64,000 bases of DNA from positions 248,001 through 312,000 of the forward strand of contig JAPLFQ010000025.1 of NCBI GenBank assembly GCA_026390595.1. The letters run 5' to 3'. The notes under the pieces are model-generated. The model was given only the letters and a program-made list of their open reading frames with translations, was not told where the DNA came from and did no database searches. The first letter of the stretch is position 1, and each line of letters starts with the position of its first letter. Below, in pieces: positions 1 to 64,000 of this stretch. The DNA comes from Ignavibacteriales bacterium (lineage in GTDB: Bacteria > Bacteroidota > Ignavibacteria > UBA10030). The translations under genes were made by a program, and so were the position numbers.

Positions 1-108
1 TACAGGGGAGAGGATACTGCATTCGCCACTTACAACGGACCCAAAGGGACTCTGCAAGTCCGGGCGACCCTGACCGAGAAAGGACTTCAGTATGTCACAG
101 AAAACTGA
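1..108 (+). CDS. 3' end of an unidentified gene
   Basis: The first reading frame is open from the window edge to a TGA at 106-108 and gives a 35-residue C-terminus ending in QYVTEN. The last 17 bases overlap the start of the next gene (ATG at 92) in another frame, which suggests translational coupling. Too little is visible to name a family. Confidence 0.5.
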   Translation, partial: YRGEDTAFATYNGPKGTLQVRATLTEKGLQYVTEN

Positions 109-883
109 ACCCACGGGCGCCGGCCCCGCGACGGAATTGTCCAATACATATCTTGTCAGTCTTGTTGTTGCTTCGGCATGTGTACTCGTGCTCGTCTTCG
201 CCGGCTCACGGCTGCTGCCGAATCCACTCGCTGCTTTCCATATCGAGGGGGCTGGTCCGGTTCCACTTCTGTACCCGTGGATCCTGGCGGGCGGACAAAC
301 GATCGCCAATGGCCTGACGGAATTCTCCGGTTCTTCACTGGCGCAGGCCGGCAATTCAATATTCATTACTTCCCTCCTGGGCATTCTCTTTTCCGGAGTC
401 CTGGTTCCCACTCTTACTCTTCTTCTTATGGGCCGGCACAGGTCTGCAGCGGGACGCGGTCTCTATCTCGCTTGTCTCATTGTTTCCGTGACGCTCGCTG
501 TCACTGTGCCGCTCACGGGTTACGTAGCATACACAGTACGGCTGTCACTGCGGGAAGCCCAGGCGGTACAAACAAACAGAGATTATGTTATCAATGAGCT
601 CAACACCATTGCATGGAAACTGCGAGAGTACCGGATTGTTCCGAAGGCTCTTGGTGGAGGGGAAGGTGCAGTTGACGGATATGTCTTGCCCCCTTCGCTG
701 GCAGAGACTGAGGATGCGACGTACGTGATACGGCAACCCTCTCACGAATCAAATGGATACATGGGACCGCTTATGGCGACACTGCGCGCGTCCTCAAAGA
801 AGTATCCTGGCTGCGAGGTCGAAGTCTCTGTGGGGACTCGCGGGCAATTGGGGTTATGGTCCTACACAGGAAAATTTCAATAG
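92..883 (+). CDS. membrane protein of unknown function
   Basis: This is a 263-residue protein that I do not recognise. Three hydrophobic stretches are visible, at about residues 20-42, 93-113 and 124-148, followed by a C-terminal half of about 110 residues with no membrane segment, so it looks like an inner-membrane protein with a soluble tail. The soluble part has no catalytic motif I can see. The ATG lies inside the end of the preceding gene, and the next gene, also a membrane protein, begins about 50 bases after the stop. The three are probably one operon that ends at the hairpins near 1433-1520. No function is proposed. Confidence 0.6.
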   Translation: MSQKTEPTGAGPATELSNTYLVSLVVASACVLVLVFAGSRLLPNPLAAFHIEGAGPVPLLYPWILAGGQTIANGLTEFSGSSLAQAGNSIFITSLLGILFSGVLVPTLTLLLMGRHRSAAGRGLYLACLIVSVTLAVTVPLTGYVAYTVRLSLREAQAVQTNRDYVINELNTIAWKLREYRIVPKALGGGEGAVDGYVLPPSLAETEDATYVIRQPSHESNGYMGPLMATLRASSKKYPGCEVEVSVGTRGQLGLWSYTGKFQ

Positions 884-932
884 TTGATTATGGCAGCGGT
901 TGCTTCTGATGACATTGGAAGGAGTAAATGAC

Positions 933-1412
933 ATGGGTGGTCAGACAAGGAGTTTGTTTTCACTCGACTGGAGATGGATCGTGGCAGGGTACTGCTATCT
1001 GATTCTGTTTCATCTGCTGCCAACGTACCTCATGGGAGGCTCTTCTGCCTTCCTCGTTCGTCCACATCTGCCTGGCGACGAGGGGGCCGGTTCTGGTTTG
1101 CAGCCTTGGGACATGGGGATAATCTGGTTGTTGGCTGGAGTGCTGGTGGTGGCGTTCGTGGTGGGGTGGAAGTCCAGGGGATTCACGATACTGGAGCCGG
1201 CGGTGTCAGGGGCACTGTATGCCCTAACAACGGCGCTCGCTTTTCACCAGTTGGCCACTCCCCGCATTCGTGAGCGAGCAGTACTTGCCATTACGTTCCT
1301 GGTGCTCATCGTTATTATTCTTTCGGTAGCGAGCGCATGGGTAGGGGAAACGGTGCAACGGTGGAGATTGAGGAAGAATGAAGAGTCCTCGAACCCGGAA
1401 GATGGAAGGTGA
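933..1412 (+). CDS. small four-helix membrane protein, unknown function
   Basis: This encodes 159 residues from the ATG at 933, which I chose because GGAAGGAG (917-924) sits 8 bases upstream. A longer frame to a TTG at 900 lacks such a site. Four hydrophobic segments are visible, near the N-terminus (WIVAGYCYLILFHLL), in the middle (IIWLLAGVLVVAFVV and a Leu/Ala-rich stretch) and near the C-terminus (LAITFLVLIVIILSV), and the tail is short and charged. I do not recognise a family. It follows another unknown membrane protein and is the last gene before two strong hairpins, so the two may act together, which is an inference from position only. Confidence 0.6.
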   Translation: MGGQTRSLFSLDWRWIVAGYCYLILFHLLPTYLMGGSSAFLVRPHLPGDEGAGSGLQPWDMGIIWLLAGVLVVAFVVGWKSRGFTILEPAVSGALYALTTALAFHQLATPRIRERAVLAITFLVLIVIILSVASAWVGETVQRWRLRKNEESSNPEDGR

Positions 1413-1432
1413 GGATTTTAAGTTCGATTGTG

Positions 1433-1520
1433 CCAGGAAGGCATTGTCCGGTGTAATGTCTTCCTGGGCAATTATCAAGATCCTGCAAGAAGGCTCGGCG
1501 ATCGCTGAGCCTTCTTCATT
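1433..1520 (+). terminator. tandem hairpins ending the membrane-protein operon
   Basis: Two inverted repeats follow the stop codon. The first pairs 1433-1445 with 1455-1467 (CCAGGAAGGCATT with its partner, one G-U pair) but has no T tract. The second pairs GAAGGCTC (1489-1496) with GAGCCTTC (1507-1514) around a GC-rich centre and is followed by TTCATTGT. The second resembles a weak Rho-independent terminator, and the first may stabilise the transcript end. Confidence 0.55.
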
Positions 1521-1609
1521 GTATCCCCTCAGATTGTTCGCGAATCAGCCGGGTTGAATCTCGGACAAACAAAGTCTATGTTCATCGTTGAACGTCTCTG
1601 GAGGTCAAC

Positions 1610-4312
1610 GTGCGTCTACGTCTGCCGGTTCAATCGACAGCCCATGTGTTGCGAGGATCCATCCCTCGCATGTCCAGCTTGCTGATGCCCGTTTTGCTTG
1701 CCATATGGCCCTGCTATTCCAGTGCGCAGAAGGTCGATCATCGTTTTGCCCCCGCGAACTACCAGACAGTCATCTGCTACCCCGACGACTGGCAAAAGAC
1801 CATGGTCAGTGAGCGCGGCGGGTTGTCATACGATTTCGGCCCAGGCCCGTATGCCCGGCCTCTCACGGAGATCACGGTGGGAGTTGCCGGCACGCGGATG
1901 ATCGCGGACAGACAATTTCTTGATGACGCTCGGATCCCCGTAGTGACCACCACGCTTCGAGCGGACTCCACACTCATCCGTCTCACAAGCTTCGCAATGC
2001 TCCCCGCGAAACCGACCGTGTATCCCGCAACGCCAACCTGGAACAAGGGCCGCGTCCGGAGAGAGGGGGGGATGAACGGCTGCATCGGTTGGGCATCGCC
2101 CCCGGATAGCGTTGATGATGCATTCCGCAACGCGGCGTGGGGAACCAATCGCCCCATCCTCTATCGTGTTTCGGTGGAGCCCGGATCCTCCCGCCGGATC
2201 GCACTGGGAATCTGCGAATCGTACAAAGCACAGGCCGGCATGCGGCCGCTGGAGTTGCGCGTGGAGGGAGCAGCGCCGCAGGTCGTCGACCCGATGGCCT
2301 CCGGTGTCAAGAACACACCGCAGGTTCTGTTCTTCGATGGGACCGATGTCAACGGCGACGGCTGGCTTAACGTCGAATCTCATTCTGCCGGACCGGACGG
2401 AAACACCATCCTCAACGCCTTCTGGGTGTTTCGCGCGCACGTACCGATGACCGCAGCACAGGTGATGAGCGGCGAAGGATCCCGCCGCGCTGAACTCGTC
2501 CAACGGTGCGGTACTGAGCTTGAAGAGAATGCGCCCGCTCTCCGCGCCGATGCCATCATCGCAGAATTCTCTCAGGGAGCAAGAGCTCCACAGGTACTCG
2601 TCAAGACGCGAAGACCGCTCACGCCGGCAGCCAGTGCCGACGCTCGGTCGGAAAAGCCCTCCGGGCTCTGCCTCACCACCCATCACGAAACCGGGACAGA
2701 TCCCGAACCATATCTGTTCTCCCGCCCCCGACCGGCCTCTATGAAGAGAACAAGCGATGGATGGCTGCTGGAATACTCTCCTCATACTGCAAGGGTTGAG
2801 ATTGTTGTCGTTCACGGTAATCACGGCGAACATCTCGTGAAGTCGATCCCGGACACCCGTAATGAGCTGGCCGCTACTCGTGAGTACTGGCTGAATCAAA
2901 AAACTTTTCCCGTCGGGGGCATCGCTGTTCCCGACAGCGGAATCCAGATGCTGCTGGATGCCGCCGTGCGAACGATTTATCAGGTGCGCGAGCGTGTCGA
3001 CGGGATCGCCCAGTTCCAGCCCGGACCGTCAGTCTACCGCGGCCTTTGGATTGCAGACGCGGTGCTGACGGGCATCCCAGTCGCAATGCTGGGAGATACG
3101 GCCAGCCTCTATCGGTACCTGGAAACGGGCTTCCGGTCCCAGCTGCCGACCGGACAGGTCCGCACGCTCTACCCGACCGTAAGCATAGTCGAGACTCCCG
3201 CCTGGGCCTTCGCAGCGTTCTGGGTGGCGCGGGCAACCGGTGACCATTCCTGGATCGCGGCGCACTGGACAGAACTCGGCAGGGCCCTTGACTGGATCTG
3301 CTCATTGCGCGAACAAACGCTGGGTGATCAGCGAACTCCTTTCTACGGTCTTCTCCCCGCCGGATTTGTTGACGGCGGACTCTCGATACCGATGTCTGAT
3401 TATGGGACGCTCTGGTGGTGCATGATGGCACTTGAAGAGGGATCGCATGCTGCAGAGCTTCTCGGCCAAGGCCCCCGGGCGGCAGCGTGGCGTTCAACGC
3501 TGCAGGGGTTCGCTTCTTCTTTTGCTGTCGCTGCCCGCCGGGATATTCTCCGGGATCATTTCGGCAACCCCTTTCTGCCGGTCGGAGTCGGAGACACTGC
3601 GGTCTCCGTCCCGCAACGCGGCCAATTCGCACTGCTGCTGCCGATTCATTTCGCTTCGTTCTTCGATGCGCCGGGGAGCCTGACCGACAGCCTCGCCCGC
3701 ATGAACCTCATCATGCTGGAAAATTATCTGAGCCAGGGGCTCATCCGCGGCTCTGGCTGGATGCCGCAAGGCCTCTGGCCGTGGCTGGGAGGGGTTTTCG
3801 GGATGGCACACCAGAGGATCGGTGATTCCCGTCGGGCCGTGGAGTTGATGTATGCATACGCGAATCACGCCGCGCCGACGGGCGTGTGGGTGGAGGAACA
3901 ACTTCCGCGTGCAGTCGGTCCCGGTACTGCCGGCGATGTATCAGACGCCGAAGCGAGCGCGGTCTTCATTCATCTCACGCGTTATCTCCTCGCCACAGAA
4001 CGCAAAGACGGGCTGGAACTTCTCGGAGGTGTGCCGGAGGCGTGGCTGAGACCGGGAGCGGTGGTTGGACTGAGCAACACGCTGAGCGAGTTCGGTCCGC
4101 TCACATTCGAATTGCGCGTGGGTGAGGAGTCCGCCGTACTTACCGTCGCGCCGATCTCCGGCCATCGGGCTCCGGGTGGTCCCTATCTCTCCACTCGGGC
4201 ACTGCGCGGCGCAGGGTTTACACTGCCCGACGGTCGGCCGCTCCCGGACAAACTGCGATGGGAGTGGCAGAAGAGTTTCCGCGCGGAATTCAAGCGGCGA
4301 CCGTTGCGGTAA
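1610..4312 (+). CDS. secreted six-hairpin glycosidase-like protein
   Basis: This is a 900-residue protein. Residues 21-40 (MSSLLMPVLLAIWPCYSSAQ) form a good signal peptide, so it is probably exported. The GTG at 1610 has a GGAG site 7 bases upstream, but the ATG at 1670 would give a cleaner signal peptide. The N-terminal half looks like beta-sandwich. From about residue 440 the sequence has the repeated helical pattern of an (alpha/alpha)6 toroid, rich in Trp, Tyr and acidic residues (for example YRGLWIADAVLTG and SDYGTLWWCMMALEEG), as in the six-hairpin glycosidase superfamily. I cannot assign a GH family or name the catalytic acids. There is no T9SS sorting domain. It is monocistronic, between the hairpins at 1433-1520 and a repeat-filled spacer. 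Confidence 0.6.
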   Translation: MRLRLPVQSTAHVLRGSIPRMSSLLMPVLLAIWPCYSSAQKVDHRFAPANYQTVICYPDDWQKTMVSERGGLSYDFGPGPYARPLTEITVGVAGTRMIADRQFLDDARIPVVTTTLRADSTLIRLTSFAMLPAKPTVYPATPTWNKGRVRREGGMNGCIGWASPPDSVDDAFRNAAWGTNRPILYRVSVEPGSSRRIALGICESYKAQAGMRPLELRVEGAAPQVVDPMASGVKNTPQVLFFDGTDVNGDGWLNVESHSAGPDGNTILNAFWVFRAHVPMTAAQVMSGEGSRRAELVQRCGTELEENAPALRADAIIAEFSQGARAPQVLVKTRRPLTPAASADARSEKPSGLCLTTHHETGTDPEPYLFSRPRPASMKRTSDGWLLEYSPHTARVEIVVVHGNHGEHLVKSIPDTRNELAATREYWLNQKTFPVGGIAVPDSGIQMLLDAAVRTIYQVRERVDGIAQFQPGPSVYRGLWIADAVLTGIPVAMLGDTASLYRYLETGFRSQLPTGQVRTLYPTVSIVETPAWAFAAFWVARATGDHSWIAAHWTELGRALDWICSLREQTLGDQRTPFYGLLPAGFVDGGLSIPMSDYGTLWWCMMALEEGSHAAELLGQGPRAAAWRSTLQGFASSFAVAARRDILRDHFGNPFLPVGVGDTAVSVPQRGQFALLLPIHFASFFDAPGSLTDSLARMNLIMLENYLSQGLIRGSGWMPQGLWPWLGGVFGMAHQRIGDSRRAVELMYAYANHAAPTGVWVEEQLPRAVGPGTAGDVSDAEASAVFIHLTRYLLATERKDGLELLGGVPEAWLRPGAVVGLSNTLSEFGPLTFELRVGEESAVLTVAPISGHRAPGGPYLSTRALRGAGFTLPDGRPLPDKLRWEWQKSFRAEFKRRPLR

Positions 4313-4540
4313 GATGGTGTTGCAGTTCAATTCAGACGCGAGTTTCCGCCGCACGAAAGGAAGATGATGAGTTTCACACGGAATGGCGATGGTTCGACAC
4401 TTCACCAGGCTCAGTGCAGGCTTCGCTCACCACAGGTTCATGATTTGCGATTGAACTGCGATGGCATACGCTCAACCTAAATCGACAATCGAAGATCGAC
4501 GATCCTAAACCGAATATGCGGAGTGGAATGACCGAGTGAT
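4313..4540. other. spacer with AATCGACAATCG-type repeat
   Basis: No gene is visible. Around 4440-4506 there is a diverged copy of an intergenic repeat that also occurs near 8976-9062 and 15188-15500, recognisable by runs such as AAATCGACAATCGA. Confidence 0.4.
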
Positions 4541-4699
4541 TAGAACACATCTCAAAAATCCCCTTGGCGCTTCTTCTTTACCCCGACGTTCCTTGTCGGG
4601 GGCGGTCTTTGCGGTTAGAATATAACCGCAAAGTGCGCCAAGGACCGCTAAGAAGATCTGGCAAATAATTGGGAAATTCTATTTGTGAGATGGCTTCTA
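4541..4699. repeat. MITE-like element, copy 1
   Basis: This is a 159-bp element with terminal inverted repeats TAGAACACATCTCAAAAAT (4541-4559) and, read on the other strand, TAGAAGCCATCTCACAAAT (4699-4681). Related ends bound the elements at 20575-20760 and 50764-50963. Inside are nested inverted repeats: CCTTGGCGC (4562-4570) with GCGCCAAGG (4635-4643), a CCCCGAC/GTCGGGG hairpin, and TTTGCGGTTA with TAACCGCAAA (4608-4632). The right end supplies the TAG stop codon (4699-4697) of the minus-strand lipoprotein gene. Confidence 0.55.
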
Positions 4700-6322
4700 C
4701 TGAGGCAGGACGAAGTACTTCGCTTCGACATTATTGTTGAACTTCGGGGTTTCGAAAATCACCTGCCAGTCGAGCTTCATATCTGCGATTGAGGGGCTGT
4801 CAAGTACCGTGTTTTCCGCTCTCATGGTCTTGTCGTTGTAGTACTGGTCCAGCATGGACCCATTGCCCGAGATGGTTTTGCCGATCATCTGTACGATAGC
4901 CGTCACCGAAAAGCCATAAGGCGGAGCAGGCGCTTCCCCGCCGTCGAGCGTGATCCGTGCACAATCGTAAGGCGAATCGGCCATCGCCTCCCAAATCGTT
5001 AAGTCGTTTCTCCAGGGGAGAAGATTTGCATAGACTATCATGTATCCGCTCAGGGGGCGGGCGACCTCCCGGGAGAAGGGTTCATTGAGCGGGACCGGGT
5101 CGTTCGCTCCTCCCTTGACGATGCGAGGCCGGTTGGCTGGAGGCAGATGAGCAAAACATCTTGACTGGATCTGTTCCACCAGCCAATTCTGCTGTTCAGT
5201 AGTAAAGCTCTTTGCGGTTAACCACGATGACGTGATGTTCCTGCACACGAGATAGAATTGATAGCTGGAAGCACTGCTCTTAAGATCCATGCCCACCAGA
5301 GCGACACCCCACCGATATTGCCTGAAATTAGCATTCTGGTAGAGTGAAAGTAATCTGTAGAGAGGCATGCCGGTGCCGGCGTTTGTCTCGACGCGGAAGT
5401 CGATTGTCTGATCTCCTGGTGAGACCTGAGATGTCGCGACAAAACTCGAATCACGTCCGTTTGTGATGAAGGCACGAAGTGTGTGTTTTGTCGAGGCGAG
5501 TTTCGGCAAAGTGTACTTGCCATCGGCATCGACTGGCACCTTCACACTTTCCCAGTCGCTTGTTGCCTCCACCCATCCGGTGAAAGATCCCTGCATCACC
5601 ACCGCCGGCCTATAGGAGGCGAGGTACGTTCCTTCAAACCGCTCCCGAACGCGTCCGCTGATATCGTCACGAGGGGCGAAGTCAAGATTGATGACCTTCT
5701 CGATGGTCCGGTTCATGTGGTCAACAACCCTGATCAATCCACGCTTTGATCCATTCTCATCGCGATTTGTAAGGTAATAGATGACTGAATCGTTGCTCGC
5801 GTTCAGCTGGAAGACAAGGCCGGGACTCAGCGGGGAAACTGAAAATGTCATGGAGTCTTGTTCCGGATCATATGCCAGACCTTTCTTCCAGGCGCGGGAT
5901 ACCAGGCCTTCGGTACCACCCAGACCGCTGATGATCTGCGGCAGTTGATTGACCCGGACATAGACTGAATCGGAGGCCATCGCTCTGCGCCCCGACGCGT
6001 CTTCAAGCGTAAGTGTAGGTTTGAAGATCCCTGGAACAAGATAGGTGTGTGAGGTTTGGGCCGAGTCTCTGCTTCCTGAAAGGTTCACTGTATCTCTCTT
6101 CGTCCCGTCGCGAAAATCGATGATACCGCGTGCAAGTCCTAATTCTGCAGCTGCACGCATGCTGAACTGAACGGCTTGTCCCTCAGAAATATTTCTGGGG
6201 CCGGCACTGAAGGAAATCACAGACGGGAGGAGGTGTGGTGCGACGCCTGAATCCTCGCAGCCAAAGGACAGGATGCTGAGGAGGATCGCGATGACAGGAA
6301 GCGAGCAAGACAGATTCTTCAT
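4697..6322 (-). CDS. PKD-domain lipoprotein
   Basis: This encodes 541 residues from the ATG at 6322; a TTG six codons upstream is possible but less likely. The N-terminus, MKNLSCSLPVIAILLSILSFGC, is a lipoprotein signal with the lipobox LSFGC, so the mature protein should be lipid-anchored at Cys22. The next 100 or so residues resemble a PKD/Ig-like beta-sandwich (ISEGQAVQF, FRDGTKRDTV, HTYLVPGIF, LTLEDASG), and a later segment has a carboxypeptidase-regulatory-like strand pattern (ISGRVRERFEGTY, DGKYTLPKLASTKHTLRAF). The C-terminal 200 residues are unassigned. The stop codon falls inside the terminal repeat of an adjacent MITE-like element. A surface or periplasmic binding role is inferred only from the domains. 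Confidence 0.6.
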   Translation of the reverse strand: MKNLSCSLPVIAILLSILSFGCEDSGVAPHLLPSVISFSAGPRNISEGQAVQFSMRAAAELGLARGIIDFRDGTKRDTVNLSGSRDSAQTSHTYLVPGIFKPTLTLEDASGRRAMASDSVYVRVNQLPQIISGLGGTEGLVSRAWKKGLAYDPEQDSMTFSVSPLSPGLVFQLNASNDSVIYYLTNRDENGSKRGLIRVVDHMNRTIEKVINLDFAPRDDISGRVRERFEGTYLASYRPAVVMQGSFTGWVEATSDWESVKVPVDADGKYTLPKLASTKHTLRAFITNGRDSSFVATSQVSPGDQTIDFRVETNAGTGMPLYRLLSLYQNANFRQYRWGVALVGMDLKSSASSYQFYLVCRNITSSWLTAKSFTTEQQNWLVEQIQSRCFAHLPPANRPRIVKGGANDPVPLNEPFSREVARPLSGYMIVYANLLPWRNDLTIWEAMADSPYDCARITLDGGEAPAPPYGFSVTAIVQMIGKTISGNGSMLDQYYNDKTMRAENTVLDSPSIADMKLDWQVIFETPKFNNNVEAKYFVLPQ

Positions 6323-6578
6323 TGTGGGTCCCCGCTCCAACTATCTGAAGCACGAAGAGATCATGTTCTAAAGAAATCCGGGGCTAAAAGTAAGTTAACT
6401 CCTGTGTCGACCAATATCAATGAGCGACGGTGAGTGGATCGGTCCGATACACTCCGGGCTGCTATGTCTTGGGCAGGAGATCTTCGTGGCGACGGCGTCA
6501 TTATGGAAAAAAGTATATATTCCAGAATAGTCATCTGTTGGGCTCGCAGTATATGAAACTTGGATCAGGAGATCTCAA

Positions 6579-8969
6579 ATGAGAAACCGTGTTGTTCTCT
6601 TGTTGCTTCTATTGACCTCATGTCAGTTGGTTGATTCAGTGGCTCAGCAGTTGCCCCTCGTCTACCAGGTTGAGAACACGGGCGCGGACTGTCCTAAACC
6701 GCCGCTGCTTCTGTTGAATCAACTCCCAACAATCCCGTCTTTGCCCGATCCGTTCGCGTGGGGGGATGGCAGAGGGCGTATGTCCGGTTTTTCCGACTGG
6801 CGGTACCGGCGCGCCGAGATCGGCGCACAGATCCAATATTATGAGATCGGCGAAAAACCGGTTCGTCCGGACACGATAGCGGCGAGCTATTCCGGGGGCG
6901 TGCTGACAGTGAACGTAACTGTGAAAGGTAAAACGCTCACGCTGACTTCGCGGGTTGTTCTCCCGGCGGGGACCGGACCATTTCCCGCAGTGATCGGCAT
7001 GAATAGTCCCACTGGCAGCATCCCGTCTACCATCTTCAGCAGCCGCAACATTGCACAAATCACGTTCAGCCATAATCAGGTGACGACGTATGGCGGTCCG
7101 CTAAGCACCGACCCCTACTACCGGCTATACCCTTCTTTCGACCAGGATAATACGGGACAGTACAGTGGATGGGCGTGGGGGGTCAGCCGTATCATCGACG
7201 GACTGGAGCTGGTGCAGAATGTTCTCCCCATCGATCTGAAGCACATAGCCGTCACCGGTTGTTCGTATGCCGGCAAAATGGCACTCTTTGCCGGAGCGTT
7301 TGACGAGCGTATTGCGCTCACGATTGCTCAGGAGTCGGGGGGCGGCGGCGCCACGTCGTGGCGATACTCGCATTCCGAGCCTGCCGGTACCGTGGAGAAG
7401 ATCGACAACACAGATTACAATTGGTTCATGAATTCGATGAAACAGTTTTCGGGCGACAATGTCTGGCGCCTCCCAGTGGATCACCATGAGTTGATGGCGA
7501 TGTGTGCGCCCCGGGCGTTGTTCGTTACGGCAAACCCGGATTTCATATGGCTGTCAAATCCGTCGTGCTATGCCTCCAGTAAGGCTTGTCAGCAGGTCTA
7601 TAACGCTTTGGGAATAGCCGATAGGTTTGGCTTTTCAATTGTCGGTGGACATAACCACTGCGCGGTCCCAGGAAACCAGATACCGGAAATCGGGGCCTTT
7701 GTGGACAAGTTCCTTCTCGGGGTGGACACGGTGAACACAAACATCGGTGTCACTCCTTATACTAACGATCTTAGTTCCTGGATACCGTGGAACCCGCCGA
7801 CGCTTTCTAACATCCCTTCGTATTTCTCCCGGCCATCATTAAACTACCCTGCCAATCTCCAAAAGGGTCTGGACAAGAACATCACATTTAGATGGAACAG
7901 GGTGCTGGATGCGCAAGAGTACTTCATCCAATTATCTGTGGACCCGACATTTTCGAGCACTGCGAAGAGTGATTCAACGACCACAGACACGGTAAAAACA
8001 CTCACTAATTTGCTTGATGGCAGAACATACTTCTGGCGTGTTCAGGTAAGGAATGGCGCCGGCGCCTTGGGTCCATGGAGCGATGTATGGAGTTTCACCA
8101 CGTACATAGCTCCGCCTGCCATGCCGCAATTGGTTGCTGCCAGTCCGTATCCAAATCGGGACGGCTGGATTACGTTTAAGTGGAAAAAAGTACTCAACGC
8201 TGATCAATATGCGATCCAGCTCTCCGACACGCAGAGCTTTGCCACCGTATCGTTCGAAGCTGCAGCATCAGATTCCTTCAAGATCTTGACCAGTTTCTAC
8301 GAAGGACAACGGTTCTACTGGCGTGTTCAGGCAAAGAACCTCACGGGCTCTGGTCCCTGGAGCGATGTATCTGGGTATACTCTGCTCTATGCACCGACGG
8401 ATCTCGTGTTGCAGAGAACCGGAATAAATGAAATCACCCTCACGTGGACTGATCGTTCAACAGTTGAAGACGGATATGTGATTGAACGGAAGCAGAGTCC
8501 GCAGACTTCATTTACGGTGCTTGATACTCTCAAGGGAAGCGGGAGCTCGTATGTAGACAAGAAAGTAGCTCAAGCCTATACATATAGAACAAAAGCGTAC
8601 ATGAAGCTGGGGGAATCAGACTATAGCAATGATGCTTCCTTGCTTGTTGCTGTAGACGTCAAAAAGGAGGAAGGAATACCAACAGAGTATTCATTGCATC
8701 AGAACTATCCCAACCCGTTTAATCCATCCACAGCGATCAGCTATCAGCTCTCGGCTGACAGCTTCGTGACGCTGAAGGTATTTGATGTTCTGGGCAGAGA
8801 AGCCGCAACCCTCGTCGGAAGCGAGCAACGGGCCGGGCATTACAGTATGGTCTGGGACGCGAGTGGATATACGGGAGGAGTGTATTTTTACCGCCTTCAG
8901 GCGAGAGATGCTTCCACAGGCTCAGCGCGGAGCTATGTGGAGACGAAGAGGATGGTACTATTGAAGTAA
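6579..8969 (+). CDS. CE15-type glucuronoyl esterase with FN3 and T9SS domains
   Basis: This is a 796-residue secreted protein with a signal peptide at residues 1-22. Residues about 60-390 are an alpha/beta hydrolase of the CE15 glucuronoyl esterase type, a family that cleaves ester bonds between glucuronoyl groups of xylan and lignin. The nucleophile elbow GCSYAGK has Ser229, the acidic residue is probably Glu252 in QESGGGG, and the catalytic His is in GGHNHC (His358 or His360). The usual Arg after the nucleophile is Tyr here. Three fibronectin-III-like segments follow (about 410-690), and a T9SS sorting domain closes the protein (NYPNPFNPST from about 709). It should be exported through the Sec system and then T9SS to the cell surface or medium. 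The gene stands alone. Confidence 0.8.
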   Translation: MRNRVVLLLLLLTSCQLVDSVAQQLPLVYQVENTGADCPKPPLLLLNQLPTIPSLPDPFAWGDGRGRMSGFSDWRYRRAEIGAQIQYYEIGEKPVRPDTIAASYSGGVLTVNVTVKGKTLTLTSRVVLPAGTGPFPAVIGMNSPTGSIPSTIFSSRNIAQITFSHNQVTTYGGPLSTDPYYRLYPSFDQDNTGQYSGWAWGVSRIIDGLELVQNVLPIDLKHIAVTGCSYAGKMALFAGAFDERIALTIAQESGGGGATSWRYSHSEPAGTVEKIDNTDYNWFMNSMKQFSGDNVWRLPVDHHELMAMCAPRALFVTANPDFIWLSNPSCYASSKACQQVYNALGIADRFGFSIVGGHNHCAVPGNQIPEIGAFVDKFLLGVDTVNTNIGVTPYTNDLSSWIPWNPPTLSNIPSYFSRPSLNYPANLQKGLDKNITFRWNRVLDAQEYFIQLSVDPTFSSTAKSDSTTTDTVKTLTNLLDGRTYFWRVQVRNGAGALGPWSDVWSFTTYIAPPAMPQLVAASPYPNRDGWITFKWKKVLNADQYAIQLSDTQSFATVSFEAAASDSFKILTSFYEGQRFYWRVQAKNLTGSGPWSDVSGYTLLYAPTDLVLQRTGINEITLTWTDRSTVEDGYVIERKQSPQTSFTVLDTLKGSGSSYVDKKVAQAYTYRTKAYMKLGESDYSNDASLLVAVDVKKEEGIPTEYSLHQNYPNPFNPSTAISYQLSADSFVTLKVFDVLGREAATLVGSEQRAGHYSMVWDASGYTGGVYFYRLQARDASTGSARSYVETKRMVLLK

Positions 8970-9463
8970 GAGCAAGTGAATTGTCGATTGCCGATTTATG
9001 ATCTTCGATTGAAAAACAAGAGATCAGGGTTGATCCAAATCGAGAATCGACATCTCGCGGTGAGCGCTTGCCTGAAGTGATCACAAGTGGCGCTGCCCAA
9101 GCCTGCTTGCATGATCAGTTGATTTCAGCTGAAGACGGTCTCGGCAAATGAGTTCGTAAGGTCCCCTTCTGTCCTGCTCTCGCTGCAACCCGCCCGCGTA
9201 TCAACTCAGCGAGGATATTCATAAATGAGAATGTGACGCGCAAGTATGATATTGATTGTTCGGCAACCGTGCAGTACGTTTTCGAAGATGTTGTTTTAGA
9301 AAGTCCCGTTAGGGACGAGATGTTTGTGGATCGAAAAAAGAGACATTCTCTGTGAACTCCGTCAGGAGTGATATTTCCATGTATTCAAATTTCACGTGTG
9401 ACAGGGCACTGCATGCATGAAATTAGATCGCGAGCGTGGAGCATCTGCGAGAAGAACGTAACC
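8970..9463. repeat. spacer with dispersed repeats
   Basis: No gene is visible in this 494-bp gap. Positions 8976-9062 carry a copy of the repeat also seen at 15188-15500 (shared: TTGTCGATTGCCGATTT, TTGATCCAAATCGA). Near 9298-9360 is AAAGTCCCGTTAGGGACGAG, a short CCCGTTAGGG palindrome. The 3' part is the leader of the next gene. Confidence 0.4.
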
Positions 9464-12400
9464 ATGAGAACGGATTGTTGCTTGTTCTTTGCTCTCTGTT
9501 TCTTCTTGCTCTCACCGCTCTCTGTGAATGGCCAGTGGGTTCAGACGACCGGGCCGACGGGTGGGAGCATAGCGCAGGTAGCCGCCGCAGGCGATTGTCT
9601 TTTTGCCAGCACGCCTGCAGGGCTCTTTCGCTCGACCGATGGCGGAATGTCGTGGAAGATCGCCAACACAGGAATACCCAGCCCCCCAATCGTACGCGGA
9701 GTGGTCGCGCTGCCAAACGGAACAGGAGGCAAAGATTTCTACCTTTCCACCGGATATGGCGTATTCCGCTCGACCAACCGCGGCACAAGCTGGAGTTCGA
9801 CGAGCACAGGTCTGACGGATAAGAACGTACTCCTTCTTGTAGTCGATTCCATTACAGCCGGGAGTGCTAACCCGGGGCTCTATGCCGCGACAAGCAGCGG
9901 CGTGTTTCGAACCACCAACAGCGGTTCAACCTGGATCCCCATGAGCAATGGAATGCCAACGACTTCAATTTCCGACCTTGCCATCTTTCCCACACCGGGC
10001 GCATCGGGGAGCGCGAGTCTGCTTGCCATGAGCTGGAACCGCGGCGTGTTTCTTTCCAGTAACAGCGGTTTGAACTGGTCCCGCGTGAGCGGGGGGCTGC
10101 CCGACACGGCAGCCGGCGGGCAAAGTCTTTCTGCGTGTTCTGGTTTGGGGCGCACATATCTCTACGCCTCGTATTGGAATGTGGGTGTGTATCGGTCGAC
10201 CGATGGAGGGCTCTCGTGGGCTGCTGCAAATTCCGGCCTCACCTCTAAGGACGTCAGGTGCTTTGCCTGGTCCGTGGCGAGCGGCGGTACTTCCGGGTTC
10301 ACTTTGTACGCCGGGACATCCGGGGGCGGCGTCTTTCGATCCACGAACGCCGGCGCGAGCTGGACCTTGATCGACATTGGTCTTTCAAATGGATTCGTGA
10401 AGGGACTCGGAATTATCCCTCAGTCCATTGCATCCGGCGCGGCTCTCATCGCCGGAACGAACGACGGGGTTTTCATCTCGTATGGTACGTTCGGTACGTG
10501 GAATTCAATGAACAATGGATTAGTGGCAACAACTGTCAACTCGCTCGCAATGGGAGTGGACCCCGGCGCCAAGGATAATCTCATTCTCTACGCAGGAGCA
10601 AGTCTGGGCTCCTCCTATTCTGCAGATCGCGGCAAATCGTGGTACCCTAAGAATGCAATCGCTGCAAGACCGCCGCCGCCGGTGACGATGGCGGACAGGT
10701 CTGTGAACGTTCTTGTGGTCCGTGGCAATTCCACTTATGCGGGAACGGATGCCGGGATTTTCTTCGCTGCGGGCGGCGGCGGATCATGGCTTCCCAGAGA
10801 TACCGGCCTCTCGAGCCGCGATATTCGCTCGTTCGCCGTTTCAGGTCCGATGCTCTTCGCGGGAACCCGGGGCGGAGGAGTGTATCGCTCGCCCGACGAC
10901 GGCAACTCGTGGTTGCCCTTCAAAATGGGGCTCGCGGATCTCGAAGTGAACGCGCTGCTGATCGATGGTACCACGATCTACGCTGCGACTGCGACGAAGG
11001 TGCATCGCGCGGAAATCAATGATACAACCTGGACCTCGTTCAACAACGGCCTTCCTTCAAATCGAGTTCTCACATTTGTTGCGAGCCCGATAGGTATTCT
11101 TGCCGGAGTATCGTCGGGCGGGGTCTATGTGCTTCCTCGTGGTGGGACAACGTGGAGCCAGCTCGGTACGGGAATGGAGAACCTCACCGTCAGGTCTTTT
11201 TGCGTTGTGGGTAACAGTCTATTTGCCGGAACGTCAGCCGGGATCTATTTGTCGCTGAACGGCGGAGACCAATGGGCACGCGTGGACACTGAAATCACAA
11301 CACCGAACATCACTGCACTTGCCGCCGGATTCACGGATCTGTTCGCTGCAACAACGGGATCCGGCGTCTGGCGCCGGCCCTATCAGGGAATGATTCCGGC
11401 CCCTCCGCAAACGCAGCAGGCGTGGAAGTGGGAGATCCCGACGCACGACTTCCCTGACCTCAATGCTGTCGCCCGCGTCGATGACAGCACTCTCGTCGCC
11501 GTCGGCAATTTGGGCACGATCATACGAACGACAGACGGGGGGCAGACTTGGGCTGCACAGTTGAGCTGGACCATGGCCAACCTGCACGGAGTCTGGTTCG
11601 CAGATGCACGAAGAGGATTCGCGGTCGGTGATTCGGGATTAATACTTCCGACGCTGACCGGGGGGACAATCTGGTCGACTCAGTGTGTCGACTCCGCTGC
11701 CCGGTTGATCGCTGTCAGCTATCCCAATCCTACAAACGGTACTGCCGTCGGAAAATATGGCGCCATCTATAGAACGACGGATGGAGGGGCGTCGTGGAAA
11801 TTTCGTTACGGTGCTCCAAATGCCGATCTCAACTCGGTTTCGTTCTCGAGCGTCAATGCCGGCACCATTGTATCACAGAACGCATGGGTGTACCGGACGA
11901 CGAATGGCGGCCTCCTGTGGCGCCGCCAGGTGAGCGGCTATGAGCAATTCGGCTGGTCGTTCAACGGAGTGTGTTTTGCAGACGACAGCGTCGGTACCGC
12001 CGTCGGAGATGCCGGCCTCATTATGCGGACAACGAACGGCGGAGCAAAATGGAGTGTGCAGGTGAGCGGAACGTCGTATCGTCTTCTCGGCGTATCATTC
12101 ACCGATCCGCAGAACGGCGTCGCTGTAGGCGAAAATGGCATTATCCTCCACACATCGGATGGAGGAACAACATGGTCGATCCAGGAAACTTTCCGCACCG
12201 ACTGGCTCTCTTCTGTCTGCTTGATGAAATCAGGAACCGGAATCGCAGTCGGGAGTCACGGTGCAATTGTCCGGACGACCGATGGAGGATTGACCTGGAC
12301 ACTTCAAACGACCAGTTCGATAACACCGCTGTACTCCGTGGCATTTTCTGATCATTGGTCTGGGATGGCTGTCGGATACCGGGGCACTGGATTTCGCACG

Positions 12401-13528
12401 ACGGATGGAGGGGGCACGTGGCGGGCCCTGGTCACCGGCACGACTCAAGAGCTGAGGGGAGTATCCTTTACCGGTCCAGGCAACGCTGTCATCGTGGGTG
12501 CGTATGGAACAATACTCCGAACGACCAACGGCGGAGCATCCTGGATCGATCAATCGAAACGGCAGACGAGTTCATCAATCTATTGGTTTACCGGTGTTTC
12601 GTTCGGCAATTCCACAAACGGCGTGATCGTCGGAAGATTGGATTCTCTCACATCCCCCACATCCGGATTCTCGATGCCGGCCATTTTGCGCACGACAGAC
12701 GGAGGGAAGACCTGGACGCAGCGAACGGCCTCGGGAAACCTGGGACTCCTGTCGGTATCGTTTGGCGACGCAAACACGGTGTACGCGGTGGGAGAAAGCG
12801 GGACGATACTCCGCTCTGTTGACGCGGGTTGGACCTGGAGCGCGCCTTCGAATTCAGTCACGACCAGGAAGCTCAATGGGATTTTTGCGAGCGGGGCTTC
12901 CATAGCGACGGCGGTTGGCGATGCGGGGACAGTTCTCCGGACGTCAGACAGTGGGAGCACCTGGATCCAGCGCCAAATCGGAATGTCCCGGGTGCTTAAG
13001 GCTGCATGGTTTGTCTCGCCTGACGTGGGGTTGGTGGTTGGGGAGTCCGGGTTGATGTTCAGCACGGGGGACGGAGGGACGACCTGGTCGGCATTTGCGA
13101 GTGGAACCCGCAACACGCTGCATAGTCTCTGGTTCACAGACGCGCTGAGAGGCGCTGCGGTGGGAGACTACGGAACGATCATTCGGACGATACGTGACGA
13201 TGTTCTCTCGTCGATGAGAGACGGCCGGGATGGCGCTCCGAAAGAGTTCGCGCTATTTCAGAACTATCCCAATCCGTTCAACCCGGCGACAGCGATCAGC
13301 TTTCAGCTTTCGGCGGTCAGCTTCGTTAACCTCACGGTATACGACATCCTCGGAAGACAGGTCGCCACGCTTGTGGATGAGGTGATATCAGCGGGCACAC
13401 ACATCGTACGCTGGGACGCGTCACATTTCCCGAGCGGCATATATCTGTACAGGATTCACACGCGCGCCGCTGACGGCAATGGAACCATACAGAACGTCGC
13501 AACGAAAAAAATGATCCTTGTGAAATGA
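9464..13528 (+). CDS. giant BNR/Ycf48-repeat T9SS-secreted protein
   Basis: This encodes 1354 residues from the ATG at 9464, chosen because it starts a clean signal peptide (MRTDCCLFFALCFFLLSPLSVNGQ) and has GAGAAGA just upstream; the frame is open back to 9368. The body is about 25 short repeats of the form R-T-T/S-D/N-G-G-x-T/S-W, each ending a blade of about 40-50 residues. The first half is of BNR/sialidase type (FRSTNxGxSW), and from about residue 650 it is of the Ycf48-like type (AVGxxGTIxRTTDGGxTW). This predicts one or two large beta-propellers. A T9SS sorting domain (NYPNPFNPATAISF) forms the last 90 residues. The propellers probably bind surface polymers, but no enzymatic residues are claimed. 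Confidence 0.75.
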   Translation: MRTDCCLFFALCFFLLSPLSVNGQWVQTTGPTGGSIAQVAAAGDCLFASTPAGLFRSTDGGMSWKIANTGIPSPPIVRGVVALPNGTGGKDFYLSTGYGVFRSTNRGTSWSSTSTGLTDKNVLLLVVDSITAGSANPGLYAATSSGVFRTTNSGSTWIPMSNGMPTTSISDLAIFPTPGASGSASLLAMSWNRGVFLSSNSGLNWSRVSGGLPDTAAGGQSLSACSGLGRTYLYASYWNVGVYRSTDGGLSWAAANSGLTSKDVRCFAWSVASGGTSGFTLYAGTSGGGVFRSTNAGASWTLIDIGLSNGFVKGLGIIPQSIASGAALIAGTNDGVFISYGTFGTWNSMNNGLVATTVNSLAMGVDPGAKDNLILYAGASLGSSYSADRGKSWYPKNAIAARPPPPVTMADRSVNVLVVRGNSTYAGTDAGIFFAAGGGGSWLPRDTGLSSRDIRSFAVSGPMLFAGTRGGGVYRSPDDGNSWLPFKMGLADLEVNALLIDGTTIYAATATKVHRAEINDTTWTSFNNGLPSNRVLTFVASPIGILAGVSSGGVYVLPRGGTTWSQLGTGMENLTVRSFCVVGNSLFAGTSAGIYLSLNGGDQWARVDTEITTPNITALAAGFTDLFAATTGSGVWRRPYQGMIPAPPQTQQAWKWEIPTHDFPDLNAVARVDDSTLVAVGNLGTIIRTTDGGQTWAAQLSWTMANLHGVWFADARRGFAVGDSGLILPTLTGGTIWSTQCVDSAARLIAVSYPNPTNGTAVGKYGAIYRTTDGGASWKFRYGAPNADLNSVSFSSVNAGTIVSQNAWVYRTTNGGLLWRRQVSGYEQFGWSFNGVCFADDSVGTAVGDAGLIMRTTNGGAKWSVQVSGTSYRLLGVSFTDPQNGVAVGENGIILHTSDGGTTWSIQETFRTDWLSSVCLMKSGTGIAVGSHGAIVRTTDGGLTWTLQTTSSITPLYSVAFSDHWSGMAVGYRGTGFRTTDGGGTWRALVTGTTQELRGVSFTGPGNAVIVGAYGTILRTTNGGASWIDQSKRQTSSSIYWFTGVSFGNSTNGVIVGRLDSLTSPTSGFSMPAILRTTDGGKTWTQRTASGNLGLLSVSFGDANTVYAVGESGTILRSVDAGWTWSAPSNSVTTRKLNGIFASGASIATAVGDAGTVLRTSDSGSTWIQRQIGMSRVLKAAWFVSPDVGLVVGESGLMFSTGDGGTTWSAFASGTRNTLHSLWFTDALRGAAVGDYGTIIRTIRDDVLSSMRDGRDGAPKEFALFQNYPNPFNPATAISFQLSAVSFVNLTVYDILGRQVATLVDEVISAGTHIVRWDASHFPSGIYLYRIHTRAADGNGTIQNVATKKMILVK

Positions 13529-13565
13529 CCGGGATATTGTAAGATCTTGCAGCTTGGCGCCTTTG

Positions 13566-13605
13566 CCTGCCCGCCGCACCAAAGCAGTGCTTTGGGCAGG
13601 CGGGC
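13566..13605. repeat. CCTGCCCGCC hairpin unit, copy 1
   Basis: The left arm CCTGCCCGCC (13566-13575) and right arm GGCAGGCGGGC (13595-13605) can pair through GCCCGCC/GGCGGGC. It is flanked by CTTTG and GTGAAATTC, the same flanks as the copy at 51066-51102. Confidence 0.5.
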
Positions 13606-14046
13606 GTGAAATTCTCTTCCTGTAAAGGTGCCTATGACCCGGCTTCTGGACGGAGAACTCCCGAATGGTTGACATAAACAATGAATCCTCATGTAACTAA
13701 CGTCTTAGAAATACCTTGAATAAGTCCACGGGATCTCACGGAACACCAGAAGGCATCGAGTGCAATTCTCTCTAAAGAAGCACAACCCCCCGCCCACTCT
13801 CTCACCCCGCATGCTTTACACGAGGGGTGAGGTGATGTTCTTCTCTCGGAGCACGAATAGTCCCCTCTGTGGGCTAGCACGTGTGTTGGGGAGAGGGGAT
13901 GAAAGGGGTGTGTGCCGTCTTCCTCAATTAGTGCCGTTTCTTCTCCGAGTATCCGTTGGTGCTGTCGCGTGCTTGTTCAAGTTATCTCCGAGACGTGACA
14001 TTAGTGCCGCGTCTAATAAATCTTATTGTAGTTTTCATCGCGGAGA

Positions 14047-14083
14047 CCTGCCCGCCTCTGGGGGTTCCCGAAGGCAGGCGGGC
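14047..14083. repeat. CCTGCCCGCC hairpin unit, copy 2
   Basis: CCTGCCCGCC (14047-14056) and GGCAGGCGGGC (14073-14083) are separated by 16 bases. The unit lies within a GCGGAG...CGCAGAG repeat, as if inserted into it. Confidence 0.5.
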
Positions 14084-14185
14084 GCGGAGTCCGCAGAGTA
14101 TCGCAGAGGGAAAAGGTCAATAGGCTCTGCGTTGCTCAGCGTTCTCCGCGGCTCTGCGTTAAGAACCCAAAACAAAAACACAAGA

Positions 14186-15187
14186 CTGCTTTCTAGAAAT
14201 GGCACAAGGTCGAAATCGAAAAGACTCCTCGCTGCGCTTTGTGCAACTTTCCTGCTGGTTTCCGGTTGCGATGAGAATTTTGATCCCCGGGGCACGCTGG
14301 ATAGGAAGCTGGTTATCTTCTCCATTCTCTCAAGCGACCGTGACATGCAGTTTGTCCGGGTGCAGTCAGACTATATGCCTGCGGGATATGACCCGCTGGG
14401 TTATGATGTGGACCACTCACTCAATGGTGTTTCTGTGAAGATAACCGAGTTCGGCAGATTCTACGAACTTCGTGATACGCTGTTATGGACATCTGACACC
14501 AGCCGGTACAAGTTCCCGATACGTACGTACTTCCTCGACTCATTTACACCGCTGAGGGGCAGGGCATACCGGGTGGTGGTTCGTGTTTCTCCGTACCGTG
14601 AAGTGAATGTCGGTGTCACCGTACCCGATCGGGCCAAAATTTCACTTGGTGCGGCGGCGTCGGAGATCCTTGATCGGCCTGACAAACTCCCTGTCGGCGC
14701 AATCATGAACTATCTTGTGCAACTGTCGAAGAGCACAAAAGGGTATATCGCGCGCTTCTACGTTTACTACGATGTATTGAAACAGAACGAGTGGTTCGAA
14801 GAAGCGGTTGAAGTTCCGATTACATCGGCAAGCTCGGATAATTCGACGATCACTCATCCCCGTTACCCCCGCATGATGCCGGCGTCATCAACATCGCAGG
14901 AGAACATTGTCTATCGCAATGCGTACTATAAGTGGGCGATCGACCAGGTAAATGACAAATACAAATCAACGCAGGTCATTTTCAAGTGGATCGTCCTCGT
15001 TGTGCTGCAGGCCGACCAGAATCTCTACGAGTACTATGTCAGCGCACACTGGGAACAGGACCCGTACTCGACTCGCCTGGACGAACCGCTTGGATCACGG
15101 GCTGGCACCGGAGTCGGCGTCGTTGGTGCCTACGGTCTCGATTCGCTTGTGTATCTACTTCCGTACGACTTCTGGGGGAACCGGTGA
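14186..15187 (+). CDS. lipoprotein, tentatively DUF4249-like
   Basis: The recognisable protein begins with KSKRLLAALCATFLLVSGC, a lipoprotein signal with lipobox VSGC, and continues for about 310 residues to the stop at 15187. It is therefore probably lipid-anchored in the envelope. The strand pattern (KLVIFSILSSDRDMQFVRVQ, VSVKITEFGRFYELRDT) resembles DUF4249 proteins of Bacteroidota, but that assignment is tentative. The start is a problem: no ATG, GTG or TTG lies in frame close to the signal peptide, so I mark a CTG at 14186. The nearest ATG (14199) is in another frame, and the upstream open frame is built of dispersed repeats. A start-proximal frameshift or a lost 5' end is possible. Confidence 0.55.
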   Translation: MLSRNGTRSKSKRLLAALCATFLLVSGCDENFDPRGTLDRKLVIFSILSSDRDMQFVRVQSDYMPAGYDPLGYDVDHSLNGVSVKITEFGRFYELRDTLLWTSDTSRYKFPIRTYFLDSFTPLRGRAYRVVVRVSPYREVNVGVTVPDRAKISLGAAASEILDRPDKLPVGAIMNYLVQLSKSTKGYIARFYVYYDVLKQNEWFEEAVEVPITSASSDNSTITHPRYPRMMPASSTSQENIVYRNAYYKWAIDQVNDKYKSTQVIFKWIVLVVLQADQNLYEYYVSAHWEQDPYSTRLDEPLGSRAGTGVGVVGAYGLDSLVYLLPYDFWGNR

Positions 15188-15527
15188 GGAAATTGTCGGT
15201 TGTCGATTTCCGATTTTCAATTGAATAGCGGAAACCATAGGTCAAACCGAATTCCCCATTGATGGGAAGCAGTAAACAGGAATCAAATCAATCGACGATT
15301 GGCAATCGGCAATCGAAAATGCGCGGGGGATCGTGCGGAGGTTGTACGCCCGGCGGGATTTGAACTTGTTGACTTGGGATCTTTGGGAAATCGCGGGATG
15401 CCGAGATGCAGGGGGTTGTCGATTGCCAATTTCCGATTGTCGATTGAACAGCGAGAGTTCAGGCTTGATCCAAATCGACAATCGACATTCGGCAATCGAA
15501 AATGTGCGGAGGATCGTGCGGAAGTTG
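15188..15527. repeat. AATCGACAATCG repeats and a duplicated tRNA 3' end
   Basis: This spacer holds two or three diverged copies of a repeat of about 90 bp (TTGTCGATTGCCAATTT, TTGATCCAAATCGACAATCG). About 70 bp at 15293-15365 is a direct repeat of 15483-15548, and both copies end in the T-arm/acceptor part of the tRNA-Arg gene. Confidence 0.5.
15345..15365 (-). repeat. partial copy of tRNA-Arg 3' end
   Basis: These 21 bases match the 3' end of the tRNA-Arg gene at 15528-15548 with one mismatch (CGGCGGG against CGGAGGG). The rest of the tRNA is absent, so this is a fragment and not a gene. Confidence 0.55.
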
Positions 15528-15601
15528 TACGCCCGGAGGGATTTGAACCCACAACCCTCAGCTCCGTAGGCTGATGCTCTATCCAATTGAGCTACGGGCG
15601 C
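15528..15601 (-). tRNA. tRNA-Arg (anticodon ACG)
   Basis: On the minus strand a 74-base cloverleaf can be drawn. The acceptor GCGCCCG pairs with CGGGCGT (one G-U), followed by A73. The anticodon stem TCAGC/GCTGA encloses the loop CTACGGA, so the anticodon is ACG (reads CGU Arg codons), and the T-arm contains GGTTCAAATC. CCA is not encoded. Partial copies of this gene flank it at 15345-15365 and 15706-15725. Confidence 0.95.
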
Positions 15602-16035
15602 ATTGTTAATACTCTGGTGCTTCGTTGCAGATCCCGATCAGAAAGCTGATCGGGACGCGCAAAACGGCAGCTACTCGCAAACAACGCTCGTAGGACGTTT
15701 TGGCGATTGAGCTACGGGCGCATTGAATTTACGCTAAAATCGCCAACTTCAACTACACGACAACCGTCAAAAAGACTAACTTCTGTAACTAATGTAAGAA
15801 AACGGTAATGTTATCTTCAGGGTTGTGTAGGCTCATATCTGCTTGCGTGAGTACATAGTAAGGTTTTTTTTGAAGATGCGCAATCCTGAAAAATCCAATC
15901 CACGGCCCAAATGGTAACAGGTACATTTCCAGTAGCGTATTGTTGGCCGCATCTGCGTTGGAAGAAAGCGAGTCCACAAATGTCCCCTCATCAAAGGGGT
16001 CGATTTCCGAATTGCAGCGTGAGGCGGTATCCTGA
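15602..16035. other. spacer with a 5' tRNA fragment copy
   Basis: No gene is visible. Positions 15706-15725 repeat exactly the 20 bases 15586-15605 that cover the 5' end of tRNA-Arg and four flanking bases. The remaining sequence, more AT-rich than the surroundings, leads to the DUF2075 gene. Confidence 0.45.
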
Positions 16036-18009
16036 ATGAATCGCGCCTATTACTCGTCAACCATCCAGTGCTTTCTGCAAACGACATCTCAGGATATCGT
16101 CGGGGAATTGTCCACCGCAAGCGAGTTCGGCGCAGAGCAGGATCAGAAGAATGCTTGGGTTGAGGAGATTTGCATCCTGCAACGGATCCTTAAGGCGCAT
16201 CAAGGATCAATCTATTTTGAGTTCTCAATTCCACGAATGGGTCGTCGGATTGATGTGGTGCTCCTCATCGGACCGGCTATTTTCATTCTGGAATTCAAGG
16301 TAGGGGAGAAGCAATTCACTTCGAATGGGTTCGACCAGGTGTTTGATTATGCCCTGGATCTGAAGAACTTCCACGAAACAAGTCATCCTCTCGCCATCGC
16401 TCCGATTCTGATCGCAACGGAATCCAGTCAGTCGGAAATAGTCCCTCGATTCACTCCGCATGACGACAATTGTCTCTTCCCCCTCAAATGTAGCGCCCGG
16501 GATTTGGACGAGGCAATCAAAAACGTGCTCGCATGTGTGAAAGGACCGGATATCGTCGCATCATCATGGGAAGCTGGTCGCTATCGTCCCACGCCAAACA
16601 TTATCGAAGCAGCAATGGCTCTCTACAATGGCCACTCAGTGACAGAGATCTCACGAAGCGACGCAAGCGCGAAAAATCTTGACGCGACTTCCCTCGCAAT
16701 CTCAAGCATCATTCAACAATCCAAGAGGAACTCGACGAAATCGATCTGTTTTGTGACAGGGGTCCCCGGAGCAGGAAAAACTCTCGTTGGACTCAATGTC
16801 GCGACTCAGCATATCGACAAAACAAGCGAACTCTACAGCGTGTTCCTGTCTGGCAACGGACCGCTTGTAGCGATTCTCCGTGAGGCGCTTGCCCGGGACA
16901 AGGTTGCTTTCGAAAAAGCGAAAGGACGCAAAAAGAGGAAGGGTGAGGCATTCAGCGAGGTCAAGGCGTTCATACAAAACGTGCACAATTTCAGGGACGA
17001 TTCGCTTGTTGATGAATCTGCCCCTCGAGAACACGTAACTCTTTTTGATGAAGCTCAGCGTGCATGGGATCTAGCCAAGACGGCAGATTTCATGAAAAGG
17101 CGAAAAAAACGTCCCGGCTTCGACAAATCAGAGCCAGAATTTCTAATTTCATGCCTTGATCGGCACAAGGATTGGGCCACAGTTGTTTGCCTGGTCGGCG
17201 GCGGCCAGGAGATTAATACCGGTGAGGCAGGCATTGGGGAATGGATCGAGTCCCTCATCAGAGCCTATCCCAAGTGGGAGATTCACATTTCCCCTCGTCT
17301 CACAGATTCTGAATACAATACGCAAGATGTCTTGGCGAAAGTTAAACCACAGAGCAGAATAACGTACGACGCCGATCTCCATCTTGGAGTGTCGATGCGG
17401 TCATTTCGTGCCGAGAACGTTTCACTTCTTGTGAAGCAACTGCTAGACCTTGAGGAATCTCAGGCCGCGCAAACACTCTCGCAAGTCAGAGACAAGTATC
17501 CGATCGTGCTTACAAGAGATCTGTTGAAGGCAAAACAATGGCTTCGGGAGAGAGCGCGGGGGACGGAACGCTTCGGTATCGTGGTTTCATCTCACGCTGA
17601 GCGCCTCAAACCTTACGCTATCGACGTCAAGTCCCCAATGAACCCAATCCAATGGTTTCTCGAAGGTAAGCAGCATGTGCGATCTTCATTCTATCTGGAG
17701 GATGTCGCGACAGAGTTTGATGTGCAGGGCCTGGAATTGGATTGGGCGTGCGTGACGTGGGACGCAGACTTTCGTTTTGGAAAGACCTCGTGGGAGCACC
17801 GCTCATTTGTCGGTGACAAGTGGAATCAAATAAAGAAGCGGGAGAGACAGATCTATCAGAAGAATGCCTATAGGGTGCTCCTCACCAGAGCACGGCAAGG
17901 TATGGTCATCGTCGTGCCCAAAGGGGATCCCGATGACCCAACTCGCAAACCTGCCTATTATGACCCCACGTATAGCTACTTGAAACGTATCGGATTTGAA
18001 GTATTGTGA
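16036..18009 (+). CDS. nuclease-helicase fusion, DUF2075 type
   Basis: This 657-residue cytoplasmic protein has two parts. Residues about 50-110 carry Asp73 and Glu86-Phe-Lys88 in RRIDVVL...FILEFKVG, matching the D-x12-E-x-K core of PD-(D/E)XK nucleases. Residues 230-650 are a superfamily-1-like helicase/ATPase of DUF2075 type, with Walker A GVPGAGKT (242-249), Walker B/DEAQ box LFDEAQ (336-341) and a late motif with [15 protein letters not shown] and YRVLLTRAR. The ATG follows GAGGCGG at about 12 bases. It lies alone between tRNA-Arg and an integrase stump, so it is probably an acquired gene. DUF2075 proteins often sit in defence or mobile contexts. A DNA-targeting immune role is possible but unproven. 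Confidence 0.75.
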
Positions 18010-18138
18010 ATCCGTCGACGAGGCCGCATTCTAAAAGAAAGAGCCGCAAACTTCTCAGGGTCTGATATTACCCCAAAGACCAGATCCTTCAGGTTGATGC
18101 ACAAACGCTGGCGATATTTGCATCCCTGAAGCGATTAT

Positions 18139-18255
18139 TCAATTCAGCAGCACCGAGATCTTATCCACCGCCCCCTGCAACTCGTTTGCCGTAAGATGGC
18201 TGTAGACTTTCGTCGTTGTCACGTTTGAATGCCCGACAAGCGGGACCTGAATCGT
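18139..18255 (-). pseudogene. C-terminal stump of a tyrosine recombinase/integrase
   Basis: The minus strand encodes 38 residues including VGHSNVTTTKVYSHL, the end of a phage-type integrase: the GH box followed by the catalytic Tyr (codon 18204-18202). It stops at a TGA at 18141-18139 after LLN. A TGA at 18258-18256 closes the frame upstream, and the Arg-containing catalytic core is missing. It is a relic of an element that once integrated nearby, plausibly at the tRNA-Arg gene. Confidence 0.7.
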
Positions 18256-18364
18256 TCACGAGCCGGTGAAGCTGCCCTCGCACCCGTCTGCGAAGAATTT
18301 GAGGTTGTCCTTGATCGAACGGGGCGGCTTCCTGTCAAGACCATCTTATCGACAGATTCACCCG

Positions 18365-18413
18365 GTGTCAGGACTTACTTGTCCGCCATGTCTTGTGGCG
18401 GACGTCCTGACAC
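18365..18413. repeat. long hairpin
   Basis: GTGTCAGGAC (18365-18374) pairs with GTCCTGACAC (18404-18413), and an inner GTCCGCC/GGCGGAC continues the stem. It lies in the 630-bp space between the DUF2075 gene and the RAYT gene, where no other gene is visible apart from the integrase stump. It could be a REP sequence served by the adjacent RAYT transposase. Confidence 0.45.
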
Positions 18414-18925
18414 ACCAATGGTCTTTCTGCTTATCTCCTCCGCACGGTCTCTTCGAAGCCCAATGAGTTTCAATGATCTGGCCACAAGTCTTGTGCGTGG
18501 ACCAGCACATCATCCACGCATGCGAAGTCGCTTCCTGGAATCCTCTGATGTAATCCCTTCCTGTTTTGTCAATGCAAATGCCTTGTGAACGTCCGGAAGA
18601 TTTGTGTCATTTCCGAAGCATAAATCTCTTCTCAAAGGCACGCTCATGAGATATGATCCCATAAAACATCATCGGAGATCGATAAGATTGCGGGGGCATG
18701 ATTACTCGGAGGCGGGGGAATACTACGTCACACTTTGCGTTCATGCGAGAGCGCATGCGTTTGGAGAGATCGAAAATGGGTTGATGCTGTTGTCGGGCAT
18801 CGGGGAAATTGCAGAGACTTGTTGGTAGGAAATTCCCAGGCATTTTCCTAACGTTGTACTAGATGAGTTCGTAATCATGCCGGATCACATGCACGGAATT
18901 CTGATTCTGAAAGAGTATGTTCCTG

Positions 18926-18951
18926 TCGGGGCTCAATATATTGAGCCCCGA
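18926..18951. repeat. 26-bp perfect palindrome inside RAYT gene
   Basis: Positions 18926-18938 (TCGGGGCTCAATA) are the exact reverse complement of 18939-18951, with no loop. It joins directly onto the 21-bp tandem repeats. Confidence 0.7.
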
Positions 18952-19000
18952 CGAGAGAATATTGAACCCCGACAAGAGAATATCGAGCCCCGAGAAGATC
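18938..19000 (+). repeat. three 21-bp tandem repeats in RAYT gene
   Basis: The units start at 18938, 18959 and 18980, and each resembles ATATTGAGCCCCGACGAGAG with a few changes. They keep the frame and encode a repeated IEPR-x-EN peptide that is not part of the core RAYT fold. Confidence 0.7.
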
Positions 19001-19371
19001 AAAACACGCACTTGAATCAATATCAAAGAATTGTCCCGGGATCATTGTCATCTATTGTCCGATCCTACAAAGCCGCGGTTACGCGGTTGTGTCGTCGTGA
19101 AGGATTTCCGGAATTCCGATGGCAGCGTAATTACTACGAGCACATAATTCGAGACGGCTCTGAATATGCCCGGATCCAGAAATACATCGCGGATAATGCG
19201 AACAAATGGTCAGAAGATGAGGAGAATCCACGGGCATTATCTTAGCTCCGTGAAGGCATAAGGTCGGGTGGTTGAGTGTTTCAGAGACTTGAACCGGTGC
19301 CAATGTGTCACCAGTTGCTCTTTCTCCTTTTGTCACGTTCGGGGCCCGTCTGATCCAACGTAGGATTGTCC

Positions 19372-20559
19372 TTACGATTTCCTCGCGTCTCTCATCTTCT
19401 CCAGAACCTTCCAGCCGTACAGCAGCGCCCTGGGCAGGTGGAATGGCCCTTTCCACATCGATCCCTTCAGCTGTGACGAAACAGAACCATCGCGATGCAG
19501 GTAGCCGAACCATTCTCCGTGTTGCGGATCCGGGAAATGCGCGAATGACCACGCATGCACCCGCTCATACCATTGCTCGTACAGAGAATCACCGGTCAGG
19601 TGATGGGCGGTGAGAAGAGCATACAACGCCTCAGTATGCGGCCACCAGAGCTTCATGTCCCATTCGAGCTGCTCTGTCGGTTTTCCCTCTACATCGATGA
19701 AGGAGAAAATGCCGCCGAATTCTTTGTCCCATCCCAGCTCGAGTGACCACCGCAGCACATCCAGAGCACTGCGGAGCAGCGACTGATCACTCCTGTGAAG
19801 CGCTTCATGCATCATGAACCAGCTGGTCTCAATTGCATGCCCCGGGTTGACGCACCGCCCCTCGGGAGAGTCCAACATCTCTCCGTTTGGCCCCACGATC
19901 TCGAACAATGCCTTCCGGTCCGGTTTCATGAAGTGATGGAGTACTTCGTACAGCGCTTGATCTGCGACCGCTGTGTACAGTGGATCATCATCGACCTTCC
20001 GCAGTTCCTGCGTGGTTGCCAGAAGAATCATGGGCATCGCGTGAGCCTTCGTCACCCTGGTTTCGGGAATCACCTTCGGCGTCAGGCGGCCGGGATTTCT
20101 GTACAGGTCGATGACCAGTCGATACGTTTCTCTCGCTTTGAGAAGTGCCTGCTGATCGCCGCTTGCCTTTGAATACTCTGCACACGCAATCGTTCCAAAC
20201 GTCTCCGTAAAGAGATAGCGGCTCTTGCGCAGGGGCCGGCCGTCACGGGTCACCACGAAAAACATCCGCCCGTCGCTATCGAAGCCATGCCTGGTGATGA
20301 ACTCGTATCCACTGCGCGCAGCGTCGAGCCACTCCGGCCGCTGCTCGACTTCATTGTACAGCTTCGAGAATGTCCAGACTGCCCGGCACTGAATCCACAT
20401 CGCCTTGTCGGTGTTGTAGACCGAGCCGTCGCGATCAAGACAGTTGAGAATGCCGCCATGCGTGCGATCGATGGCATTGTTCAGCCAGAATGGTACGACA
20501 TCTTCCAGGAGCGTCCGGCGATAGAGCGTCAGCAATTCTTCAATTCTTTGGTTTGTCAT
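19372..20559 (-). CDS. N-acylglucosamine 2-epimerase (AGE) family sugar epimerase
   Basis: This 395-residue cytoplasmic protein has the (alpha/alpha)6 pattern of the AGE family, which inverts C2 of aldoses such as N-acetylglucosamine, mannose/glucose or cellobiose. Conserved pieces are NPGHAIE with His241, LWWPHTE with His308, and WKGPFHLPRALL with His374. The first and last align by motif with the catalytic His pair of the family, and the length is normal. The substrate cannot be told from sequence. It is the last gene of the long minus-strand carbohydrate operon, separated from the previous gene by 206 bp containing a MITE-like element, so it may be partly uncoupled. No Shine-Dalgarno sequence is visible. 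Confidence 0.8.
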   Translation of the reverse strand: MTNQRIEELLTLYRRTLLEDVVPFWLNNAIDRTHGGILNCLDRDGSVYNTDKAMWIQCRAVWTFSKLYNEVEQRPEWLDAARSGYEFITRHGFDSDGRMFFVVTRDGRPLRKSRYLFTETFGTIACAEYSKASGDQQALLKARETYRLVIDLYRNPGRLTPKVIPETRVTKAHAMPMILLATTQELRKVDDDPLYTAVADQALYEVLHHFMKPDRKALFEIVGPNGEMLDSPEGRCVNPGHAIETSWFMMHEALHRSDQSLLRSALDVLRWSLELGWDKEFGGIFSFIDVEGKPTEQLEWDMKLWWPHTEALYALLTAHHLTGDSLYEQWYERVHAWSFAHFPDPQHGEWFGYLHRDGSVSSQLKGSMWKGPFHLPRALLYGWKVLEKMRDARKS

Positions 20560-20574
20560 CGGAGGTCAGGTTAT

Positions 20575-20760
20575 TAGAGCGCATTTCAAAAATCCTATTG
20601 TGTCATTGCGAGCGAAGTCCCGACCTGCCCGCCGGAACAAAGTGGAGGCAGGAGGGACGAAGCGAAGCAATCTAACACAAACCGCGCGGCCTATGTATAG
20701 ATTGCTTCGGCAAAGCGCGCCTCGCAATGACAGGTTGGCTGTTCTTGAGATGGGTCCTTC
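20575..20760. repeat. MITE-like element, copy 2
   Basis: The terminal repeats are TAGAGCGCATTTCAAAAAT (20575-20593) and, reading the other strand, GAAGGACCCATCTCAAGAAC (20760-20741). Inside, GTCATTGCGAG (20602-20612) pairs with CTCGCAATGAC (20721-20731), and a central AGATTGCTTCG/CGAAGCAATCT inverted repeat is present. A CCTGCCCGCC unit is nested at 20624-20657. The element sits inside the operon, between the GH63-like and epimerase genes, and could form a strong RNA stem there. Confidence 0.6.
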
Positions 20761-20765
20761 TCTTC

Positions 20766-23162
20766 TCAGGTCCGTTCTTGTTCCATCCTGAGGGTGCAGG
20801 CCGGTTGTGCCAAAAAGGCGACCGATCCATACCCTGTGTCCCGGTCCCAGCGTATGGGAGCGCGGCGGCCGTCGACGAGAATGCGCGGTGCTTCGGCAGA
20901 GAAGAATGCAGCGTCAACGAAACCCATCGGCTCAACCCGGACTTCAACTGCATCAGACAGGCGCCTGGTGCTGAGCACCTTCGCGTTTGTGACTTCTGTG
21001 AAGCATGGAAGCATGGCGGCGTTGCCATAGCGGGCTGTGACGACATGGCTCTTCGGTGAATGGAACTCCGAAGGGATCTTTGTGCACCCGTCAATGATCG
21101 TCCCGTCGACGCTGAGACTTTCAAAATGAGGTCCGCCGTACACGGTCTCGAACGTCCAGGTACCTCCCCGCCATTCGATACCTTCCATCCGCGCTGCGGC
21201 AAGCGGGAGCGAGAGGGGAACGTGCGTTATTCCGCCGGGATCGAATTCAAAGCCAACGACGGATTCGCGCAGTGCCCGGTGCCATGCGGTGACGCAGTTG
21301 AGATTCGAAGCGCTGCCGTGATGTTCCCAGCTGCGCGGGTCGTTTTCCCTGAATCCCTTCAGAGCGAGAAACTCAGGACAATAGCCCAACCCGGACAAAG
21401 CCTCTTCGGCGCGTCGGAGCCACCGCATAATGGAGCCGGCGTCGCCGGCTCTTCGAAGCAATGTGAGAGCGTAGAAGTCCCAGTGCGGATACCACGAATC
21501 GAGAACGTCTTCTCCTGACGGGCCTGTTTCGCTCAACGGTATAACTCTCGTCCCGGCATCGGTCACCAATTCGCGGCCAATGAATGCAGCGGCTTCCCGT
21601 ACATGCGGTCTCATAAGCGGCAGACCTAATGGCGATTGCAGGAACAGCAGTGCAAAAAGAGGGTGGAAGCGACTCCGGGTGTCGGCATCTGCATTGACCG
21701 AGTCGATGAAAAACCCCGCTTCCGTATCCCAAAACCAGGCGCTGAAGTTCTGTGCAATTCTTGCGGCTGCCGCGCTTGTGCGTTCTTCGAGTTTGTCATC
21801 ACCGATCTGCCGTGCTATGTTTTCCAGAATCCGGCAGAATGCATACCAGCTTCCGACCTCCATGCACACGGCGCTCTGTTCGCTTCTTCCGAAAGCAGAC
21901 AACAGGTCGGGGTAGAAACCTTCCCCCTTGACCAGACCTTCACGCAACAATTGCTGTTCGGAGGCTTCGAACCGCGCAATGAACGACGGAAGGGACTGTC
22001 GCAGCACATTGTCGTCGTTGGTCTCGAGAAATGCTTCGTAGACAAGGGCAGCCTGGAGAAACTCAATGCCGCCCGGTGACGGAGTATCGAGCGGGAGCAA
22101 AGATCGGGTCCATCGGGCCGGGATTCGTCCCTCCTCGTCTCTGTGGTGCTCGATGAAACGCACGGTCTTCAAGACGTTCGGGCGATCTCCCCATCGCAAT
22201 GCCTCCATCATGGTCACGAGTGAATCCCATGCCCAGATCCAGTAATAGCGCCCCGGGCATGCCCGGGGTATTCCATAGTCACGTACAATGCATGACTCAA
22301 CGAGTCCGGGGACCGTTGCGGCGAATTCTTCAAGGTGTGGAAATCCCGGGAGTGCCAGTCCGGGCAGCATCGGTCGCTCACGCTGCGCCTCACTCTTTTC
22401 AATTGCGGCTTCAGCCTGGTCCGAACACCGGATGGTGAATTCCGTTGCTTCACCCGGCCGAAGAGTCTGCTCAAAGATCCATGTGTTCGCCGTTTCGGAG
22501 ATCGACCATCCTGTGCCTCCAAATGTAATGACGCATTCCGCATCGTAGAGCGCGAGGTCAGTATCCTGAAATTCGGGACGAAGATCGTCGCGCACGGCAA
22601 GACCGGATCGCTTCGGTGTGCTGAAGATCTTTTTTCGAACAGGCTCCGGGATAAGAAAATCACCCGCGTACGGCCCGGTCCGGCGAATCCATTTCTGAAG
22701 CATGATCTGGTCCCGAAAACGCGTTACCACGTTCCCGCCTTCAGCCCGGAATGGACTCCAGGTCCTTTCCCCGTGGACGGCGGTGAACGGGCTTTCCTTC
22801 GCCATCCGCACACACAGTGTCTGTGTCAACGCAGACGATGACGTACATCGAACCACCAGCCCCCGGCCTGAGGCGGCAATGGCAAGCGAGCAGACCCCGC
22901 CCGGCAAGAGCGTGTCCGACTCGATGCGCGTCGGTTGCCAATCGACGTCGTTCGTTTGCAGCATGTGCTCTTTGTTGTCAACTCGAACTGAGAAGCTCAG
23001 CACGCCAGACTCGTGAACGAGAATCCGCGAGTTCTTGCTCACGGGCTGAAGCCCATGATATCCTACTTCGGTGATTCCATGTTCTGCAGAGACGAACGCG
23101 TAGATGCGGTCGTGCGATATCCAACAACCTTTGTCCACGAGGGAACTCAATCTTCGTTTCAT
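20766..23162 (-). CDS. GH63/clan-G-like glycoside hydrolase
   Basis: This encodes 798 residues from the ATG at 23162, whose ATGA overlaps the stop of the preceding lyase gene; the longer open frame is not needed. The N-terminal 270 residues look like a beta-sandwich. Residues about 290-700 form an (alpha/alpha)6 barrel with YYWIWAWDSLVTMMEALRWG (Asp313 a candidate catalytic acid, as in the WxWD motif of GH63 relatives), EGRIPARW, and SWEHHGSASNLNCVTAWHRAL. A small beta-domain ends the protein. No signal peptide is seen, so it should act in the cytoplasm on imported oligosaccharides. The exact GH family and substrate are not determined. Confidence 0.65.
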   Translation of the reverse strand: MKRRLSSLVDKGCWISHDRIYAFVSAEHGITEVGYHGLQPVSKNSRILVHESGVLSFSVRVDNKEHMLQTNDVDWQPTRIESDTLLPGGVCSLAIAASGRGLVVRCTSSSALTQTLCVRMAKESPFTAVHGERTWSPFRAEGGNVVTRFRDQIMLQKWIRRTGPYAGDFLIPEPVRKKIFSTPKRSGLAVRDDLRPEFQDTDLALYDAECVITFGGTGWSISETANTWIFEQTLRPGEATEFTIRCSDQAEAAIEKSEAQRERPMLPGLALPGFPHLEEFAATVPGLVESCIVRDYGIPRACPGRYYWIWAWDSLVTMMEALRWGDRPNVLKTVRFIEHHRDEEGRIPARWTRSLLPLDTPSPGGIEFLQAALVYEAFLETNDDNVLRQSLPSFIARFEASEQQLLREGLVKGEGFYPDLLSAFGRSEQSAVCMEVGSWYAFCRILENIARQIGDDKLEERTSAAAARIAQNFSAWFWDTEAGFFIDSVNADADTRSRFHPLFALLFLQSPLGLPLMRPHVREAAAFIGRELVTDAGTRVIPLSETGPSGEDVLDSWYPHWDFYALTLLRRAGDAGSIMRWLRRAEEALSGLGYCPEFLALKGFRENDPRSWEHHGSASNLNCVTAWHRALRESVVGFEFDPGGITHVPLSLPLAAARMEGIEWRGGTWTFETVYGGPHFESLSVDGTIIDGCTKIPSEFHSPKSHVVTARYGNAAMLPCFTEVTNAKVLSTRRLSDAVEVRVEPMGFVDAAFFSAEAPRILVDGRRAPIRWDRDTGYGSVAFLAQPACTLRMEQERT

Positions 23163-25528
23163 GGAGTTCCCCTCAGCGAGATCCACGTTCCGTCGAACTC
23201 GGCCGCCGTTCCATCCGGAAACTTCCACGTCGCACGATTGCCCGTCTGAAATTGCAGCTCCGGCGGGTTGCCGTTCATGCATATGCACCAAAGAATGAAA
23301 GCGTTCTTGTTTTCACACGAGATGCACAGAACCCGGTCCCGCTCGCCGCTGTTCGGGTATGCGGGGACGAACCCGGTCAAACCGGTTTTCCACGTCACCT
23401 TTTCTGATGAGAAGGAAACGACAGCATTCGGGCCGTTGCTTCCCGTACCGATTTTGAAATTGACAACCTGTCCTCCACCGAATTGACTGAACTCTTCACA
23501 CGAATGCAAATTCCATTCGATGCTCGCTGCGTTGGCGAGCGTAACGACATCGGCTCCGAATATGTACCGGCCCGGCTGAACACAAATGCTGCGACGAAGC
23601 GATTGGACGCCGAGATGCGGAAGGTACGAATGCGCAAGTTCTACGGTCGCAGCAACAGTGCTTCCTGATGTTCTGATGTCAGCCAACGGTGCGTGGAGTG
23701 ATGGTGGGACAAAGTCCGGCATCCATACTGCCGAATCGCCGATTTGTCCCGTTCCATTGATCGTGATGATGTTGTGGAGTGACGTGTCGCGCCGGTACAC
23801 GGGCCCCGGACCGCCAATCAGCATCGAGTTGTTCTGATGCAAGAGGAACGAACCGTTGCACGGATCGCTGTGCCCGTATCCACCTGTGATTCCGGCCTCA
23901 TAGCGGTGTTTGCCAAGCGGCGGCCCGGAACGAAATGTAAAGAGGGAATCGGACGTCCGGACGAAAATCTGTGCTCCATCGGGAAAGGCTTTTGTGCCCT
24001 CTCGCGTATGAACAGGCTCGACGTGATCGGGAAACCAGAGGCATTCATACACTCTTCGCCTCGCAGGAGCATTTCGGAAATCGACGCCCTTGACGGGGAG
24101 CTCGAGCAAGACATCACCGAGCCAACGAGCCTCTCCTGATCCGGTTCTTGCAGCGATCAGGTAGTGACACCAACTGTCGCCCCCCACGCGGTATTGCGGG
24201 TCGCCAAAAGTCACGCCATGTAATCCGTCCGGTGAGGTCGCAGCTGCGCGAAACGCAGAAGCATTGATCATGACAGCGCTGTGAGGCCAGATCTCGGGTC
24301 CGCCACCACTCCGCAGAAGCTCCAACCACCGCAGCAGGAAACCAAATTCATAAATCCAGAGATTGATGCCATGGGGGAAGAAACCATCTGCGGGAAGCAT
24401 GGAAAGCACAAGCCTGGCAACACCGGCGAGATGGTTTGACCATTCGCGTGCACGCGGATGTGTGTCCTGGAATAGAAGGGAGAAGGCGAGCAAGCCCATT
24501 CCGCAGCCGAGGTAGTGGGCCTGAGAATAATCTTCGCGCTCATAACCGAGATGGTTCCAGCAGATGTCGGCAATTTCCCAAAGGCGCTTCCGGATGCGCT
24601 GTTCGTCGTCTGCGCTCAGATGGTGGAAGAGCCAGTCATAGCCCACGCTCAGGAGGAAGAGCGTTTCCCCTGACTGCGTGTCGATGGTGAGCGGAGCAAA
24701 GCCGGGTTGCTCCGTCAGAGCACAATAGTCCAGAAGGCTCTTGATCGCGCGCTCGATGTTTGCTGAAGAGGGTTCGATGAGAGCGAGGAACGCACCGATG
24801 AGGACTCTGTCTTCCGGCGTGAGAGATTCGGGACCATCCGGGATCTTTGATTCCGGTGTGACAACGAGAGACCGATCCCACATTGGAATGAATTCATGGA
24901 TCCTTCGGAGGGACTCTCTGCGCGCAACGGTCTGATTTTGCTTCAGGGCTGAGATGTCGGACTGGTTGATCAACAGCCGCGGGTGGCGGTGTAGCTTCTC
25001 TGCCGGAACCTCGAAAACGAACGGCGCGGGCTTGAGAGGACGAACTGCGTAGAACTGCGCTTCGAGCGGAACAAGCCTGGGGTCCGTCATGCTTACAACG
25101 ATTTGTTCCGATCGAAAGGAGCTGATCTTCACTACAGCGCGGAGTACATGCCGGGCGAGCTCGTCCCCCCAGAATTGAAATTGCAGCTCATGCACTCTCT
25201 CGCCGGACTTGAGCGTCGTCAAAGGCATGGGCGGGATGCCGCGCCATCCGGGCCAGGGACCGACGCGCAGGCCGGGAGGTTGCTGCTGGAACGTGAAATT
25301 CGGGAACGTATATGGGCGGTCTGCATCGCTGTGCACTGCGTAGCGACAATGTTCTTCCAGCGGATAGCTCGTCGCGTCGAACGTAATGAGAACAATCGTA
25401 TCCGCCCGCTCAGCGGCAAAGGCCGGAGCGACATACTGCATCCCAGCGTCGCTCACTAACTTCAGAGACGAAGTGCCGAGCAGCGTCACGGGGTCAAAAG
25501 GGGCGATATAAGGGGGTGGTGAAAACAC
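23159..25528 (-). CDS. heparinase II/III-like polysaccharide lyase
   Basis: This 789-residue protein has no signal peptide. An N-terminal beta-rich part is followed by a helical toroid (about 180-480; for example SVGYDWLFHHLSADDEQRIRKRL and PHGINLWIYEFGFLLRWLELL) and a C-terminal beta-sandwich containing GGYGHSDPCNGSFLLHQNNS, the segment that in heparinase II/III proteins carries a catalytic His and metal-site residues. These lyases cleave uronic-acid-containing glycans by beta-elimination. Its stop overlaps the next gene's ATG, so the two are co-translated. The GTG start at 25528 is weak and a start at 25441 is possible. A repeat-rich gap of 157 bp separates it from the upstream operon gene. 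Confidence 0.7.
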   Translation of the reverse strand: MFSPPPYIAPFDPVTLLGTSSLKLVSDAGMQYVAPAFAAERADTIVLITFDATSYPLEEHCRYAVHSDADRPYTFPNFTFQQQPPGLRVGPWPGWRGIPPMPLTTLKSGERVHELQFQFWGDELARHVLRAVVKISSFRSEQIVVSMTDPRLVPLEAQFYAVRPLKPAPFVFEVPAEKLHRHPRLLINQSDISALKQNQTVARRESLRRIHEFIPMWDRSLVVTPESKIPDGPESLTPEDRVLIGAFLALIEPSSANIERAIKSLLDYCALTEQPGFAPLTIDTQSGETLFLLSVGYDWLFHHLSADDEQRIRKRLWEIADICWNHLGYEREDYSQAHYLGCGMGLLAFSLLFQDTHPRAREWSNHLAGVARLVLSMLPADGFFPHGINLWIYEFGFLLRWLELLRSGGGPEIWPHSAVMINASAFRAAATSPDGLHGVTFGDPQYRVGGDSWCHYLIAARTGSGEARWLGDVLLELPVKGVDFRNAPARRRVYECLWFPDHVEPVHTREGTKAFPDGAQIFVRTSDSLFTFRSGPPLGKHRYEAGITGGYGHSDPCNGSFLLHQNNSMLIGGPGPVYRRDTSLHNIITINGTGQIGDSAVWMPDFVPPSLHAPLADIRTSGSTVAATVELAHSYLPHLGVQSLRRSICVQPGRYIFGADVVTLANAASIEWNLHSCEEFSQFGGGQVVNFKIGTGSNGPNAVVSFSSEKVTWKTGLTGFVPAYPNSGERDRVLCISCENKNAFILWCICMNGNPPELQFQTGNRATWKFPDGTAAEFDGTWISLRGTP

Positions 25529-25546
25529 TTTGATAAGAAAATAATT

Positions 25547-25651
25547 TCACGCAAAGCCGCAAAGTTCGCAAAGACTAATGATTTAATTCAAGAAGCTTCT
25601 CTTTGCTGTCTTGCTTGCCCCGACGTTCATGTCGGGGGCGCCTTTGCGTGA
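25547..25651. repeat. nested inverted repeat inside the operon
   Basis: The outer arms TCACGCAAAG (25547-25556) and CTTTGCGTGA (25642-25651) enclose a CCCCGACGTTCATGTCGGGG hairpin. The same core is found at 4562-4643 and about 51000-51115. The right flank GTGAGAATTCTTGA is shared with 51102-51116, where a CCTGCCCGCC unit is inserted. Confidence 0.55.
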
Positions 25652-25685
25652 GAATTCTTGATACACCTTGTACCTGCGCACGCTG

Positions 25686-27749
25686 CTACAAAGACACCGG
25701 TTCGCCCGTCAGGGGGAAGAAGATTCGTTTCAGCCGATCAGTCTCGGGGAGTATGACAGACGTGTCCCCGATCCTCAATTCTCCTCCGTAGCGATACCCT
25801 GCTCTGGAAGGAACGAGCGAAACGATCGTGCCCTGCTTTGTTTGAGTCATCGTAACCCAGCATTTCTCCGGGGCATTGACCGGCCGAAGTACGGTCATTG
25901 ACTTGAGTCGGGCCAACACGTCAGCCGGTTCAGAGGAACCTGGCCTCCGGGAAGCTGGTATCGATGTGCCGTCTTCAAAAGTATTGGGGGTACCATAGAG
26001 AAATGCCACTTTCCCTTTGGCACCTTTCAGCCTGCCGAGCAATTGGCGATCTATGACCATTGAGTAGGGACAGAGGATGAAATCGTACTTGCCCGATCCG
26101 ACACAAAACTGTTTCCCGGCCCAATGACCGTTTCGCGCCGCAGTGGTTGCCGTGACATCGACGTGAAAATGATTGTCGAGAAGGGAGAGGATAAGCGCGA
26201 AGATCTCGGCTGCAGCTTTGTCGGCACGAGGGTCTGCAAGCGCATACAGTGACTCCACCGGATAGAGAACGAGGAGATTCGCCGATGGAAGTCTGCTGCC
26301 GACCTTGTTCAGTTCGTCCGACAGGAAACGATTCCACGTTGGGAACGCAGGCCACGTCGAATGTTCCGGATAGCCCGGAAGCTCGGGCGTCCCGAGAAAT
26401 GTGCGCTCCTGCCCGATTGTGCCGACGGGTCCGTACGCATGAGCCAGCCAGTGTGTGCCGAAGAGAGCCATGACCTTGACGCAGTGTTCCATGACCTCCT
26501 TCTGCCATCCCTGTCCGTCGTCGTCGCCGACGGTCCAGAGGTTGTTGTAGGCCAGGGGGCGTTCGTTCGATTTTCCAAGCGAAGCAGCAAAGACCGACAT
26601 CGCTGCGAGGTTGGAGTACCATGGAGAATCATCGGCTCTCAGTTTGTTCACCGCACCGAGATCAACGAACCCGCCGCTTTTGGCCCGGGCCGTCTCCCAG
26701 AGATTCAGCGATCCGTGGTTCATGTCGCACATATCGGCTGACTCGAAGTGCCAGGTATCGTGAATGCCCAGGATGGTTGCGGGACCCCAAAGGCGCCGGA
26801 CGTTCTTGCGCAGATCCAATTCCGCACGAACGACGGAGTTCTGAACCGAGCGGTAGTATGCAAGGCGGACCGGCACATGAGAGGAATCTTCTGCCTCGAA
26901 CGCTAGCTTCCAGAGTTCACGCCCGACCGGTGATTTCCTGGCTGCCTGATATGCTCTTCGGATCGAAGAAGAGTAGGGGAGTGAACCATACTGGCAGGTG
27001 TAGCCCGGCTCGTCCCACATGATCCCATCTGGGGAGCATCCTTCTGCCTTGAGCTGGTCAAGCAGCGTTCCGTACCATCGAAGGTGCTGACGGTTGGAGA
27101 AATCAAAATGGTTAGTTTGGACGTGAAAGAAGGCTATAGTCGACCATTCGTCATCAATGCCTTCTGGTACACGACCGAAGGCCTCGACGTATTTGTCGCG
27201 GGCATTGTAGAAGAGCCGTGCTCCCGGTGAAATATCGACGACGTCTTTCTTGCCTAGGAGCGCCTTCCCGCGTCTGAATGCATGGACTCCCGCGAGTCCA
27301 ATCGGAACAAATTCAACGGCGACGTCGGTCAGCATGTGGACGTGCCGGGGCGCCAGCGTGCAGCGAATGGTGTACCGGCCGCCCCGTACATCTGCCGTGT
27401 TGGGCACCACATCAGCTTTGGCGGCATTCCCAAAGAGCACAAGTTCCAATGCGGAAGAGTCACGCACAATCTTGTGCGAAACGAAGCGTGGATCCGGACC
27501 CAGCCAGCATCTCATGCCGTGGCTGCGGCACAAGTGATTGATATGACGCCATGCGTCGACAGCCATCGGGTCATCCCATGAGTAGCGGCTGCAGCGGACG
27601 AATGCAGCCACACCGCCAAAACCTGCATCTGCGAGATCACGGAATTGTCTCTCGAGCAGCTTGCGGTCTTCAATGACTGCGTCGGTGATCGACCAGACCA
27701 TGATAGGCCGGGTTTCGTCGTGTTGATGTTCCGAACGTGTCTTCTTCAC
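25686..27749 (-). CDS. putative TIM-barrel glycoside hydrolase (GH106-like organisation)
   Basis: This encodes 687 residues without a signal peptide. The opening (ITDAVIEDRKLLERQFRDLADAGFGGVAAFVR) is typical of TIM-barrel glycosidases related to GH106/GH2-type rhamnosidases and galactosidases. Later acidic motifs include GIMWDEPGYTC (about residue 250), HFESADMCDMNHG and a beta-galactosidase-A4-like alpha/beta segment (LLVLYPVESLYALAD, then KYDFILCPYSMVID). The catalytic acids are not certain. The start overlaps the stop of the upstream gene (ATGA), so it is coupled to the sugar-binding-like protein. Function as an intracellular exo-glycosidase is inferred from context. Confidence 0.55.
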   Translation of the reverse strand: MKKTRSEHQHDETRPIMVWSITDAVIEDRKLLERQFRDLADAGFGGVAAFVRCSRYSWDDPMAVDAWRHINHLCRSHGMRCWLGPDPRFVSHKIVRDSSALELVLFGNAAKADVVPNTADVRGGRYTIRCTLAPRHVHMLTDVAVEFVPIGLAGVHAFRRGKALLGKKDVVDISPGARLFYNARDKYVEAFGRVPEGIDDEWSTIAFFHVQTNHFDFSNRQHLRWYGTLLDQLKAEGCSPDGIMWDEPGYTCQYGSLPYSSSIRRAYQAARKSPVGRELWKLAFEAEDSSHVPVRLAYYRSVQNSVVRAELDLRKNVRRLWGPATILGIHDTWHFESADMCDMNHGSLNLWETARAKSGGFVDLGAVNKLRADDSPWYSNLAAMSVFAASLGKSNERPLAYNNLWTVGDDDGQGWQKEVMEHCVKVMALFGTHWLAHAYGPVGTIGQERTFLGTPELPGYPEHSTWPAFPTWNRFLSDELNKVGSRLPSANLLVLYPVESLYALADPRADKAAAEIFALILSLLDNHFHVDVTATTAARNGHWAGKQFCVGSGKYDFILCPYSMVIDRQLLGRLKGAKGKVAFLYGTPNTFEDGTSIPASRRPGSSEPADVLARLKSMTVLRPVNAPEKCWVTMTQTKQGTIVSLVPSRAGYRYGGELRIGDTSVILPETDRLKRIFFPLTGEPVSL

Positions 27750-29101
27750 GAGAGTACCTCGAAGAGTACATTATCAAACCATGTCGTTCCGCTTCCTTCC
27801 TGGATCAAGAGAAGATGAAGTCGGTCGGGGGCAGGGGACAGGGGAGGGGTGATGACCTTCACCATGCTCCAATCCGTATCCCCCTGAAGTACCTGGGCTG
27901 ATGTGAACGTTTCATAGTTTTGAATATCGAACACGCTCCCATGATTCTCCCTGTGGAGCCGCACGGCAATCATCGCCTTTCCTCGGAGGTTTGAAGTCTT
28001 CACGAGAGCTGATAATTGGTATTTTGTCCCGCCAACGAAAGGGTCGCCGCCAAAGGCGGGTCCAAGCGTGGTTACCTTCCAGCACGATCTTCCGGCGCCG
28101 CGGGAATCGATCCTCAGGCACGAAGAGTCATCAAATCCAAACTTGTTTTCAAGTACCAGAGTTGATGCCGAATCCCCCTCGGCTTCCCAAGGCCAGATGT
28201 AACGACAATCCGGCTCGATGGTCTGGAGCGTGCGTGTGAAACGATTCACGCCGGAGACGTACAATGGGATTGAGGCGAGCTCCGGCGCGGGTCGATCGAT
28301 TGCCCGGTCGACGATCGGTTTTGCCTCTTTCCAGTCCAGCGATGTCAGCTCGTAGCCGGCTTCAAAATGCGATCCGGCGGGGAGCACAACGTCCTTTCCT
28401 TCTGTGCAGATTCTGTACGCAAAGTGCGCGTCCCACATATACGCACAGAGGCCAGCGGTGATTTTGTTCTCTGAGAGTATCGTGAGACACGGATTTTCAT
28501 CTTCCTGCAGCCACAAAAACCTGTCCCCCCGATTCATCACGATGTTGTGTTTGTCCGAAGTCTCGAGATGATGATGAGGGATTCTCTCGACGCCTGCCGG
28601 TGTGACGAGGCAGCAAGCCTGGTACCGTTTCGGATCGTTTGGGTTCGGCGAAAATGTCCCATCCGGCCAGAAGTTGACGAACTCGACTTCACCCTGAGTC
28701 GGATTCGGAGTCACCCGCCAGCCCTGGCTAGAAACGACATCGAGTGTCGCCTGGACGGAGTAGACATAGCGGATGGGATTTTGAAGACTCCGGATCGTTA
28801 TGACCATCGAGCTTGAACATGCGCCTGAAGCGGTTGTCCCCGAACACTTGAGCACAACCTGGTCAGGTTTCTGTGAAACGATCTCGACGTGTCCTCCTGC
28901 GCCGGTATTTCGTTCGGGGTCCTGATGATTGGCGTACTGCATCCAAAAGAGAAAGAGCGGGACAGTCTCACCCACGAGCGCCCTTCCGCCCGGGCGAAAG
29001 CGCGCAGAAATCAGCTTGAGTCCGCGGATCTCCGCAATCTGATCCGCGCCGTCCAGAACCGAAAGGTCCGCAGGGCCTGTCTGTTTAGCGCTGAGGCTCA
29101 C
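27746..29101 (-). CDS. uncharacterised protein with C-terminal CBM-like sandwich
   Basis: The frame is open from 29233, but the first part overlaps the solute-binding-protein gene. I place the start at the GTG at 29101 (17-bp overlap), giving 452 residues with a weak ribosome site. There is no signal peptide. The N-terminal 280 residues look like a galactose-mutarotase-type beta-sandwich (AGGHVEIVSQKPDQVVLKCSG, NPIRYVYSVQATLDVV, HFEAGYELTSLDWKEA). The last 150 residues resemble a CBM4/9-type jelly roll (FDDSSCLRIDS, KYQLSALVKTSNLRGKAMIAVRLH, TTWFDNVLFEV). Both suggest a carbohydrate-handling role. It lies between the binding protein and the TIM-barrel gene with overlaps on both sides. I do not know its exact function. 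Confidence 0.55.
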   Translation of the reverse strand: MSLSAKQTGPADLSVLDGADQIAEIRGLKLISARFRPGGRALVGETVPLFLFWMQYANHQDPERNTGAGGHVEIVSQKPDQVVLKCSGTTASGACSSSMVITIRSLQNPIRYVYSVQATLDVVSSQGWRVTPNPTQGEVEFVNFWPDGTFSPNPNDPKRYQACCLVTPAGVERIPHHHLETSDKHNIVMNRGDRFLWLQEDENPCLTILSENKITAGLCAYMWDAHFAYRICTEGKDVVLPAGSHFEAGYELTSLDWKEAKPIVDRAIDRPAPELASIPLYVSGVNRFTRTLQTIEPDCRYIWPWEAEGDSASTLVLENKFGFDDSSCLRIDSRGAGRSCWKVTTLGPAFGGDPFVGGTKYQLSALVKTSNLRGKAMIAVRLHRENHGSVFDIQNYETFTSAQVLQGDTDWSMVKVITPPLSPAPDRLHLLLIQEGSGTTWFDNVLFEVLS

Positions 29102-30440
29102 GCGCAGCCTGTAAGAGTTGTTGGTTGATTGCCGTGATGAATTCTTTGCCCAGGCCGCCGTGCTGGAGAAGACGGTCAAGCTCAGTACGTGCAGCTCGAT
29201 TGATTTCTGATTGTGAAGCTGCCAGCGCCTCAACCGTCGTTTCCCGTGCCCAGAGTTTATCGAGTAAGGGCTGCAGGCGCTCGAGGATGGAAGCGGATGT
29301 CCAGCTCGAGAAGCGCACGAAGAACCGTGGATCGCCCGCCGGGTATTTCAGACTGCGCTGCCATACTTCACGAAATCCGCTGCCGACGAGCCGGGGATAC
29401 CGGGCTTCCCAGCCGGAGACGAAATCCACATCCCTCAGGACGGGGTTCGGTTGATAGATTGATGCGCCGCCAATAATCCATTTCAGTGCTTTCCACGCGG
29501 CCTGGGGATTTTCGGTCTGAGAACTGATCGACAATCCGCCGCTCTCTGAGCGAAAACACCGGACCGGGCGGATTCCAAAACGCGGGATCGGAGCAACGCC
29601 CCAGCGAATCGTGAGCGTTTCGAACAACACCTGGTGCGGCACAGCCTCGACGAGCATCGCCACCTTTCCGGTCTGCAGAAGCTGCGACGCCTGCATGCCC
29701 ATCGCCTGCATCCGGCGGAGGTCTGGCATCAGCCGATCGTTCATGAGCGCAAGATAGTGCCGGTAGACTTCGAGAGAAGCTTCGGAGAGATTCAGAAACA
29801 GAGACCGTTCCCGGGTCGACGCGCCGTTCATCAGCTCGAATATCTCGACGAAGTGACTTGGTATGAACACGCCATAGTGCTCCGGCTCGCCGCCGGCATT
29901 CTTTTCGGCCGCAATGCGCCGCGCTGCGGCGAGGAGGTCGTTCCATGTCCACGAGGTGTCAGGATACTGAAGGCCCGCCTTGTCGAACAGATCTTTGTTG
30001 TAGTACACTCCCGCCGTGAAGTTCCAGTTGCCGATGCTGTACAGTCCGCTGTCGGCAGAGAAGCCCTGACGGTACACATCGGGCCAGAGACGGTCTGCAA
30101 ATGGATCACCGGCGCTGAGAGAGCGCATGTCGAGCAATCGGCCTTCCGCCGCCAGCCTGTCCCGGAGGACATTGTTCGTGTAGAAGATGTCCGGCGGCTG
30201 CCCGGCTGCGATCATCGCATACAGTTTTTCCTGGCCGGTGAATGGCTGCAGCATGAGCTCAACGCCTGTGGAGTCGGCGAAGGAGGGGAGCTCTTCCTGA
30301 AGATGTTTGATCTCGACGGCATTCGCAGCGCAGTTGTAGGTAATGCGTGCCATGCCGGTCCTGGATTGCTCTTTCGTTCCGCACGAGGAAACGATGAGGG
30401 CGGCGAAAAGAAGAAAGGCCATCGACCTGTTCGAACTCAC
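29085..30440 (-). CDS. sugar ABC transporter solute-binding lipoprotein (family 1)
   Basis: This encodes 451 residues starting at the GTG at 30440, whose GTGA overlaps the stop of the upstream permease. The N-terminus SSNRSMAFLLFAALIVSSC is a lipoprotein signal (lipobox VSSC). The rest is a type-1 extracellular sugar-binding protein: AAGQPPDIFYTNN, YNKDLFDKAGLQYPDTSWTWNDLLAAARRI, and FPxx-type hinge segments near the end. It should capture an oligosaccharide outside the membrane and hand it to the two permeases encoded just upstream. No ATPase gene is present, so a shared MsmX-like ATPase elsewhere is expected. Confidence 0.85.
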   Translation of the reverse strand: MSSNRSMAFLLFAALIVSSCGTKEQSRTGMARITYNCAANAVEIKHLQEELPSFADSTGVELMLQPFTGQEKLYAMIAAGQPPDIFYTNNVLRDRLAAEGRLLDMRSLSAGDPFADRLWPDVYRQGFSADSGLYSIGNWNFTAGVYYNKDLFDKAGLQYPDTSWTWNDLLAAARRIAAEKNAGGEPEHYGVFIPSHFVEIFELMNGASTRERSLFLNLSEASLEVYRHYLALMNDRLMPDLRRMQAMGMQASQLLQTGKVAMLVEAVPHQVLFETLTIRWGVAPIPRFGIRPVRCFRSESGGLSISSQTENPQAAWKALKWIIGGASIYQPNPVLRDVDFVSGWEARYPRLVGSGFREVWQRSLKYPAGDPRFFVRFSSWTSASILERLQPLLDKLWARETTVEALAASQSEINRAARTELDRLLQHGGLGKEFITAINQQLLQAAREPQR

Positions 30441-31309
30441 CGCAGACCTCCCATGGCAATGCCTTTGACAAGATATTTCTGACCGAGTGTGAACAACAGG
30501 ATGTTCGGAACCATGACCATGCATGCCGCCGCCATCAACAGGTGCCACTGGGTCATTCCGGTCCCGACGATTTGCGACTTCAGCATATTCAGCCCCAGCG
30601 TCAGTGTGGCATGTTCAGGGGAATTGATATAGATCAACGGAGTGAAGAAGTCGTTCCATGTGCCGATGAACGTGAACAGCGCAACAGTGATCAGCGCGGG
30701 ACGAGCGAGCGGCAGTATGATACTCCAATAGATTCTGAATCGTCCTGCGCCGTCCAGCCGTGCCGCTTCATCGTACTCCCGCGGAATGGTGAGGAAAAAC
30801 TGACGCAGCAGAAAAATGTAGAACGGTGACCCGAAGAAGGAGGGGACGATCAGGGGCCAGAGCGTGTCCACCCACCCCAGGCGGGAAAACAAGATGTAGA
30901 GCGGGATCATGGTGACCTGTCCCGGCAGCATCATGGTGGACAGGCAGAGCGCAAAGAGAACCGTGCGTCCCCTGAAACGAATTCGCGAGAATCCGTAGGC
31001 GACGAGACTGCACGAAAGAAGCGTTCCGACGAGGACGAGTCCTGTGACGATGACGGTGTTCAGGAGGTACCGTCCCAAAGGGATGAGCGCGGCGACGTCG
31101 GAATAATTCTCCCACCGCGGCTGAGCCGGTATCCACACAAACGGCTGAGCGAACACTCCCCGGACGTCTTGCAGGGAAACGGAAAGCATCCATGCCAGAG
31201 GCAGCAGAAATCCGGCGCTGACGACCGCCAGGATGACATAGACCGCACCCGAACGAACGAGTGTGCCCCCCGCCGCAGGGCTTCTGTCAGATGATCGGGA
31301 GCCGTTCAC
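30437..31309 (-). CDS. sugar ABC transporter permease, MalG type
   Basis: This 290-residue inner-membrane protein has six hydrophobic segments and the conserved EAA loop EYDEAARLDGAGRFRIYWSIILPLARP near residues 195-220, where the ATPase docks. The ending GMTQWHLLMAA...LGQKYLVKGIAMGG is typical of MalG-like permeases. Its ATG overlaps the stop of the MalF-type permease gene (4 bp), and its stop overlaps the GTG of the binding-protein gene. The three form a tightly coupled importer cassette. Confidence 0.9.
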   Translation of the reverse strand: MNGSRSSDRSPAAGGTLVRSGAVYVILAVVSAGFLLPLAWMLSVSLQDVRGVFAQPFVWIPAQPRWENYSDVAALIPLGRYLLNTVIVTGLVLVGTLLSCSLVAYGFSRIRFRGRTVLFALCLSTMMLPGQVTMIPLYILFSRLGWVDTLWPLIVPSFFGSPFYIFLLRQFFLTIPREYDEAARLDGAGRFRIYWSIILPLARPALITVALFTFIGTWNDFFTPLIYINSPEHATLTLGLNMLKSQIVGTGMTQWHLLMAAACMVMVPNILLFTLGQKYLVKGIAMGGLR

Positions 31310-32220
31310 GCACCCGCCTCGTAATGGACCCGGTTCTTACTCAACCGTGTTTGGAGCACGGTGAACACGAGTATGATGAAGAAAAGAATCCACGCAAGTG
31401 CAGAGGCGTATCCCATCCGGAATTCCAGAAACGCCTTCTTGTAGAGATAAAGAACAAGAAAGAGCGTTGCATTGTTGGGCCCGCCTTCGCTTCCCGCCTG
31501 CGCAGCGCCGGTCATGACAAATGCCTGGGCAAAGACCTGGAAGCTTCCGATGACTCCCATGATGGAGCTGAAAAAGATCGCCGGCGAAATCATCGGAATA
31601 GTGATGTGGAAGAATCGCCGGGCCGGACCCGCACCGTCGAGCGCTGCAGCTTCGTAGAGTTCCTGGGGAATGCCTTGCAGCGCGGCCAGGAAGATGATCG
31701 TCGTTCCGCCGACACCCCAGAGCGACATAATCACCAGTGAGGGCTTTGCCCACGCTTCGCTCTGCAGCCACAAGGGGCCTTGTACTCCAAGCCAGCGGAG
31801 AAACGTATTGAGGAGACCGAATTCGGGATTGAAAATCCATAGCCAGAGCACCGAAGCTGCGACGATGTTCATGATCGACGGGAGAAACAACATCGTACGG
31901 AAGAATCCCATTCCCGGGAGCCGGTTATGCAGGAGCATTGCCAGCGCGAGCCCGGCCGCGATGCACAAAGGGACTGAAAAGATCACATAGAATCCGGTAT
32001 TCCACAGGCTTGTGAGGAACAACGGATCTTCGGTGATGATGGACTGATAGTTTTCAAAACCAACCCATGTCGGCGGCGAGAGCATCGACCAGGAGTGCAG
32101 GCTGATGACGAGCGAACCGATCATCGGGCCGGCGGTGAAGATGAGGAAGCCGGCAAGCCAAGGAGCGATGAACGCGTACCCGCCGAGTGATTGTCTGATG
32201 CTTGTTCTATCGCGGCTCAT
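31306..32220 (-). CDS. sugar ABC transporter permease, MalF type
   Basis: This encodes 304 residues from the ATG at 32220, chosen because its ATGA overlaps the stop of the preceding gene; the frame is open much further upstream but runs through that gene. MSRDRTSIRQSLGGYAFIAPWLAGFLIF is a typical MalF/LacF start. Six membrane segments and the EAA loop (QELYEAAALDGAGPARRFFHITIPMISP, about residues 195-222) are visible. It pairs with the downstream MalG-type permease to form the import channel. Confidence 0.9.
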   Translation of the reverse strand: MSRDRTSIRQSLGGYAFIAPWLAGFLIFTAGPMIGSLVISLHSWSMLSPPTWVGFENYQSIITEDPLFLTSLWNTGFYVIFSVPLCIAAGLALAMLLHNRLPGMGFFRTMLFLPSIMNIVAASVLWLWIFNPEFGLLNTFLRWLGVQGPLWLQSEAWAKPSLVIMSLWGVGGTTIIFLAALQGIPQELYEAAALDGAGPARRFFHITIPMISPAIFFSSIMGVIGSFQVFAQAFVMTGAAQAGSEGGPNNATLFLVLYLYKKAFLEFRMGYASALAWILFFIILVFTVLQTRLSKNRVHYEAGA

Positions 32221-34151
32221 CGGTTCAGCGCTTCGCTTCCGAACAGCGTCCGGGGGCAGAAAGGACCCTCTGACACTCCGGCCGCGGAGACTTCCATGTG
32301 AGTGATTTCGTCCTCCATCCCACACCATTGGCGTGAAAGGATATGTTCGCGGAATGGATCGTACAGAATCTGCATTACGGTTTCTTTGCCTCGGGCGACG
32401 ATTCGCCGAATCTTCGACTCGACCGTCGCCTCTACGTTGACGGAGCGTGCGTGCTTCAGAAACTCTCCCCAATCGCCGAACTGATCCTCAGTCCATACCT
32501 CCAGAAAGAATCCGGAACTCCAGTTGTTGACTTCGTCTCGTGCAAAATCCTTCACAGGGCCGTCATAATTGTACGTTGAAATGAGAAAGAAGTCTTTCTC
32601 GACTGAAAGTTGCAATGGCGAACTCCCGCCTGCCGGAACGGGCTCCAGCGGGATGAGAAGGATGAACGTCCTGCCGTCGCGGATGCAGATACGCGAACCG
32701 GTGCGCAACTTGACCGGGAATCCGGTGACCGGCCTTCCATCGACGGTGATGAGGTCGAATGGAGCAGCGTATGAGAAAATGAAGTCCGTTCTGAAGCTCT
32801 TGATCCCTTTGTGCCCGGTTCGTTTTGGGGAGTATGAGACGATCAGCCTGTTCTCATGCTGATATGTTGCGCACCGCCCTTCTTCCGAAAGATAACTGGC
32901 GTCCACGTCCGATGAACTCGTGTGACAAAAATTCGGGACGCCCGGCAGAGCTCCGTTGTAAACTCCACGTGTGAAAGCCGAGCGGAAGTCAGAAAGTGAC
33001 TTGATTTCATCGGAGCGCCGGATACGAAGCATGACAGAGTCAGAATGTCCCGCATTGACATATGGTTTGGCAGCCGAGCCGAGTGCAAATTCGGGGGTCA
33101 TGAATGTCGTCAGATCGGTCCAGCCGCCCGGATAAACTTCTTCGTCGAACGCGAAAGGACGATCAGAACCGCGTGCCGTGTCGGCACCATCGGGGGATAC
33201 GACTCTCCGGCTGTTCTCGTGATAACTCTCTCCGTAGGTTGTCATCCGGAATGAGTAGGGGAACGGCTTCTCCCATGCGATCGCCGCGGCACGCCCGGAG
33301 AAATGGTACGGCGTGACGGCAGTGAGCGCATTCTGGAGCAGATCCGAAGGATGGTCGAATCGAACCGACAGTGAGGGGTCAAGGAAGATCTGCCTGCCCG
33401 AAGCGGCGAGGAGTGCGCAATGAAGAACAGAATACCCGCCGAATGAATCTTCAAAGTACGACCGTGAATGCGGTCCGGCGAACTGGCCGCTCGGAGCGTG
33501 ATAATGCATGGCGACGTTCAGCCAGAGTGCGTCTTCGAGGAAGCGAGCGAGTGACCTGGCTTCAGGATTCTGTCCATACTCAGCGATCAAAGCGAGAAAC
33601 GTAAGATCCAATGCGGTATAGGTCAGGCTGTTGTACTCTGACATTTCCGCCTGTCGCAGCCGTCTCGACCGATGATCGCCGATCCGCTGCTGGAATCGCC
33701 GGAGGCGGCGCAAACCTAATTCGACGGCCCACGATTCGGAATGCAGTTCGCCCCCAAGAATGAGCGTGCAGTAGGCTCCCAGCGGATGGTTGACGTTCCC
33801 GTCTTTCCATTCTGTTCCCGCAGCGTTTACAAGTTCGGAGCGGATTGCGGAGCGAAGGGCGTTTTTTGTTCTCTCGTCAAGGCGATCAGATACGCCGTGA
33901 AGGAGGGCAAGCATGGAGGAGGCTGTATGCGTACCGTCGCTGCCCGTGAGCGATTGAAGAAGCTCGTTCCCGCGGTTCTTTCCTTCCGGGGAGTCATCAA
34001 AGAGCAGACTCGTTGCATACCAGCACGTGTCTCGCACGATGAGGCAGAGCCCGGTCTTCGGTTCAAAATGCCGGTCTCCGGCTTCGCGCGCAAGTTGAAG
34101 GAGCCGGCGACGTTGATCGGAGATCGGGGAGATCGGATTGAGTGCGCTCAT
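32217..34151 (-). CDS. uncharacterised six-hairpin carbohydrate-active-like protein
   Basis: This 644-residue protein has no signal peptide. The first 300 residues are helical with repeated W/Y/H-rich turns (RDTCWYATSLLFDDSPEGKNRGNELL, SEYNSLTYTALDLTFLALIAEYG, HYHAPSGQFAGPHSRSYFEDSFGGY), like an (alpha/alpha) toroid of a polysaccharide lyase or hydrolase. The last 300 look like beta-sandwich. I cannot name a family. It is the second gene of the operon, 23 bases after the Gfo/Idh gene, and its stop overlaps the start of the first permease gene. By position it probably modifies the same imported glycan. Confidence 0.55.
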   Translation of the reverse strand: MSALNPISPISDQRRRLLQLAREAGDRHFEPKTGLCLIVRDTCWYATSLLFDDSPEGKNRGNELLQSLTGSDGTHTASSMLALLHGVSDRLDERTKNALRSAIRSELVNAAGTEWKDGNVNHPLGAYCTLILGGELHSESWAVELGLRRLRRFQQRIGDHRSRRLRQAEMSEYNSLTYTALDLTFLALIAEYGQNPEARSLARFLEDALWLNVAMHYHAPSGQFAGPHSRSYFEDSFGGYSVLHCALLAASGRQIFLDPSLSVRFDHPSDLLQNALTAVTPYHFSGRAAAIAWEKPFPYSFRMTTYGESYHENSRRVVSPDGADTARGSDRPFAFDEEVYPGGWTDLTTFMTPEFALGSAAKPYVNAGHSDSVMLRIRRSDEIKSLSDFRSAFTRGVYNGALPGVPNFCHTSSSDVDASYLSEEGRCATYQHENRLIVSYSPKRTGHKGIKSFRTDFIFSYAAPFDLITVDGRPVTGFPVKLRTGSRICIRDGRTFILLIPLEPVPAGGSSPLQLSVEKDFFLISTYNYDGPVKDFARDEVNNWSSGFFLEVWTEDQFGDWGEFLKHARSVNVEATVESKIRRIVARGKETVMQILYDPFREHILSRQWCGMEDEITHMEVSAAGVSEGPFCPRTLFGSEALNR

Positions 34152-34174
34152 GAGGTTCTGTGTGCTTCTCCGGA

Positions 34175-35152
34175 TCAGAATTGGACGGGCTGAGGCTGTC
34201 CTGTTTTCATAGACTCGATCGCCCTCAGCAAAAGCACCGTCGCTCGTATGCCGTGGCGCAAGGTGGCGGATGGCTGTGCCTTTCGGCCGACAGCCTCAAG
34301 GAACTCCCTGTTCTCGAGCAGGAAACCAAGTTCTTCAGAATCGGTGTAGTGCTCTTCGTGTTTTCCGTCCCACATGGATACCTGCTTGAGTCTGTCATAC
34401 AGATGAGCGCTGCGAGTACCGTCCATCACTTGAAAAGAGAGCTTGGAGACGTACGGGGTCAGTCCGATGTCCCCTACGGTGAGGCTGCCTGTCACACCGC
34501 TTCCGAATGTGATCGTCGCTGTGAGCGCGTCAGTGATGTCAAGCCCGGGATGGTGGTAATTTCCTCCGGCGGCATAGACCTTGACCGGCTCGCTTCCCAC
34601 AAGATAGCACATGAGATCTGCAGCATGGCATCCCTGGGAAATTACGTTGCCTCCGCCTCGAACGGGATCGTTCGCCCAGAACGAATCGGGCCAGCGCTCG
34701 TCGGTCATTTGTGCTATGCACAGGAGGGGTGAAGGCATGAACTCACGCACCTTCTGCACTGAGGGGTAGAAACGAAGCTTGAACGCGGTCATGAAGTGGA
34801 TGCCTGAACGCTCGACAGCGTTCTGAAGGTCCTCGCATTCCCGGAGGGACATCGCGACCGGCTTCTCCATCATGATGTGCTTGCCGGCTCTGGCTGCCGC
34901 AATGCCCAGTTGTGCGTGGCTATCGTTGTGTGTGCAGACATAGACCGCATCGATGGAATCATCGCGCAGGAGGCGCTCGGGGTTGGAGCAGACGTATGCG
35001 TCGGGTGAGTATGCGAGAAGCTTGCTGGCCTTTGCCTCATGAGTGTCGCACAGCCCGCGGATGGTGGCTGTGCCGATCTCCTTGATGCAGCGGGCGTGGA
35101 TTTGCCCCATTTCACCACATCCGATGATGCCGATATTGATTGCGGCTGGCAT
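34175..35152 (-). CDS. Gfo/Idh/MocA-family NAD(P)-dependent sugar dehydrogenase
   Basis: This encodes 325 residues from the ATG at 35152; a TTG two codons earlier is also open. The N-terminal Rossmann fold has the dinucleotide motif GIIGCGEMGQIH, then the family motif MMEKPVAMS (Glu-Lys-Pro) near residues 94-102. The C-terminal domain contains GGGNVISQGCHAADLM with the probable catalytic His. Members oxidise or reduce sugars and sugar acids, and the substrate cannot be predicted. It is the first gene of the minus-strand carbohydrate operon, behind a promoter-like sequence at 35210-35239. Confidence 0.85.
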   Translation of the reverse strand: MPAAINIGIIGCGEMGQIHARCIKEIGTATIRGLCDTHEAKASKLLAYSPDAYVCSNPERLLRDDSIDAVYVCTHNDSHAQLGIAAARAGKHIMMEKPVAMSLRECEDLQNAVERSGIHFMTAFKLRFYPSVQKVREFMPSPLLCIAQMTDERWPDSFWANDPVRGGGNVISQGCHAADLMCYLVGSEPVKVYAAGGNYHHPGLDITDALTATITFGSGVTGSLTVGDIGLTPYVSKLSFQVMDGTRSAHLYDRLKQVSMWDGKHEEHYTDSEELGFLLENREFLEAVGRKAQPSATLRHGIRATVLLLRAIESMKTGQPQPVQF

Positions 35153-35209
35153 GCACAATCAGAGCAATAGTGCCTGAAGATGTTGGGGGCTGCAAACTCG
35201 AAGCTGGCG

Positions 35210-35239
35210 CAAAATAGCCCTGATTCACTACGAAAGCAA
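35210..35239 (-). promoter_or_regulatory. possible Bacteroidota-type promoter of the carbohydrate operon
   Basis: On the minus strand TTG (35239-35237) is followed after 20 bases by TATTTTG (35216-35210), close to the -33 TTG / -7 TAnnTTTG consensus but one T short. It lies about 58 bases before the dehydrogenase ATG. The 318-bp space 35153-35470 between the divergent genes also has a CCCCCT/AGGGGG hairpin at about 35412-35441 and no gene. Confidence 0.35.
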
Positions 35240-35470
35240 GGGCGATGGAGGGGTGTTCAGCGCGAGCCCCTGCCTGCCGGGAGCACACCTCTGCGTCACA
35301 TTTCTTTCCTCGGGGGAAGTGTTCATGAAAGACTCCCGGGAGCCCGCGCGGAAATATTTGCAATCGTTGCGATTTAGTTGTTGTTTTCAGACCAACGCTC
35401 CACATCAACTTACAAGAAATCCCCCTCGGGCATCAGGGGGTGATCATCATGCCTCCTGCTGAATAAACCA

Positions 35471-37138
35471 ATGAACCGCCATAATTTCATTCGAGCCGCA
35501 GATGTCTCACTTGCCTCACTCCTGCTACGCGATGTTCTTTTCGCGAACAGGCACAAAGGACCCATCATGAATCTTCCTGATGAAGTAACAGCCATCCTGG
35601 GCGACCAGTTCGTCACGTTGACGGGCAGGGGAGCGTCCTGGACATACAAGGATCTGATCGTCGAGTTGCTGGTCCAGGGCGAAAGCATCGCTGTGGAGAT
35701 TGAATCTCCCCGGTCAAGTCTGACCGCAGTGACGCTGCGTTGGAAACAAAAAGGCCGCGGCAATTGCAGGATCCTGAATGACCAATGGGAACGAACCTAC
35801 GGTGATGTCTCGTGGCACGTGCCGTCCGAATCAGAACTATTGCCCTGGTATTTCATGGAACATGACGGACGAAGCACGATCGGCGTTGGCGTGAAAACGG
35901 GGACTGCATCCTTCTGCTTCTGGCAGGTCGGGAAGGAGCAGGTGAGCTTAACGATGGATACGCGATCCGGGGGGAACGCCGTTCAATTGGGCGGCAGGAA
36001 GCTGCGGGCTGCTGAGATTGTCACGACGAAGAGTGATTCAGGTGAGTCTCCGTTCCTGACTGCCCGAAGGTTCATGAAAACGATGTGTGATCATGCCCGC
36101 ATGCCTGCGCAGCCTGTGTACGGAATCAATGACTGGTATTTCACGTATGGGAACAACTCAGAAGACCTGATTCTGGAACATACCAATCTGATGGCGCCGA
36201 TGGCGGAAGGGCTGAGCAACCGGCCATTCTCTGTCATTGATGCTGGTTGGTTTGTGACGTCGCCATCTGTGCCAAATGATTCTTCCTGGGGAGATCGATT
36301 GGACCTCCCCAATTCAAAATTCGGAGACATGAGCAGGGTTGCCGAGCGCATCAGAAAGGCCGGAATGCGTCCCGGCATCTGGACACGTCCACTCTGTGGA
36401 AGCCACAACGATCCTCACTCATTGATGCTGCCTCTGGTGAAGGGGAGAGATGCACAAAAGCCGGTGCTGGATCCTACTATCCCTGAGAATCTCAAAAGGA
36501 TTTCAGAACTTTTCAAAGTCTACAATAGCTGGAGATACGATCTGGTAAAGTTCGATTTTACCTCGTTTGATATCTTTGGGAAATGGGGCTTTGAGATGTT
36601 GCGGGATGGAGCGATCAGCAGTTCCGGGTGGAGCATGCACGACAATTCCAAAACAAATGCAGAAATCATTCTTAACCTTTACAAAACCATCCGGATAGCT
36701 GCCGGGGACACGTATGTCTTAGCCTGCAATACCTTCAGTCATCTCTCGGCAGGGCTCTTTGAGTTGAATCGCATCGGCGACGACACCTCAGGGATTGAAT
36801 GGGCGAGAACACGCAAGATGGGTGTGAACACGCTGGCGTTCAGAGGGATGCATCACGGAATATTCTATGCCGCCGATCCCGATTGTGTGGGTGTGACCAA
36901 CAAAGTGGCGTGGGACAAAAACAAACAATGGATGCATCTGGTAGCGAAAAGCGGTACGCCCCTCTTTATCTCAGCTCAACCCGACGCGACAGGATCAGCA
37001 CAGAAGGCGATGATCAAGGAGTGCTTTGCGTCGGCCTCTCAGGATTTGCCTCTTGGAGAACCGCTGGACTGGACAGAGAGTGCTTTCCCGAAGAGATGGA
37101 AGTTGAAGGAGGAGGAAGTGAGCTTCGACTGGGATTGA
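35471..37138 (+). CDS. alpha-galactosidase-like glycoside hydrolase (clan GH-D type)
   Basis: This 555-residue protein is read divergently from the carbohydrate operon. A beta-sandwich of about 190 residues precedes a TIM barrel: YGINDWYFTYGNNSEDLILEH, PFSVIDAGWF, GMRPGIWTRPLCG, then YDLVKFDFTSFDIFG with Asp362 as likely nucleophile and LNRIGDDTSG with Asp437 or Asp438 as likely acid/base, the layout of GH27/GH36 alpha-galactosidases. The N-terminus is not a convincing signal peptide. It probably trims alpha-linked residues from the same glycan. A RAYT remnant begins 20 bases after the stop. Confidence 0.7.
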   Translation: MNRHNFIRAADVSLASLLLRDVLFANRHKGPIMNLPDEVTAILGDQFVTLTGRGASWTYKDLIVELLVQGESIAVEIESPRSSLTAVTLRWKQKGRGNCRILNDQWERTYGDVSWHVPSESELLPWYFMEHDGRSTIGVGVKTGTASFCFWQVGKEQVSLTMDTRSGGNAVQLGGRKLRAAEIVTTKSDSGESPFLTARRFMKTMCDHARMPAQPVYGINDWYFTYGNNSEDLILEHTNLMAPMAEGLSNRPFSVIDAGWFVTSPSVPNDSSWGDRLDLPNSKFGDMSRVAERIRKAGMRPGIWTRPLCGSHNDPHSLMLPLVKGRDAQKPVLDPTIPENLKRISELFKVYNSWRYDLVKFDFTSFDIFGKWGFEMLRDGAISSSGWSMHDNSKTNAEIILNLYKTIRIAAGDTYVLACNTFSHLSAGLFELNRIGDDTSGIEWARTRKMGVNTLAFRGMHHGIFYAADPDCVGVTNKVAWDKNKQWMHLVAKSGTPLFISAQPDATGSAQKAMIKECFASASQDLPLGEPLDWTESAFPKRWKLKEEEVSFDWD

Positions 37139-37157
37139 GAGATCTCCCTCGCGAACA

Positions 37158-37382
37158 GTGGGTGCAATCATCCGGGAGTTCAAGGGGGCTTCAACGAAAC
37201 GTATGAATGAACTACGTCTTGCGCCAGGTGCACGTGTCTGGCAGCGCAACTACTACGAGCATATCATCCGCGATGGCAATGATTACGACCGGATCGAGGA
37301 ATACATCGCAGAAAATGTCGCCAAGTGGTCTGAGGACAAGGAGGATCCGAACAACGATCCAATGAAATCCAGCAATGCGTAA
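37158..37382 (+). pseudogene. C-terminal remnant of a RAYT transposase
   Basis: The 74 codons match the end of RAYT proteins, including GAIIREFKGASTKRMNEL, WQRNYYEHIIRD and the Tyr helix IEEYIAENVAKW, and resemble the tail of the RAYT at 18646-19245. The N-terminal half with the HUH motif is missing. The piece lies immediately after a glycosidase gene and before two related hairpins. Confidence 0.75.
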
Positions 37383-37404
37383 TGTGCCCTTCAGCGGTCA
37401 GGCT

Positions 37405-37461
37405 CAAAACGAAAAAAGAGTTAGCTTCGTCCCGGCGGACTCGCTAACTCTTCCCGTTTTG
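37405..37461. repeat. REP-like hairpin 1
   Basis: The outer pair is CAAAACG (37405-37411) with CGTTTTG (37455-37461), and the inner pair is GAGTTAGC (37418-37425) with GCTAACTC (37443-37450). It shares its design with the hairpin at 37554-37605, and the two lie within 0.25 kb of a RAYT remnant. Confidence 0.55.
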
Positions 37462-37553
37462 GAACCAACTTGCGCGGAACAATTGTCAATTGAGAATTCA
37501 CAATTGAAAATTGAGGATTATGCCTCCCGTCTCGCTGCGCTCGACGGGATTCT

Positions 37554-37605
37554 CAAAATGACATAGAAGTTAACTTCACTCCGTTCGTTAACTTCTGTCA
37601 TTTTG
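37554..37605. repeat. REP-like hairpin 2
   Basis: CAAAATGACA (37554-37563) pairs with TGTCATTTTG (37596-37605), and GAAGTTAAC (37566-37574) pairs with GTTAACTTC (37587-37595) around a 12-base loop, a 19-bp stem with a 2-base bulge. An AATTGTCAATTG-type repeat lies just before it (37480-37520). The rest of 37383-37745 holds no gene. Confidence 0.6.
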
Positions 37606-37745
37606 GAAGTAGCCCTAAAGGGATTCTTCTGCACCCTGAAAATTCGTGCATCGTGTTCATCCTGGAACTCGACTAACGGAGGATTGCAGGAAAATCCCAT
37701 ATTCTTAGAAGAGAACCGAAACCAACCCCTCTCGACAGCCGGCTT

Positions 37746-37991
37746 CTACTTCGGATGAGAGATAATATCCAAGAGGTAGTAGGTATCGCCCTCGATCGTG
37801 AAGTAGAAACGCCAGTCTCGCGTCACCCGAGCTTGCCAGATTCCTCGTGCCTCGTCATACTTCTTGGCTCTCAGGGAAGGGTGGCGCAAATTCGCAAGCA
37901 AAAGGGCCACCCGACGGTCAAACGCTCCTTGAATTGCAGCTGGGGCTTGCTCATAGCTCTTGACGAAACGGTTAGTATAGAAAAGCCGCAT
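37746..37991 (-). CDS. RelE/ParE-family toxin
   Basis: This 81-residue protein shows the RelE/ParE fold pattern: FVKSYEQAPAAIQGAFDRRVALLLANLRHPSLRAKK, then GIWQARVTRDWRFYFTIEGDTYYLLDIISHPK with the conserved W-x-x-R, R-F-Y-F and terminal His. RelE relatives cut mRNA on the ribosome, whereas ParE relatives poison gyrase; the basic WQARV/RFYF core does not settle which. Its ATG overlaps the antitoxin stop as TGATG, so the pair is translationally coupled. It is preceded by an AbrB-type antitoxin. Confidence 0.8.
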   Translation of the reverse strand: MRLFYTNRFVKSYEQAPAAIQGAFDRRVALLLANLRHPSLRAKKYDEARGIWQARVTRDWRFYFTIEGDTYYLLDIISHPK

Positions 37992-38266
37992 CAGCTTTTT
38001 CTCGGTCTTTTGGAGGAACGGCGGAGGGACTGCACCACCTCTTTCGCCGTTCTAAACGGTCCTTGAACGCGGCCCTTCTTAACATCGTCAAGAGCCTCGG
38101 ACAGTCGTTGCTCAATATGCTTGTCGACGAGAGCCTTGGGAGTTAACACAAGCGTCCCGTTTCGGAGCTCTATCTCCAGATAGTCACCTGCACGGAGGTG
38201 AAGTTCCTCGTGAATCTTCTTTGGGATGGCTACCTGACGGCTCGCGCCGATTTTGACAGCGGCCAT
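37991..38266 (-). CDS. AbrB/MazE-family antitoxin
   Basis: This encodes 91 residues from the ATG at 38266, which has GGAG 9 bases upstream; the ten-codon upstream extension is unlikely. The first 45 residues form a SpoVT/AbrB-type DNA-binding swapped-hairpin domain (KIGASRQVAIPKKIHEELHLRAGDYLEIELRNGTLVLTPK). The helical C-terminal part presumably wraps the toxin. It is expected to neutralise the adjacent RelE/ParE toxin and to repress its own promoter. A 15-bp palindrome next to the promoter is a likely operator. Confidence 0.8.
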   Translation of the reverse strand: MAAVKIGASRQVAIPKKIHEELHLRAGDYLEIELRNGTLVLTPKALVDKHIEQRLSEALDDVKKGRVQGPFRTAKEVVQSLRRSSKRPRKS

Positions 38267-38295
38267 AGCGTGTTCTCCTCTTGTTTGGGTTTTCA

Positions 38296-38310
38296 TATAA
38301 TTGTATTATA
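38296..38310. promoter_or_regulatory. palindromic operator candidate for the TA operon
   Basis: TATAATTGTATTATA is two 6-bp inverted arms around TGT, just downstream of the -7 box and 30 bases before the antitoxin ATG. AbrB-type antitoxins commonly bind such AT-rich dyads to repress their own operon. Confidence 0.5.
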
Positions 38311-38341
38311 CAAAGATAGTGCAGGGTAAGCAGATTGTCAA
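38311..38341 (-). promoter_or_regulatory. Bacteroidota-type promoter of the TA operon
   Basis: On the minus strand TTG (38341-38339, within TTGACA) is followed after exactly 20 bases by TATCTTTG (38318-38311), a full match to the -33 TTG / -7 TAnnTTTG consensus. A sigma70 reading TTGACA-TATAAT would need a 25-base spacer. Confidence 0.65.
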
Positions 38342-38471
38342 GCTGAGAAAGGGGCCTTTGGGCGTCCATCTCGACCCACATCGACGCAACCCACGCCTGC
38401 GTGCGCCCCGTCGCTGAAGCTCTGGGGCGTAAGCGACCGAAACGGTGAGCGTTAACACTCCGGCGTGCAGG

Positions 38472-38639
38472 CACGCCATCGCTCACCACCAGGTGATACT
38501 AATCGACAACGATGTGCTTATCATCTGGTCCTTCAACTTCACGAAAGAGGCGGAAGAAAGGAATGCAGAGAATCTCATTGTAATTCAAAGCAAGCGGCTT
38601 ACTCCCTTAGCTGTGGTGAATTGGCGAAAACATCATTAG
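38472..38639 (+). pseudogene. relic of a phospholipase-D-type nuclease
   Basis: The frame encodes HAIAHHQVILIDNDVLII followed by WSFNFTKEAEERNAENLIVI, which is the C-terminal HKD half of a PLDc endonuclease. The catalytic HxK is degraded (H-H-Q), and the Gly of the usual GSFNFT is Trp. No N-terminal half is found upstream, where the sequence at 38342-38471 is non-coding. It is a decaying fragment. Confidence 0.6.
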
Positions 38640-39414
38640 CATTGCATCCCACCCCGATGACGCTTTTTCCTCGAGCCTCGCGATCTTTGCCCGTTTTGGA
38701 AGAACAGAGGTAGCGCAGCTGAGCCGTTGCACTTTCAATTCTGTAGGCCCCCTACCGTATCCCGTGCTAAGCACCTGCACGCCATCCTCCCCCATTTCAA
38801 AACTACGACGGATTGACTTCGTGCATTGAAAACACACCAATCATTCTCGTTATCCCCACAAACGATCCCCGAGAAAACAGATACTACTTACTTCCTGTCT
38901 TTTCGCATTCACTCAATCGGACAGCAATCCTCGCAAAACGTAATCGTAGGATCCGCCAACATGATGCGTTGAATGCCAAGTCAGGGAACCAGCGTGTGCA
39001 TCGGCGACGGGTTCTCTTTACACAAGGGATTAACTCCTCTTTCATTCCTTTGGCCTATTTCATTGTGACAAGCTCTTCGATAACTTTCTCAGGCGAATAA
39101 TAATCGACCGATCGGATTCCAATGACTTCATCGGCTATGATTCCCCCGCAACGTGGCGCTCAATCAATCTGCATCCGAATAAAATTCCGATTCACATATC
39201 TTCACTTTACTTACCACACGATCTGGAATGTTCTCAATTTGTAGCCGGATCATACTGACCGTGAAGACAATCCTCGGTCACATTTGATTTGTCAACGGAC
39301 TAACACTGACTCAGAAAGGGAAAGCATGACAAAGAGGAGCCGGAGTCCCTTTGGCCCGATTGCTCTCTGTATATCAGGTGGCGACTGTCGTTAGGTTGCT
39401 AACGGGAACCCGTG
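38640..39414. other. gap without recognisable gene
   Basis: This is nearly 0.8 kb with lower GC than its surroundings. I see no convincing reading frame or RNA. Its 3' end is the leader of the following secreted-protein gene. Confidence 0.4.
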
Positions 39415-40371
39415 ATGAAGAACCACCGACGAACCGAAAACAAGAAGGAAACAGAATTGAAAATGCTCTACATAGAGAACTCGAAATGCCGCGTCCTCCT
39501 GACATTCTTTTTGGTAGTTCAGAGTATCGGTTCTTCCTTATGCTTTGGTCAGGATTTCTATCCTCTTCAGGCAGGCGATGTATGGCAGTATAAAGTGACT
39601 TTTCAAGGAGACTTCAATGGTTACTCGACGAAACAGATCATTAGGGACACTCTAATGCCAAACGGGAATAGATACTTCGTGTTTTCAAATGGCGCAGCTG
39701 AGAGAGTCACGGATTCATTGGTTTCGTATCGCTATGACTCAAGAAACTTTGACTTGGATACATCCACTGCAGAATTGGTCTTGAACAGGTTTAACAGTCC
39801 GATCGGAACAGCGTGGCGGTCCTTTGAAATGCAAGCCGATCCGAGAGGTATGATCGCGAAAATGGAACAATCATCCTCGTCAGTCTGGTTTGGGGAAATT
39901 GTCGAGATGAAATTGATCTCGTATTACACCCAATCAGGGTTGTTTGGCGCAAATAATTACTACTCGAAGAAGCATGGTTTGGTTTATTCAGCACTTGAAG
40001 GCGGTGCTTCGTACGAGTTGACGGGTGCAAGGATTGGAGGAGTTGTCTACGGGGTGATTACAGGAATCGTCAACTCACATAGCAAAATGCCTGGTGGCTT
40101 TAGTGTTGCCAACCCGTATCCGAATCCCTTCAACTCATCGACGACAATTGAATACACGCTGTCAGAGGAAAACGTGGTTTCAATTTCAGTCTATGGAATT
40201 CTCGGTAATCTGGTCAAAAGCCTTCAGCCTGAGAAAAGATCCCAGGGAGTTTACCTCGTCCGATGGAATCTCGATGACGAAGCCGGCAGAAAGCTCCCAA
40301 GTGGGGTGTATTTCTTCAGGATAAGTAGCGGGAGGAACGGCGTCATAAGGAAAGTACTCGCAATTCAATAA
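39415..40371 (+). CDS. T9SS-sorted secreted protein of unknown function
   Basis: This encodes 318 residues from the ATG at 39415; the ATG at 39463 would also give an intact signal peptide ending at SSLCFGQ. The central 190 residues (FYPLQAGDVWQYKVTFQGDF, FVFSNGAAERVTDSLVSYRYDS) look like an all-beta domain that I cannot name. From about residue 228 there is a T9SS type-A sorting domain (NPYPNPFNSSTTIEYTLSEEN ... LPSGVYFFRIS), so it should be exported and surface-anchored or released. The next gene starts 26 bases later and is probably co-transcribed. Confidence 0.7.
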   Translation: MKNHRRTENKKETELKMLYIENSKCRVLLTFFLVVQSIGSSLCFGQDFYPLQAGDVWQYKVTFQGDFNGYSTKQIIRDTLMPNGNRYFVFSNGAAERVTDSLVSYRYDSRNFDLDTSTAELVLNRFNSPIGTAWRSFEMQADPRGMIAKMEQSSSSVWFGEIVEMKLISYYTQSGLFGANNYYSKKHGLVYSALEGGASYELTGARIGGVVYGVITGIVNSHSKMPGGFSVANPYPNPFNSSTTIEYTLSEENVVSISVYGILGNLVKSLQPEKRSQGVYLVRWNLDDEAGRKLPSGVYFFRISSGRNGVIRKVLAIQ

Positions 40372-40396
40372 CCAACATTGACAAAAGGAGCCGCTT

Positions 40397-42556
40397 ATGC
40401 GATACCTCATCCTATTATTGGCACTAATCGGGTTGATGAGTCCGGCGCATGTCTGCGCCCAAGACTCGTTCTGCGGATCTAGCACTGGGGGGAGCCAGCA
40501 ACAAGTGCTGGATAACACAACCTTTCCGTCATATGGAGGCATATGGCTACCCTCTACTGGAACGATCAAAGCATATGTCGTCTTTGTGCAGTTCAAAGAT
40601 CAATCGATTACTGACGCCAATTGGCCGGCGAACTCGCTTCCTAATTGGGGAGCGAGTTTCGTCGCTAGCTCGGTTGATCAAAACGGGAATTATCCGACAG
40701 GAAGCCTCTCTAAGCGGATGTACGGTTTTTCAAATGGTGCGCTTCATGTCATAGGAGACTATTATCCCCAAGTTGTTCTTACCGATCTGAACGCAAACGA
40801 GTATTCGAGTTACGGGCAGGTGAATTATGAGATCCTGCAAAGAATCGACCAAAACGTGAATTTTGCATTGTACGATAACTTTAACTACAGTGGCGACTAT
40901 GATGTTGTCCCTGGTGCTGACAATCGTGTTGACCTTGTCATATTGATTTACAGGAGTGTACCTCAGACAGCACCCTATTTCTGGTGGGGGATTGCCGAAC
41001 TCGGCTTTGATAGCTGTCCCACAAATGATAATGGGAGAGTCATATATGGCGGCGCGCCGGGATCTGGCCTTACAGTGGCTTTTCATCCTAATGATGGCGC
41101 AGGCACTGTTATGCCATTTGACGATGCCGTGGGACTAGCGGTCCACGAAACCTCACACTTCTTTTTCGGCCGTGGTCACTTCATCCACAACTTCGCTACT
41201 CTCGGTGCAATGAGCGATGAAAACGGCGGGAGTTCATTTAACTCTGTCGAGAGAAGATGGCTCGGATGGATGGATTTCACATATCCTAGTTCTGATCCCA
41301 CCACGGTCACACTAAGAGATTTCTTTACAACCCGAGATGCTTGCGCGGTGCAAATCGGTACCTCAAACCAATGGTTTGTTATCGAAAACAGACAAAGAAT
41401 AGATCCTCTTGATAAGGCCCCTTACCCTGGTGTCTATGTCTATTTCTTTGACGGCTACTATTGGGGTGGTCTTGACATAGTAAGTGCAGATGGCCGGTGG
41501 AATTGGGCGTGGAATTACTCTTCACAACAAGCAGAAAAATCTTCAGCGAATCCTTCAACAGGTAGATCAAAACTGCAGCTGGTCGATCTCGCTGGCGTTG
41601 ACCGGAAACCGCCGGGGTTCAATGGAGATAGTCTTGATCCGTTTAATTTTGGGTATAAGACTACGCTTGTTCCAAATGCCAATCCATCAAGTTACACGCG
41701 TGATGGCATGCTTAGTAATATCGCGATGCAGTTGGTCAGTGCAAACGATGGTGCCTTCACAATAAAGATCTACAAGAATGCGATTTCAGGATCAGTCTCA
41801 GGGAACATCGCCACAAACACCGTCTGGGCTGGAAACGTCATTGCTACAGGTTCGGTTACCGTGAACTCAGGAGTAAGCCTGGTGATCTTGCCGGGTTCAA
41901 CAGTAAGTTTCGCGAACGGCACTTCTCTCACAGTGTACGGTACTCTCAGCGCCACGGATGCAACCTTCACCAGTTCCTCTACTTGGAGTGGAATCGTAAT
42001 AAGTGGAACTGGGGCTAATAATTCTTCATTGGAAAACTGCACCATTGAGCACGTTCTGACTTATGGAGGTTCTGCGCTCACCGTCAACGGCGCATCTGGC
42101 GTCAAGATTCACTACTGCAACATATCCAACAACGCCAGTTTTGGGACCGGCGGAGTGTCATTCATTGATGCAGGTGATCCGGAAATCTACCACAACACCA
42201 TTAGCTCCAATGGTGGTTACGGTGTCAGGTTCTACAACACTAATGGCAATATCTGGGAAAATACGATTACCTCAAATGCGGAAGGGGGTGTGTATTGTAA
42301 CAGTGCCGCTCATCCTGCGTTCGGAAGGGTGGGATATTACTATAGCACCTCCAAGGGCAACAACACAATCAGCGGGGGGTACTACGGCGTGCAGCTAAAT
42401 AGCTGGTCCAGCGCGTACATCGGCTCAACAAACAATTCGTCCTACGGCTATAACCGCATTACTTCGACCACGACGGCGCGCGTCTTCGCTGGCGCTTACT
42501 GCGAGGCTGTGGCGGAGCAAACTTGGTGGGGGGCGAATCCTCCCGATCCTGTGTAG
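40397..42556 (+). CDS. M6-like metalloprotease with beta-helix, cut by in-frame TAG
   Basis: These 719 residues have a signal peptide (1-22, ending HVCAQ). Residues 50-400 resemble M6/immune-inhibitor-A-type metalloproteases: KAYVVFVQFKD, MYGFSNGALHVIGDYYP and the zinc motif HETSH (His250, Glu251, His254) followed by FFFGRGHF. Residues about 460-715 are a right-handed beta-helix (repeated NCTIEHV, HYCNISNN, YHNTISSN, WENTITSN). The frame stops at TAG 42554-42556 after WWGANPPDPV but is open in the same frame to 43492, where the sorting domain lies. The original gene was almost certainly 40397-43492, and without readthrough the product loses its T9SS signal. Confidence 0.7.
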   Translation: MRYLILLLALIGLMSPAHVCAQDSFCGSSTGGSQQQVLDNTTFPSYGGIWLPSTGTIKAYVVFVQFKDQSITDANWPANSLPNWGASFVASSVDQNGNYPTGSLSKRMYGFSNGALHVIGDYYPQVVLTDLNANEYSSYGQVNYEILQRIDQNVNFALYDNFNYSGDYDVVPGADNRVDLVILIYRSVPQTAPYFWWGIAELGFDSCPTNDNGRVIYGGAPGSGLTVAFHPNDGAGTVMPFDDAVGLAVHETSHFFFGRGHFIHNFATLGAMSDENGGSSFNSVERRWLGWMDFTYPSSDPTTVTLRDFFTTRDACAVQIGTSNQWFVIENRQRIDPLDKAPYPGVYVYFFDGYYWGGLDIVSADGRWNWAWNYSSQQAEKSSANPSTGRSKLQLVDLAGVDRKPPGFNGDSLDPFNFGYKTTLVPNANPSSYTRDGMLSNIAMQLVSANDGAFTIKIYKNAISGSVSGNIATNTVWAGNVIATGSVTVNSGVSLVILPGSTVSFANGTSLTVYGTLSATDATFTSSSTWSGIVISGTGANNSSLENCTIEHVLTYGGSALTVNGASGVKIHYCNISNNASFGTGGVSFIDAGDPEIYHNTISSNGGYGVRFYNTNGNIWENTITSNAEGGVYCNSAAHPAFGRVGYYYSTSKGNNTISGGYYGVQLNSWSSAYIGSTNNSSYGYNRITSTTTARVFAGAYCEAVAEQTWWGANPPDPV

Positions 42557-42601
42557 TTCCAACTGTATGATGCCTCTTCTCTCATCGAGTGGAGCCCTTA
42601 T

Positions 42602-43492
42602 TTGACGTCAGATCCAGGTGCAGCCTCTAGATTAATCCAAGTAATGGCGCCAGCAATTCTCCTGTCGCGACAAAATCTCGGAGGTGTCGAAAAGGACAAA
42701 GAATGGAGAAAATCTCTCCAGACGGCAGTGGAAGACCGCATCAACGGCCAGTATGACGATGCGAAGCAAATCTTACATAAATTAATTGCGACGAATCCCG
42801 CCCCTGAGGCGCCAACGTTCGCGGCGGTGGAATTCTTGCAGCTCTATCGAGCAACCTTGGACGACGACATAATCAGGCTCACCCGCTCTAACCTGGTTGA
42901 AAAGAGAGTGCCTGAAGCCGTTTCTCAGTTGCTCCTGGCGAAGATGTTGTCTTTAAAACCAGAGAAGAGCGAAACAATTGATCTTCTGAATGCCGTAGCC
43001 GCCAGTAATCCCGCCACCGAACAGGAGAAACTTGCGTTGTTGGATTTGTTCCACTTGTACTACGCATCGCCCCAATACGCGTCTTCTCTGAACATTCCTC
43101 TCACATCGTTACTCAAGAACCACCCTGACGATCCAGACGTGAAGGAAGCTCTCTGGTTGAGCAATATCAGACAATCCAATTCGGCGATGCAAAAGGCTGA
43201 ACCCGCCAAGGAAGCAACTCAATTGTTCTCCAACAATTTAACCTTGGAGAACTATCCGAATCCGTTTAATCCATCGACCATCATCCGATACAAACTCCCC
43301 ACTGACGGGATGGTGTCGTTGAAGGTGTTTGATATCCTCGGCAGAGCAGTCACGACGTTGGTAGCTGAATTCAAGACGGCGGGAATCCATGAAGCACGTT
43401 TCGATGCAACAATGATCTCGAGCGGTATATACTTCTATCGACTCGATGCCGGCGGAAAGAGCGTTGTTGAAAGGATGGTCTTAATCAAATAA
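42602..43492 (+). CDS. C-terminal part of the same gene, with T9SS domain
   Basis: In the same frame as the metalloprotease gene and following its TAG, the sequence reads FQLYDASSLIEWSPYLTSDPG, the usual close of a beta-helix (PPDP..F....S..YSPYL..DPG). About 200 residues of TPR-like helices and a T9SS sorting domain (NYPNPFNPSTIIRYKLP) come next. The TTG at 42602 is only the first possible start codon and has no convincing ribosome site, so the fragment is probably untranslated unless TAG is read through. Confidence 0.6.
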   Translation: MTSDPGAASRLIQVMAPAILLSRQNLGGVEKDKEWRKSLQTAVEDRINGQYDDAKQILHKLIATNPAPEAPTFAAVEFLQLYRATLDDDIIRLTRSNLVEKRVPEAVSQLLLAKMLSLKPEKSETIDLLNAVAASNPATEQEKLALLDLFHLYYASPQYASSLNIPLTSLLKNHPDDPDVKEALWLSNIRQSNSAMQKAEPAKEATQLFSNNLTLENYPNPFNPSTIIRYKLPTDGMVSLKVFDILGRAVTTLVAEFKTAGIHEARFDATMISSGIYFYRLDAGGKSVVERMVLIK

Positions 43493-43524
43493 TACCATCT
43501 GGCGCAACCAAAGAATCCCCGACT

Positions 43525-43788
43525 GCGCTAGGTCGAGAGATTGCGACGCTTGTGAACGAATACCAAACAGCAGGGGGTCATGAGGTGCGGTTTGATGCTT
43601 CGCATCTTTCCAGCGGAATGTACCTGTACGGGCTTGAGGCGGCAGGCAGGCCGATCGTGCAGAAGATGTTGCTCGCTAGGGAATCGCGGAAGCTCAGCGG
43701 GGACAAGATCGTGTCCGGTTCTGGCAATTCGCTGCCTGCCGTACGATCAGATTTCGTAGAGTGGTATCACGCCTCAGACATATTTTGA
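43525..43788 (+). pseudogene. orphan T9SS sorting-domain fragment
   Basis: The frame encodes ALGREIATLVNEYQTAGGHEV, then RFDASHLSSGMYLYGLEAAGRPIVQKMLLARES, the second half of a T9SS sorting domain, without any NPFNP start or passenger. It begins about 30 bases after the stop of the preceding sorting domain. It is probably left over from a neighbouring secreted-protein gene or a duplication. Confidence 0.65.
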
Positions 43789-43973
43789 GGCGGGTAGTCC
43801 GATTCGAATTCTGTTTACAATGATATGCCAAGTGTCAGGACTAGAACTATCCTCATCAACTTACTTCGGCAGGGTGGCATTCGTTCCTAGAACCAAAGGA
43901 AATAAAAAAAGGTTGATATTTGCCGCGCTGTAAGACCGGTCTTAGTGTTTTTGAAAAGAGAGGGGAAATCAAT

Positions 43974-44705
43974 ATGCAACTCATGCGGGCTAGTTCAACA
44001 ACAATCTTCAAATTTCTGATCATCGTCATCGGCCTTTGCCTTTCGGAGAGTAGCAGTGCTCAAGGATCCCCATTCTCAATTCAGGCCTCCCTAGGAGCAT
44101 CTTACCTTCCCATGACAAAGACGTCCGAGTTCATCCAATCCTGGGGATACGGAGACTTCAAAAAGACATCAATGAATGTTACGGGTGAAGTGGGATTCAA
44201 CTATGCCTTCAGCCAAGCAACGAGCACGATGTTAAAGATCGGGCTTTTGAAAACGTCATCTAAATTTTACCCCGGCTTCAATGAAGACCCAGAGGCGTTT
44301 GCGGCATGGACGCTGCAAATGGTCCCTGTCTCACTTGGGTTAGAATGCAGATTGTTGAAGGCTTCAGAAAGAGTATTCGTCTTCGGCAGTGCAGGATTTG
44401 GCGTATGCTTTAGTCAGGTCCGTCAATCCTCAAACTATACAGAGAGCGGTGAACCCACGGTTCCTCGTATTCGGCGGTACAATTTTCCGGAAAGCAAGGT
44501 CACGGGGACGCAAGCCACACTTGAAGGTTCAATTGGGATATCCCTCGGGATCACAAAATCAGTTTCGGTAGTACCAGTTGTCGATTATGAGTATGCACTT
44601 AACAGTATCAAAATGCGGGTTGAAGACCATTATGGGGTAGAAGCGTTTCCAGAAATCAACGTAACCAATCTTAGGTTTGGAGTAGGAATACAAATCACGT
44701 TATGA
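43974..44705 (+). CDS. predicted outer-membrane beta-barrel protein
   Basis: This encodes 243 residues from the ATG at 43974, with AGAGGGGA about 8-10 bases upstream. A signal peptide ends near SSSAQG. The rest alternates polar and hydrophobic residues in Gly/aromatic-rich strands (FSIQASLGASYLPM, SMNVTGEVGFNYAF, MVPVSLGLECRLL, VFVFGSAGFGVCFS, ATLEGSIGISLGI, NLRFGVGIQITL), as in 8-stranded OmpX/OmpW-type barrels. No specific family is assigned. It precedes the signal peptide of an IS-disrupted gene by 26 bases. Confidence 0.6.
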   Translation: MQLMRASSTTIFKFLIIVIGLCLSESSSAQGSPFSIQASLGASYLPMTKTSEFIQSWGYGDFKKTSMNVTGEVGFNYAFSQATSTMLKIGLLKTSSKFYPGFNEDPEAFAAWTLQMVPVSLGLECRLLKASERVFVFGSAGFGVCFSQVRQSSNYTESGEPTVPRIRRYNFPESKVTGTQATLEGSIGISLGITKSVSVVPVVDYEYALNSIKMRVEDHYGVEAFPEINVTNLRFGVGIQITL

Positions 44706-44730
44706 ATGAGCTTGAATGGAGAACATTGAT

Positions 44731-44820
44731 ATGAGCAGATCGCGAATGTTGATTCTTCTGATCTTATTCTTGAGCGCTTCGAGTGCCGACGCGCAGGTTA
44801 CTCCCAACGACAGCTTCTGA
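44731..44820 (+). pseudogene. 5' stump of a secreted-protein gene broken by IS3
   Basis: The ATG at 44731 opens a signal peptide (SRSRMLILLILFLSASSADAQ) followed by only seven residues before a TGA contributed by the first bases of the IS3 element. The likely partner is the T9SS-domain fragment beyond the element at 46053-46478. Confidence 0.65.
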
Positions 44821-44880
44821 CATGCCCCCCAAAAGCTGATCCAATTTGATATATTGGATCGGAGAAGAAAGGGGTTGAAT

Positions 44881-45159
44881 ATGGCACGGAAGAAACACAC
44901 GGCAGAACAGATCATTGCGAAGCTCCATGAAGTTGAGGTCCTTCAGAGCCAAGGCAAGTCAGTCGCAGAAGCCGTTCGTCAGGTAGCAATCAGTGAGATG
45001 ACATACTACAAGTGGCGGAAAGAGTACGGGGGGTTGAGGGTTGACCAAGCCAGGCGTCTCAAAGAGCTTGAACAAGAGAACCAGAGACTCCGGAAGGTAG
45101 TAGCGGAACAGACGATCGATATCTCCATCCTGAAGGAAGCCGCCCGGGGAAACTTCTGA
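44881..45159 (+). CDS. IS3 transposase OrfA
   Basis: This encodes 92 residues from the ATG at 44881. A helix-turn-helix domain ([47 protein letters not shown]) for binding the element's ends is followed by a leucine-zipper-like helix ([18 protein letters not shown]) used for dimerisation. The frame ends at TGA 45157-45159, next to a -1 frameshift signal. Shifted ribosomes make the OrfAB transposase. Confidence 0.9.
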
Positions 45160-45181
45160 GCCCGGACAAGAAGCGCCGGGC
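45147..45181 (+). promoter_or_regulatory. -1 ribosomal frameshift signal
   Basis: The slippery heptamer GGGAAAC (45147-45153) is in the correct phase (G GGA AAC). Six bases later a perfect stem GCCCGG (45160-45165) / CCGGGC (45176-45181) with a 10-base loop can pause the ribosome. Slipping back one base leads from OrfA into the open orfB frame (AAA CTT CTG AGC CCG). Confidence 0.75.
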
Positions 45182-45191
45182 AGCCAGAGAA

Positions 45192-46001
45192 GTGCAGGAT
45201 GCGCTGGGTTGTTCTGAACGGCGTGTGTGCAAAGTTCTTGAGCAGCCGCGTTCGACGCAACGCCTGGATCCAATCGTGTCGAAGATGAACCAGCAACTGA
45301 CCGAACGGATCACGGATCTCGCTGTAGATTACGGTCGGTATGGATATCGTCGTATCACGACTCTGTTGCGCGAGGAAGGCTGGCATGTGAACCACAAGCG
45401 TGTGGAGTGCATATGGCGCCGGGAAGGGCTGAAAGTGCCGCAACGGCAACCCAAACGCCGACGATTGTGGCTGGGCGACGGCTCTTGTATCAGGCTTCGT
45501 GCAACACATCGGGATCATGTCTGGAGTTACGACTTTGTTGCCGACAGGACAAGCGAAGGACGGAAGATGCGGATGCTGAACATTATCGATGAATACACCC
45601 GTGAGTGTCTGGTGATCCGCATTGACCGAAAGATCACGGCCAGTGATGTCATCGAAACGCTGAAGGAGTTGTTCGTTACGAGGGGAGTGCCGGAGCATAT
45701 CCGATCGGATAACGGCCCGGAGTTCGTTGCGGAGCTGGTTCGGGAATGGCTTCAACTGCTTGGTGTGAAGACTTTGTTTATCGAACCAGGCAGTCCCTGG
45801 CAAAACGGTTACATCGAATCATTCAACGGCAGGTTCAGAGATGAGTTGCTCAACGGAGAGATCTTTGATACATTGACCGAAGCGAGAGTTGTTACAGAAC
45901 GATGGAGAAGACACTACAACAACTACAGGCCTCATAGCTCTCTGAACTACAGACCACCAGCACCAGAATCGTTTTACCAGCTCAGGCTTGCCAGTGCCTG
46001 A
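45192..46001 (+). CDS. IS3 transposase OrfB (DDE integrase domain)
   Basis: The frame is open from the slippery site (about 45150) to 46001. The GTG at 45192 is only the first start codon inside it, and the functional product is the OrfAB fusion. An HTH_21-type segment ([40 protein letters not shown]) precedes the catalytic core with the DDE acids in [19 protein letters not shown] and GYIESFNGR, followed by the [15 protein letters not shown] ending typical of IS3 transposases. The core is intact, so the element may be active. Confidence 0.9.
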
Positions 46002-46052
46002 AGCATTACAATCCTAAACATACAACTGGCACATCATCTGGGGGCAGGTCAG

Positions 46053-46478
46053 TACGACTTGGGAGACAAGGTCAAGGCAACAGAATATTTCCGCTCGCTT
46101 ATTGCGAGTTATCCAAAGGATCCGCTAAGCGCTTTGGCACTAGCTACTTTAGGCGAGTGGGCTGGAGGTGCGTCTACGAATCAACAAAAATCAGCCCGAA
46201 CTGAAAACACCATCAAGACTAGCTTGTTCTTGGAGAACTATCCGAATCCATTCAATCCTTCTACGGTTGTCAGCTTTTCGGTGCCTGAAGCAGGGCTTGT
46301 TACCCTCAAGATCTTTGACTTACTTGGTCGCGAAGTCGCAACACTGGTGAACGAATTCACGACTGTGGGTACTCACGTCGCCATTTTCAATGGCTCTTCG
46401 TTGTCCAGTGGAATGTATGTCGCGAGGCTACAGATGGCAGGGAAAACAGCAGCCGCTAAGTTACTGCTCGCCAGGTAA
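46053..46478 (+). pseudogene. 3' stump of an IS-disrupted T9SS-secreted gene
   Basis: In frame from the IS edge the sequence reads YDLGDKVKATEYFRSLIASYPKDPLSALALATLGEW, a TPR-like helix pair, then a complete T9SS sorting domain (NYPNPFNPSTVVSFSVPEAG ... LSSGMYVARLQ). It has no start codon of its own with a ribosome site. With the signal-peptide stump at 44731 it forms a gene whose middle is missing or very short. Confidence 0.7.
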
Positions 46479-46509
46479 CTCTAGGCCTACAAGGAGGAAG
46501 TGGCTCCTC

Positions 46510-46550
46510 ACGCCCGCCGTTCGAGATTTTGAACGGCGGGCGTTCTTTTG
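46510..46550 (+). terminator. Rho-independent terminator
   Basis: A perfect 13-bp stem, ACGCCCGCCGTTC (46510-46522) with GAACGGCGGGCGT (46531-46543), has an 8-base loop and is followed by TCTTTTG. It lies 32 bases after the T9SS stump. The remainder of 46551-46817 shows no gene. Confidence 0.85.
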
Positions 46551-46817
46551 CAGCGGTTGCGCAGCGATGTATTCTTGCCGGTGAGCAGGATTGTGTTTGA
46601 TCTCAGATTTGTGTCAGTCCGTGTCTCATGACCTAGGGGGATGGTTTCGCGATCAAGCTGCGATCGAAACCAGCGAACTACCGAAGAGGGAACATCGAAC
46701 TTTGATGGAAGTGATGCAAGGAGATGCACGGACGAGGCGCGGTGTCGGATCAGCAAAATCATCAAAAGTACGATGACATTACTTCGGAACCACGAAGATT
46801 CGCTTGGCAAATTGGTG

Positions 46818-46889
46818 TAGCCCTAACGGGTTTCGAACCCGTATTTCGGCCTTGAGAGGGCCACGTCCTAGCCTTTAGACGATAGGGCC
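46818..46889 (-). tRNA. tRNA-Glu (anticodon CTC)
   Basis: A 72-base cloverleaf on the minus strand has acceptor GGCCCTA/TAGGGCT with one G-U pair and A73, and a D-arm GTC...GAC. The anticodon loop CTCTCAA between GGCC stems gives anticodon CTC (reads GAG), and the T-arm is ACGGGTTCGAAACCCGT. CCA is not encoded. Confidence 0.93.
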
Positions 46890-47120
46890 GGAAGACAATT
46901 GCGAATCGTTAATTGCCAATTGCGAATTGGAGGCAACTAAGAATCCGCGGTGCAATCCAGATGCACGGGTGAAGATAGAATTGCGAATTGAAGAAAGCGC
47001 GGCAATCTGGAATCCGCAATAATGCCGCAAGCAGGTAAAGATGAAATTGCGAATTGTCAATTGCCAATCTCGAATTGCCGTGAAGCACCCAATCCGAAAT
47101 TCACAATCCGCAATCAGTAG
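46890..47120. repeat. AATTGCGAATTG-rich spacer
   Basis: Irregular repeats of AATTGCGAATTG, AATTGCCAATT and AATCCGCAATC fill the space between tRNA-Glu and the IS4 element and continue for about 20 bp beyond the element, before tRNA-Gln. No gene is visible. Confidence 0.55.
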
Positions 47121-48451
47121 TGTCCGGTTAAGTAGTTTTTGTTTTGCTATAAGTTCTTTGACAAGTGAGCGTTAAACGGATTTTCCAGTGTTATCGATTT
47201 GAACTCCGAAGTACCTTTGGGAAGAGCTTTTGTTACCTCACTATCCATTCCTGAAGGACATTGGCATGCATGCTGGGAGAACCGTCTTTTCACAACTGAT
47301 GGACTTCGTGCCGCGTCATGAATTCCGTCGCATCGTCAAGCGCTATCGTGGTGAGCATCGTGTTCGCCACTTCTCCTGTTGGGAGCAATATCTCTCCATG
47401 GCGTTTGCGCAACTGACCTATCGAGAGAGCTTGCGTGACATTGAGACATGCCTACGTTCCCTTGGACCAACACTCTATCATAGTGGCATACGATCCACGA
47501 TATCACGGTCAACACTTGCCTATGCAAATGAACGACGCTCATGGAAGATCTATCAGGATCTGGCTCTCGTGCTTATCGACCGAGCCCGTGTGTTGTACCG
47601 TGACGATCGCTTGCTCAGTGAGATCGAAAGCGCAGTCTATGCTCTTGATGCAACAACGATCGAACTGTGTTTAGCGCTGTTCCCATGGGCGCGAGCACAA
47701 AACCATCTGAGAACATGCGCAGGAGTCAAGCTGCACACACTCTTGGACGTACAGCGCAATCTGCCTGTATTTGCTAGGATTTCTGTCGCCAATCTATATG
47801 AAGTGCACATTCTTGACGAACTCGTATTTGAACCTGGTGCCTTCTACGTGCTCGACAGAGGATATACAGACTTCAGGCGCTTGAAGATTATCGATTCTTC
47901 CAGAGCCTTCTTCGTTATACGCGCCAAAAAGGGATTGCGCTTTACACGTACCGTTTCCCATGCGGTCGACAAATCACGGGGCATCAACGTTGATCAAACC
48001 ATTCACCTGGTGATCAAGCGTTCACTCGAAGGATACCCGGATGCTCTGCGGCGCATCAAGTTCTTTGACATGGAGAAGAAACGTACGTTCGTGTTCCTTA
48101 CGAACAATTTCCTGCTCGATGCAGCTTTGATTGCAGAACTCTATCGCTCGCGCTGGAAGATCGAACTGTTCTTCAAGTGGATCAAGCAGCATCTTCGCAT
48201 CAAGGTCTTCTATGGCACAACATCGAATGCCGTCAACACCCAAATCTGGATTGCGCTTTCGGTTTTCGTCCTTGTGGCCATCATCAAGAAAGAACTCGAC
48301 ATCCATGCGCCACTTTACACAATTCTACAGATTCTGAGCGTCACCCTTTTTGAGAAAGAACCGATAAATCAAATACTTACAACGACCCCATTCCCAATTG
48401 ACTCTGTCTCTCCCGTTAAGCAGTTGAATCTATTCAACTTTTAACCGGACA
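47121..48451 (+). mobile_element. IS4-family insertion sequence
   Basis: This element of about 1.33 kb is bounded by TGTCCGGTTAA (47121-47131) and its reverse complement TTAACCGGACA (48441-48451); the true ends may lie a few bases further out. It encodes one transposase and interrupts an AATCCGCAATC-type intergenic repeat between tRNA-Glu and tRNA-Gln. No clear target duplication is seen. Confidence 0.8.
47266..48444 (+). CDS. IS4-family transposase with DUF4372 N-terminus
   Basis: This encodes 392 residues from the ATG at 47266. HAGRTVFSQLMDFVPRHEFRRIVKRY and the following FSCWEQYLSMAFAQLTYRESLRDIE form the DUF4372 DNA-binding part of this IS4 subgroup. The catalytic core follows, with ALDATTIELCLALFPWA (first D), FYVLDRGYTDFRRL (second D) and YRSRWKIELFFKWIKQHL (the Y-(2)R-(3)E-(6)K signature with the last E). 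All elements are present, so it is potentially active. Confidence 0.9.
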   Translation: MHAGRTVFSQLMDFVPRHEFRRIVKRYRGEHRVRHFSCWEQYLSMAFAQLTYRESLRDIETCLRSLGPTLYHSGIRSTISRSTLAYANERRSWKIYQDLALVLIDRARVLYRDDRLLSEIESAVYALDATTIELCLALFPWARAQNHLRTCAGVKLHTLLDVQRNLPVFARISVANLYEVHILDELVFEPGAFYVLDRGYTDFRRLKIIDSSRAFFVIRAKKGLRFTRTVSHAVDKSRGINVDQTIHLVIKRSLEGYPDALRRIKFFDMEKKRTFVFLTNNFLLDAALIAELYRSRWKIELFFKWIKQHLRIKVFYGTTSNAVNTQIWIALSVFVLVAIIKKELDIHAPLYTILQILSVTLFEKEPINQILTTTPFPIDSVSPVKQLNLFNF

Positions 48452-48479
48452 GCAGTGATCCGCAATCCGCAATGTTTTG

Positions 48480-48552
48480 CTGCCCCGCTAGGGCTCGAAC
48501 CTAGACTCTTCTGATCCAGAGTCAGACGTGTTGCCAATTACACCACGGGGCA
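48480..48552 (-). tRNA. tRNA-Gln (anticodon CTG)
   Basis: A 73-base cloverleaf on the minus strand has acceptor TGCCCCG/CGGGGCA and discriminator G73, as usual for tRNA-Gln. The anticodon stem TCTGA/TCAGA has loop CTCTGGA, so the anticodon is CTG (reads CAG), and the T-arm is CTAGGTTCGAGCCCTAG. Fragments of its 5' end recur downstream at 48581-48745. Confidence 0.93.
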
Positions 48553-48580
48553 ATCTTGAATTTCATAAGCTCCGTTGATA

Positions 48581-48745
48581 GTCCTGAGCGCTTGCCCGCT
48601 GAAGCCCGAAGGGCGTAAGGGGGAAGTCGAAGGACACCACGGGCATCATCTTCCGCGGATGTCCTGAGCGCAGTCGAAGGACACCACGGGCATCATCTCC
48701 CGCGGATGTGCTGAGCGCAGTCGAAGGTCACCACGGGGCAATAAT
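48581..48745. repeat. 47-bp tandem repeats with tRNA-Gln 5' fragments
   Basis: Three imperfect units start at 48581, 48661 and 48708. Each consists of GTCCTGAGCGCAGTCGAAGG followed by ACACCACGGGCATCATC-type sequence, and the period between the last two is 47 bp. The first unit carries an extra stretch of about 33 bp. CACCACGGGGCAAT is the reverse complement of the tRNA-Gln 5' end plus flank. GTCCTGAGCG...TCGAAGGAC is itself a dispersed palindrome. Confidence 0.6.
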
Positions 48746-48878
48746 AACCGGGTAATAAAGTACAGAAAAAGAAATTATTTTCCAATCAATTTCATCTGCT
48801 CTTCACAGCCGTAAGGGCACGCGACTTCGAATCAATGCGTACGATCTCCACTCTCCGTACTCCCCGGTCCCGGTAACC

Positions 48879-48907
48879 TTGACTTTCGGGCCATTTTTTG
48901 GTATACT
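48879..48907 (+). promoter_or_regulatory. sigma70-like promoter upstream of psd
   Basis: TTGACT (48879-48884) and TATACT (48902-48907) are separated by an optimal 17 bases. It lies about 380 bases before psd, so it would make a long leader or serve a small gene in between. Confidence 0.5.
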
Positions 48908-49043
48908 TTCTCCGATTTCAAAAAGCATGTACGTCTAAAATCCTGTTTGTCGCCTTTGAAACAGCGTTATTGAGATTTCTCTTCAACGAACCAGGGCGAG
49001 ATTACTAAAAGGGAAAACGGACACTACAGGTTGGCTCCAGGCC

Positions 49044-49274
49044 TTGATTCCCTCTGCATTGATACTTATTGCCGCACCGATCACCACCTCGAGATCTCTC
49101 CCGCTCGACGCACTCCACAACCTAACCAGTTCGGCCGCTATTATCAATTCAGGCGCCCCTGCGGCCATTTCGGTGCACACCCGGGACAGGCAGGTTGTGA
49201 GCTCCTTCGATCGCCAGAAGGCCGCGCCGCACAACGGCCCGGGCGGACGTTTCGCACATCTACAAAAGAATTGA
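49044..49274 (+). other. doubtful small ORF upstream of psd
   Basis: The frame is open for about 100 codons to 49274 and contains one hydrophobic segment (ALIPSALILIAAPITT), but the only start candidate is a TTG at 49044 and no ribosome site is seen. Apart from repeats and the promoter, the 48553-49284 space has no better gene candidate. Confidence 0.2.
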
Positions 49275-49284
49275 CAGCCTCACT

Positions 49285-49935
49285 ATGATCACGAAGTACG
49301 GCTACGATGTCTTCTTTACAGTGGTTATCATCTGCCTCATGGTAGTTGCCCTTACGCTGGTCTTCCTTGAGCCAAAGGTGCCGAAATATGTCATCTCCGG
49401 CTCGGCCCTGGTCTTGCTGATGCTGACGGTGAATTTCTTTCGGGACCCCAACCGTTCGACTCCTCCGGGCGAAAACCTGATCATAGCCCCGGCGGACGGC
49501 AAGATCATCGCGGTGCGGGAGGTGGATGAAAAGGAGTATCTGCGCGCAAAGGCCACAGTCATCAGCATCTTCATGTCCCCCCTCAACGTTCACGTCAACC
49601 GTAATCCCATTTCCGGGACTGTGGGACACCTCCGTTATGTGAAGGGGGAATACTTCGCCGCGTTCGAAGAGAAAGCGTCGGAGAAAAACGAGCAAATGCT
49701 TATCGGCATTGAGAATCCGAAGGGCCGCGTCCTCTTTAAACAGATCGCCGGTTTCGTAGCCCGGCGCATCGTGTGCACGCTGAAGATGGGCGAACAGGTG
49801 AAAGCCGGGGACCGTTTCGGAATGATCAAATTTGGATCAAGAGTGGATGTGTTTGTCCCCGTGCGGGCAGCTGTAAACGCCAAAGTGGGCGACTTGACAG
49901 TCGCGGGGGAAACCGTGCTTGCAGAATTTCAATAG
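49285..49935 (+). CDS. psd: phosphatidylserine decarboxylase proenzyme
   Basis: This 216-residue protein is the short (type A) decarboxylase that turns phosphatidylserine into phosphatidylethanolamine at the inner membrane. Two N-terminal hydrophobic segments (about 9-27 and 35-49) anchor it. IAPADGKI, PLNVHVNRNPISG and the self-cleavage site FGSRVDVF are visible; cleavage between Gly184 and Ser185 would create the pyruvoyl cofactor on Ser185. pssA follows 21 bases downstream and makes its substrate, so the pair forms a complete PE pathway operon. Confidence 0.93.
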   Translation: MITKYGYDVFFTVVIICLMVVALTLVFLEPKVPKYVISGSALVLLMLTVNFFRDPNRSTPPGENLIIAPADGKIIAVREVDEKEYLRAKATVISIFMSPLNVHVNRNPISGTVGHLRYVKGEYFAAFEEKASEKNEQMLIGIENPKGRVLFKQIAGFVARRIVCTLKMGEQVKAGDRFGMIKFGSRVDVFVPVRAAVNAKVGDLTVAGETVLAEFQ

Positions 49936-49956
49936 TTCCTGCGGAGACAAAGAATT

Positions 49957-50721
49957 ATGAAAATCACAAGAGCAGTTGTCCCAAGCCTGTTCACGGTCCT
50001 GAATGCCTTCTGCGGATTCTTGTCGATCCTGAACGCGAGTCAGGGAAGGATCGAGATGGCCGCGTGGTTTATCGTTCTGGCGGGGGGATTTGATACGTTT
50101 GACGGCATCATGGCCCGCATCACCCGCTCCTCGAGCCAGTTTGGTGTGGAGCTCGATTCTCTGGCCGATGTGGTATCGTTTGGCGCCGCCCCTTCATTCC
50201 TCGTCTACCAGGCGTACCTCGGTACGCTCGGGAGCGTTGGAGTCATCATCAGTTCACTGCCGCTCGTATTCGGTGCCATCCGGCTCGCGCGCTTCAATGT
50301 GCAGCTCGTCGGGTTTGAAAAAGACCACTTCAAAGGGCTCCCGATTCCCGCTGCGGCGATCACCATCTGTGCGTACCTCCTTCAGTACAATACCGAACTT
50401 GGCGGGCTCAACGGGTGGACACACGACGGACTTGTCGCGCTGGTGCTCATCATTTCGCTCCTGATGGTCAGCAAAGTGCGATATGACACGCTGCCGAAGT
50501 TTAACCGCCGTGGATTCCGCGCTCACCCGTGGCGTGTGGTCGCGTTCTCCATCGCCGGTCTCATAGTCCTCGTATCGAAGGGGAATCTTCTCTTCCCGGT
50601 GATGGCGGCGTTCATCGGATTCGGAATATTGCGGGGCATCTACGAATGGGCCCGATCCATTGCCTCACACGTGGAAAAGGAACCGGAAGAAGAGAGCGAG
50701 ATCTCAAGCATCGACATCTAA
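49957..50721 (+). CDS. pssA: CDP-diacylglycerol--serine O-phosphatidyltransferase
   Basis: This 254-residue multi-pass membrane enzyme joins CDP-diacylglycerol and L-serine to form phosphatidylserine. The CDP-alcohol phosphotransferase signature DG-x2-AR-x8-G-x3-D-x3-D is complete in FDGIMARITRSSSQFGVELDSLADVV (about residues 49-73). Six or so hydrophobic helices follow, and the C-terminus is short and acidic. It is co-directional with psd and in the usual size range. A MITE-like element begins 42 bases after its stop. Confidence 0.93.
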   Translation: MKITRAVVPSLFTVLNAFCGFLSILNASQGRIEMAAWFIVLAGGFDTFDGIMARITRSSSQFGVELDSLADVVSFGAAPSFLVYQAYLGTLGSVGVIISSLPLVFGAIRLARFNVQLVGFEKDHFKGLPIPAAAITICAYLLQYNTELGGLNGWTHDGLVALVLIISLLMVSKVRYDTLPKFNRRGFRAHPWRVVAFSIAGLIVLVSKGNLLFPVMAAFIGFGILRGIYEWARSIASHVEKEPEEESEISSIDI

Positions 50722-50763
50722 AAGCAGCATCAAGAAGAACCTCGTCTTTCTATAGACAATCTC

Positions 50764-50963
50764 TAGAACTCATCTCAAAAACGCCAACGACGTCATTGCG
50801 AGGCGCTCTTTGCCGAAGTCCCGCTCTTTCGATCCGCCTATGTGCGGGATCCAGAGAGGCGGACAATCTCTCTTTTGTCTCGGCATACCTTGGTGAGATT
50901 GCTTCGCTCGCCCCTGCGGGGCATCGCTCGCAATGACTTTGAGGGTTTTTGAGATAGCTTCTA
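50764..50963. repeat. MITE-like element, copy 3
   Basis: This is a 200-bp element with near-perfect terminal repeats: TAGAACTCATCTCAAAAAC (50764-50782) and, on the other strand, TAGAAGCTATCTCAAAAAC (50963-50945). Inner arms GTCATTGCGAG (50792-50802) and CTCGCAATGAC (50927-50937) match those of the copy at 20575-20760. Confidence 0.65.
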
Positions 50964-50994
50964 GTAAGTCCAAAACGCTTCTCAGTATTTCTTT

Positions 50995-51116
50995 CTTTGC
51001 GTCCTTCGTTTACCCCGACGTCCTGAGCGAGCGCAGCGAGTCGAAGGATTGTCGGGGCGGCTTTGCCTGCCCGCCTCTGAGAATTCCATGAGGCAGGCGG
51101 GCGTGAGAATTCTTGA
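50995..51116. repeat. composite intergenic repeat before purS
   Basis: This has the TTTGCGTCC...CCCCGACGT...GTCGGGGCGG core of the repeats at 4562 and 25547, but with CCTGAGCGAGCGCAGCGAG-type sequence in the hairpin loop and a CCTGCCCGCC unit (51066-51102) inserted between CTTTG and CGTGAGAATTCTTGA. Confidence 0.6.
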
Positions 51117-51147
51117 CATGGGTCTTAATTAACGACGGAGAAACGAC

Positions 51148-51399
51148 TTGTATCATTCAAAAATCTTGGTGACATTGAGGCAGTCGATACTCGACCCTCA
51201 GGGGAAAGCCGTTGAGCACGGCGCCCATTCGCTTGGCTACGATCGTGTCCGGAACGTCCGCATCGGCAAATTCGTGGAATTGAATGTGGATGCTCAGAAC
51301 AAGGAAGAAGCTGAGAAGATCACGAGGGAAGTAAGCGAAAAACTGCTCGCAAATCCCGTGATGGAAGACTTTAGCTTCACGGTGGAAGAGAAAAGTTAA
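51148..51399 (+). CDS. purS: phosphoribosylformylglycinamidine synthase subunit PurS
   Basis: This is an 83-residue protein of the normal PurS size. PurS bridges PurQ and PurL in the fourth step of purine synthesis (FGAR to FGAM). Conserved parts are LDPQGKAVEHGAHSLGYDRVRNVRIGKFVEL and LLANPVMEDF. The start is a TTG at 51148, supported by GGAG seven bases upstream; no ATG is available. purQ follows after 96 bp of AT-rich repeats. purL is not in this window. Confidence 0.92.
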   Translation: MYHSKILVTLRQSILDPQGKAVEHGAHSLGYDRVRNVRIGKFVELNVDAQNKEEAEKITREVSEKLLANPVMEDFSFTVEEKS

Positions 51400-51495
51400 T
51401 TGGTTAATTGGTCATATGGTTGAGTTGTTAGTTGCAAAGTGGTTAACTAACCACTCACCAATTAGCCAACCCGGCACTAACTCGTTAGTCCTTTT

Positions 51496-52209
51496 ATGGC
51501 TCTCAAATTCGGCATTGTCGTATTTCCCGGATCGAACTGCGATCACGATTCCCACTACGTCGCGGAAACGATCCTCGGCCAGGAAGCCCGGCTGATCTGG
51601 CACAAGGAAACGTCCCTCGGCGACGTCGATATTGTGATACTTCCGGGGGGATTCTCGTACGGCGACTATCTCCGTTGCGGGGCCTTGGCGCGGTTTTCAC
51701 CCATCATGAAAGAAGTCGTGCGGTTCGCGAATAATGGGGGGGCCGTTTTCGGCATCTGTAACGGCTTTCAGGTTCTCGTTGAGGCGGGACTGCTTCCGGG
51801 CGTACTCCTGCGTAACGACTCGCTCAAGTTCGTCTGCAAGTATGTCAACGTGCGGGTTGAAAACACCGGGACGATGTTCACTTCTCGCTGCAAGAAGGGG
51901 GAGATTCTCGCAATCCCCATTGCCCACGGCGACGGGAATTACTTTACTGACGAAGACACGCTGAAACGTCTGGAGGATGGAAACCAAGTCGTCTTCCGGT
52001 ACTGTGACCAATCCGGCATCGTAACGGGTGGGTCCAATCCCAATGGCTCGATCTCCAACATCGCCGGGATCATCAACGAACAGGGAAATGTCATGGGTAT
52101 GATGCCGCATCCTGAGCGGGCATCGGATCCTGCCCTTCACCATACCGATGGCAGAAAGATATTCGATTCGATCATAGAAAGTTTCGTTCAACAATCACAA
52201 CTTGTTTGA
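51496..52209 (+). CDS. purQ: phosphoribosylformylglycinamidine synthase subunit PurQ
   Basis: This 237-residue class-I glutamine amidotransferase releases ammonia from glutamine for FGAM synthesis. Visible motifs are [24 protein letters not shown], the nucleophile Cys88 in FGICNGFQ, and the triad His205 and Glu207 in MMPHPERA. Length and start (ATG at 51496) fit the family. It lies in an operon with purS, and tatA begins only 17 bases after its stop. Confidence 0.95.
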
Positions 52210-52226
52210 AGGGAGTGTGTAGGAGT

Positions 52227-52430
52227 ATGAGTCTCGGAGCGCCTGAAATAATTCTCATATTGTTTGTCATTCTGATTTTCTTCGGTGCCAAGAAGATACC
52301 GGAGCTTGCAAAAGGACTGGGAACCGGTATGCGGGAGTTTCGCAAGGCGGCACGCGAAATCCAGGATGATATCGAAAAAGACGTCAAACAGATCGATACC
52401 AAGAAGACCGACGAAGAGCCCAAGAAGTAG
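52227..52430 (+). CDS. tatA: twin-arginine translocase subunit TatA
   Basis: This encodes 67 residues from the ATG at 52227 (GGGAG at 52211-52215). [41 protein letters not shown] is the classic TatA/E arrangement: a short N-terminal membrane helix, an FG hinge and an amphipathic helix, then a charged tail (KTDEEPKK). TatA forms the pore for folded Tat substrates. It is co-directional with purQ, and tatC and tatB are not in the window. Confidence 0.92.
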
Positions 52431-52730
52431 TTGTTGTCCTCCTGCAACAGACCTCGCGGCGATGCCCGGTCCTTGGGTAGGGGCGATCGTGCGGTGACCA
52501 ATTCCTTCGCAACACTCCACGTCTGGCAGCTCGGAGCATTGGCAGGTTGTTGGAATTCTGATTGTTGAGACAAAGATAAACCGCAAAGGCCGCCTGATAT
52601 TTTCTTGGGGGCTCTCTGCGTCCTTGGTGGTTCGTTCCTGAACGTGTTTACAAGAGAGACCACGGAAGCAGTGGACAGTTCCTAACCGATTGCCGGCAAG
52701 CTGCGGCAAGAGCCGAAGTATACCACCACG
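52431..52730. other. spacer before gatA
   Basis: No gene is visible. Around 52566-52640 there is AAACCGCAAAGGCCGC and CTCTCTGCGTCCTTGG, a variant of the CGCAAAG-type dispersed repeat. Confidence 0.35.
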
Positions 52731-54146
52731 ATGAAATCGTTCGACTCAATACAGTCTGAGTTGCGCGCAGGACGTACCAGCTGCGAGCGGCTGACGCAGG
52801 ACTACATCGCCGCGATCGACGCGGGGAAGGAGCTCAATGCGTTCCTTTCCGTCTTTCCGAAGCAGGCCCTGGAAAGCGCGCGAGCCGTCGACCGGAAGCT
52901 CTCGGGCGGGACCGCCGGGCCTCTGGCCGGCATGGTCGTCGCTGTCAAGGATGTGCTCTGCGTTGAAGGGGAGCGCGTGACATGCGGATCGAAGATACTC
53001 GAGAATTTCGTTTCTCTCTATGATGCAACAGCAGTCTCCCGCCTCAAAGCGGCCGATGCAATCCTGATTGGCAAGACAAACATGGATGAGTTCGCCATGG
53101 GCTCGTCGACGGAAAACTCCGCGTACGGGCGCGTCCGGCTGCCGCAGGACAACGCGCGTGTGCCCGGAGGGTCGAGCGGCGGTTCAGCCGTGGCTGTGCG
53201 GGCGGGCCAGTGCACCACGTCGCTCGGTTCCGACACAGGCGGTTCCATTCGTCAGCCTGCGTCGTTCACCGGTGTGGTAGGGTTGAAACCGACCTACGGC
53301 AGAGTATCCCGGTACGGGCTGGTCGCGTTCGCGTCCTCGTTCGATTCAATCGGACCGTTCGCTCTGACCACGAGGGACGCCGCCAGAATTCTACAGGTCA
53401 TCGCCGGGCATGATGAACGCGATTCGACCTGCTCGCGCAAGCCTGTCCCGGACTATCTCGCTGCGCTGACGCGCGACGTGCAAGGACTGCGTGTCGGGAT
53501 TCCGAAAGAGTACTTTGGTGAAGGGCTCGACCCCGAGGTCCGCGCAGCTGTCGAGAAGAGCATCGAGGTCCTTAAGAAATCCGGCGCAACGGTCGGCGAG
53601 GTCAGCCTGCCGCACACCGAGTACACCATCGCCGCGTACTATATTCTTGCGACGGCGGAAGCATCGTCCAATCTTGCCCGGTATGACGGAGCGCGTTACG
53701 GGTTCCGGGCCGAAAAGGCAAAGGACCTGGCAGAGATGTACGTCAAGTCGCGCAGTGCGGGATTCGGGACGGAGGTAAAGCGGCGAATCATGCTCGGCAC
53801 GTACGTTCTCTCCTCTGGATACTACGACGCCTATTACCGCAAGGGGCAGAAAGTACGTCGGCTGATACAAAAGGACTTCTTTGACGCTTTCCGGAATTTC
53901 GACTGCCTCATCACTCCCACGTCGCCGACAACTGCGTTCAAGGCGGGCGAGAAGGCGGATGATCCTTTGAAGATGTACCTGTCGGATGTCTACACCACAT
54001 CGGCGAATCTCGCCGGAATTCCGGGAATCAGCATCCCGTGCGGGACAGACAGGCAGGGTCTCCCGATTGGCCTCCAGATCCTCGGGCGCCAATTTGATGA
54101 GTCCACTATCCTGAAAGTTGCTGATTTTCTGGAAAGCGCTTCTTAA
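52731..54146 (+). CDS. gatA: Asp-tRNA(Asn)/Glu-tRNA(Gln) amidotransferase subunit A
   Basis: This 471-residue amidase-signature enzyme releases ammonia from glutamine to convert Glu-tRNA(Gln) or Asp-tRNA(Asn). The Ser-cisSer-Lys triad is visible as Lys73 in VAVKDVL, Ser148 in GGSSGGSA and Ser172 in SDTGGSIRQPA, followed by GLKPTYGRVSRYGLVAFASSFDSIGPF, typical of GatA rather than general amidases. Length is slightly short of 480-490 but complete. gatB and gatC are not nearby. Confidence 0.93.
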   Translation: MKSFDSIQSELRAGRTSCERLTQDYIAAIDAGKELNAFLSVFPKQALESARAVDRKLSGGTAGPLAGMVVAVKDVLCVEGERVTCGSKILENFVSLYDATAVSRLKAADAILIGKTNMDEFAMGSSTENSAYGRVRLPQDNARVPGGSSGGSAVAVRAGQCTTSLGSDTGGSIRQPASFTGVVGLKPTYGRVSRYGLVAFASSFDSIGPFALTTRDAARILQVIAGHDERDSTCSRKPVPDYLAALTRDVQGLRVGIPKEYFGEGLDPEVRAAVEKSIEVLKKSGATVGEVSLPHTEYTIAAYYILATAEASSNLARYDGARYGFRAEKAKDLAEMYVKSRSAGFGTEVKRRIMLGTYVLSSGYYDAYYRKGQKVRRLIQKDFFDAFRNFDCLITPTSPTTAFKAGEKADDPLKMYLSDVYTTSANLAGIPGISIPCGTDRQGLPIGLQILGRQFDESTILKVADFLESAS

Positions 54147-54270
54147 CTTTGGTCGAGTTCATTGGGCTTGCTCAGGGCATTCGAACTCTGCGTCTCTGCG
54201 TTGAAAACCATAGAATGATCTACGAGAACCACCAACAGATCCTCTCATTTCAAACATATTCTACTGACAT

Positions 54271-55293
54271 ATGAGCATACTCGTTGATAAGAACACCCGC
54301 CTGGTCGTCCAGGGAATCACCGGTGGCGAAGGTACCTTTCATACCAAGCAGATGATCGAATACGGAACGAACGTTGTAGCGGGCGTCACCCCGGGAAAAG
54401 GGGGAACGACGTATCATGGAAATGAAAAGGATCGGTTCACGACTCCGATTCCGGTCTACAACACGGTCGCCGAAGCCGTTGAGAAAGAGAAGGCAAACAC
54501 GTCGGTGATCTTCGTCCCTGCCGGCGGAGCGGCTGACGCCATCATGGAAGCGGCCGATGCCGGCGTGAAGCTCGTCGTCGCCATCACAGAGGGAATTCCT
54601 GCGAATGATATGGTGAAGGTCTACGATCATCTGAAGTCTCTCGGCGTCAGGATGATCGGCCCCAACTGTCCCGGAATCATCACGCCGGGTCAGGCCAAGG
54701 TTGGCATCATGCCCGGATTCATCCACAAAGCCGGACGCGTCGGACTGGTCTCGAGAAGTGGAACATTGACCTATGAAGCAGTCGGCCAGCTCACGCATCG
54801 CGGCATCGGGCAATCGACCTGCATCGGTATCGGCGGCGATCCGGTCATCGGCACGCGGTTTATCGACGCCGTGAAGCTCTTCAATGAAGACCCCGGTACG
54901 GAAGCAATGATCCTCATCGGCGAGATCGGCGGAACGGCGGAAGAGGAAGCAGCCGAGTATATCAAGAAGCACGTGAAGAAACCGGTCGTGGGTTTCATCG
55001 CCGGTCAGACAGCGCCGCCGGGACGGAGAATGGGGCATGCCGGAGCGATTATCTCGGGAGGAAAGGGGACGGCGGCTGAGAAATTCGAGGCCTTCCGGAA
55101 AGCGGGCATCCATGTCGTCGAAAGTCCCGCGCTCATCGGGGAAACGATGGAGCGGGTTCTCAAGGGGCTGAAAGGGAAGAAGTCTGTTCCAAAGGCAAAA
55201 CCAAAATCGGCGCGCAAAAAGGTCGGCGTGAAGAAACGCGTGAAACCTCCGGTGAAAAAGAAACCGGCTCCCCGCAAGAAGGGGAAGAAATAG
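54271..55293 (+). CDS. sucD: succinyl-CoA synthetase alpha subunit with basic C-terminal tail
   Basis: This encodes 340 residues. The first 297 are a standard Suc[41 protein letters not shown] and the phospho-His loop [18 protein letters not shown] with His256. With SucC it links succinyl-CoA cleavage to nucleoside triphosphate synthesis in the TCA cycle. The last 43 residues are extra: 22 are Lys or Arg, mixed with Pro and Ala ([22 protein letters not shown]), resembling histone-H1-like tails. sucC is not adjacent. A hairpin terminator follows at 55426. Confidence 0.92.
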
Positions 55294-55425
55294 CAATGGA
55301 GTAGATCGGAATCGATCTCAAGAACACGTTCGCAAGCTCGGAGAGTCTCACGCCAGGCCGCCAAGAGCATCAGTATCCTTCTCTTCATTAGCGTTGTTGC
55401 GTGATAGCTTTGAGTGGGTTCCTGG

Positions 55426-55462
55426 AAAATGTGTCTGAGGGTTAACGGCACATTTTTTCTTT
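55426..55462 (+). terminator. Rho-independent terminator after sucD
   Basis: AAAATGTG (55426-55433) pairs with CACATTTT (55449-55456), and the T run continues (TTTTTTCTTTC). It separates sucD from the HerA-like gene. Confidence 0.65.
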
Positions 55463-55492
55463 CGCCCGTCATGAACAGCAGAGGCAAACACT

Positions 55493-57100
55493 ATGTGGGA
55501 TGAAAAACGCGTCGGTATCGTCAGGGAAGTGACGAGCTCCTCTGTCACGGTGGTGGTGGATCCCGAAATCACGACGCTGAGCAAGAAAATCGGACAGAAA
55601 ACCTATTATATCGGTCAGATCGGAACCTACGTTCTGATTCCGATGGGTCAGATGCTGGTGCTCGGGATTGTGGCGGAGTTCAAGAAGGGGGATGTGTACG
55701 AGAACGACAAGGTGACGCAGCGCTATCTCATGAATGTGACGCTCATCGGGTCGCTCAAAAAGGGGAAGTTTGAAAGCGGCGTCTCTGTTCTCCCGACGGT
55801 CGACATGATCGTCTACCTGCTTGAAGACAAGGACCTGAAGGCGGCGTTCTCGACCTACCAGAAGTTCAATTTCTCGGTCGGGCAGCTCTCGCTGTTCGAA
55901 AGCGAGCGGGCGTATCTCGATCCGAACAAATTCTTCGGCAAGCATCTCGCCGTTCTGGGATCCAGTGGCGCAGGCAAGTCGTGCACGGTCTCGTCGCTGC
56001 TGCAGAAGGTCGTGACGCTCCCCGATACGAACATAGTGATTCTCGACATCCACAACGAGTACAAAAGCGCGTTCCCTGAGGGATGCCAGCATTTCGATAT
56101 CGCCGCGCTCGAGTTGCCGTACTGGCTGATGAATTTTGAAGAAATGGTCGAGCTGTTTGTCGATCCGCGAGATGAGAACGCGACATCGATTATTTCGACG
56201 CTTCAGGATCAGATCTATGCCGGCAAGAAGGCGAAGAACCCGCGCCTCTCGGGCATGATCACGGTTGATTCGCCGGTGTTCTTTGACATGAACGAAGTGA
56301 GAGCGAAATTCCAGTTCCTGGATACCGAAAGGATCTCGTCGGGTACGGGCGGCTCGAAGGAGGGTCCCCACAACGGCAAGTTCACGCGCTTCCTCATGCG
56401 GGTGAACAGCATGCTCAACGATCCCCGCTACGCGTTCATGTTCAAACCGCGCGTCTGCCTTGATTCTGAATCGGCCAAGGGTCTGCTGACGATGATCTTC
56501 GGACTCGACGGCAAGTCGAAGATCACCATCATGGACATGAGCGGCATACCGTTCGATGTCGTGAACACCATTGTTGCGCTCGTCGCCCGGATCGCCTTCG
56601 ACTTCAATTTCTGGAATCCCAATCGCCGCGATCTCCCGATACTCCTCGTGCTCGAGGAAGCGCATAACTACCTCTCCCTTAATTCGAAGGGCTCGACGGC
56701 GGCACGCCTCACGGTGGAGAGGATTGCGAAAGAAGGGCGTAAATACGGCGTCAGCGTGATGATCGTCAGTCAGAGGCCTTCCGAGATCTCCGAGACGATC
56801 TTGTCGCAATGCAACAACTTTGTCGTTCTGCGGCTCCTGAATCCCATCGATCAGGCGTACATCCGGCGGCTTGTGCCAGAGACGTTCAGCGGCCTGGAGG
56901 CGGTCATATCGACGCTTCGCCAGGGAGAGGCGATTGTCGTGGGCGATTCCGCCCCGATGCCGCTCCGGATACAAATCGACGCTCCAAATCCGCCTCCGGC
57001 AAGTTCCGATATCTACTTCTTCGACAAGTGGAAGCAAAAGGGAGCCCAGACGAATGCGGATGATGTGATGGAGAGATGGTGGAACCAGCATAAGACGTGA
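55493..57100 (+). CDS. HerA-like DNA-translocating ATPase
   Basis: This 535-residue FtsK/HerA-superfamily protein begins with an N-terminal HAS-barrel (VGIVREVTSSSVTVVVDPEI ... GTYVLIPMGQMLVLGIV). The ATPase core has Walker A GSSGAGKS (156-163), Walker B LLVLEEAHNYLS (Glu388/Glu389), a probable sensor region RYGVSVMIVSQRPSEI-like, and a C-terminal RQGEAIVVGDSAPMPLRI brace. HerA rings pump DNA and usually work with NurA nuclease, or with SIR2-type partners in defence systems. No such partner is encoded next to it; the neighbours are sucD and ndk. A repair or genome-maintenance role is more likely than defence. Confidence 0.8.
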   Translation: MWDEKRVGIVREVTSSSVTVVVDPEITTLSKKIGQKTYYIGQIGTYVLIPMGQMLVLGIVAEFKKGDVYENDKVTQRYLMNVTLIGSLKKGKFESGVSVLPTVDMIVYLLEDKDLKAAFSTYQKFNFSVGQLSLFESERAYLDPNKFFGKHLAVLGSSGAGKSCTVSSLLQKVVTLPDTNIVILDIHNEYKSAFPEGCQHFDIAALELPYWLMNFEEMVELFVDPRDENATSIISTLQDQIYAGKKAKNPRLSGMITVDSPVFFDMNEVRAKFQFLDTERISSGTGGSKEGPHNGKFTRFLMRVNSMLNDPRYAFMFKPRVCLDSESAKGLLTMIFGLDGKSKITIMDMSGIPFDVVNTIVALVARIAFDFNFWNPNRRDLPILLVLEEAHNYLSLNSKGSTAARLTVERIAKEGRKYGVSVMIVSQRPSEISETILSQCNNFVVLRLLNPIDQAYIRRLVPETFSGLEAVISTLRQGEAIVVGDSAPMPLRIQIDAPNPPPASSDIYFFDKWKQKGAQTNADDVMERWWNQHKT

Positions 57101-57294
57101 ATGTAGTCCGAAATTCATTTCGGAGAGGCGGAAAAGGTGAGAAAGCAGTAAACAGTAAACAGTGAATAGTGAAACACCTAAGTTTGAACCCAGAACTTGT
57201 CCGCCAGAGGCGGATCCGCCTTCGGCGGAAAACTCCAAACTCGAAACTCAAAACTCCAGACTGAAAACCTGTTTCCCGAAAGGATGCTCTGTTT
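57101..57294. other. spacer with short hairpins before ndk
   Basis: Repetitive AACAGTAAACAGTGAATAGTG and two small hairpins (TCCGCC/GGCGGA type) near 57199-57232 are present. No gene is visible. Confidence 0.35.
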
Positions 57295-57714
57295 ATGTCC
57301 GTTGAACGATCACTTGCAATTCTCAAACCAGACTGTGTTAGGAAGAACCTTCAGGGCGAAGTTATTGCCCGCATTCAGAAAGCCGGATTCAAGGTCCTCG
57401 GCATGAAACAGCTCCGCCTGACGAAAGAGACCGCGGGGGCTTTTTACGCCGTGCACAAAGGCCGCCCCTTCTACGACGGATTGGTGGAATTCATGTCCAG
57501 CGGTGCTTGCATGCCCATCGCACTCGAAAAAGAAAACGCTGTCGCCGATTTCCGCATGCTGATCGGAGCCACAGATCCGAAGGATGCTGCCGAAGGTACG
57601 ATCAGGAAATTGTTCGCCGACAACAAGGGCGAGAACATCGTCCATGGGTCTGACTCGGCCGAAAACGGGAAGATCGAAGTAGCATTCTTTTTCTCCGAGC
57701 GTGAGCTTGTCTGA
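57295..57714 (+). CDS. ndk: nucleoside diphosphate kinase
   Basis: This 139-residue enzyme transfers gamma-phosphate between nucleotides to balance NTP and dNTP pools. [65 protein letters not shown] and the phospho-His site NIVHGSDS with His117 are all present. Length is normal. A NUDIX gene follows after 28 bases and may share its transcript. Confidence 0.95.
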
Positions 57715-57742
57715 CGTTCTCCTCACCCTTCACGGTTGACGC

Positions 57743-58279
57743 ATGCCCCTCTCCAAGTGGAGAAAACTGACCCAGAAAGAGCTTTTCAAGAATCCCTGGT
57801 GGGTGTACAGGCAGGACACGTTCCGGCTGCCGAACGGCGAGGTGGGAGAGTATTTCTACGTCCACACGAACGGCTCGAGCATGATTATTCCGGTACAGGA
57901 CGACGGAAAGATCGTGATGCTGAGGCAGTACCGCTACTTGTGCGACGAGGAGAGTCTTGAGTTCCCCTGCGGTGGTGTCAAAGCCGGGAGCGATTATGTT
58001 TCGACTGCCGCAGCGGAGTTGGAAGAGGAAGCGGGGTATAAGGCGGCGGAGTTGATCAACGCCGGCCAGTTCAACCCGTTCAACGGAATCACGAACGAGA
58101 TGTGTCGCGTCTATGTCGCGCGGGGCCTGACCCATGTCGGCACGAAACCGGAAGTGACTGAAGAATTTGAACACCTGCCGATGACACCGGCGGAAATCGA
58201 TGAGCGCATCCGGTCCGGAGAAATCTGGGATGGCATGACCATCGCAGCCTGGTTCATCGGACGCGCAAAGATAGTGTAG
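57743..58279 (+). CDS. NUDIX hydrolase, ADP-ribose pyrophosphatase-like
   Basis: This 178-residue cytoplasmic protein has a NUDIX box (GGVKAGSDYVSTAAAELEEEAGY), which keeps the metal-binding Glu residues of the ELEEE stretch but has Ser for the first Glu and Ala for the usual Arg. The preceding MIIPVQDDGKIVMLRQYRYLCDEESLEFPCGG is like ADP-ribose or sugar-nucleotide pyrophosphatases. Such enzymes split nucleoside diphosphates linked to another group. It is downstream of ndk, consistent with nucleotide housekeeping. Confidence 0.8.
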   Translation: MPLSKWRKLTQKELFKNPWWVYRQDTFRLPNGEVGEYFYVHTNGSSMIIPVQDDGKIVMLRQYRYLCDEESLEFPCGGVKAGSDYVSTAAAELEEEAGYKAAELINAGQFNPFNGITNEMCRVYVARGLTHVGTKPEVTEEFEHLPMTPAEIDERIRSGEIWDGMTIAAWFIGRAKIV

Positions 58280-58348
58280 AGTATCAGTCGCCCCTGTCGC
58301 TGACCGGGGTACTGTCCCCCCTCACCACCTTAACCAAGGAATAACCCT

Positions 58349-59578
58349 ATGATACGACCAAGGTTTCTCTTTCTGGTCCTCTGTCTCGCCGCGGCCACGC
58401 TGGTTGGCCAGGTCAAGACCGGGGCCGACCTGCTGTTCGAAAAACACTTTAAGCTGATTGAAGGAAAGCGAGTCGGACTGGTTACGAATCACTCCGCCAT
58501 GCTCTCGAACGGAAAGCATCTCGCCGATGCTCTCACCGAGGACAAGCGGACGAAGCTCGTGGCCCTCTTCGGACCTGAGCATGGCGTCCGCGGTGATGCT
58601 CCGGCCGGCGCGCAAATCGACAACGATGTGGACAAGAAGACCGGCGTGCGCGTCTACTCGCTCTACGGCAAGATCAACAAGCCGACTCCCGAGATGCTGA
58701 AGGACGTGGATGTGCTCATCTACGATATCCAGGATGTCGGTGTTCGTTTCTATACCTATATCAGCACACTCTCGTACGCGATGGAAGCGGCGGCCGAGGC
58801 GAATATCCCCTACATCGTCCTGGATCGGCCGAACCCGATTCGCGGGACGTGGGTTGAAGGATTCAACCGTGATGATTCGCTCCGCTCGTTTGTCGGACTC
58901 CATCCCATCGTCATCGCCCATGGGATGACGGTTGGTGAGCTCGCAACGATGTATAACAACGAAAAGTGGATGAAGGATGGCGTGAAGGCGAAGCTGACCG
59001 TGGTGAAGATGGAAGGATGGAAACGATCGATGTGGTATGACGAGACCGGTTTGAAGATATGGGTCGCGCCTTCTCCGAACCTTCCAACGCTGAAGAGCAC
59101 GATCGTGTATCCGGGAACGTGCTTTTTCGAAGGTGTCAATATTTCTGAAGGCCGCGGGTCGGACCTCCCGTTTGAGTACATCGGAGCGCCGTATATCGAC
59201 GCGATGAAATGGGCGATAGCTCTGAATAAGTGCAACCTCCCCGGCGTGCGGTTCGAACCGACGGAATTCACCCCGAAAAGCCGGGAGGGGTTGGTGCTGC
59301 ACCCGAAATATGAAGGAGTGCACTGCAATGGCGTCTGGGTCATGATTACTGACAGAGACAAACTTGAGCCTGTGAAAGTCGGAGTCTACATGCTCGCGAC
59401 CGCGAAGAAGCTTTTCGCTGACAGCGTGAAGTGGAGACGTTCGATCAATCGCCTTGCTGGAACGCCAAAGATGATCGCCGCCATTGACGCCGACGTGCCT
59501 CCCGAAAAGATCGTCGAAATGTGGAAAGACGACGTCGAGAAGTTCAAGAAGATTCGGGCGAAGCATCTCCTGTACTGA
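58349..59578 (+). CDS. DUF1343/NamZ-type exo-beta-N-acetylmuramidase
   Basis: This 409-residue exported protein has a signal peptide at residues 1-20 (MIRPRFLFLVLCLAAATLVG). The DUF1343/GH171 features are KRVGLVTNHSAML, FGPEHGVRGDAPAG, VYSLYGKINKPTPEMLKDVDVLIYDIQDVGVRFYTYISTL, LDRPNPIRGTWVEG and GTCFFEGVNISEGRGSDLPFEYIGAPYID. NamZ proteins remove N-acetylmuramic acid from the ends of peptidoglycan fragments, and the product is recycled. Location should be periplasmic. No other recycling gene is next to it. Confidence 0.88.
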   Translation: MIRPRFLFLVLCLAAATLVGQVKTGADLLFEKHFKLIEGKRVGLVTNHSAMLSNGKHLADALTEDKRTKLVALFGPEHGVRGDAPAGAQIDNDVDKKTGVRVYSLYGKINKPTPEMLKDVDVLIYDIQDVGVRFYTYISTLSYAMEAAAEANIPYIVLDRPNPIRGTWVEGFNRDDSLRSFVGLHPIVIAHGMTVGELATMYNNEKWMKDGVKAKLTVVKMEGWKRSMWYDETGLKIWVAPSPNLPTLKSTIVYPGTCFFEGVNISEGRGSDLPFEYIGAPYIDAMKWAIALNKCNLPGVRFEPTEFTPKSREGLVLHPKYEGVHCNGVWVMITDRDKLEPVKVGVYMLATAKKLFADSVKWRRSINRLAGTPKMIAAIDADVPPEKIVEMWKDDVEKFKKIRAKHLLY

Positions 59579-59719
59579 GGCCCGCAATACGATTGTGGAT
59601 CCGAATCCGTAGGTGTGCGTCCTGACATCTTGGGGTGCACACCTTACTTTTTTCCTCTCTCGCATGGACGCATGTCCCGGGTCCATTGGAGCGTACGAAC
59701 CACTGGCAGAGCGTGAACA

Positions 59720-61216
59720 ATGAATGACACGAGTATGACTCAGTCGCAACTCTTAACCGAACTGGCTCAGTTGCGCCAGCGGGTCGCTTACCTGGAGGCC
59801 GCAGAGGCGAAGAACAAGCAGACGGAGGAAGACCTTTATCATTCCCGCCAGATGCTCCAATTGGTCCTCGACACGATTCCGCAGCGCGTATTCTGGAAGG
59901 ACCGCAACTTCTCCTACCTCGGCTGCAACAAACCTTTCGCGAAAGATGCGGATCTTACCGAACCAGGTGAAATCGTTGGGAAGAATGACTTCGAGCTCGG
60001 ATGGAAAGAAGTCGCGAAGCTCTACCGTGATGACGACGACGCAGTCATGACCACGGGCAGACCAAAACTTGACTTCGAAGAGCCGCAAATCACACCGATG
60101 GGAGATCAACTCTGGCTGAGGACGACGAAGGTTCCATTGCGGGATCGCGACGGCACTGTTATCGGTATCCTGGGAACATATGAGGACATTACTGAGCGCA
60201 AGCGCACCGAGGATGCGCTGCTCTATGAACGAAATCTTCTCCGGACATTGATCGACAACCTTCCGGATGTGATCTATGTGAAAGACAGCGCCTGCCGCAA
60301 AACGATCGCGAACCGGGCCGATATCCGGAACATGGGTCTGCAGGCGGAGGCCGAGGCGTTGGGGAAGGACGACTACGCCCTGTATTCGATGGAAGTTGCC
60401 GACAAGTTCTTCGCTGACGACCGGTCGGTTATCGAGCATGGGGAACCGGTTCTGAATCGGGAAGAGTATTTCATCGATCCCGCGGGGCAGAAACACTGGC
60501 TTTCTACATCGAAGCTCCCGTTACGGGATGCCCAAGGTCTTGTCGTTGGACTCATGGGTATCGGGCGTGACATCACCGAGCAAATACGTGCTGAAGAGGC
60601 TCTACGCAACGAGCGGAATCTCCTGCGGGCCGTGGTCGAAAACATGCCCGACCTCTTCTACTTCAAAGATCCGCTCGGGCGATATGTCCTCAACAATCGG
60701 GCACATCTGCGCTCAATGGGCGTGGAGCATCAGGAGGAGGTTCTCGGGAAGTTTTCCGCATCGTTCCATCCTCCTGAGCTCGCCAGACAATACCTGGAAG
60801 ATGAGATGGAGATCGTGCGAACGGGGCAAGCGCTGTTGGAGAAGGAGGAACTTGCCGTGCACAAAGACACCGGGGAACAACGCTGGCACCTCACGAGTAA
60901 GATACCGCTCAAAGATAGTGAGGGTACCACCGTGGGAATTGTCGGTATCAGCCATGACATCACCGAACAGAAACTCGCCGCCGCCGAACGGGAGAAATTG
61001 ATCAGGGAACTTCAGAGCGCGCTCGTAGACGTCAAAACCTTGAGCGGACTTGTGCCGATCTGCGCGAGCTGCAAGAAGATCCGCGACGACAAGGGATATT
61101 GGACTCAGATCGAAGCGTACATTCAAGAACGCACGCCAGCACATTTCAGTCATGGCATTTGCCCTGACTGCGTCAAGATCCTTTATCCGGAGTACAAACC
61201 GAGGGAAAAACACTGA
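59720..61216 (+). CDS. triple-PAS protein with Cys-rich C-terminus
   Basis: This 498-residue protein opens with a short coiled coil (QLLTELAQLRQRVAYLEAAEAKNKQ). Three PAS/PAC repeats follow at about 45-165, 170-290 and 295-420, each with a VxYxKDxxxRxxxxN opening (VFWKDRNFSYLGCN, VIYVKDSACRKTIAN, LFYFKDPLGRYVLNN) and a GIxGIxxDITE end. After a linker helix the C-terminus has GLVPICASCKKIRDDKGYWTQIEAYI and FSHGICPDCVKILYPEY, a conserved CxxC...CxxC module that probably binds zinc. There is no kinase, GGDEF or other output domain, and no membrane segment. It is probably a cytoplasmic sensor acting through a partner. Confidence 0.75.
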   Translation: MNDTSMTQSQLLTELAQLRQRVAYLEAAEAKNKQTEEDLYHSRQMLQLVLDTIPQRVFWKDRNFSYLGCNKPFAKDADLTEPGEIVGKNDFELGWKEVAKLYRDDDDAVMTTGRPKLDFEEPQITPMGDQLWLRTTKVPLRDRDGTVIGILGTYEDITERKRTEDALLYERNLLRTLIDNLPDVIYVKDSACRKTIANRADIRNMGLQAEAEALGKDDYALYSMEVADKFFADDRSVIEHGEPVLNREEYFIDPAGQKHWLSTSKLPLRDAQGLVVGLMGIGRDITEQIRAEEALRNERNLLRAVVENMPDLFYFKDPLGRYVLNNRAHLRSMGVEHQEEVLGKFSASFHPPELARQYLEDEMEIVRTGQALLEKEELAVHKDTGEQRWHLTSKIPLKDSEGTTVGIVGISHDITEQKLAAAEREKLIRELQSALVDVKTLSGLVPICASCKKIRDDKGYWTQIEAYIQERTPAHFSHGICPDCVKILYPEYKPREKH

Positions 61217-61316
61217 CTGTCGAAGCAGTGAGCCGGAGTGAAGAGCGGGGATTTCTTTCTGGTCGGCAGCTGCCGGACCTTATGCCTGCCGTGGATGCGG
61301 AACAAAGGAGAATCCA

Positions 61317-61835
61317 ATGAGACAGCTATGCATCCGAACTTCTCGTCATGCCTCTCTGCTGCTTCTTATCGTCGCCGGAACAGCGTTTTCACAGAAATCG
61401 GCGATGGTGCAACTCCCCAACGGTTTCTATTCTGTGTTGAGTGAACGATCCTCCCGCGCCGTCGCGGGGATGGACAGCATCCCGAATATCGTGCTTCTGT
61501 ACGACGGTAAGTACGTGGATTCCACAGAGATGTCCTCTCCGCTGTTCATAGCGATCGATACCTCGTCGTTTGTTCCATTGATACTATCGGGCTCTCCAAC
61601 TGCGCAGAAGGATGGGAGTGGACGTACGCTCCTGGGGGTGACTCTGGCGAAGACATACATCAAGAGGTTGGAAGATTTTACGAAGGCACACCTGGGCGGG
61701 AAGGTCGCGATTGTCCTCGATGGCGAGATCATCACCATGCACAAGATCCGGAGTGTCATCAGCGAAGGCAAGATCCAGATCACCCGCTGCTATGACAACG
61801 CATGCGACGTGCTTCTTTCAAAACTGACGAAGTAG
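61317..61835 (+). CDS. small secreted protein resembling the SecD P1 domain
   Basis: This encodes 172 residues with a signal peptide (ending near AFSQK) and GGAG eight bases before the ATG. The C-terminal half, LAKTYIKRLEDFTKAHLGGKVAIVLDGEIITMHKIRSVISEGKIQITRC, matches the core of the periplasmic P1/SecDF_P1 domain of SecD, but no membrane helices follow. It would therefore be a soluble periplasmic or surface protein. The function is unknown, and a role in envelope protein handling is only suggested by the resemblance. Confidence 0.6.
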   Translation: MRQLCIRTSRHASLLLLIVAGTAFSQKSAMVQLPNGFYSVLSERSSRAVAGMDSIPNIVLLYDGKYVDSTEMSSPLFIAIDTSSFVPLILSGSPTAQKDGSGRTLLGVTLAKTYIKRLEDFTKAHLGGKVAIVLDGEIITMHKIRSVISEGKIQITRCYDNACDVLLSKLTK

Positions 61836-62406
61836 TCATCCCGACGCGCGTCGTTGGAGAAACCTGCTGAGAAGATGTTCCGTGGATCCTTCCACTATAT
61901 ATGAGCATCGGACACGCGCATTGCGTGTTGTCTATCCGCTCCAGCCGGGCCGCACCGATGTTTTGACGCGTCGCGACCAGAGTCACTCCGTTAAGTCATT
62001 CCGATGTCCAAAATGAGACACCAGATGCGAAGGGTTTGTGTTTAGCGAGAAGAGTTTCTTCCCGAAGTGTACTTTTGTGAGACATCGTGCGCATTTTTTT
62101 GAAAGAACATGTGAAGCGGTCACCCTCCCGATTCCCCCGCTCCTTGATATTCCGCGGAAGGAATGCTAAATTACCAAAGATGGACGGCGTCGGATGCTCC
62201 TGCGGCTCATGTGTGATCTGCGTCATACTGTTTTTTTGAGGATTTCGCAAATTTAGTGAATAGCTGTTCCTGAGTTTTGTTCAATCCCGTTGGCCGTAAT
62301 ATCTAACGGGCATCAGCGCCAGTAAATGTTTAAGACCTCTTCCACAACGACGAAAACCGATTTTCTTGCTCTACGCCAACATGGACACAATCTCTAAAGG
62401 GGAAAA
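61836..62406. other. gap without recognisable gene
   Basis: This is 570 bp with no convincing coding frame. A short CCCGTT/AACGGG inverted repeat lies near 62286-62310, about 100 bases before the next gene, overlapping a weak TTG-N20-TATCT promoter-like pair. Confidence 0.35.
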
Positions 62407-64000
62407 ATGAAATTGTTTTCGAACAGATGGTTTTCTCTTCTTCTTGTTCTCCTGATCGCATCTTACCAGGGGAATGCATCTCTGCTCACCGCCAAGTCAG
62501 TGTCGGGGTTTGCTGGAACGCCCGGCGCGGCCAAGCTCGGGAATAAGACAGAACTTCCGGCCTTCTCCATCAACGATGTGAGATTGAGCGAAGGAAATTC
62601 CGGCACGACCTCTTTCACCTTCAGAATCACCCTGTCGTCTGCGAGCAATGATCTCGTCGTTGTTCACTACGCCACGAGCCCTGGAACTGCTTCCGAGGGT
62701 GGAGACTACAACCCGGTTTCTGAGGACCTCAATTTTTACGCGGGCGAAACCACTCACGATATCACCGTGTTTGTGAACGGCGATGTGGACTTTGAAACTG
62801 ACGACACATTCAGTGTCGTGCTTACAACTAGCTCGACGAACGCGACCTTAGGACGAAGCACCGGCATTGGGACTATTGTCAATGACGACGCCAGTGGATC
62901 TTCGGTAACGGCGAGCATCAACGATGCGTCGGTGACAGAAGGCGACGCTGGTACAAAGCCTATGCTTTTCACAGTCAGTCTTAGCAATGTCAACGCCGCC
63001 ACTTTTCCCTCGACGGGTGTAAAGGTGAATTATGAGACCGTGGCCGGTACAGCTGTCGCTGGAAGCGATTATACCTACACGAAAGGCACGTTGACCATCG
63101 ACAAGAACTCGGGTTATGTCGGAAGATTCAGCGTCCCCATTGTTGGTGACATGACGAATGAGCCACAGGAGAAATTCCTGGTCAGGATCACTTCAGCCGA
63201 CGTTGTTTGCGCGGTGAGTGAGGGAACCGGTACCATTGACGATAATGATCCCATACCGCCGACGATTTCGATCAGCAATGTTCCCAGTGTAACGGAAGGT
63301 AATGCGGGGACAACACCCGTGGCCTTCGCGCTCACACTCTCGAATCCGAGTTCCCAGGTTGTCACGGTCTCGTACTCGATAAGCGGCAATGGGACCGCCA
63401 TCGCCGGTACTGATTATGTCGATCAGAATAGTGAGATTTCGTTTCAGGCGGGAGAGGTGAACAAGATCATCACCGTCGAAGTCATCGGAAACACAAAGTA
63501 CGAACCGAACAAGTCGTTGTCGCTGAATTGCAGCGTTTCCAATGCCACACCGTCGTCGATACAGGGAACGGTCCTTGTCACCAATGATGACCAATGCCCC
63601 GTTATCGTCGTAAGCCCGGCTTCAGTTCCGCAGGGCGCTGTTGGCAGCGCATACAATGTGGTGTTCGTCGCCAATGGCGGCACAACCCCTTATACGTATT
63701 CGATAACCGGGACCCTTCCGGCCGGACTGACATTCAACAACGGGAATGTGACCGGAGTGCCTACCGCCGGCGGTGCCAATTTCAGTTTTGCGGTCACGGC
63801 CAAAGACGCAAACGGATGCGAAGGAAAGTCAACGTATCTCTTCGGCGTCCAGGATATCCCTTCGATTTCAATCAGCGGTGTCTCTGTAGCCGAAAGAAAC
63901 TGTGAATACGCTAACGCGGTGTTGACAGTAACTCTTTCCGCCGCGAGCACGAAGACCGTCTCTGTGAAGTACGCCACGGCGGATGGGACGGCAAAGGCCG
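62407..64000 (+). CDS. Calx-beta repeat surface protein (5' part)
   Basis: The frame starts at an ATG preceded by AAGGGGAA and is open to the window end (531 codons). A signal peptide (WFSLLLVLLIASYQGNA) is followed by at least three Calx-beta domains (for example FSINDVRLSEGNSGTTSFTF, VTASINDASVTEGDAG, ISISNVPSVTEGNAGTTPVAF, each with GxDY and GTIxNDD-like ends). Then comes a putative Ig domain (PASVPQGAVGSAYNVVFVANGG, LPAGLTFNNGNVTGVP) and the start of another Calx-beta domain (ISISGVSVAERN). Such repeats bind calcium and form long extracellular adhesins. A T9SS domain may lie beyond the edge. Confidence 0.8.
   Translation, partial: MKLFSNRWFSLLLVLLIASYQGNASLLTAKSVSGFAGTPGAAKLGNKTELPAFSINDVRLSEGNSGTTSFTFRITLSSASNDLVVVHYATSPGTASEGGDYNPVSEDLNFYAGETTHDITVFVNGDVDFETDDTFSVVLTTSSTNATLGRSTGIGTIVNDDASGSSVTASINDASVTEGDAGTKPMLFTVSLSNVNAATFPSTGVKVNYETVAGTAVAGSDYTYTKGTLTIDKNSGYVGRFSVPIVGDMTNEPQEKFLVRITSADVVCAVSEGTGTIDDNDPIPPTISISNVPSVTEGNAGTTPVAFALTLSNPSSQVVTVSYSISGNGTAIAGTDYVDQNSEISFQAGEVNKIITVEVIGNTKYEPNKSLSLNCSVSNATPSSIQGTVLVTNDDQCPVIVVSPASVPQGAVGSAYNVVFVANGGTTPYTYSITGTLPAGLTFNNGNVTGVPTAGGANFSFAVTAKDANGCEGKSTYLFGVQDIPSISISGVSVAERNCEYANAVLTVTLSAASTKTVSVKYATADGTAKA

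Follow-up and report, generated by a model that had tools for sequence, protein, structure and literature searches.

An operon on the minus strand of the window, meaning the whole 64,000-nucleotide stretch that was analysed, is suggested to encode the machinery for breaking down one class of acidic heteroglycan that contains uronate, a reading to which a probability of roughly 0.6 is assigned. As the best reading, uronate-containing oligosaccharides would be taken up by an ABC importer and subsequently broken down in the cytoplasm. The core consists of eight genes (I to B), encoding a toroid lyase-like protein, two permeases, a binding lipoprotein, a mutarotase-like protein with a carbohydrate-binding module (CBM), and GH106-like, heparinase-like and GH63-like proteins.

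Gene layout and conservation of the core

The eleven open reading frames listed in the earlier note were all recovered at their positions (Table 1), and the start/stop overlaps it had described for most junctions between 34151 and 20766 were found at six out of seven, as with the best starts the genes share four bases at I-H, H-G, G-F, E-D and C-B and 17 bases at F-E. Regarding the D-C junction, the matched stretches of both proteins lie 8 bases apart in one relative (G001) and 64 bases apart in another (G003). Outside the 34151-20766 interval, gaps of 23 bases (J-I) and 206 bases (B-A) were identified. With the patterns used, a second copy of the repeat-like elements of two gaps was not found within the window.

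Table 1. Features of the locus and their positions in the window
Feature	Position	Strand	Assignment	Basis or remark
A	19372..20559	-	N-acylglucosamine/aldose 2-epimerase family, accessory	PF07221 1.1e-54
B	20766..23162	-	(alpha/alpha)6 glycosidase-like, weak GH63/GH78/GH94-type relatives	probable start ATG 23162
C	23159..25528	-	heparinase II/III-like, Leu at usual catalytic Tyr	PF07940 and residue comparison
D-C gap	25529..25685	.	157 bases	all other core junctions in the window overlap
D	25686..27749	-	remote GH106 relative	hhalign
E	27746..29101	-	galactose-mutarotase-like super-sandwich (1-267) and CBM (281-451), predicted	AF2, VIA
F	29085..30440	-	substrate-binding lipoprotein	PF01547 (SBP_bac_1) 3.3e-24; probable GTG start 30440
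G	30437..31309	-	ABC permease	PF00528 4.2e-22
H	31306..32220	-	ABC permease	PF00528 1.3e-10; probable start ATG 32220, overlapping I by 4 bases
I	32217..34151	-	core gene 1, predicted toroid plus beta-sandwich polysaccharide-lyase fold	AF2, Foldseek, VIA
J	34175..35158	-	Gfo/Idh/MocA NAD-dependent dehydrogenase, accessory	PF01408 (GFO_IDH_MocA) 2e-27
K	35471..37138	+	divergent alpha-galactosidase (GH36-type) like, accessory	sub-threshold Melibiase

A comparison of gene order in related genomes, as the earlier note had proposed, revealed that all 82 junctions that could be tested, from 14 other genomes, preserve the core order, one of them carrying an inserted GH4 gene. Within samples of 391 class genomes, I was identified in 17 (16 strong matches, one weak), D in 15 and both together in 14, hence carriers represent a minority of the class Ignavibacteria (15 to 17 of 391). 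The unit can be incomplete, since D occurs without the rest of it in G002 and I occurs without a D match in G532, G542 and, weakly, G110, the latter three lying outside the set of loci whose gene order was compared. A phylum sample of 395 genomes yielded D in the window genome and one further genome (G036) only, one genome-collection scan reached close relatives only, and tblastn searches of a plasmid collection with I and D gave no match. Among the titles and abstract openings listed from the open-access literature, a description of the eight-gene cluster was not found.

The dehydrogenase, epimerase and alpha-galactosidase-like genes (J, A and K), which the earlier note had counted towards the module, were rejected as core members because they are exchanged at both flanks in relatives, and gene order thus identifies them as accessories. 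Among the loci fetched, J lies upstream of I only in G001, G003 and G088; its best NCBIfam match is inositol 2-dehydrogenase (133.9 bits, below the cut-off of 355). For A, Pfam bore out the proposed AGE-family assignment, the match to AcylGsamEpipAGE staying below its cut-off (437.8 bits, cut-off 600), and relatives of A are located downstream in G003 and divergently upstream in G090 and G074. K remained below the Melibiase cut-off (14.9, cut-off 27), which its relatives in G135 and G524 pass (30.3 and 37.9). Further sugar-catabolic neighbours in relatives comprise galactokinase, hexose kinase, aldolase, glycerate kinase and GH4 genes.

As the carriers all belong to one class, some common order is expected from ancestry alone; collinearity by chance, or inheritance in the absence of any functional link, is nevertheless considered a very remote explanation, given that the order was retained while the core enzymes diverged to 37-43 % identity, that accessory genes were exchanged on both flanks and that carriers are few. 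The pairwise distances of the eight core proteins correlate at 0.88-0.99 (nine genomes; calculated without a species-tree control).

Folds and families of the encoded enzymes

For protein I, the AF2 model (pLDDT 79.4, pTM 0.84) predicts, over the full length, an (alpha/alpha)n toroid followed by an antiparallel beta-sandwich, i.e. the fold of toroid polysaccharide lyases, a likeness that by itself is no proof of lyase function. Foldseek matched the model to chondroitinase AC (3.7e-7), VIA matched it to PL17 Alg17c (Z 13.0, rmsd 8.0, 468 aligned) and to PL8 hyaluronate lyase (Z 12.3, rmsd 5.7, 473 aligned), and lyases make up all of the best 37 of the 50 VIA structural matches listed. At the sequence level, the window protein has no Pfam match at E<=1, none of twelve members matches a lyase Pfam at E<=1, an NCBIfam match was not obtained and the sole match in a PDB sequence-profile search, a terpene synthase (E 0.19), is not meaningful. 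Invariant residues are the pair N121-H122 and Y173 and Y178, located 51 and 56 residues later; in Alg17c a similar His-Tyr spacing of 56 is given by H202/Y258, as taken from mutant names and not from a residue-level structural alignment. Searching 150 relatives for PF08124 (the PL8 N-terminal domain) gave zero matches with the controls silent too, which says nothing about absence. The window genome also encodes a weak relative of I (24-27 %) that looks secreted.

Protein C passes the Hepar_II_III_C profile (PF07940; 25.6 bits, cut-off 24) and matches the PL15 oligoalginate lyase Atu3025 by profile (E 2.2e-10), while its comparison with I at the profile level was not significant. At the position of the catalytic Tyr (Y365 of Atu3025) all eight C members carry Leu, whereas Tyr is found in Atu3025 and in seven of the eight other heparinase-like proteins of the genome, the remaining one (L087) having Asn. 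One invariant His of C lies one column off H311 of Atu3025 and another aligns with H531, both placements being gap-dependent. Of the heparinase-like lyase that had been proposed, family membership therefore stands, but lyase activity is unproven because an invariant Leu replaces the catalytic Tyr of the heparinase fold.

This replacement is in line with a different reading, according to which the core is an import-and-hydrolysis operon for a neutral, galactose- or rhamnose-rich glycan and I and C are glycosidases, epimerases or binding proteins and not lyases. Human dermatan sulfate epimerase, which epimerises, is among the relatives of I and C, genes for galactokinase and for GH36-like and GH4 proteins lie beside or within the core in relatives, and the five GH88-family (PF07470) matches of the genome all lie outside the operon. 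The reading is nonetheless judged somewhat unlikely, as I keeps its four invariant residues with the Alg17c-like spacing and as lyases dominate its structural matches. With uronates as substrate, the GH88-family proteins encoded elsewhere could clear the unsaturated products.

Protein D was not recovered by Pfam (no match of the window protein at E<=1; best among nine members E 0.12), nor is it among the six PF17132 (GH106) stretches of the genome at E<=10, and the PDB sequence-profile search gave no match. A profile built from three GH106-type proteins that the genome itself encodes (one matches PF17132 strongly, at 652.7 bits, the other two weakly) aligned with most of D, however (hhalign 94.7 %, E 6.3e-8, 493 columns; E 0.067-0.86 for unrelated pairs), pairing WDEPG with QDEAE. 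Since comparison with a single GH106-type protein is weak (15 %), the assignment depends on this three-protein profile. As a remote GH106 relative, D therefore probably forms a TIM barrel. B, described before as a GH63-like hydrolase, does have weak relatives of the GH63, GH78 or GH94 type by profile (3cih, 6.7e-4; 4zle, 8.7e-4), but narrowly misses the Pfam cut-off of MGH1-like_GH (26.7 bits, cut-off 27).

The earlier note had described E as six-hairpin/CBM-like; a six-hairpin protein was ruled out by its AF2 model (pLDDT 82.4, pTM 0.74) and the VIA matches; these point to a mutarotase-like sandwich (Z 13.7-17.5) followed by a CBM (Z 13.6-13.9). In Pfam the window protein has no more than a weak CBM_4_9 match, only one of nine E members was hit by CBM_4_9 (18.7 bits, cut-off 25.9), and nothing meaningful resulted from the PDB sequence-profile search. 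The suspicion that the operon contains carbohydrate-active families lacking an assignment was supported; I and E each represent an unassigned family, and at least three enzyme families appear not to be named by the libraries searched. It is tentatively conceived that I, D and E found three undescribed carbohydrate-active families in a cytoplasmic acidic-heteroglycan line, and that the catalytic Tyr of C has moved from the Leu390 site to the invariant Tyr393 in a re-built active site; this idea is regarded as possible, yet doubtful.

Import route and the SusCD question

The binding lipoprotein and two permeases noticed earlier were corroborated by Pfam (SBP_bac_1 and two BPD_transp_1 proteins). 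F possesses a hydrophobic, signal-like N-terminus in a hydropathy scan and, by eye, the lipobox IVSSC. The genome encodes one OB_MalK ATPase, located on another contig, which completes the set of a CUT1-type ABC sugar importer and which we infer to serve F, G and H. A crude hydropathy scan found no signal-like N-terminus in A, B, C, D, E and I, in agreement with the claim that the catabolic proteins lack signal peptides; K is ambiguous, as its N-terminus is a possible degenerate export signal, and within this genus the protein may be exported. It is plausible that large oligosaccharides are imported intact.

None of the eleven genes encodes SusC or SusD by Pfam, which supports the proposal of an import-and-digest carbohydrate operon without SusCD in the operon itself. 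A genome devoid of any SusCD was ruled out, as at least one SusC/SusD-like pair exists elsewhere, consisting of a PF12771/PF07980 protein next to a TonB-plug protein on a different contig; PF14322 was not found in the genome. The expectation that T9SS-bearing bacteria usually use SusCD is wrong for this class: PF07980, the single SusD family sought in relatives, was detected in 37 members of a 150-genome sample that includes the window genome, and susCD is described as scarce in gene clusters of Ignavibacteriales by a survey of MAGs (PMC10576277).

A SusCD pair or an outer-membrane lyase elsewhere serving the same glycan, named beforehand as evidence against the proposal, may still exist, because the genome contains the SusCD-like pair and eight other heparinase-like proteins, several of which have signal-like N-termini by eye. 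The locus would then supply the inner part of a classical SusCD/T9SS system whose outer part is encoded elsewhere in the genome, in keeping with which a DUF5916/CBM9_1 protein lies some 3 kb from the pair and a weak, secreted-looking relative of I exists. This arrangement is considered quite unlikely: an M28 peptidase gene adjoins the pair, and of the 13 genomes in the 150-genome sample that have a strong I match, four gave a PF07980 hit and the other nine did not.

For the preferred import of acidic oligosaccharides the following mechanism is suggested, of which we infer every reaction, the transport direction, the passage across the outer membrane and the acidity of the substrate. Initially, a surface or T9SS-secreted enzyme would release oligosaccharides outside the cell, which would cross the outer membrane via a porin or TonB receptor and be captured by lipoprotein F in the periplasm. 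Next, permeases G and H would carry them into the cytoplasm, with the shared MalK-type ATPase as driver. Inside the cell, uronide linkages would be opened by beta-elimination through toroid protein I and also through toroid protein C, provided that C is active, whereby neutral linkages would be cut by the putative glycosidases D and B; the CBM of E would bind the chain and its mutarotase-like domain may act on the chain or on the anomeric form of the products. Finally, interchangeable neighbours (dehydrogenase, AGE epimerase, GH36-like, GH4, galactokinase, hexose kinase, aldolase, glycerate kinase) would feed central metabolism, each set handling the sugars of the local substrate.

Comparison with known systems

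Should this mechanism hold true, members of the Bacteroidota digest complex glycans inside the cell after ABC import, and the catalogue could gain new families of lyases and glycosidases. The locus is a well-bounded target of eight genes in fixed order, whose products appear to be soluble and include several enzyme families without a name. In the survey of MAGs, not one of about 55 carbohydrate gene clusters from two Ignavibacteriales MAGs could be matched to a substrate (PMC10576277).

Like a Bacteroidetes SusCD polysaccharide utilisation locus, the operon gathers many carbohydrate-active enzymes in a single cluster; unlike it, SusC and SusD are missing from this operon, the enzymes are apparently cytoplasmic and the importer is of the ABC type. 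In the Gram-positive xanthan cluster of Paenibacillus taichungensis and Bacillus sp. GL1, a PL8 lyase without signal peptide and glycosidases are thought to work intracellularly (PMC12827396). An ABC binding protein and the uptake of uronate oligosaccharides, here suggested, are common to both, whereas the secreted xanthanase and lyase, GH88, GH38 and GH92 described there were not recognised in this operon. With toroid lyases of PL8, PL12, PL15, PL17 and PL21 the locus differs in that I has no meaningful Pfam or PDB sequence match and C lacks the catalytic Tyr, and it agrees in the predicted fold of I and the Hepar_II_III_C membership of C. The alginate 'pit' system of Sphingomonas sp. A1 comprises AlgQ1/Q2, AlgM1M2SS and cytoplasmic alginate lyases, of which A1-IV belongs to PL15 (PMC8286568). 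Different from A1, the lyase-like I fails sequence membership and the lyase-like C is without the catalytic Tyr, GH106-like, GH63-like and mutarotase-CBM proteins are encoded in this operon and the ATPase is encoded elsewhere. Both systems are Gram-negative, however, and combine a binding protein and an ABC importer with lyase action in the cytoplasm, here predicted, and C is related by profile to the very family, PL15, to which one of the A1 lyases belongs.

Gene layout and conserved order

The eleven open reading frames claimed by the earlier note were all found by ORF calls on the window, which belongs to contig 25 of a genome of 4.77 Mb and 95.7 % completeness. Eight of them, I-H-G-F-E-D-C-B, are referred to as the core, J, A and K as accessories.

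Genes of the locus along transcription, the divergent gene being listed last
Gene	Position	Strand	Assignment
J	34175-35158	minus	dehydrogenase
I	32217-34151	minus	toroid lyase-like
H	31306-32220	minus	permease
G	30437-31309	minus	permease
F	29085-30440	minus	binding lipoprotein
E	27746-29101	minus	mutarotase-like + CBM
D	25686-27749	minus	GH106-like
C	23159-25528	minus	heparinase-like
B	20766-23162	minus	GH63-like
A	19372-20559	minus	epimerase
K	35471-37138	plus, divergent	alpha-galactosidase-like

With the best starts chosen, overlaps of 4 bases were found at I-H, H-G, G-F, E-D and C-B and one of 17 bases at F-E, and gaps separate D from C (157 bases) and B from A (206 bases). The late start assigned to E earlier agrees with adjoining ORF starts in the relatives' stretches L028 and L030. 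In G001 8 bases and in G003 64 separate the matched parts of D and C, hence the D-C gap of the window may be a later insertion. The gaps (25529-25685 and 20560-20765) contain ...GCTTTGCGTGAAATT... and CATTGCGAG...CGAAGCAATCT; a pattern search within the window found no second copy of either, and we take the DNA in both to resemble intergenic repeats. Elsewhere in the window, a Schlafen group 3 helicase-domain protein (16036-18009, PF09848 1.3e-83) lies near a tRNA-Arg (15527-15601), the protein at 40397-42556 combines a zinc-protease-like HETSH motif (by eye) with a right-handed beta-helix part, and two ORFs that are transposase-like by eye only (45192-46001, 47230-48444) locate near tRNA-Glu and tRNA-Gln genes.

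Relatives of I with 92 %, 85 % and 53-61 % identity were identified in a named genome collection (Bacteroidetes bacterium UBA9647, Ignavibacteriales bacterium LacPavin_0920_SED5_MAG_52_10 and Ignavibacteria bacterium UBA6906, respectively). I is present in 16 of 150 relatives including the window genome (13 strong, three via weak matches only). Among 391 genomes of the same class, presumably Ignavibacteria, the samples for I and D being taken as one draw because the same handles recur, I was matched in 17 (16 strong, one weak), D in 15 and both together in 14; D without I occurs in G002, I without D in G532, G542 and, weakly, G110. Within a phylum sample of 395 genomes, D was found in the window genome and G036 only. 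The neighbourhoods of 15 other carriers were fetched and the window proteins mapped onto them, whereby matches below 60 bits were dropped and matched core genes next to each other on the same contig were counted as pairs. The order I-H-G-F-E-D-C-B on one strand holds for 82/82 pairs in 14 genomes, a count which tests order and not presence, as the loci were picked for holding I or D, and which is blind to unmatched genes between core genes; in G069, a GH4-family gene resides between D and C (1391-base gap). All eight core genes share one contig in eight genomes besides the window's, and in G001 the contig ends within B. The fifteenth carrier, G002, holds D alone (L062:10527-12572, 65 % identity), the rest of the operon being absent from this same-genus genome. 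Distances of the eight core proteins correlate at 0.88-0.99 (nine genomes including the window's, shared descent not factored out), as would be expected if the block was inherited or moved together.

We read the locus as a constant core beside which genes for handling monosaccharides can be exchanged. J lies upstream of the core in G001, G003 and G088. A follows the core in G003 and precedes it in divergent orientation in G090 and G074. G001 and G003 have K as a divergent gene, which is broken into two frames in G003 (L026:17939-19689). G135 and G524 carry a K relative (26-27 %) downstream and, upstream of I, a galactokinase (G135, directly upstream, 241.2 bits against a cut-off of 226.65) or its 49 % relative (G524, assigned by identity to the G135 protein), suggesting galactose in some substrates. 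In genus g22, of whose upstream genes one copy each was profile-scanned, a glycerate kinase and a 647-residue protein precede I in G036, G086 and G088, a hexose kinase lies upstream of I in two genomes and a DeoC/LacD-family aldolase in G036. The 647-residue protein (L040:7464-9404; relatives L035:11905-14472 and L043:1852-4194) is conserved at 77-86 % beside the glycerate kinase and has no match in Pfam or NCBIfam.

Protein families of the locus

Pfam identified A as GlcNAc_2-epim, F as SBP_bac_1, G and H as BPD_transp_1, J as GFO_IDH_MocA and, narrowly above cut-off, C as Hepar_II_III_C; B stayed narrowly below the MGH1-like cut-off, E (CBM_4_9) and K (Melibiase) gave sub-threshold matches, and D and I had no match at E<=1. 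NCBIfam gave zero matches above cut-off for the 9/11 proteins run (G and H were left out). The weak profile matches of B comprise a putative rhamnosidase as well as sugar phosphorylases (GH78 and GH94 types), and K contains a VKFDF stretch resembling the GH36 nucleophile motif. A per-member Pfam scan of the alignments of D (9), I (12) and E (9) gave no above-cut-off match for the window proteins and weak scattered ones only for the other members; judged by profiles, the families of I, D and E are unnamed by Pfam or NCBIfam.

In the model of I (AlphaFold2, 12 sequences, pLDDT 79.4, pTM 0.84), a helical toroid spanning roughly residues 12-293 is predicted to precede a beta-sandwich; the ranked Foldseek matches are chondroitin AC, hyaluronate and alginate lyases, heparinase III and human dermatan sulfate epimerase. 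VIA-align matched I nearly full length to PL17 Alg17c (Z 13.0, rmsd 8.0, 468 aligned) and PL8 hyaluronate lyase (Z 12.3, rmsd 5.7, 473 aligned), and GH76 enzymes to its toroid only; as rmsd is high in both cases and a common arrangement can take helical folds to Z of this size, weight rests on the two-domain agreement. Two invariant tyrosines, Y173 and Y178, come after the likewise invariant N121-H122, and the H122-Y178 spacing of 56, identical to that of PL17 H202-Y258 (from mutant names), is a lead towards PL17-like catalytic residues. A secreted-looking weak relative of I (L044:10591-12435 on contig C4 of the window genome, 24-27 % over its N-terminal 230 residues) and a protein resembling it by eye (L044:14513-16336) are surrounded by proteins that by eye have BNR-like repeats. 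A heparinase-like gene whose product begins Tat-like lies nearby, and the whole is perhaps a second, exported uronate-type locus.

D matched a profile of three GH106-type proteins from its own genome (PF17132 matches, one with 652.7 bits and two weak) at 94.7 % (E 6.3e-8, 493 columns), as compared with E 0.86, 0.4 and 0.067 for the unrelated pairs D-B, GH106-C and I-C; against the shortest GH106-type protein alone, the score of D is only 15 %. E (AlphaFold2, 9 sequences, pLDDT 82.4) is predicted to be a mutarotase-like super-sandwich followed by a CBM. The sandwich aligns with Bacillus GalM 4bze (Z 15.2, rmsd 4.2, 230 aligned) and resembles the sandwich domains at the C-terminus of alpha-mannosidases and beta-galactosidases (Z up to 17.5), and the CBM aligns with 4d0q, a module that binds hyaluronan (Z 13.8, rmsd 2.6, 135 aligned, 21 % identity).

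A profile search with C finds the PL15 oligoalginate lyase Atu3025 (2.2e-10) as well as GAGase II, 8khv (1.7e-9). PMC8286568 gives H311, Y365 and H531 as PL15 catalytic centre. When C proteins, an Atu3025 fragment and the genome's eight other heparinase-like proteins were aligned, the Tyr column held Leu in 8/8 C proteins, Tyr in Atu3025 and 7/8 paralogues and Asn in L087. The alignment of C with Atu3025 is gap-free around DG....G..[Y/L]W; the catalytic His columns shift with gap placement. On its sequence, C is hence a protein that retains its family yet lacks one defining residue; Y393, three residues past the Tyr column, is invariant.

Location, import and substrate

By a crude hydropathy scan, the N-termini of A, B, C, D, E and I are not signal-like, that of F is strongly signal-like and that of K ambiguous; the high value of J (1.84 at residue 1) fits its NAD-binding strand. 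In the window's genus K starts with MNR[HYI]NFIRAA[DG]VSLASLL (one relative, MNRIHFIRAA), a start from which the relatives in G135 and G524 differ; this could be a degenerate Tat signal, so K may be exported. ABC import requires an ATPase, and sharing of one has a precedent in MsmX of Gram-positives; OB_MalK matches a single protein of the genome, and this ABC protein, encoded on contig 33, is probably the one used by the CUT1 permeases G and H. That two of the proteins have lyases among their relatives points to a uronate-containing substrate, and five GH88-family matches occur elsewhere in the genome. A glucuronoyl-esterase-like protein with fn3 domains (6579-8969, GCE_fung 5.8e-71; its Por secretion tail scores 25.1 bits against a cut-off of 27) is a possible secreted partner for uronate glycans. 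The N-terminus of the protein at 1610-4312 is signal-like, and the protein weakly matches a six-hairpin rhamnosidase profile (17.7 bits, cut-off 24.5).

SusCD and known import-then-digest systems

The earlier note had stressed that SusCD is missing at the locus; this is real, yet was to be expected. A profile search found PF14322 absent from the genome and PF07980 in one protein, which matches SusD-like_2 better and sits behind a TonB-plug protein. An M28 peptidase is next upstream of this pair; ~3 kb downstream lies a DUF5916 protein that also carries a CBM9_1 domain, so that a glycan role of the pair is possible. PF07980 occurs in 37/150 relatives and in 4/13 with a strong I match. Within the same group, a sus operon is annotated for Melioribacter roseus (PMC3534657), and susCD is described as scarce in Ignavibacteriales clusters in a paddy-soil survey (PMC10576277). 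No description of the module was found in titles or abstract starts of open-access literature; the strategy of importing first and digesting thereafter is already known from the pit system of Sphingomonas A1 and the xanthan cluster of Paenibacillus.
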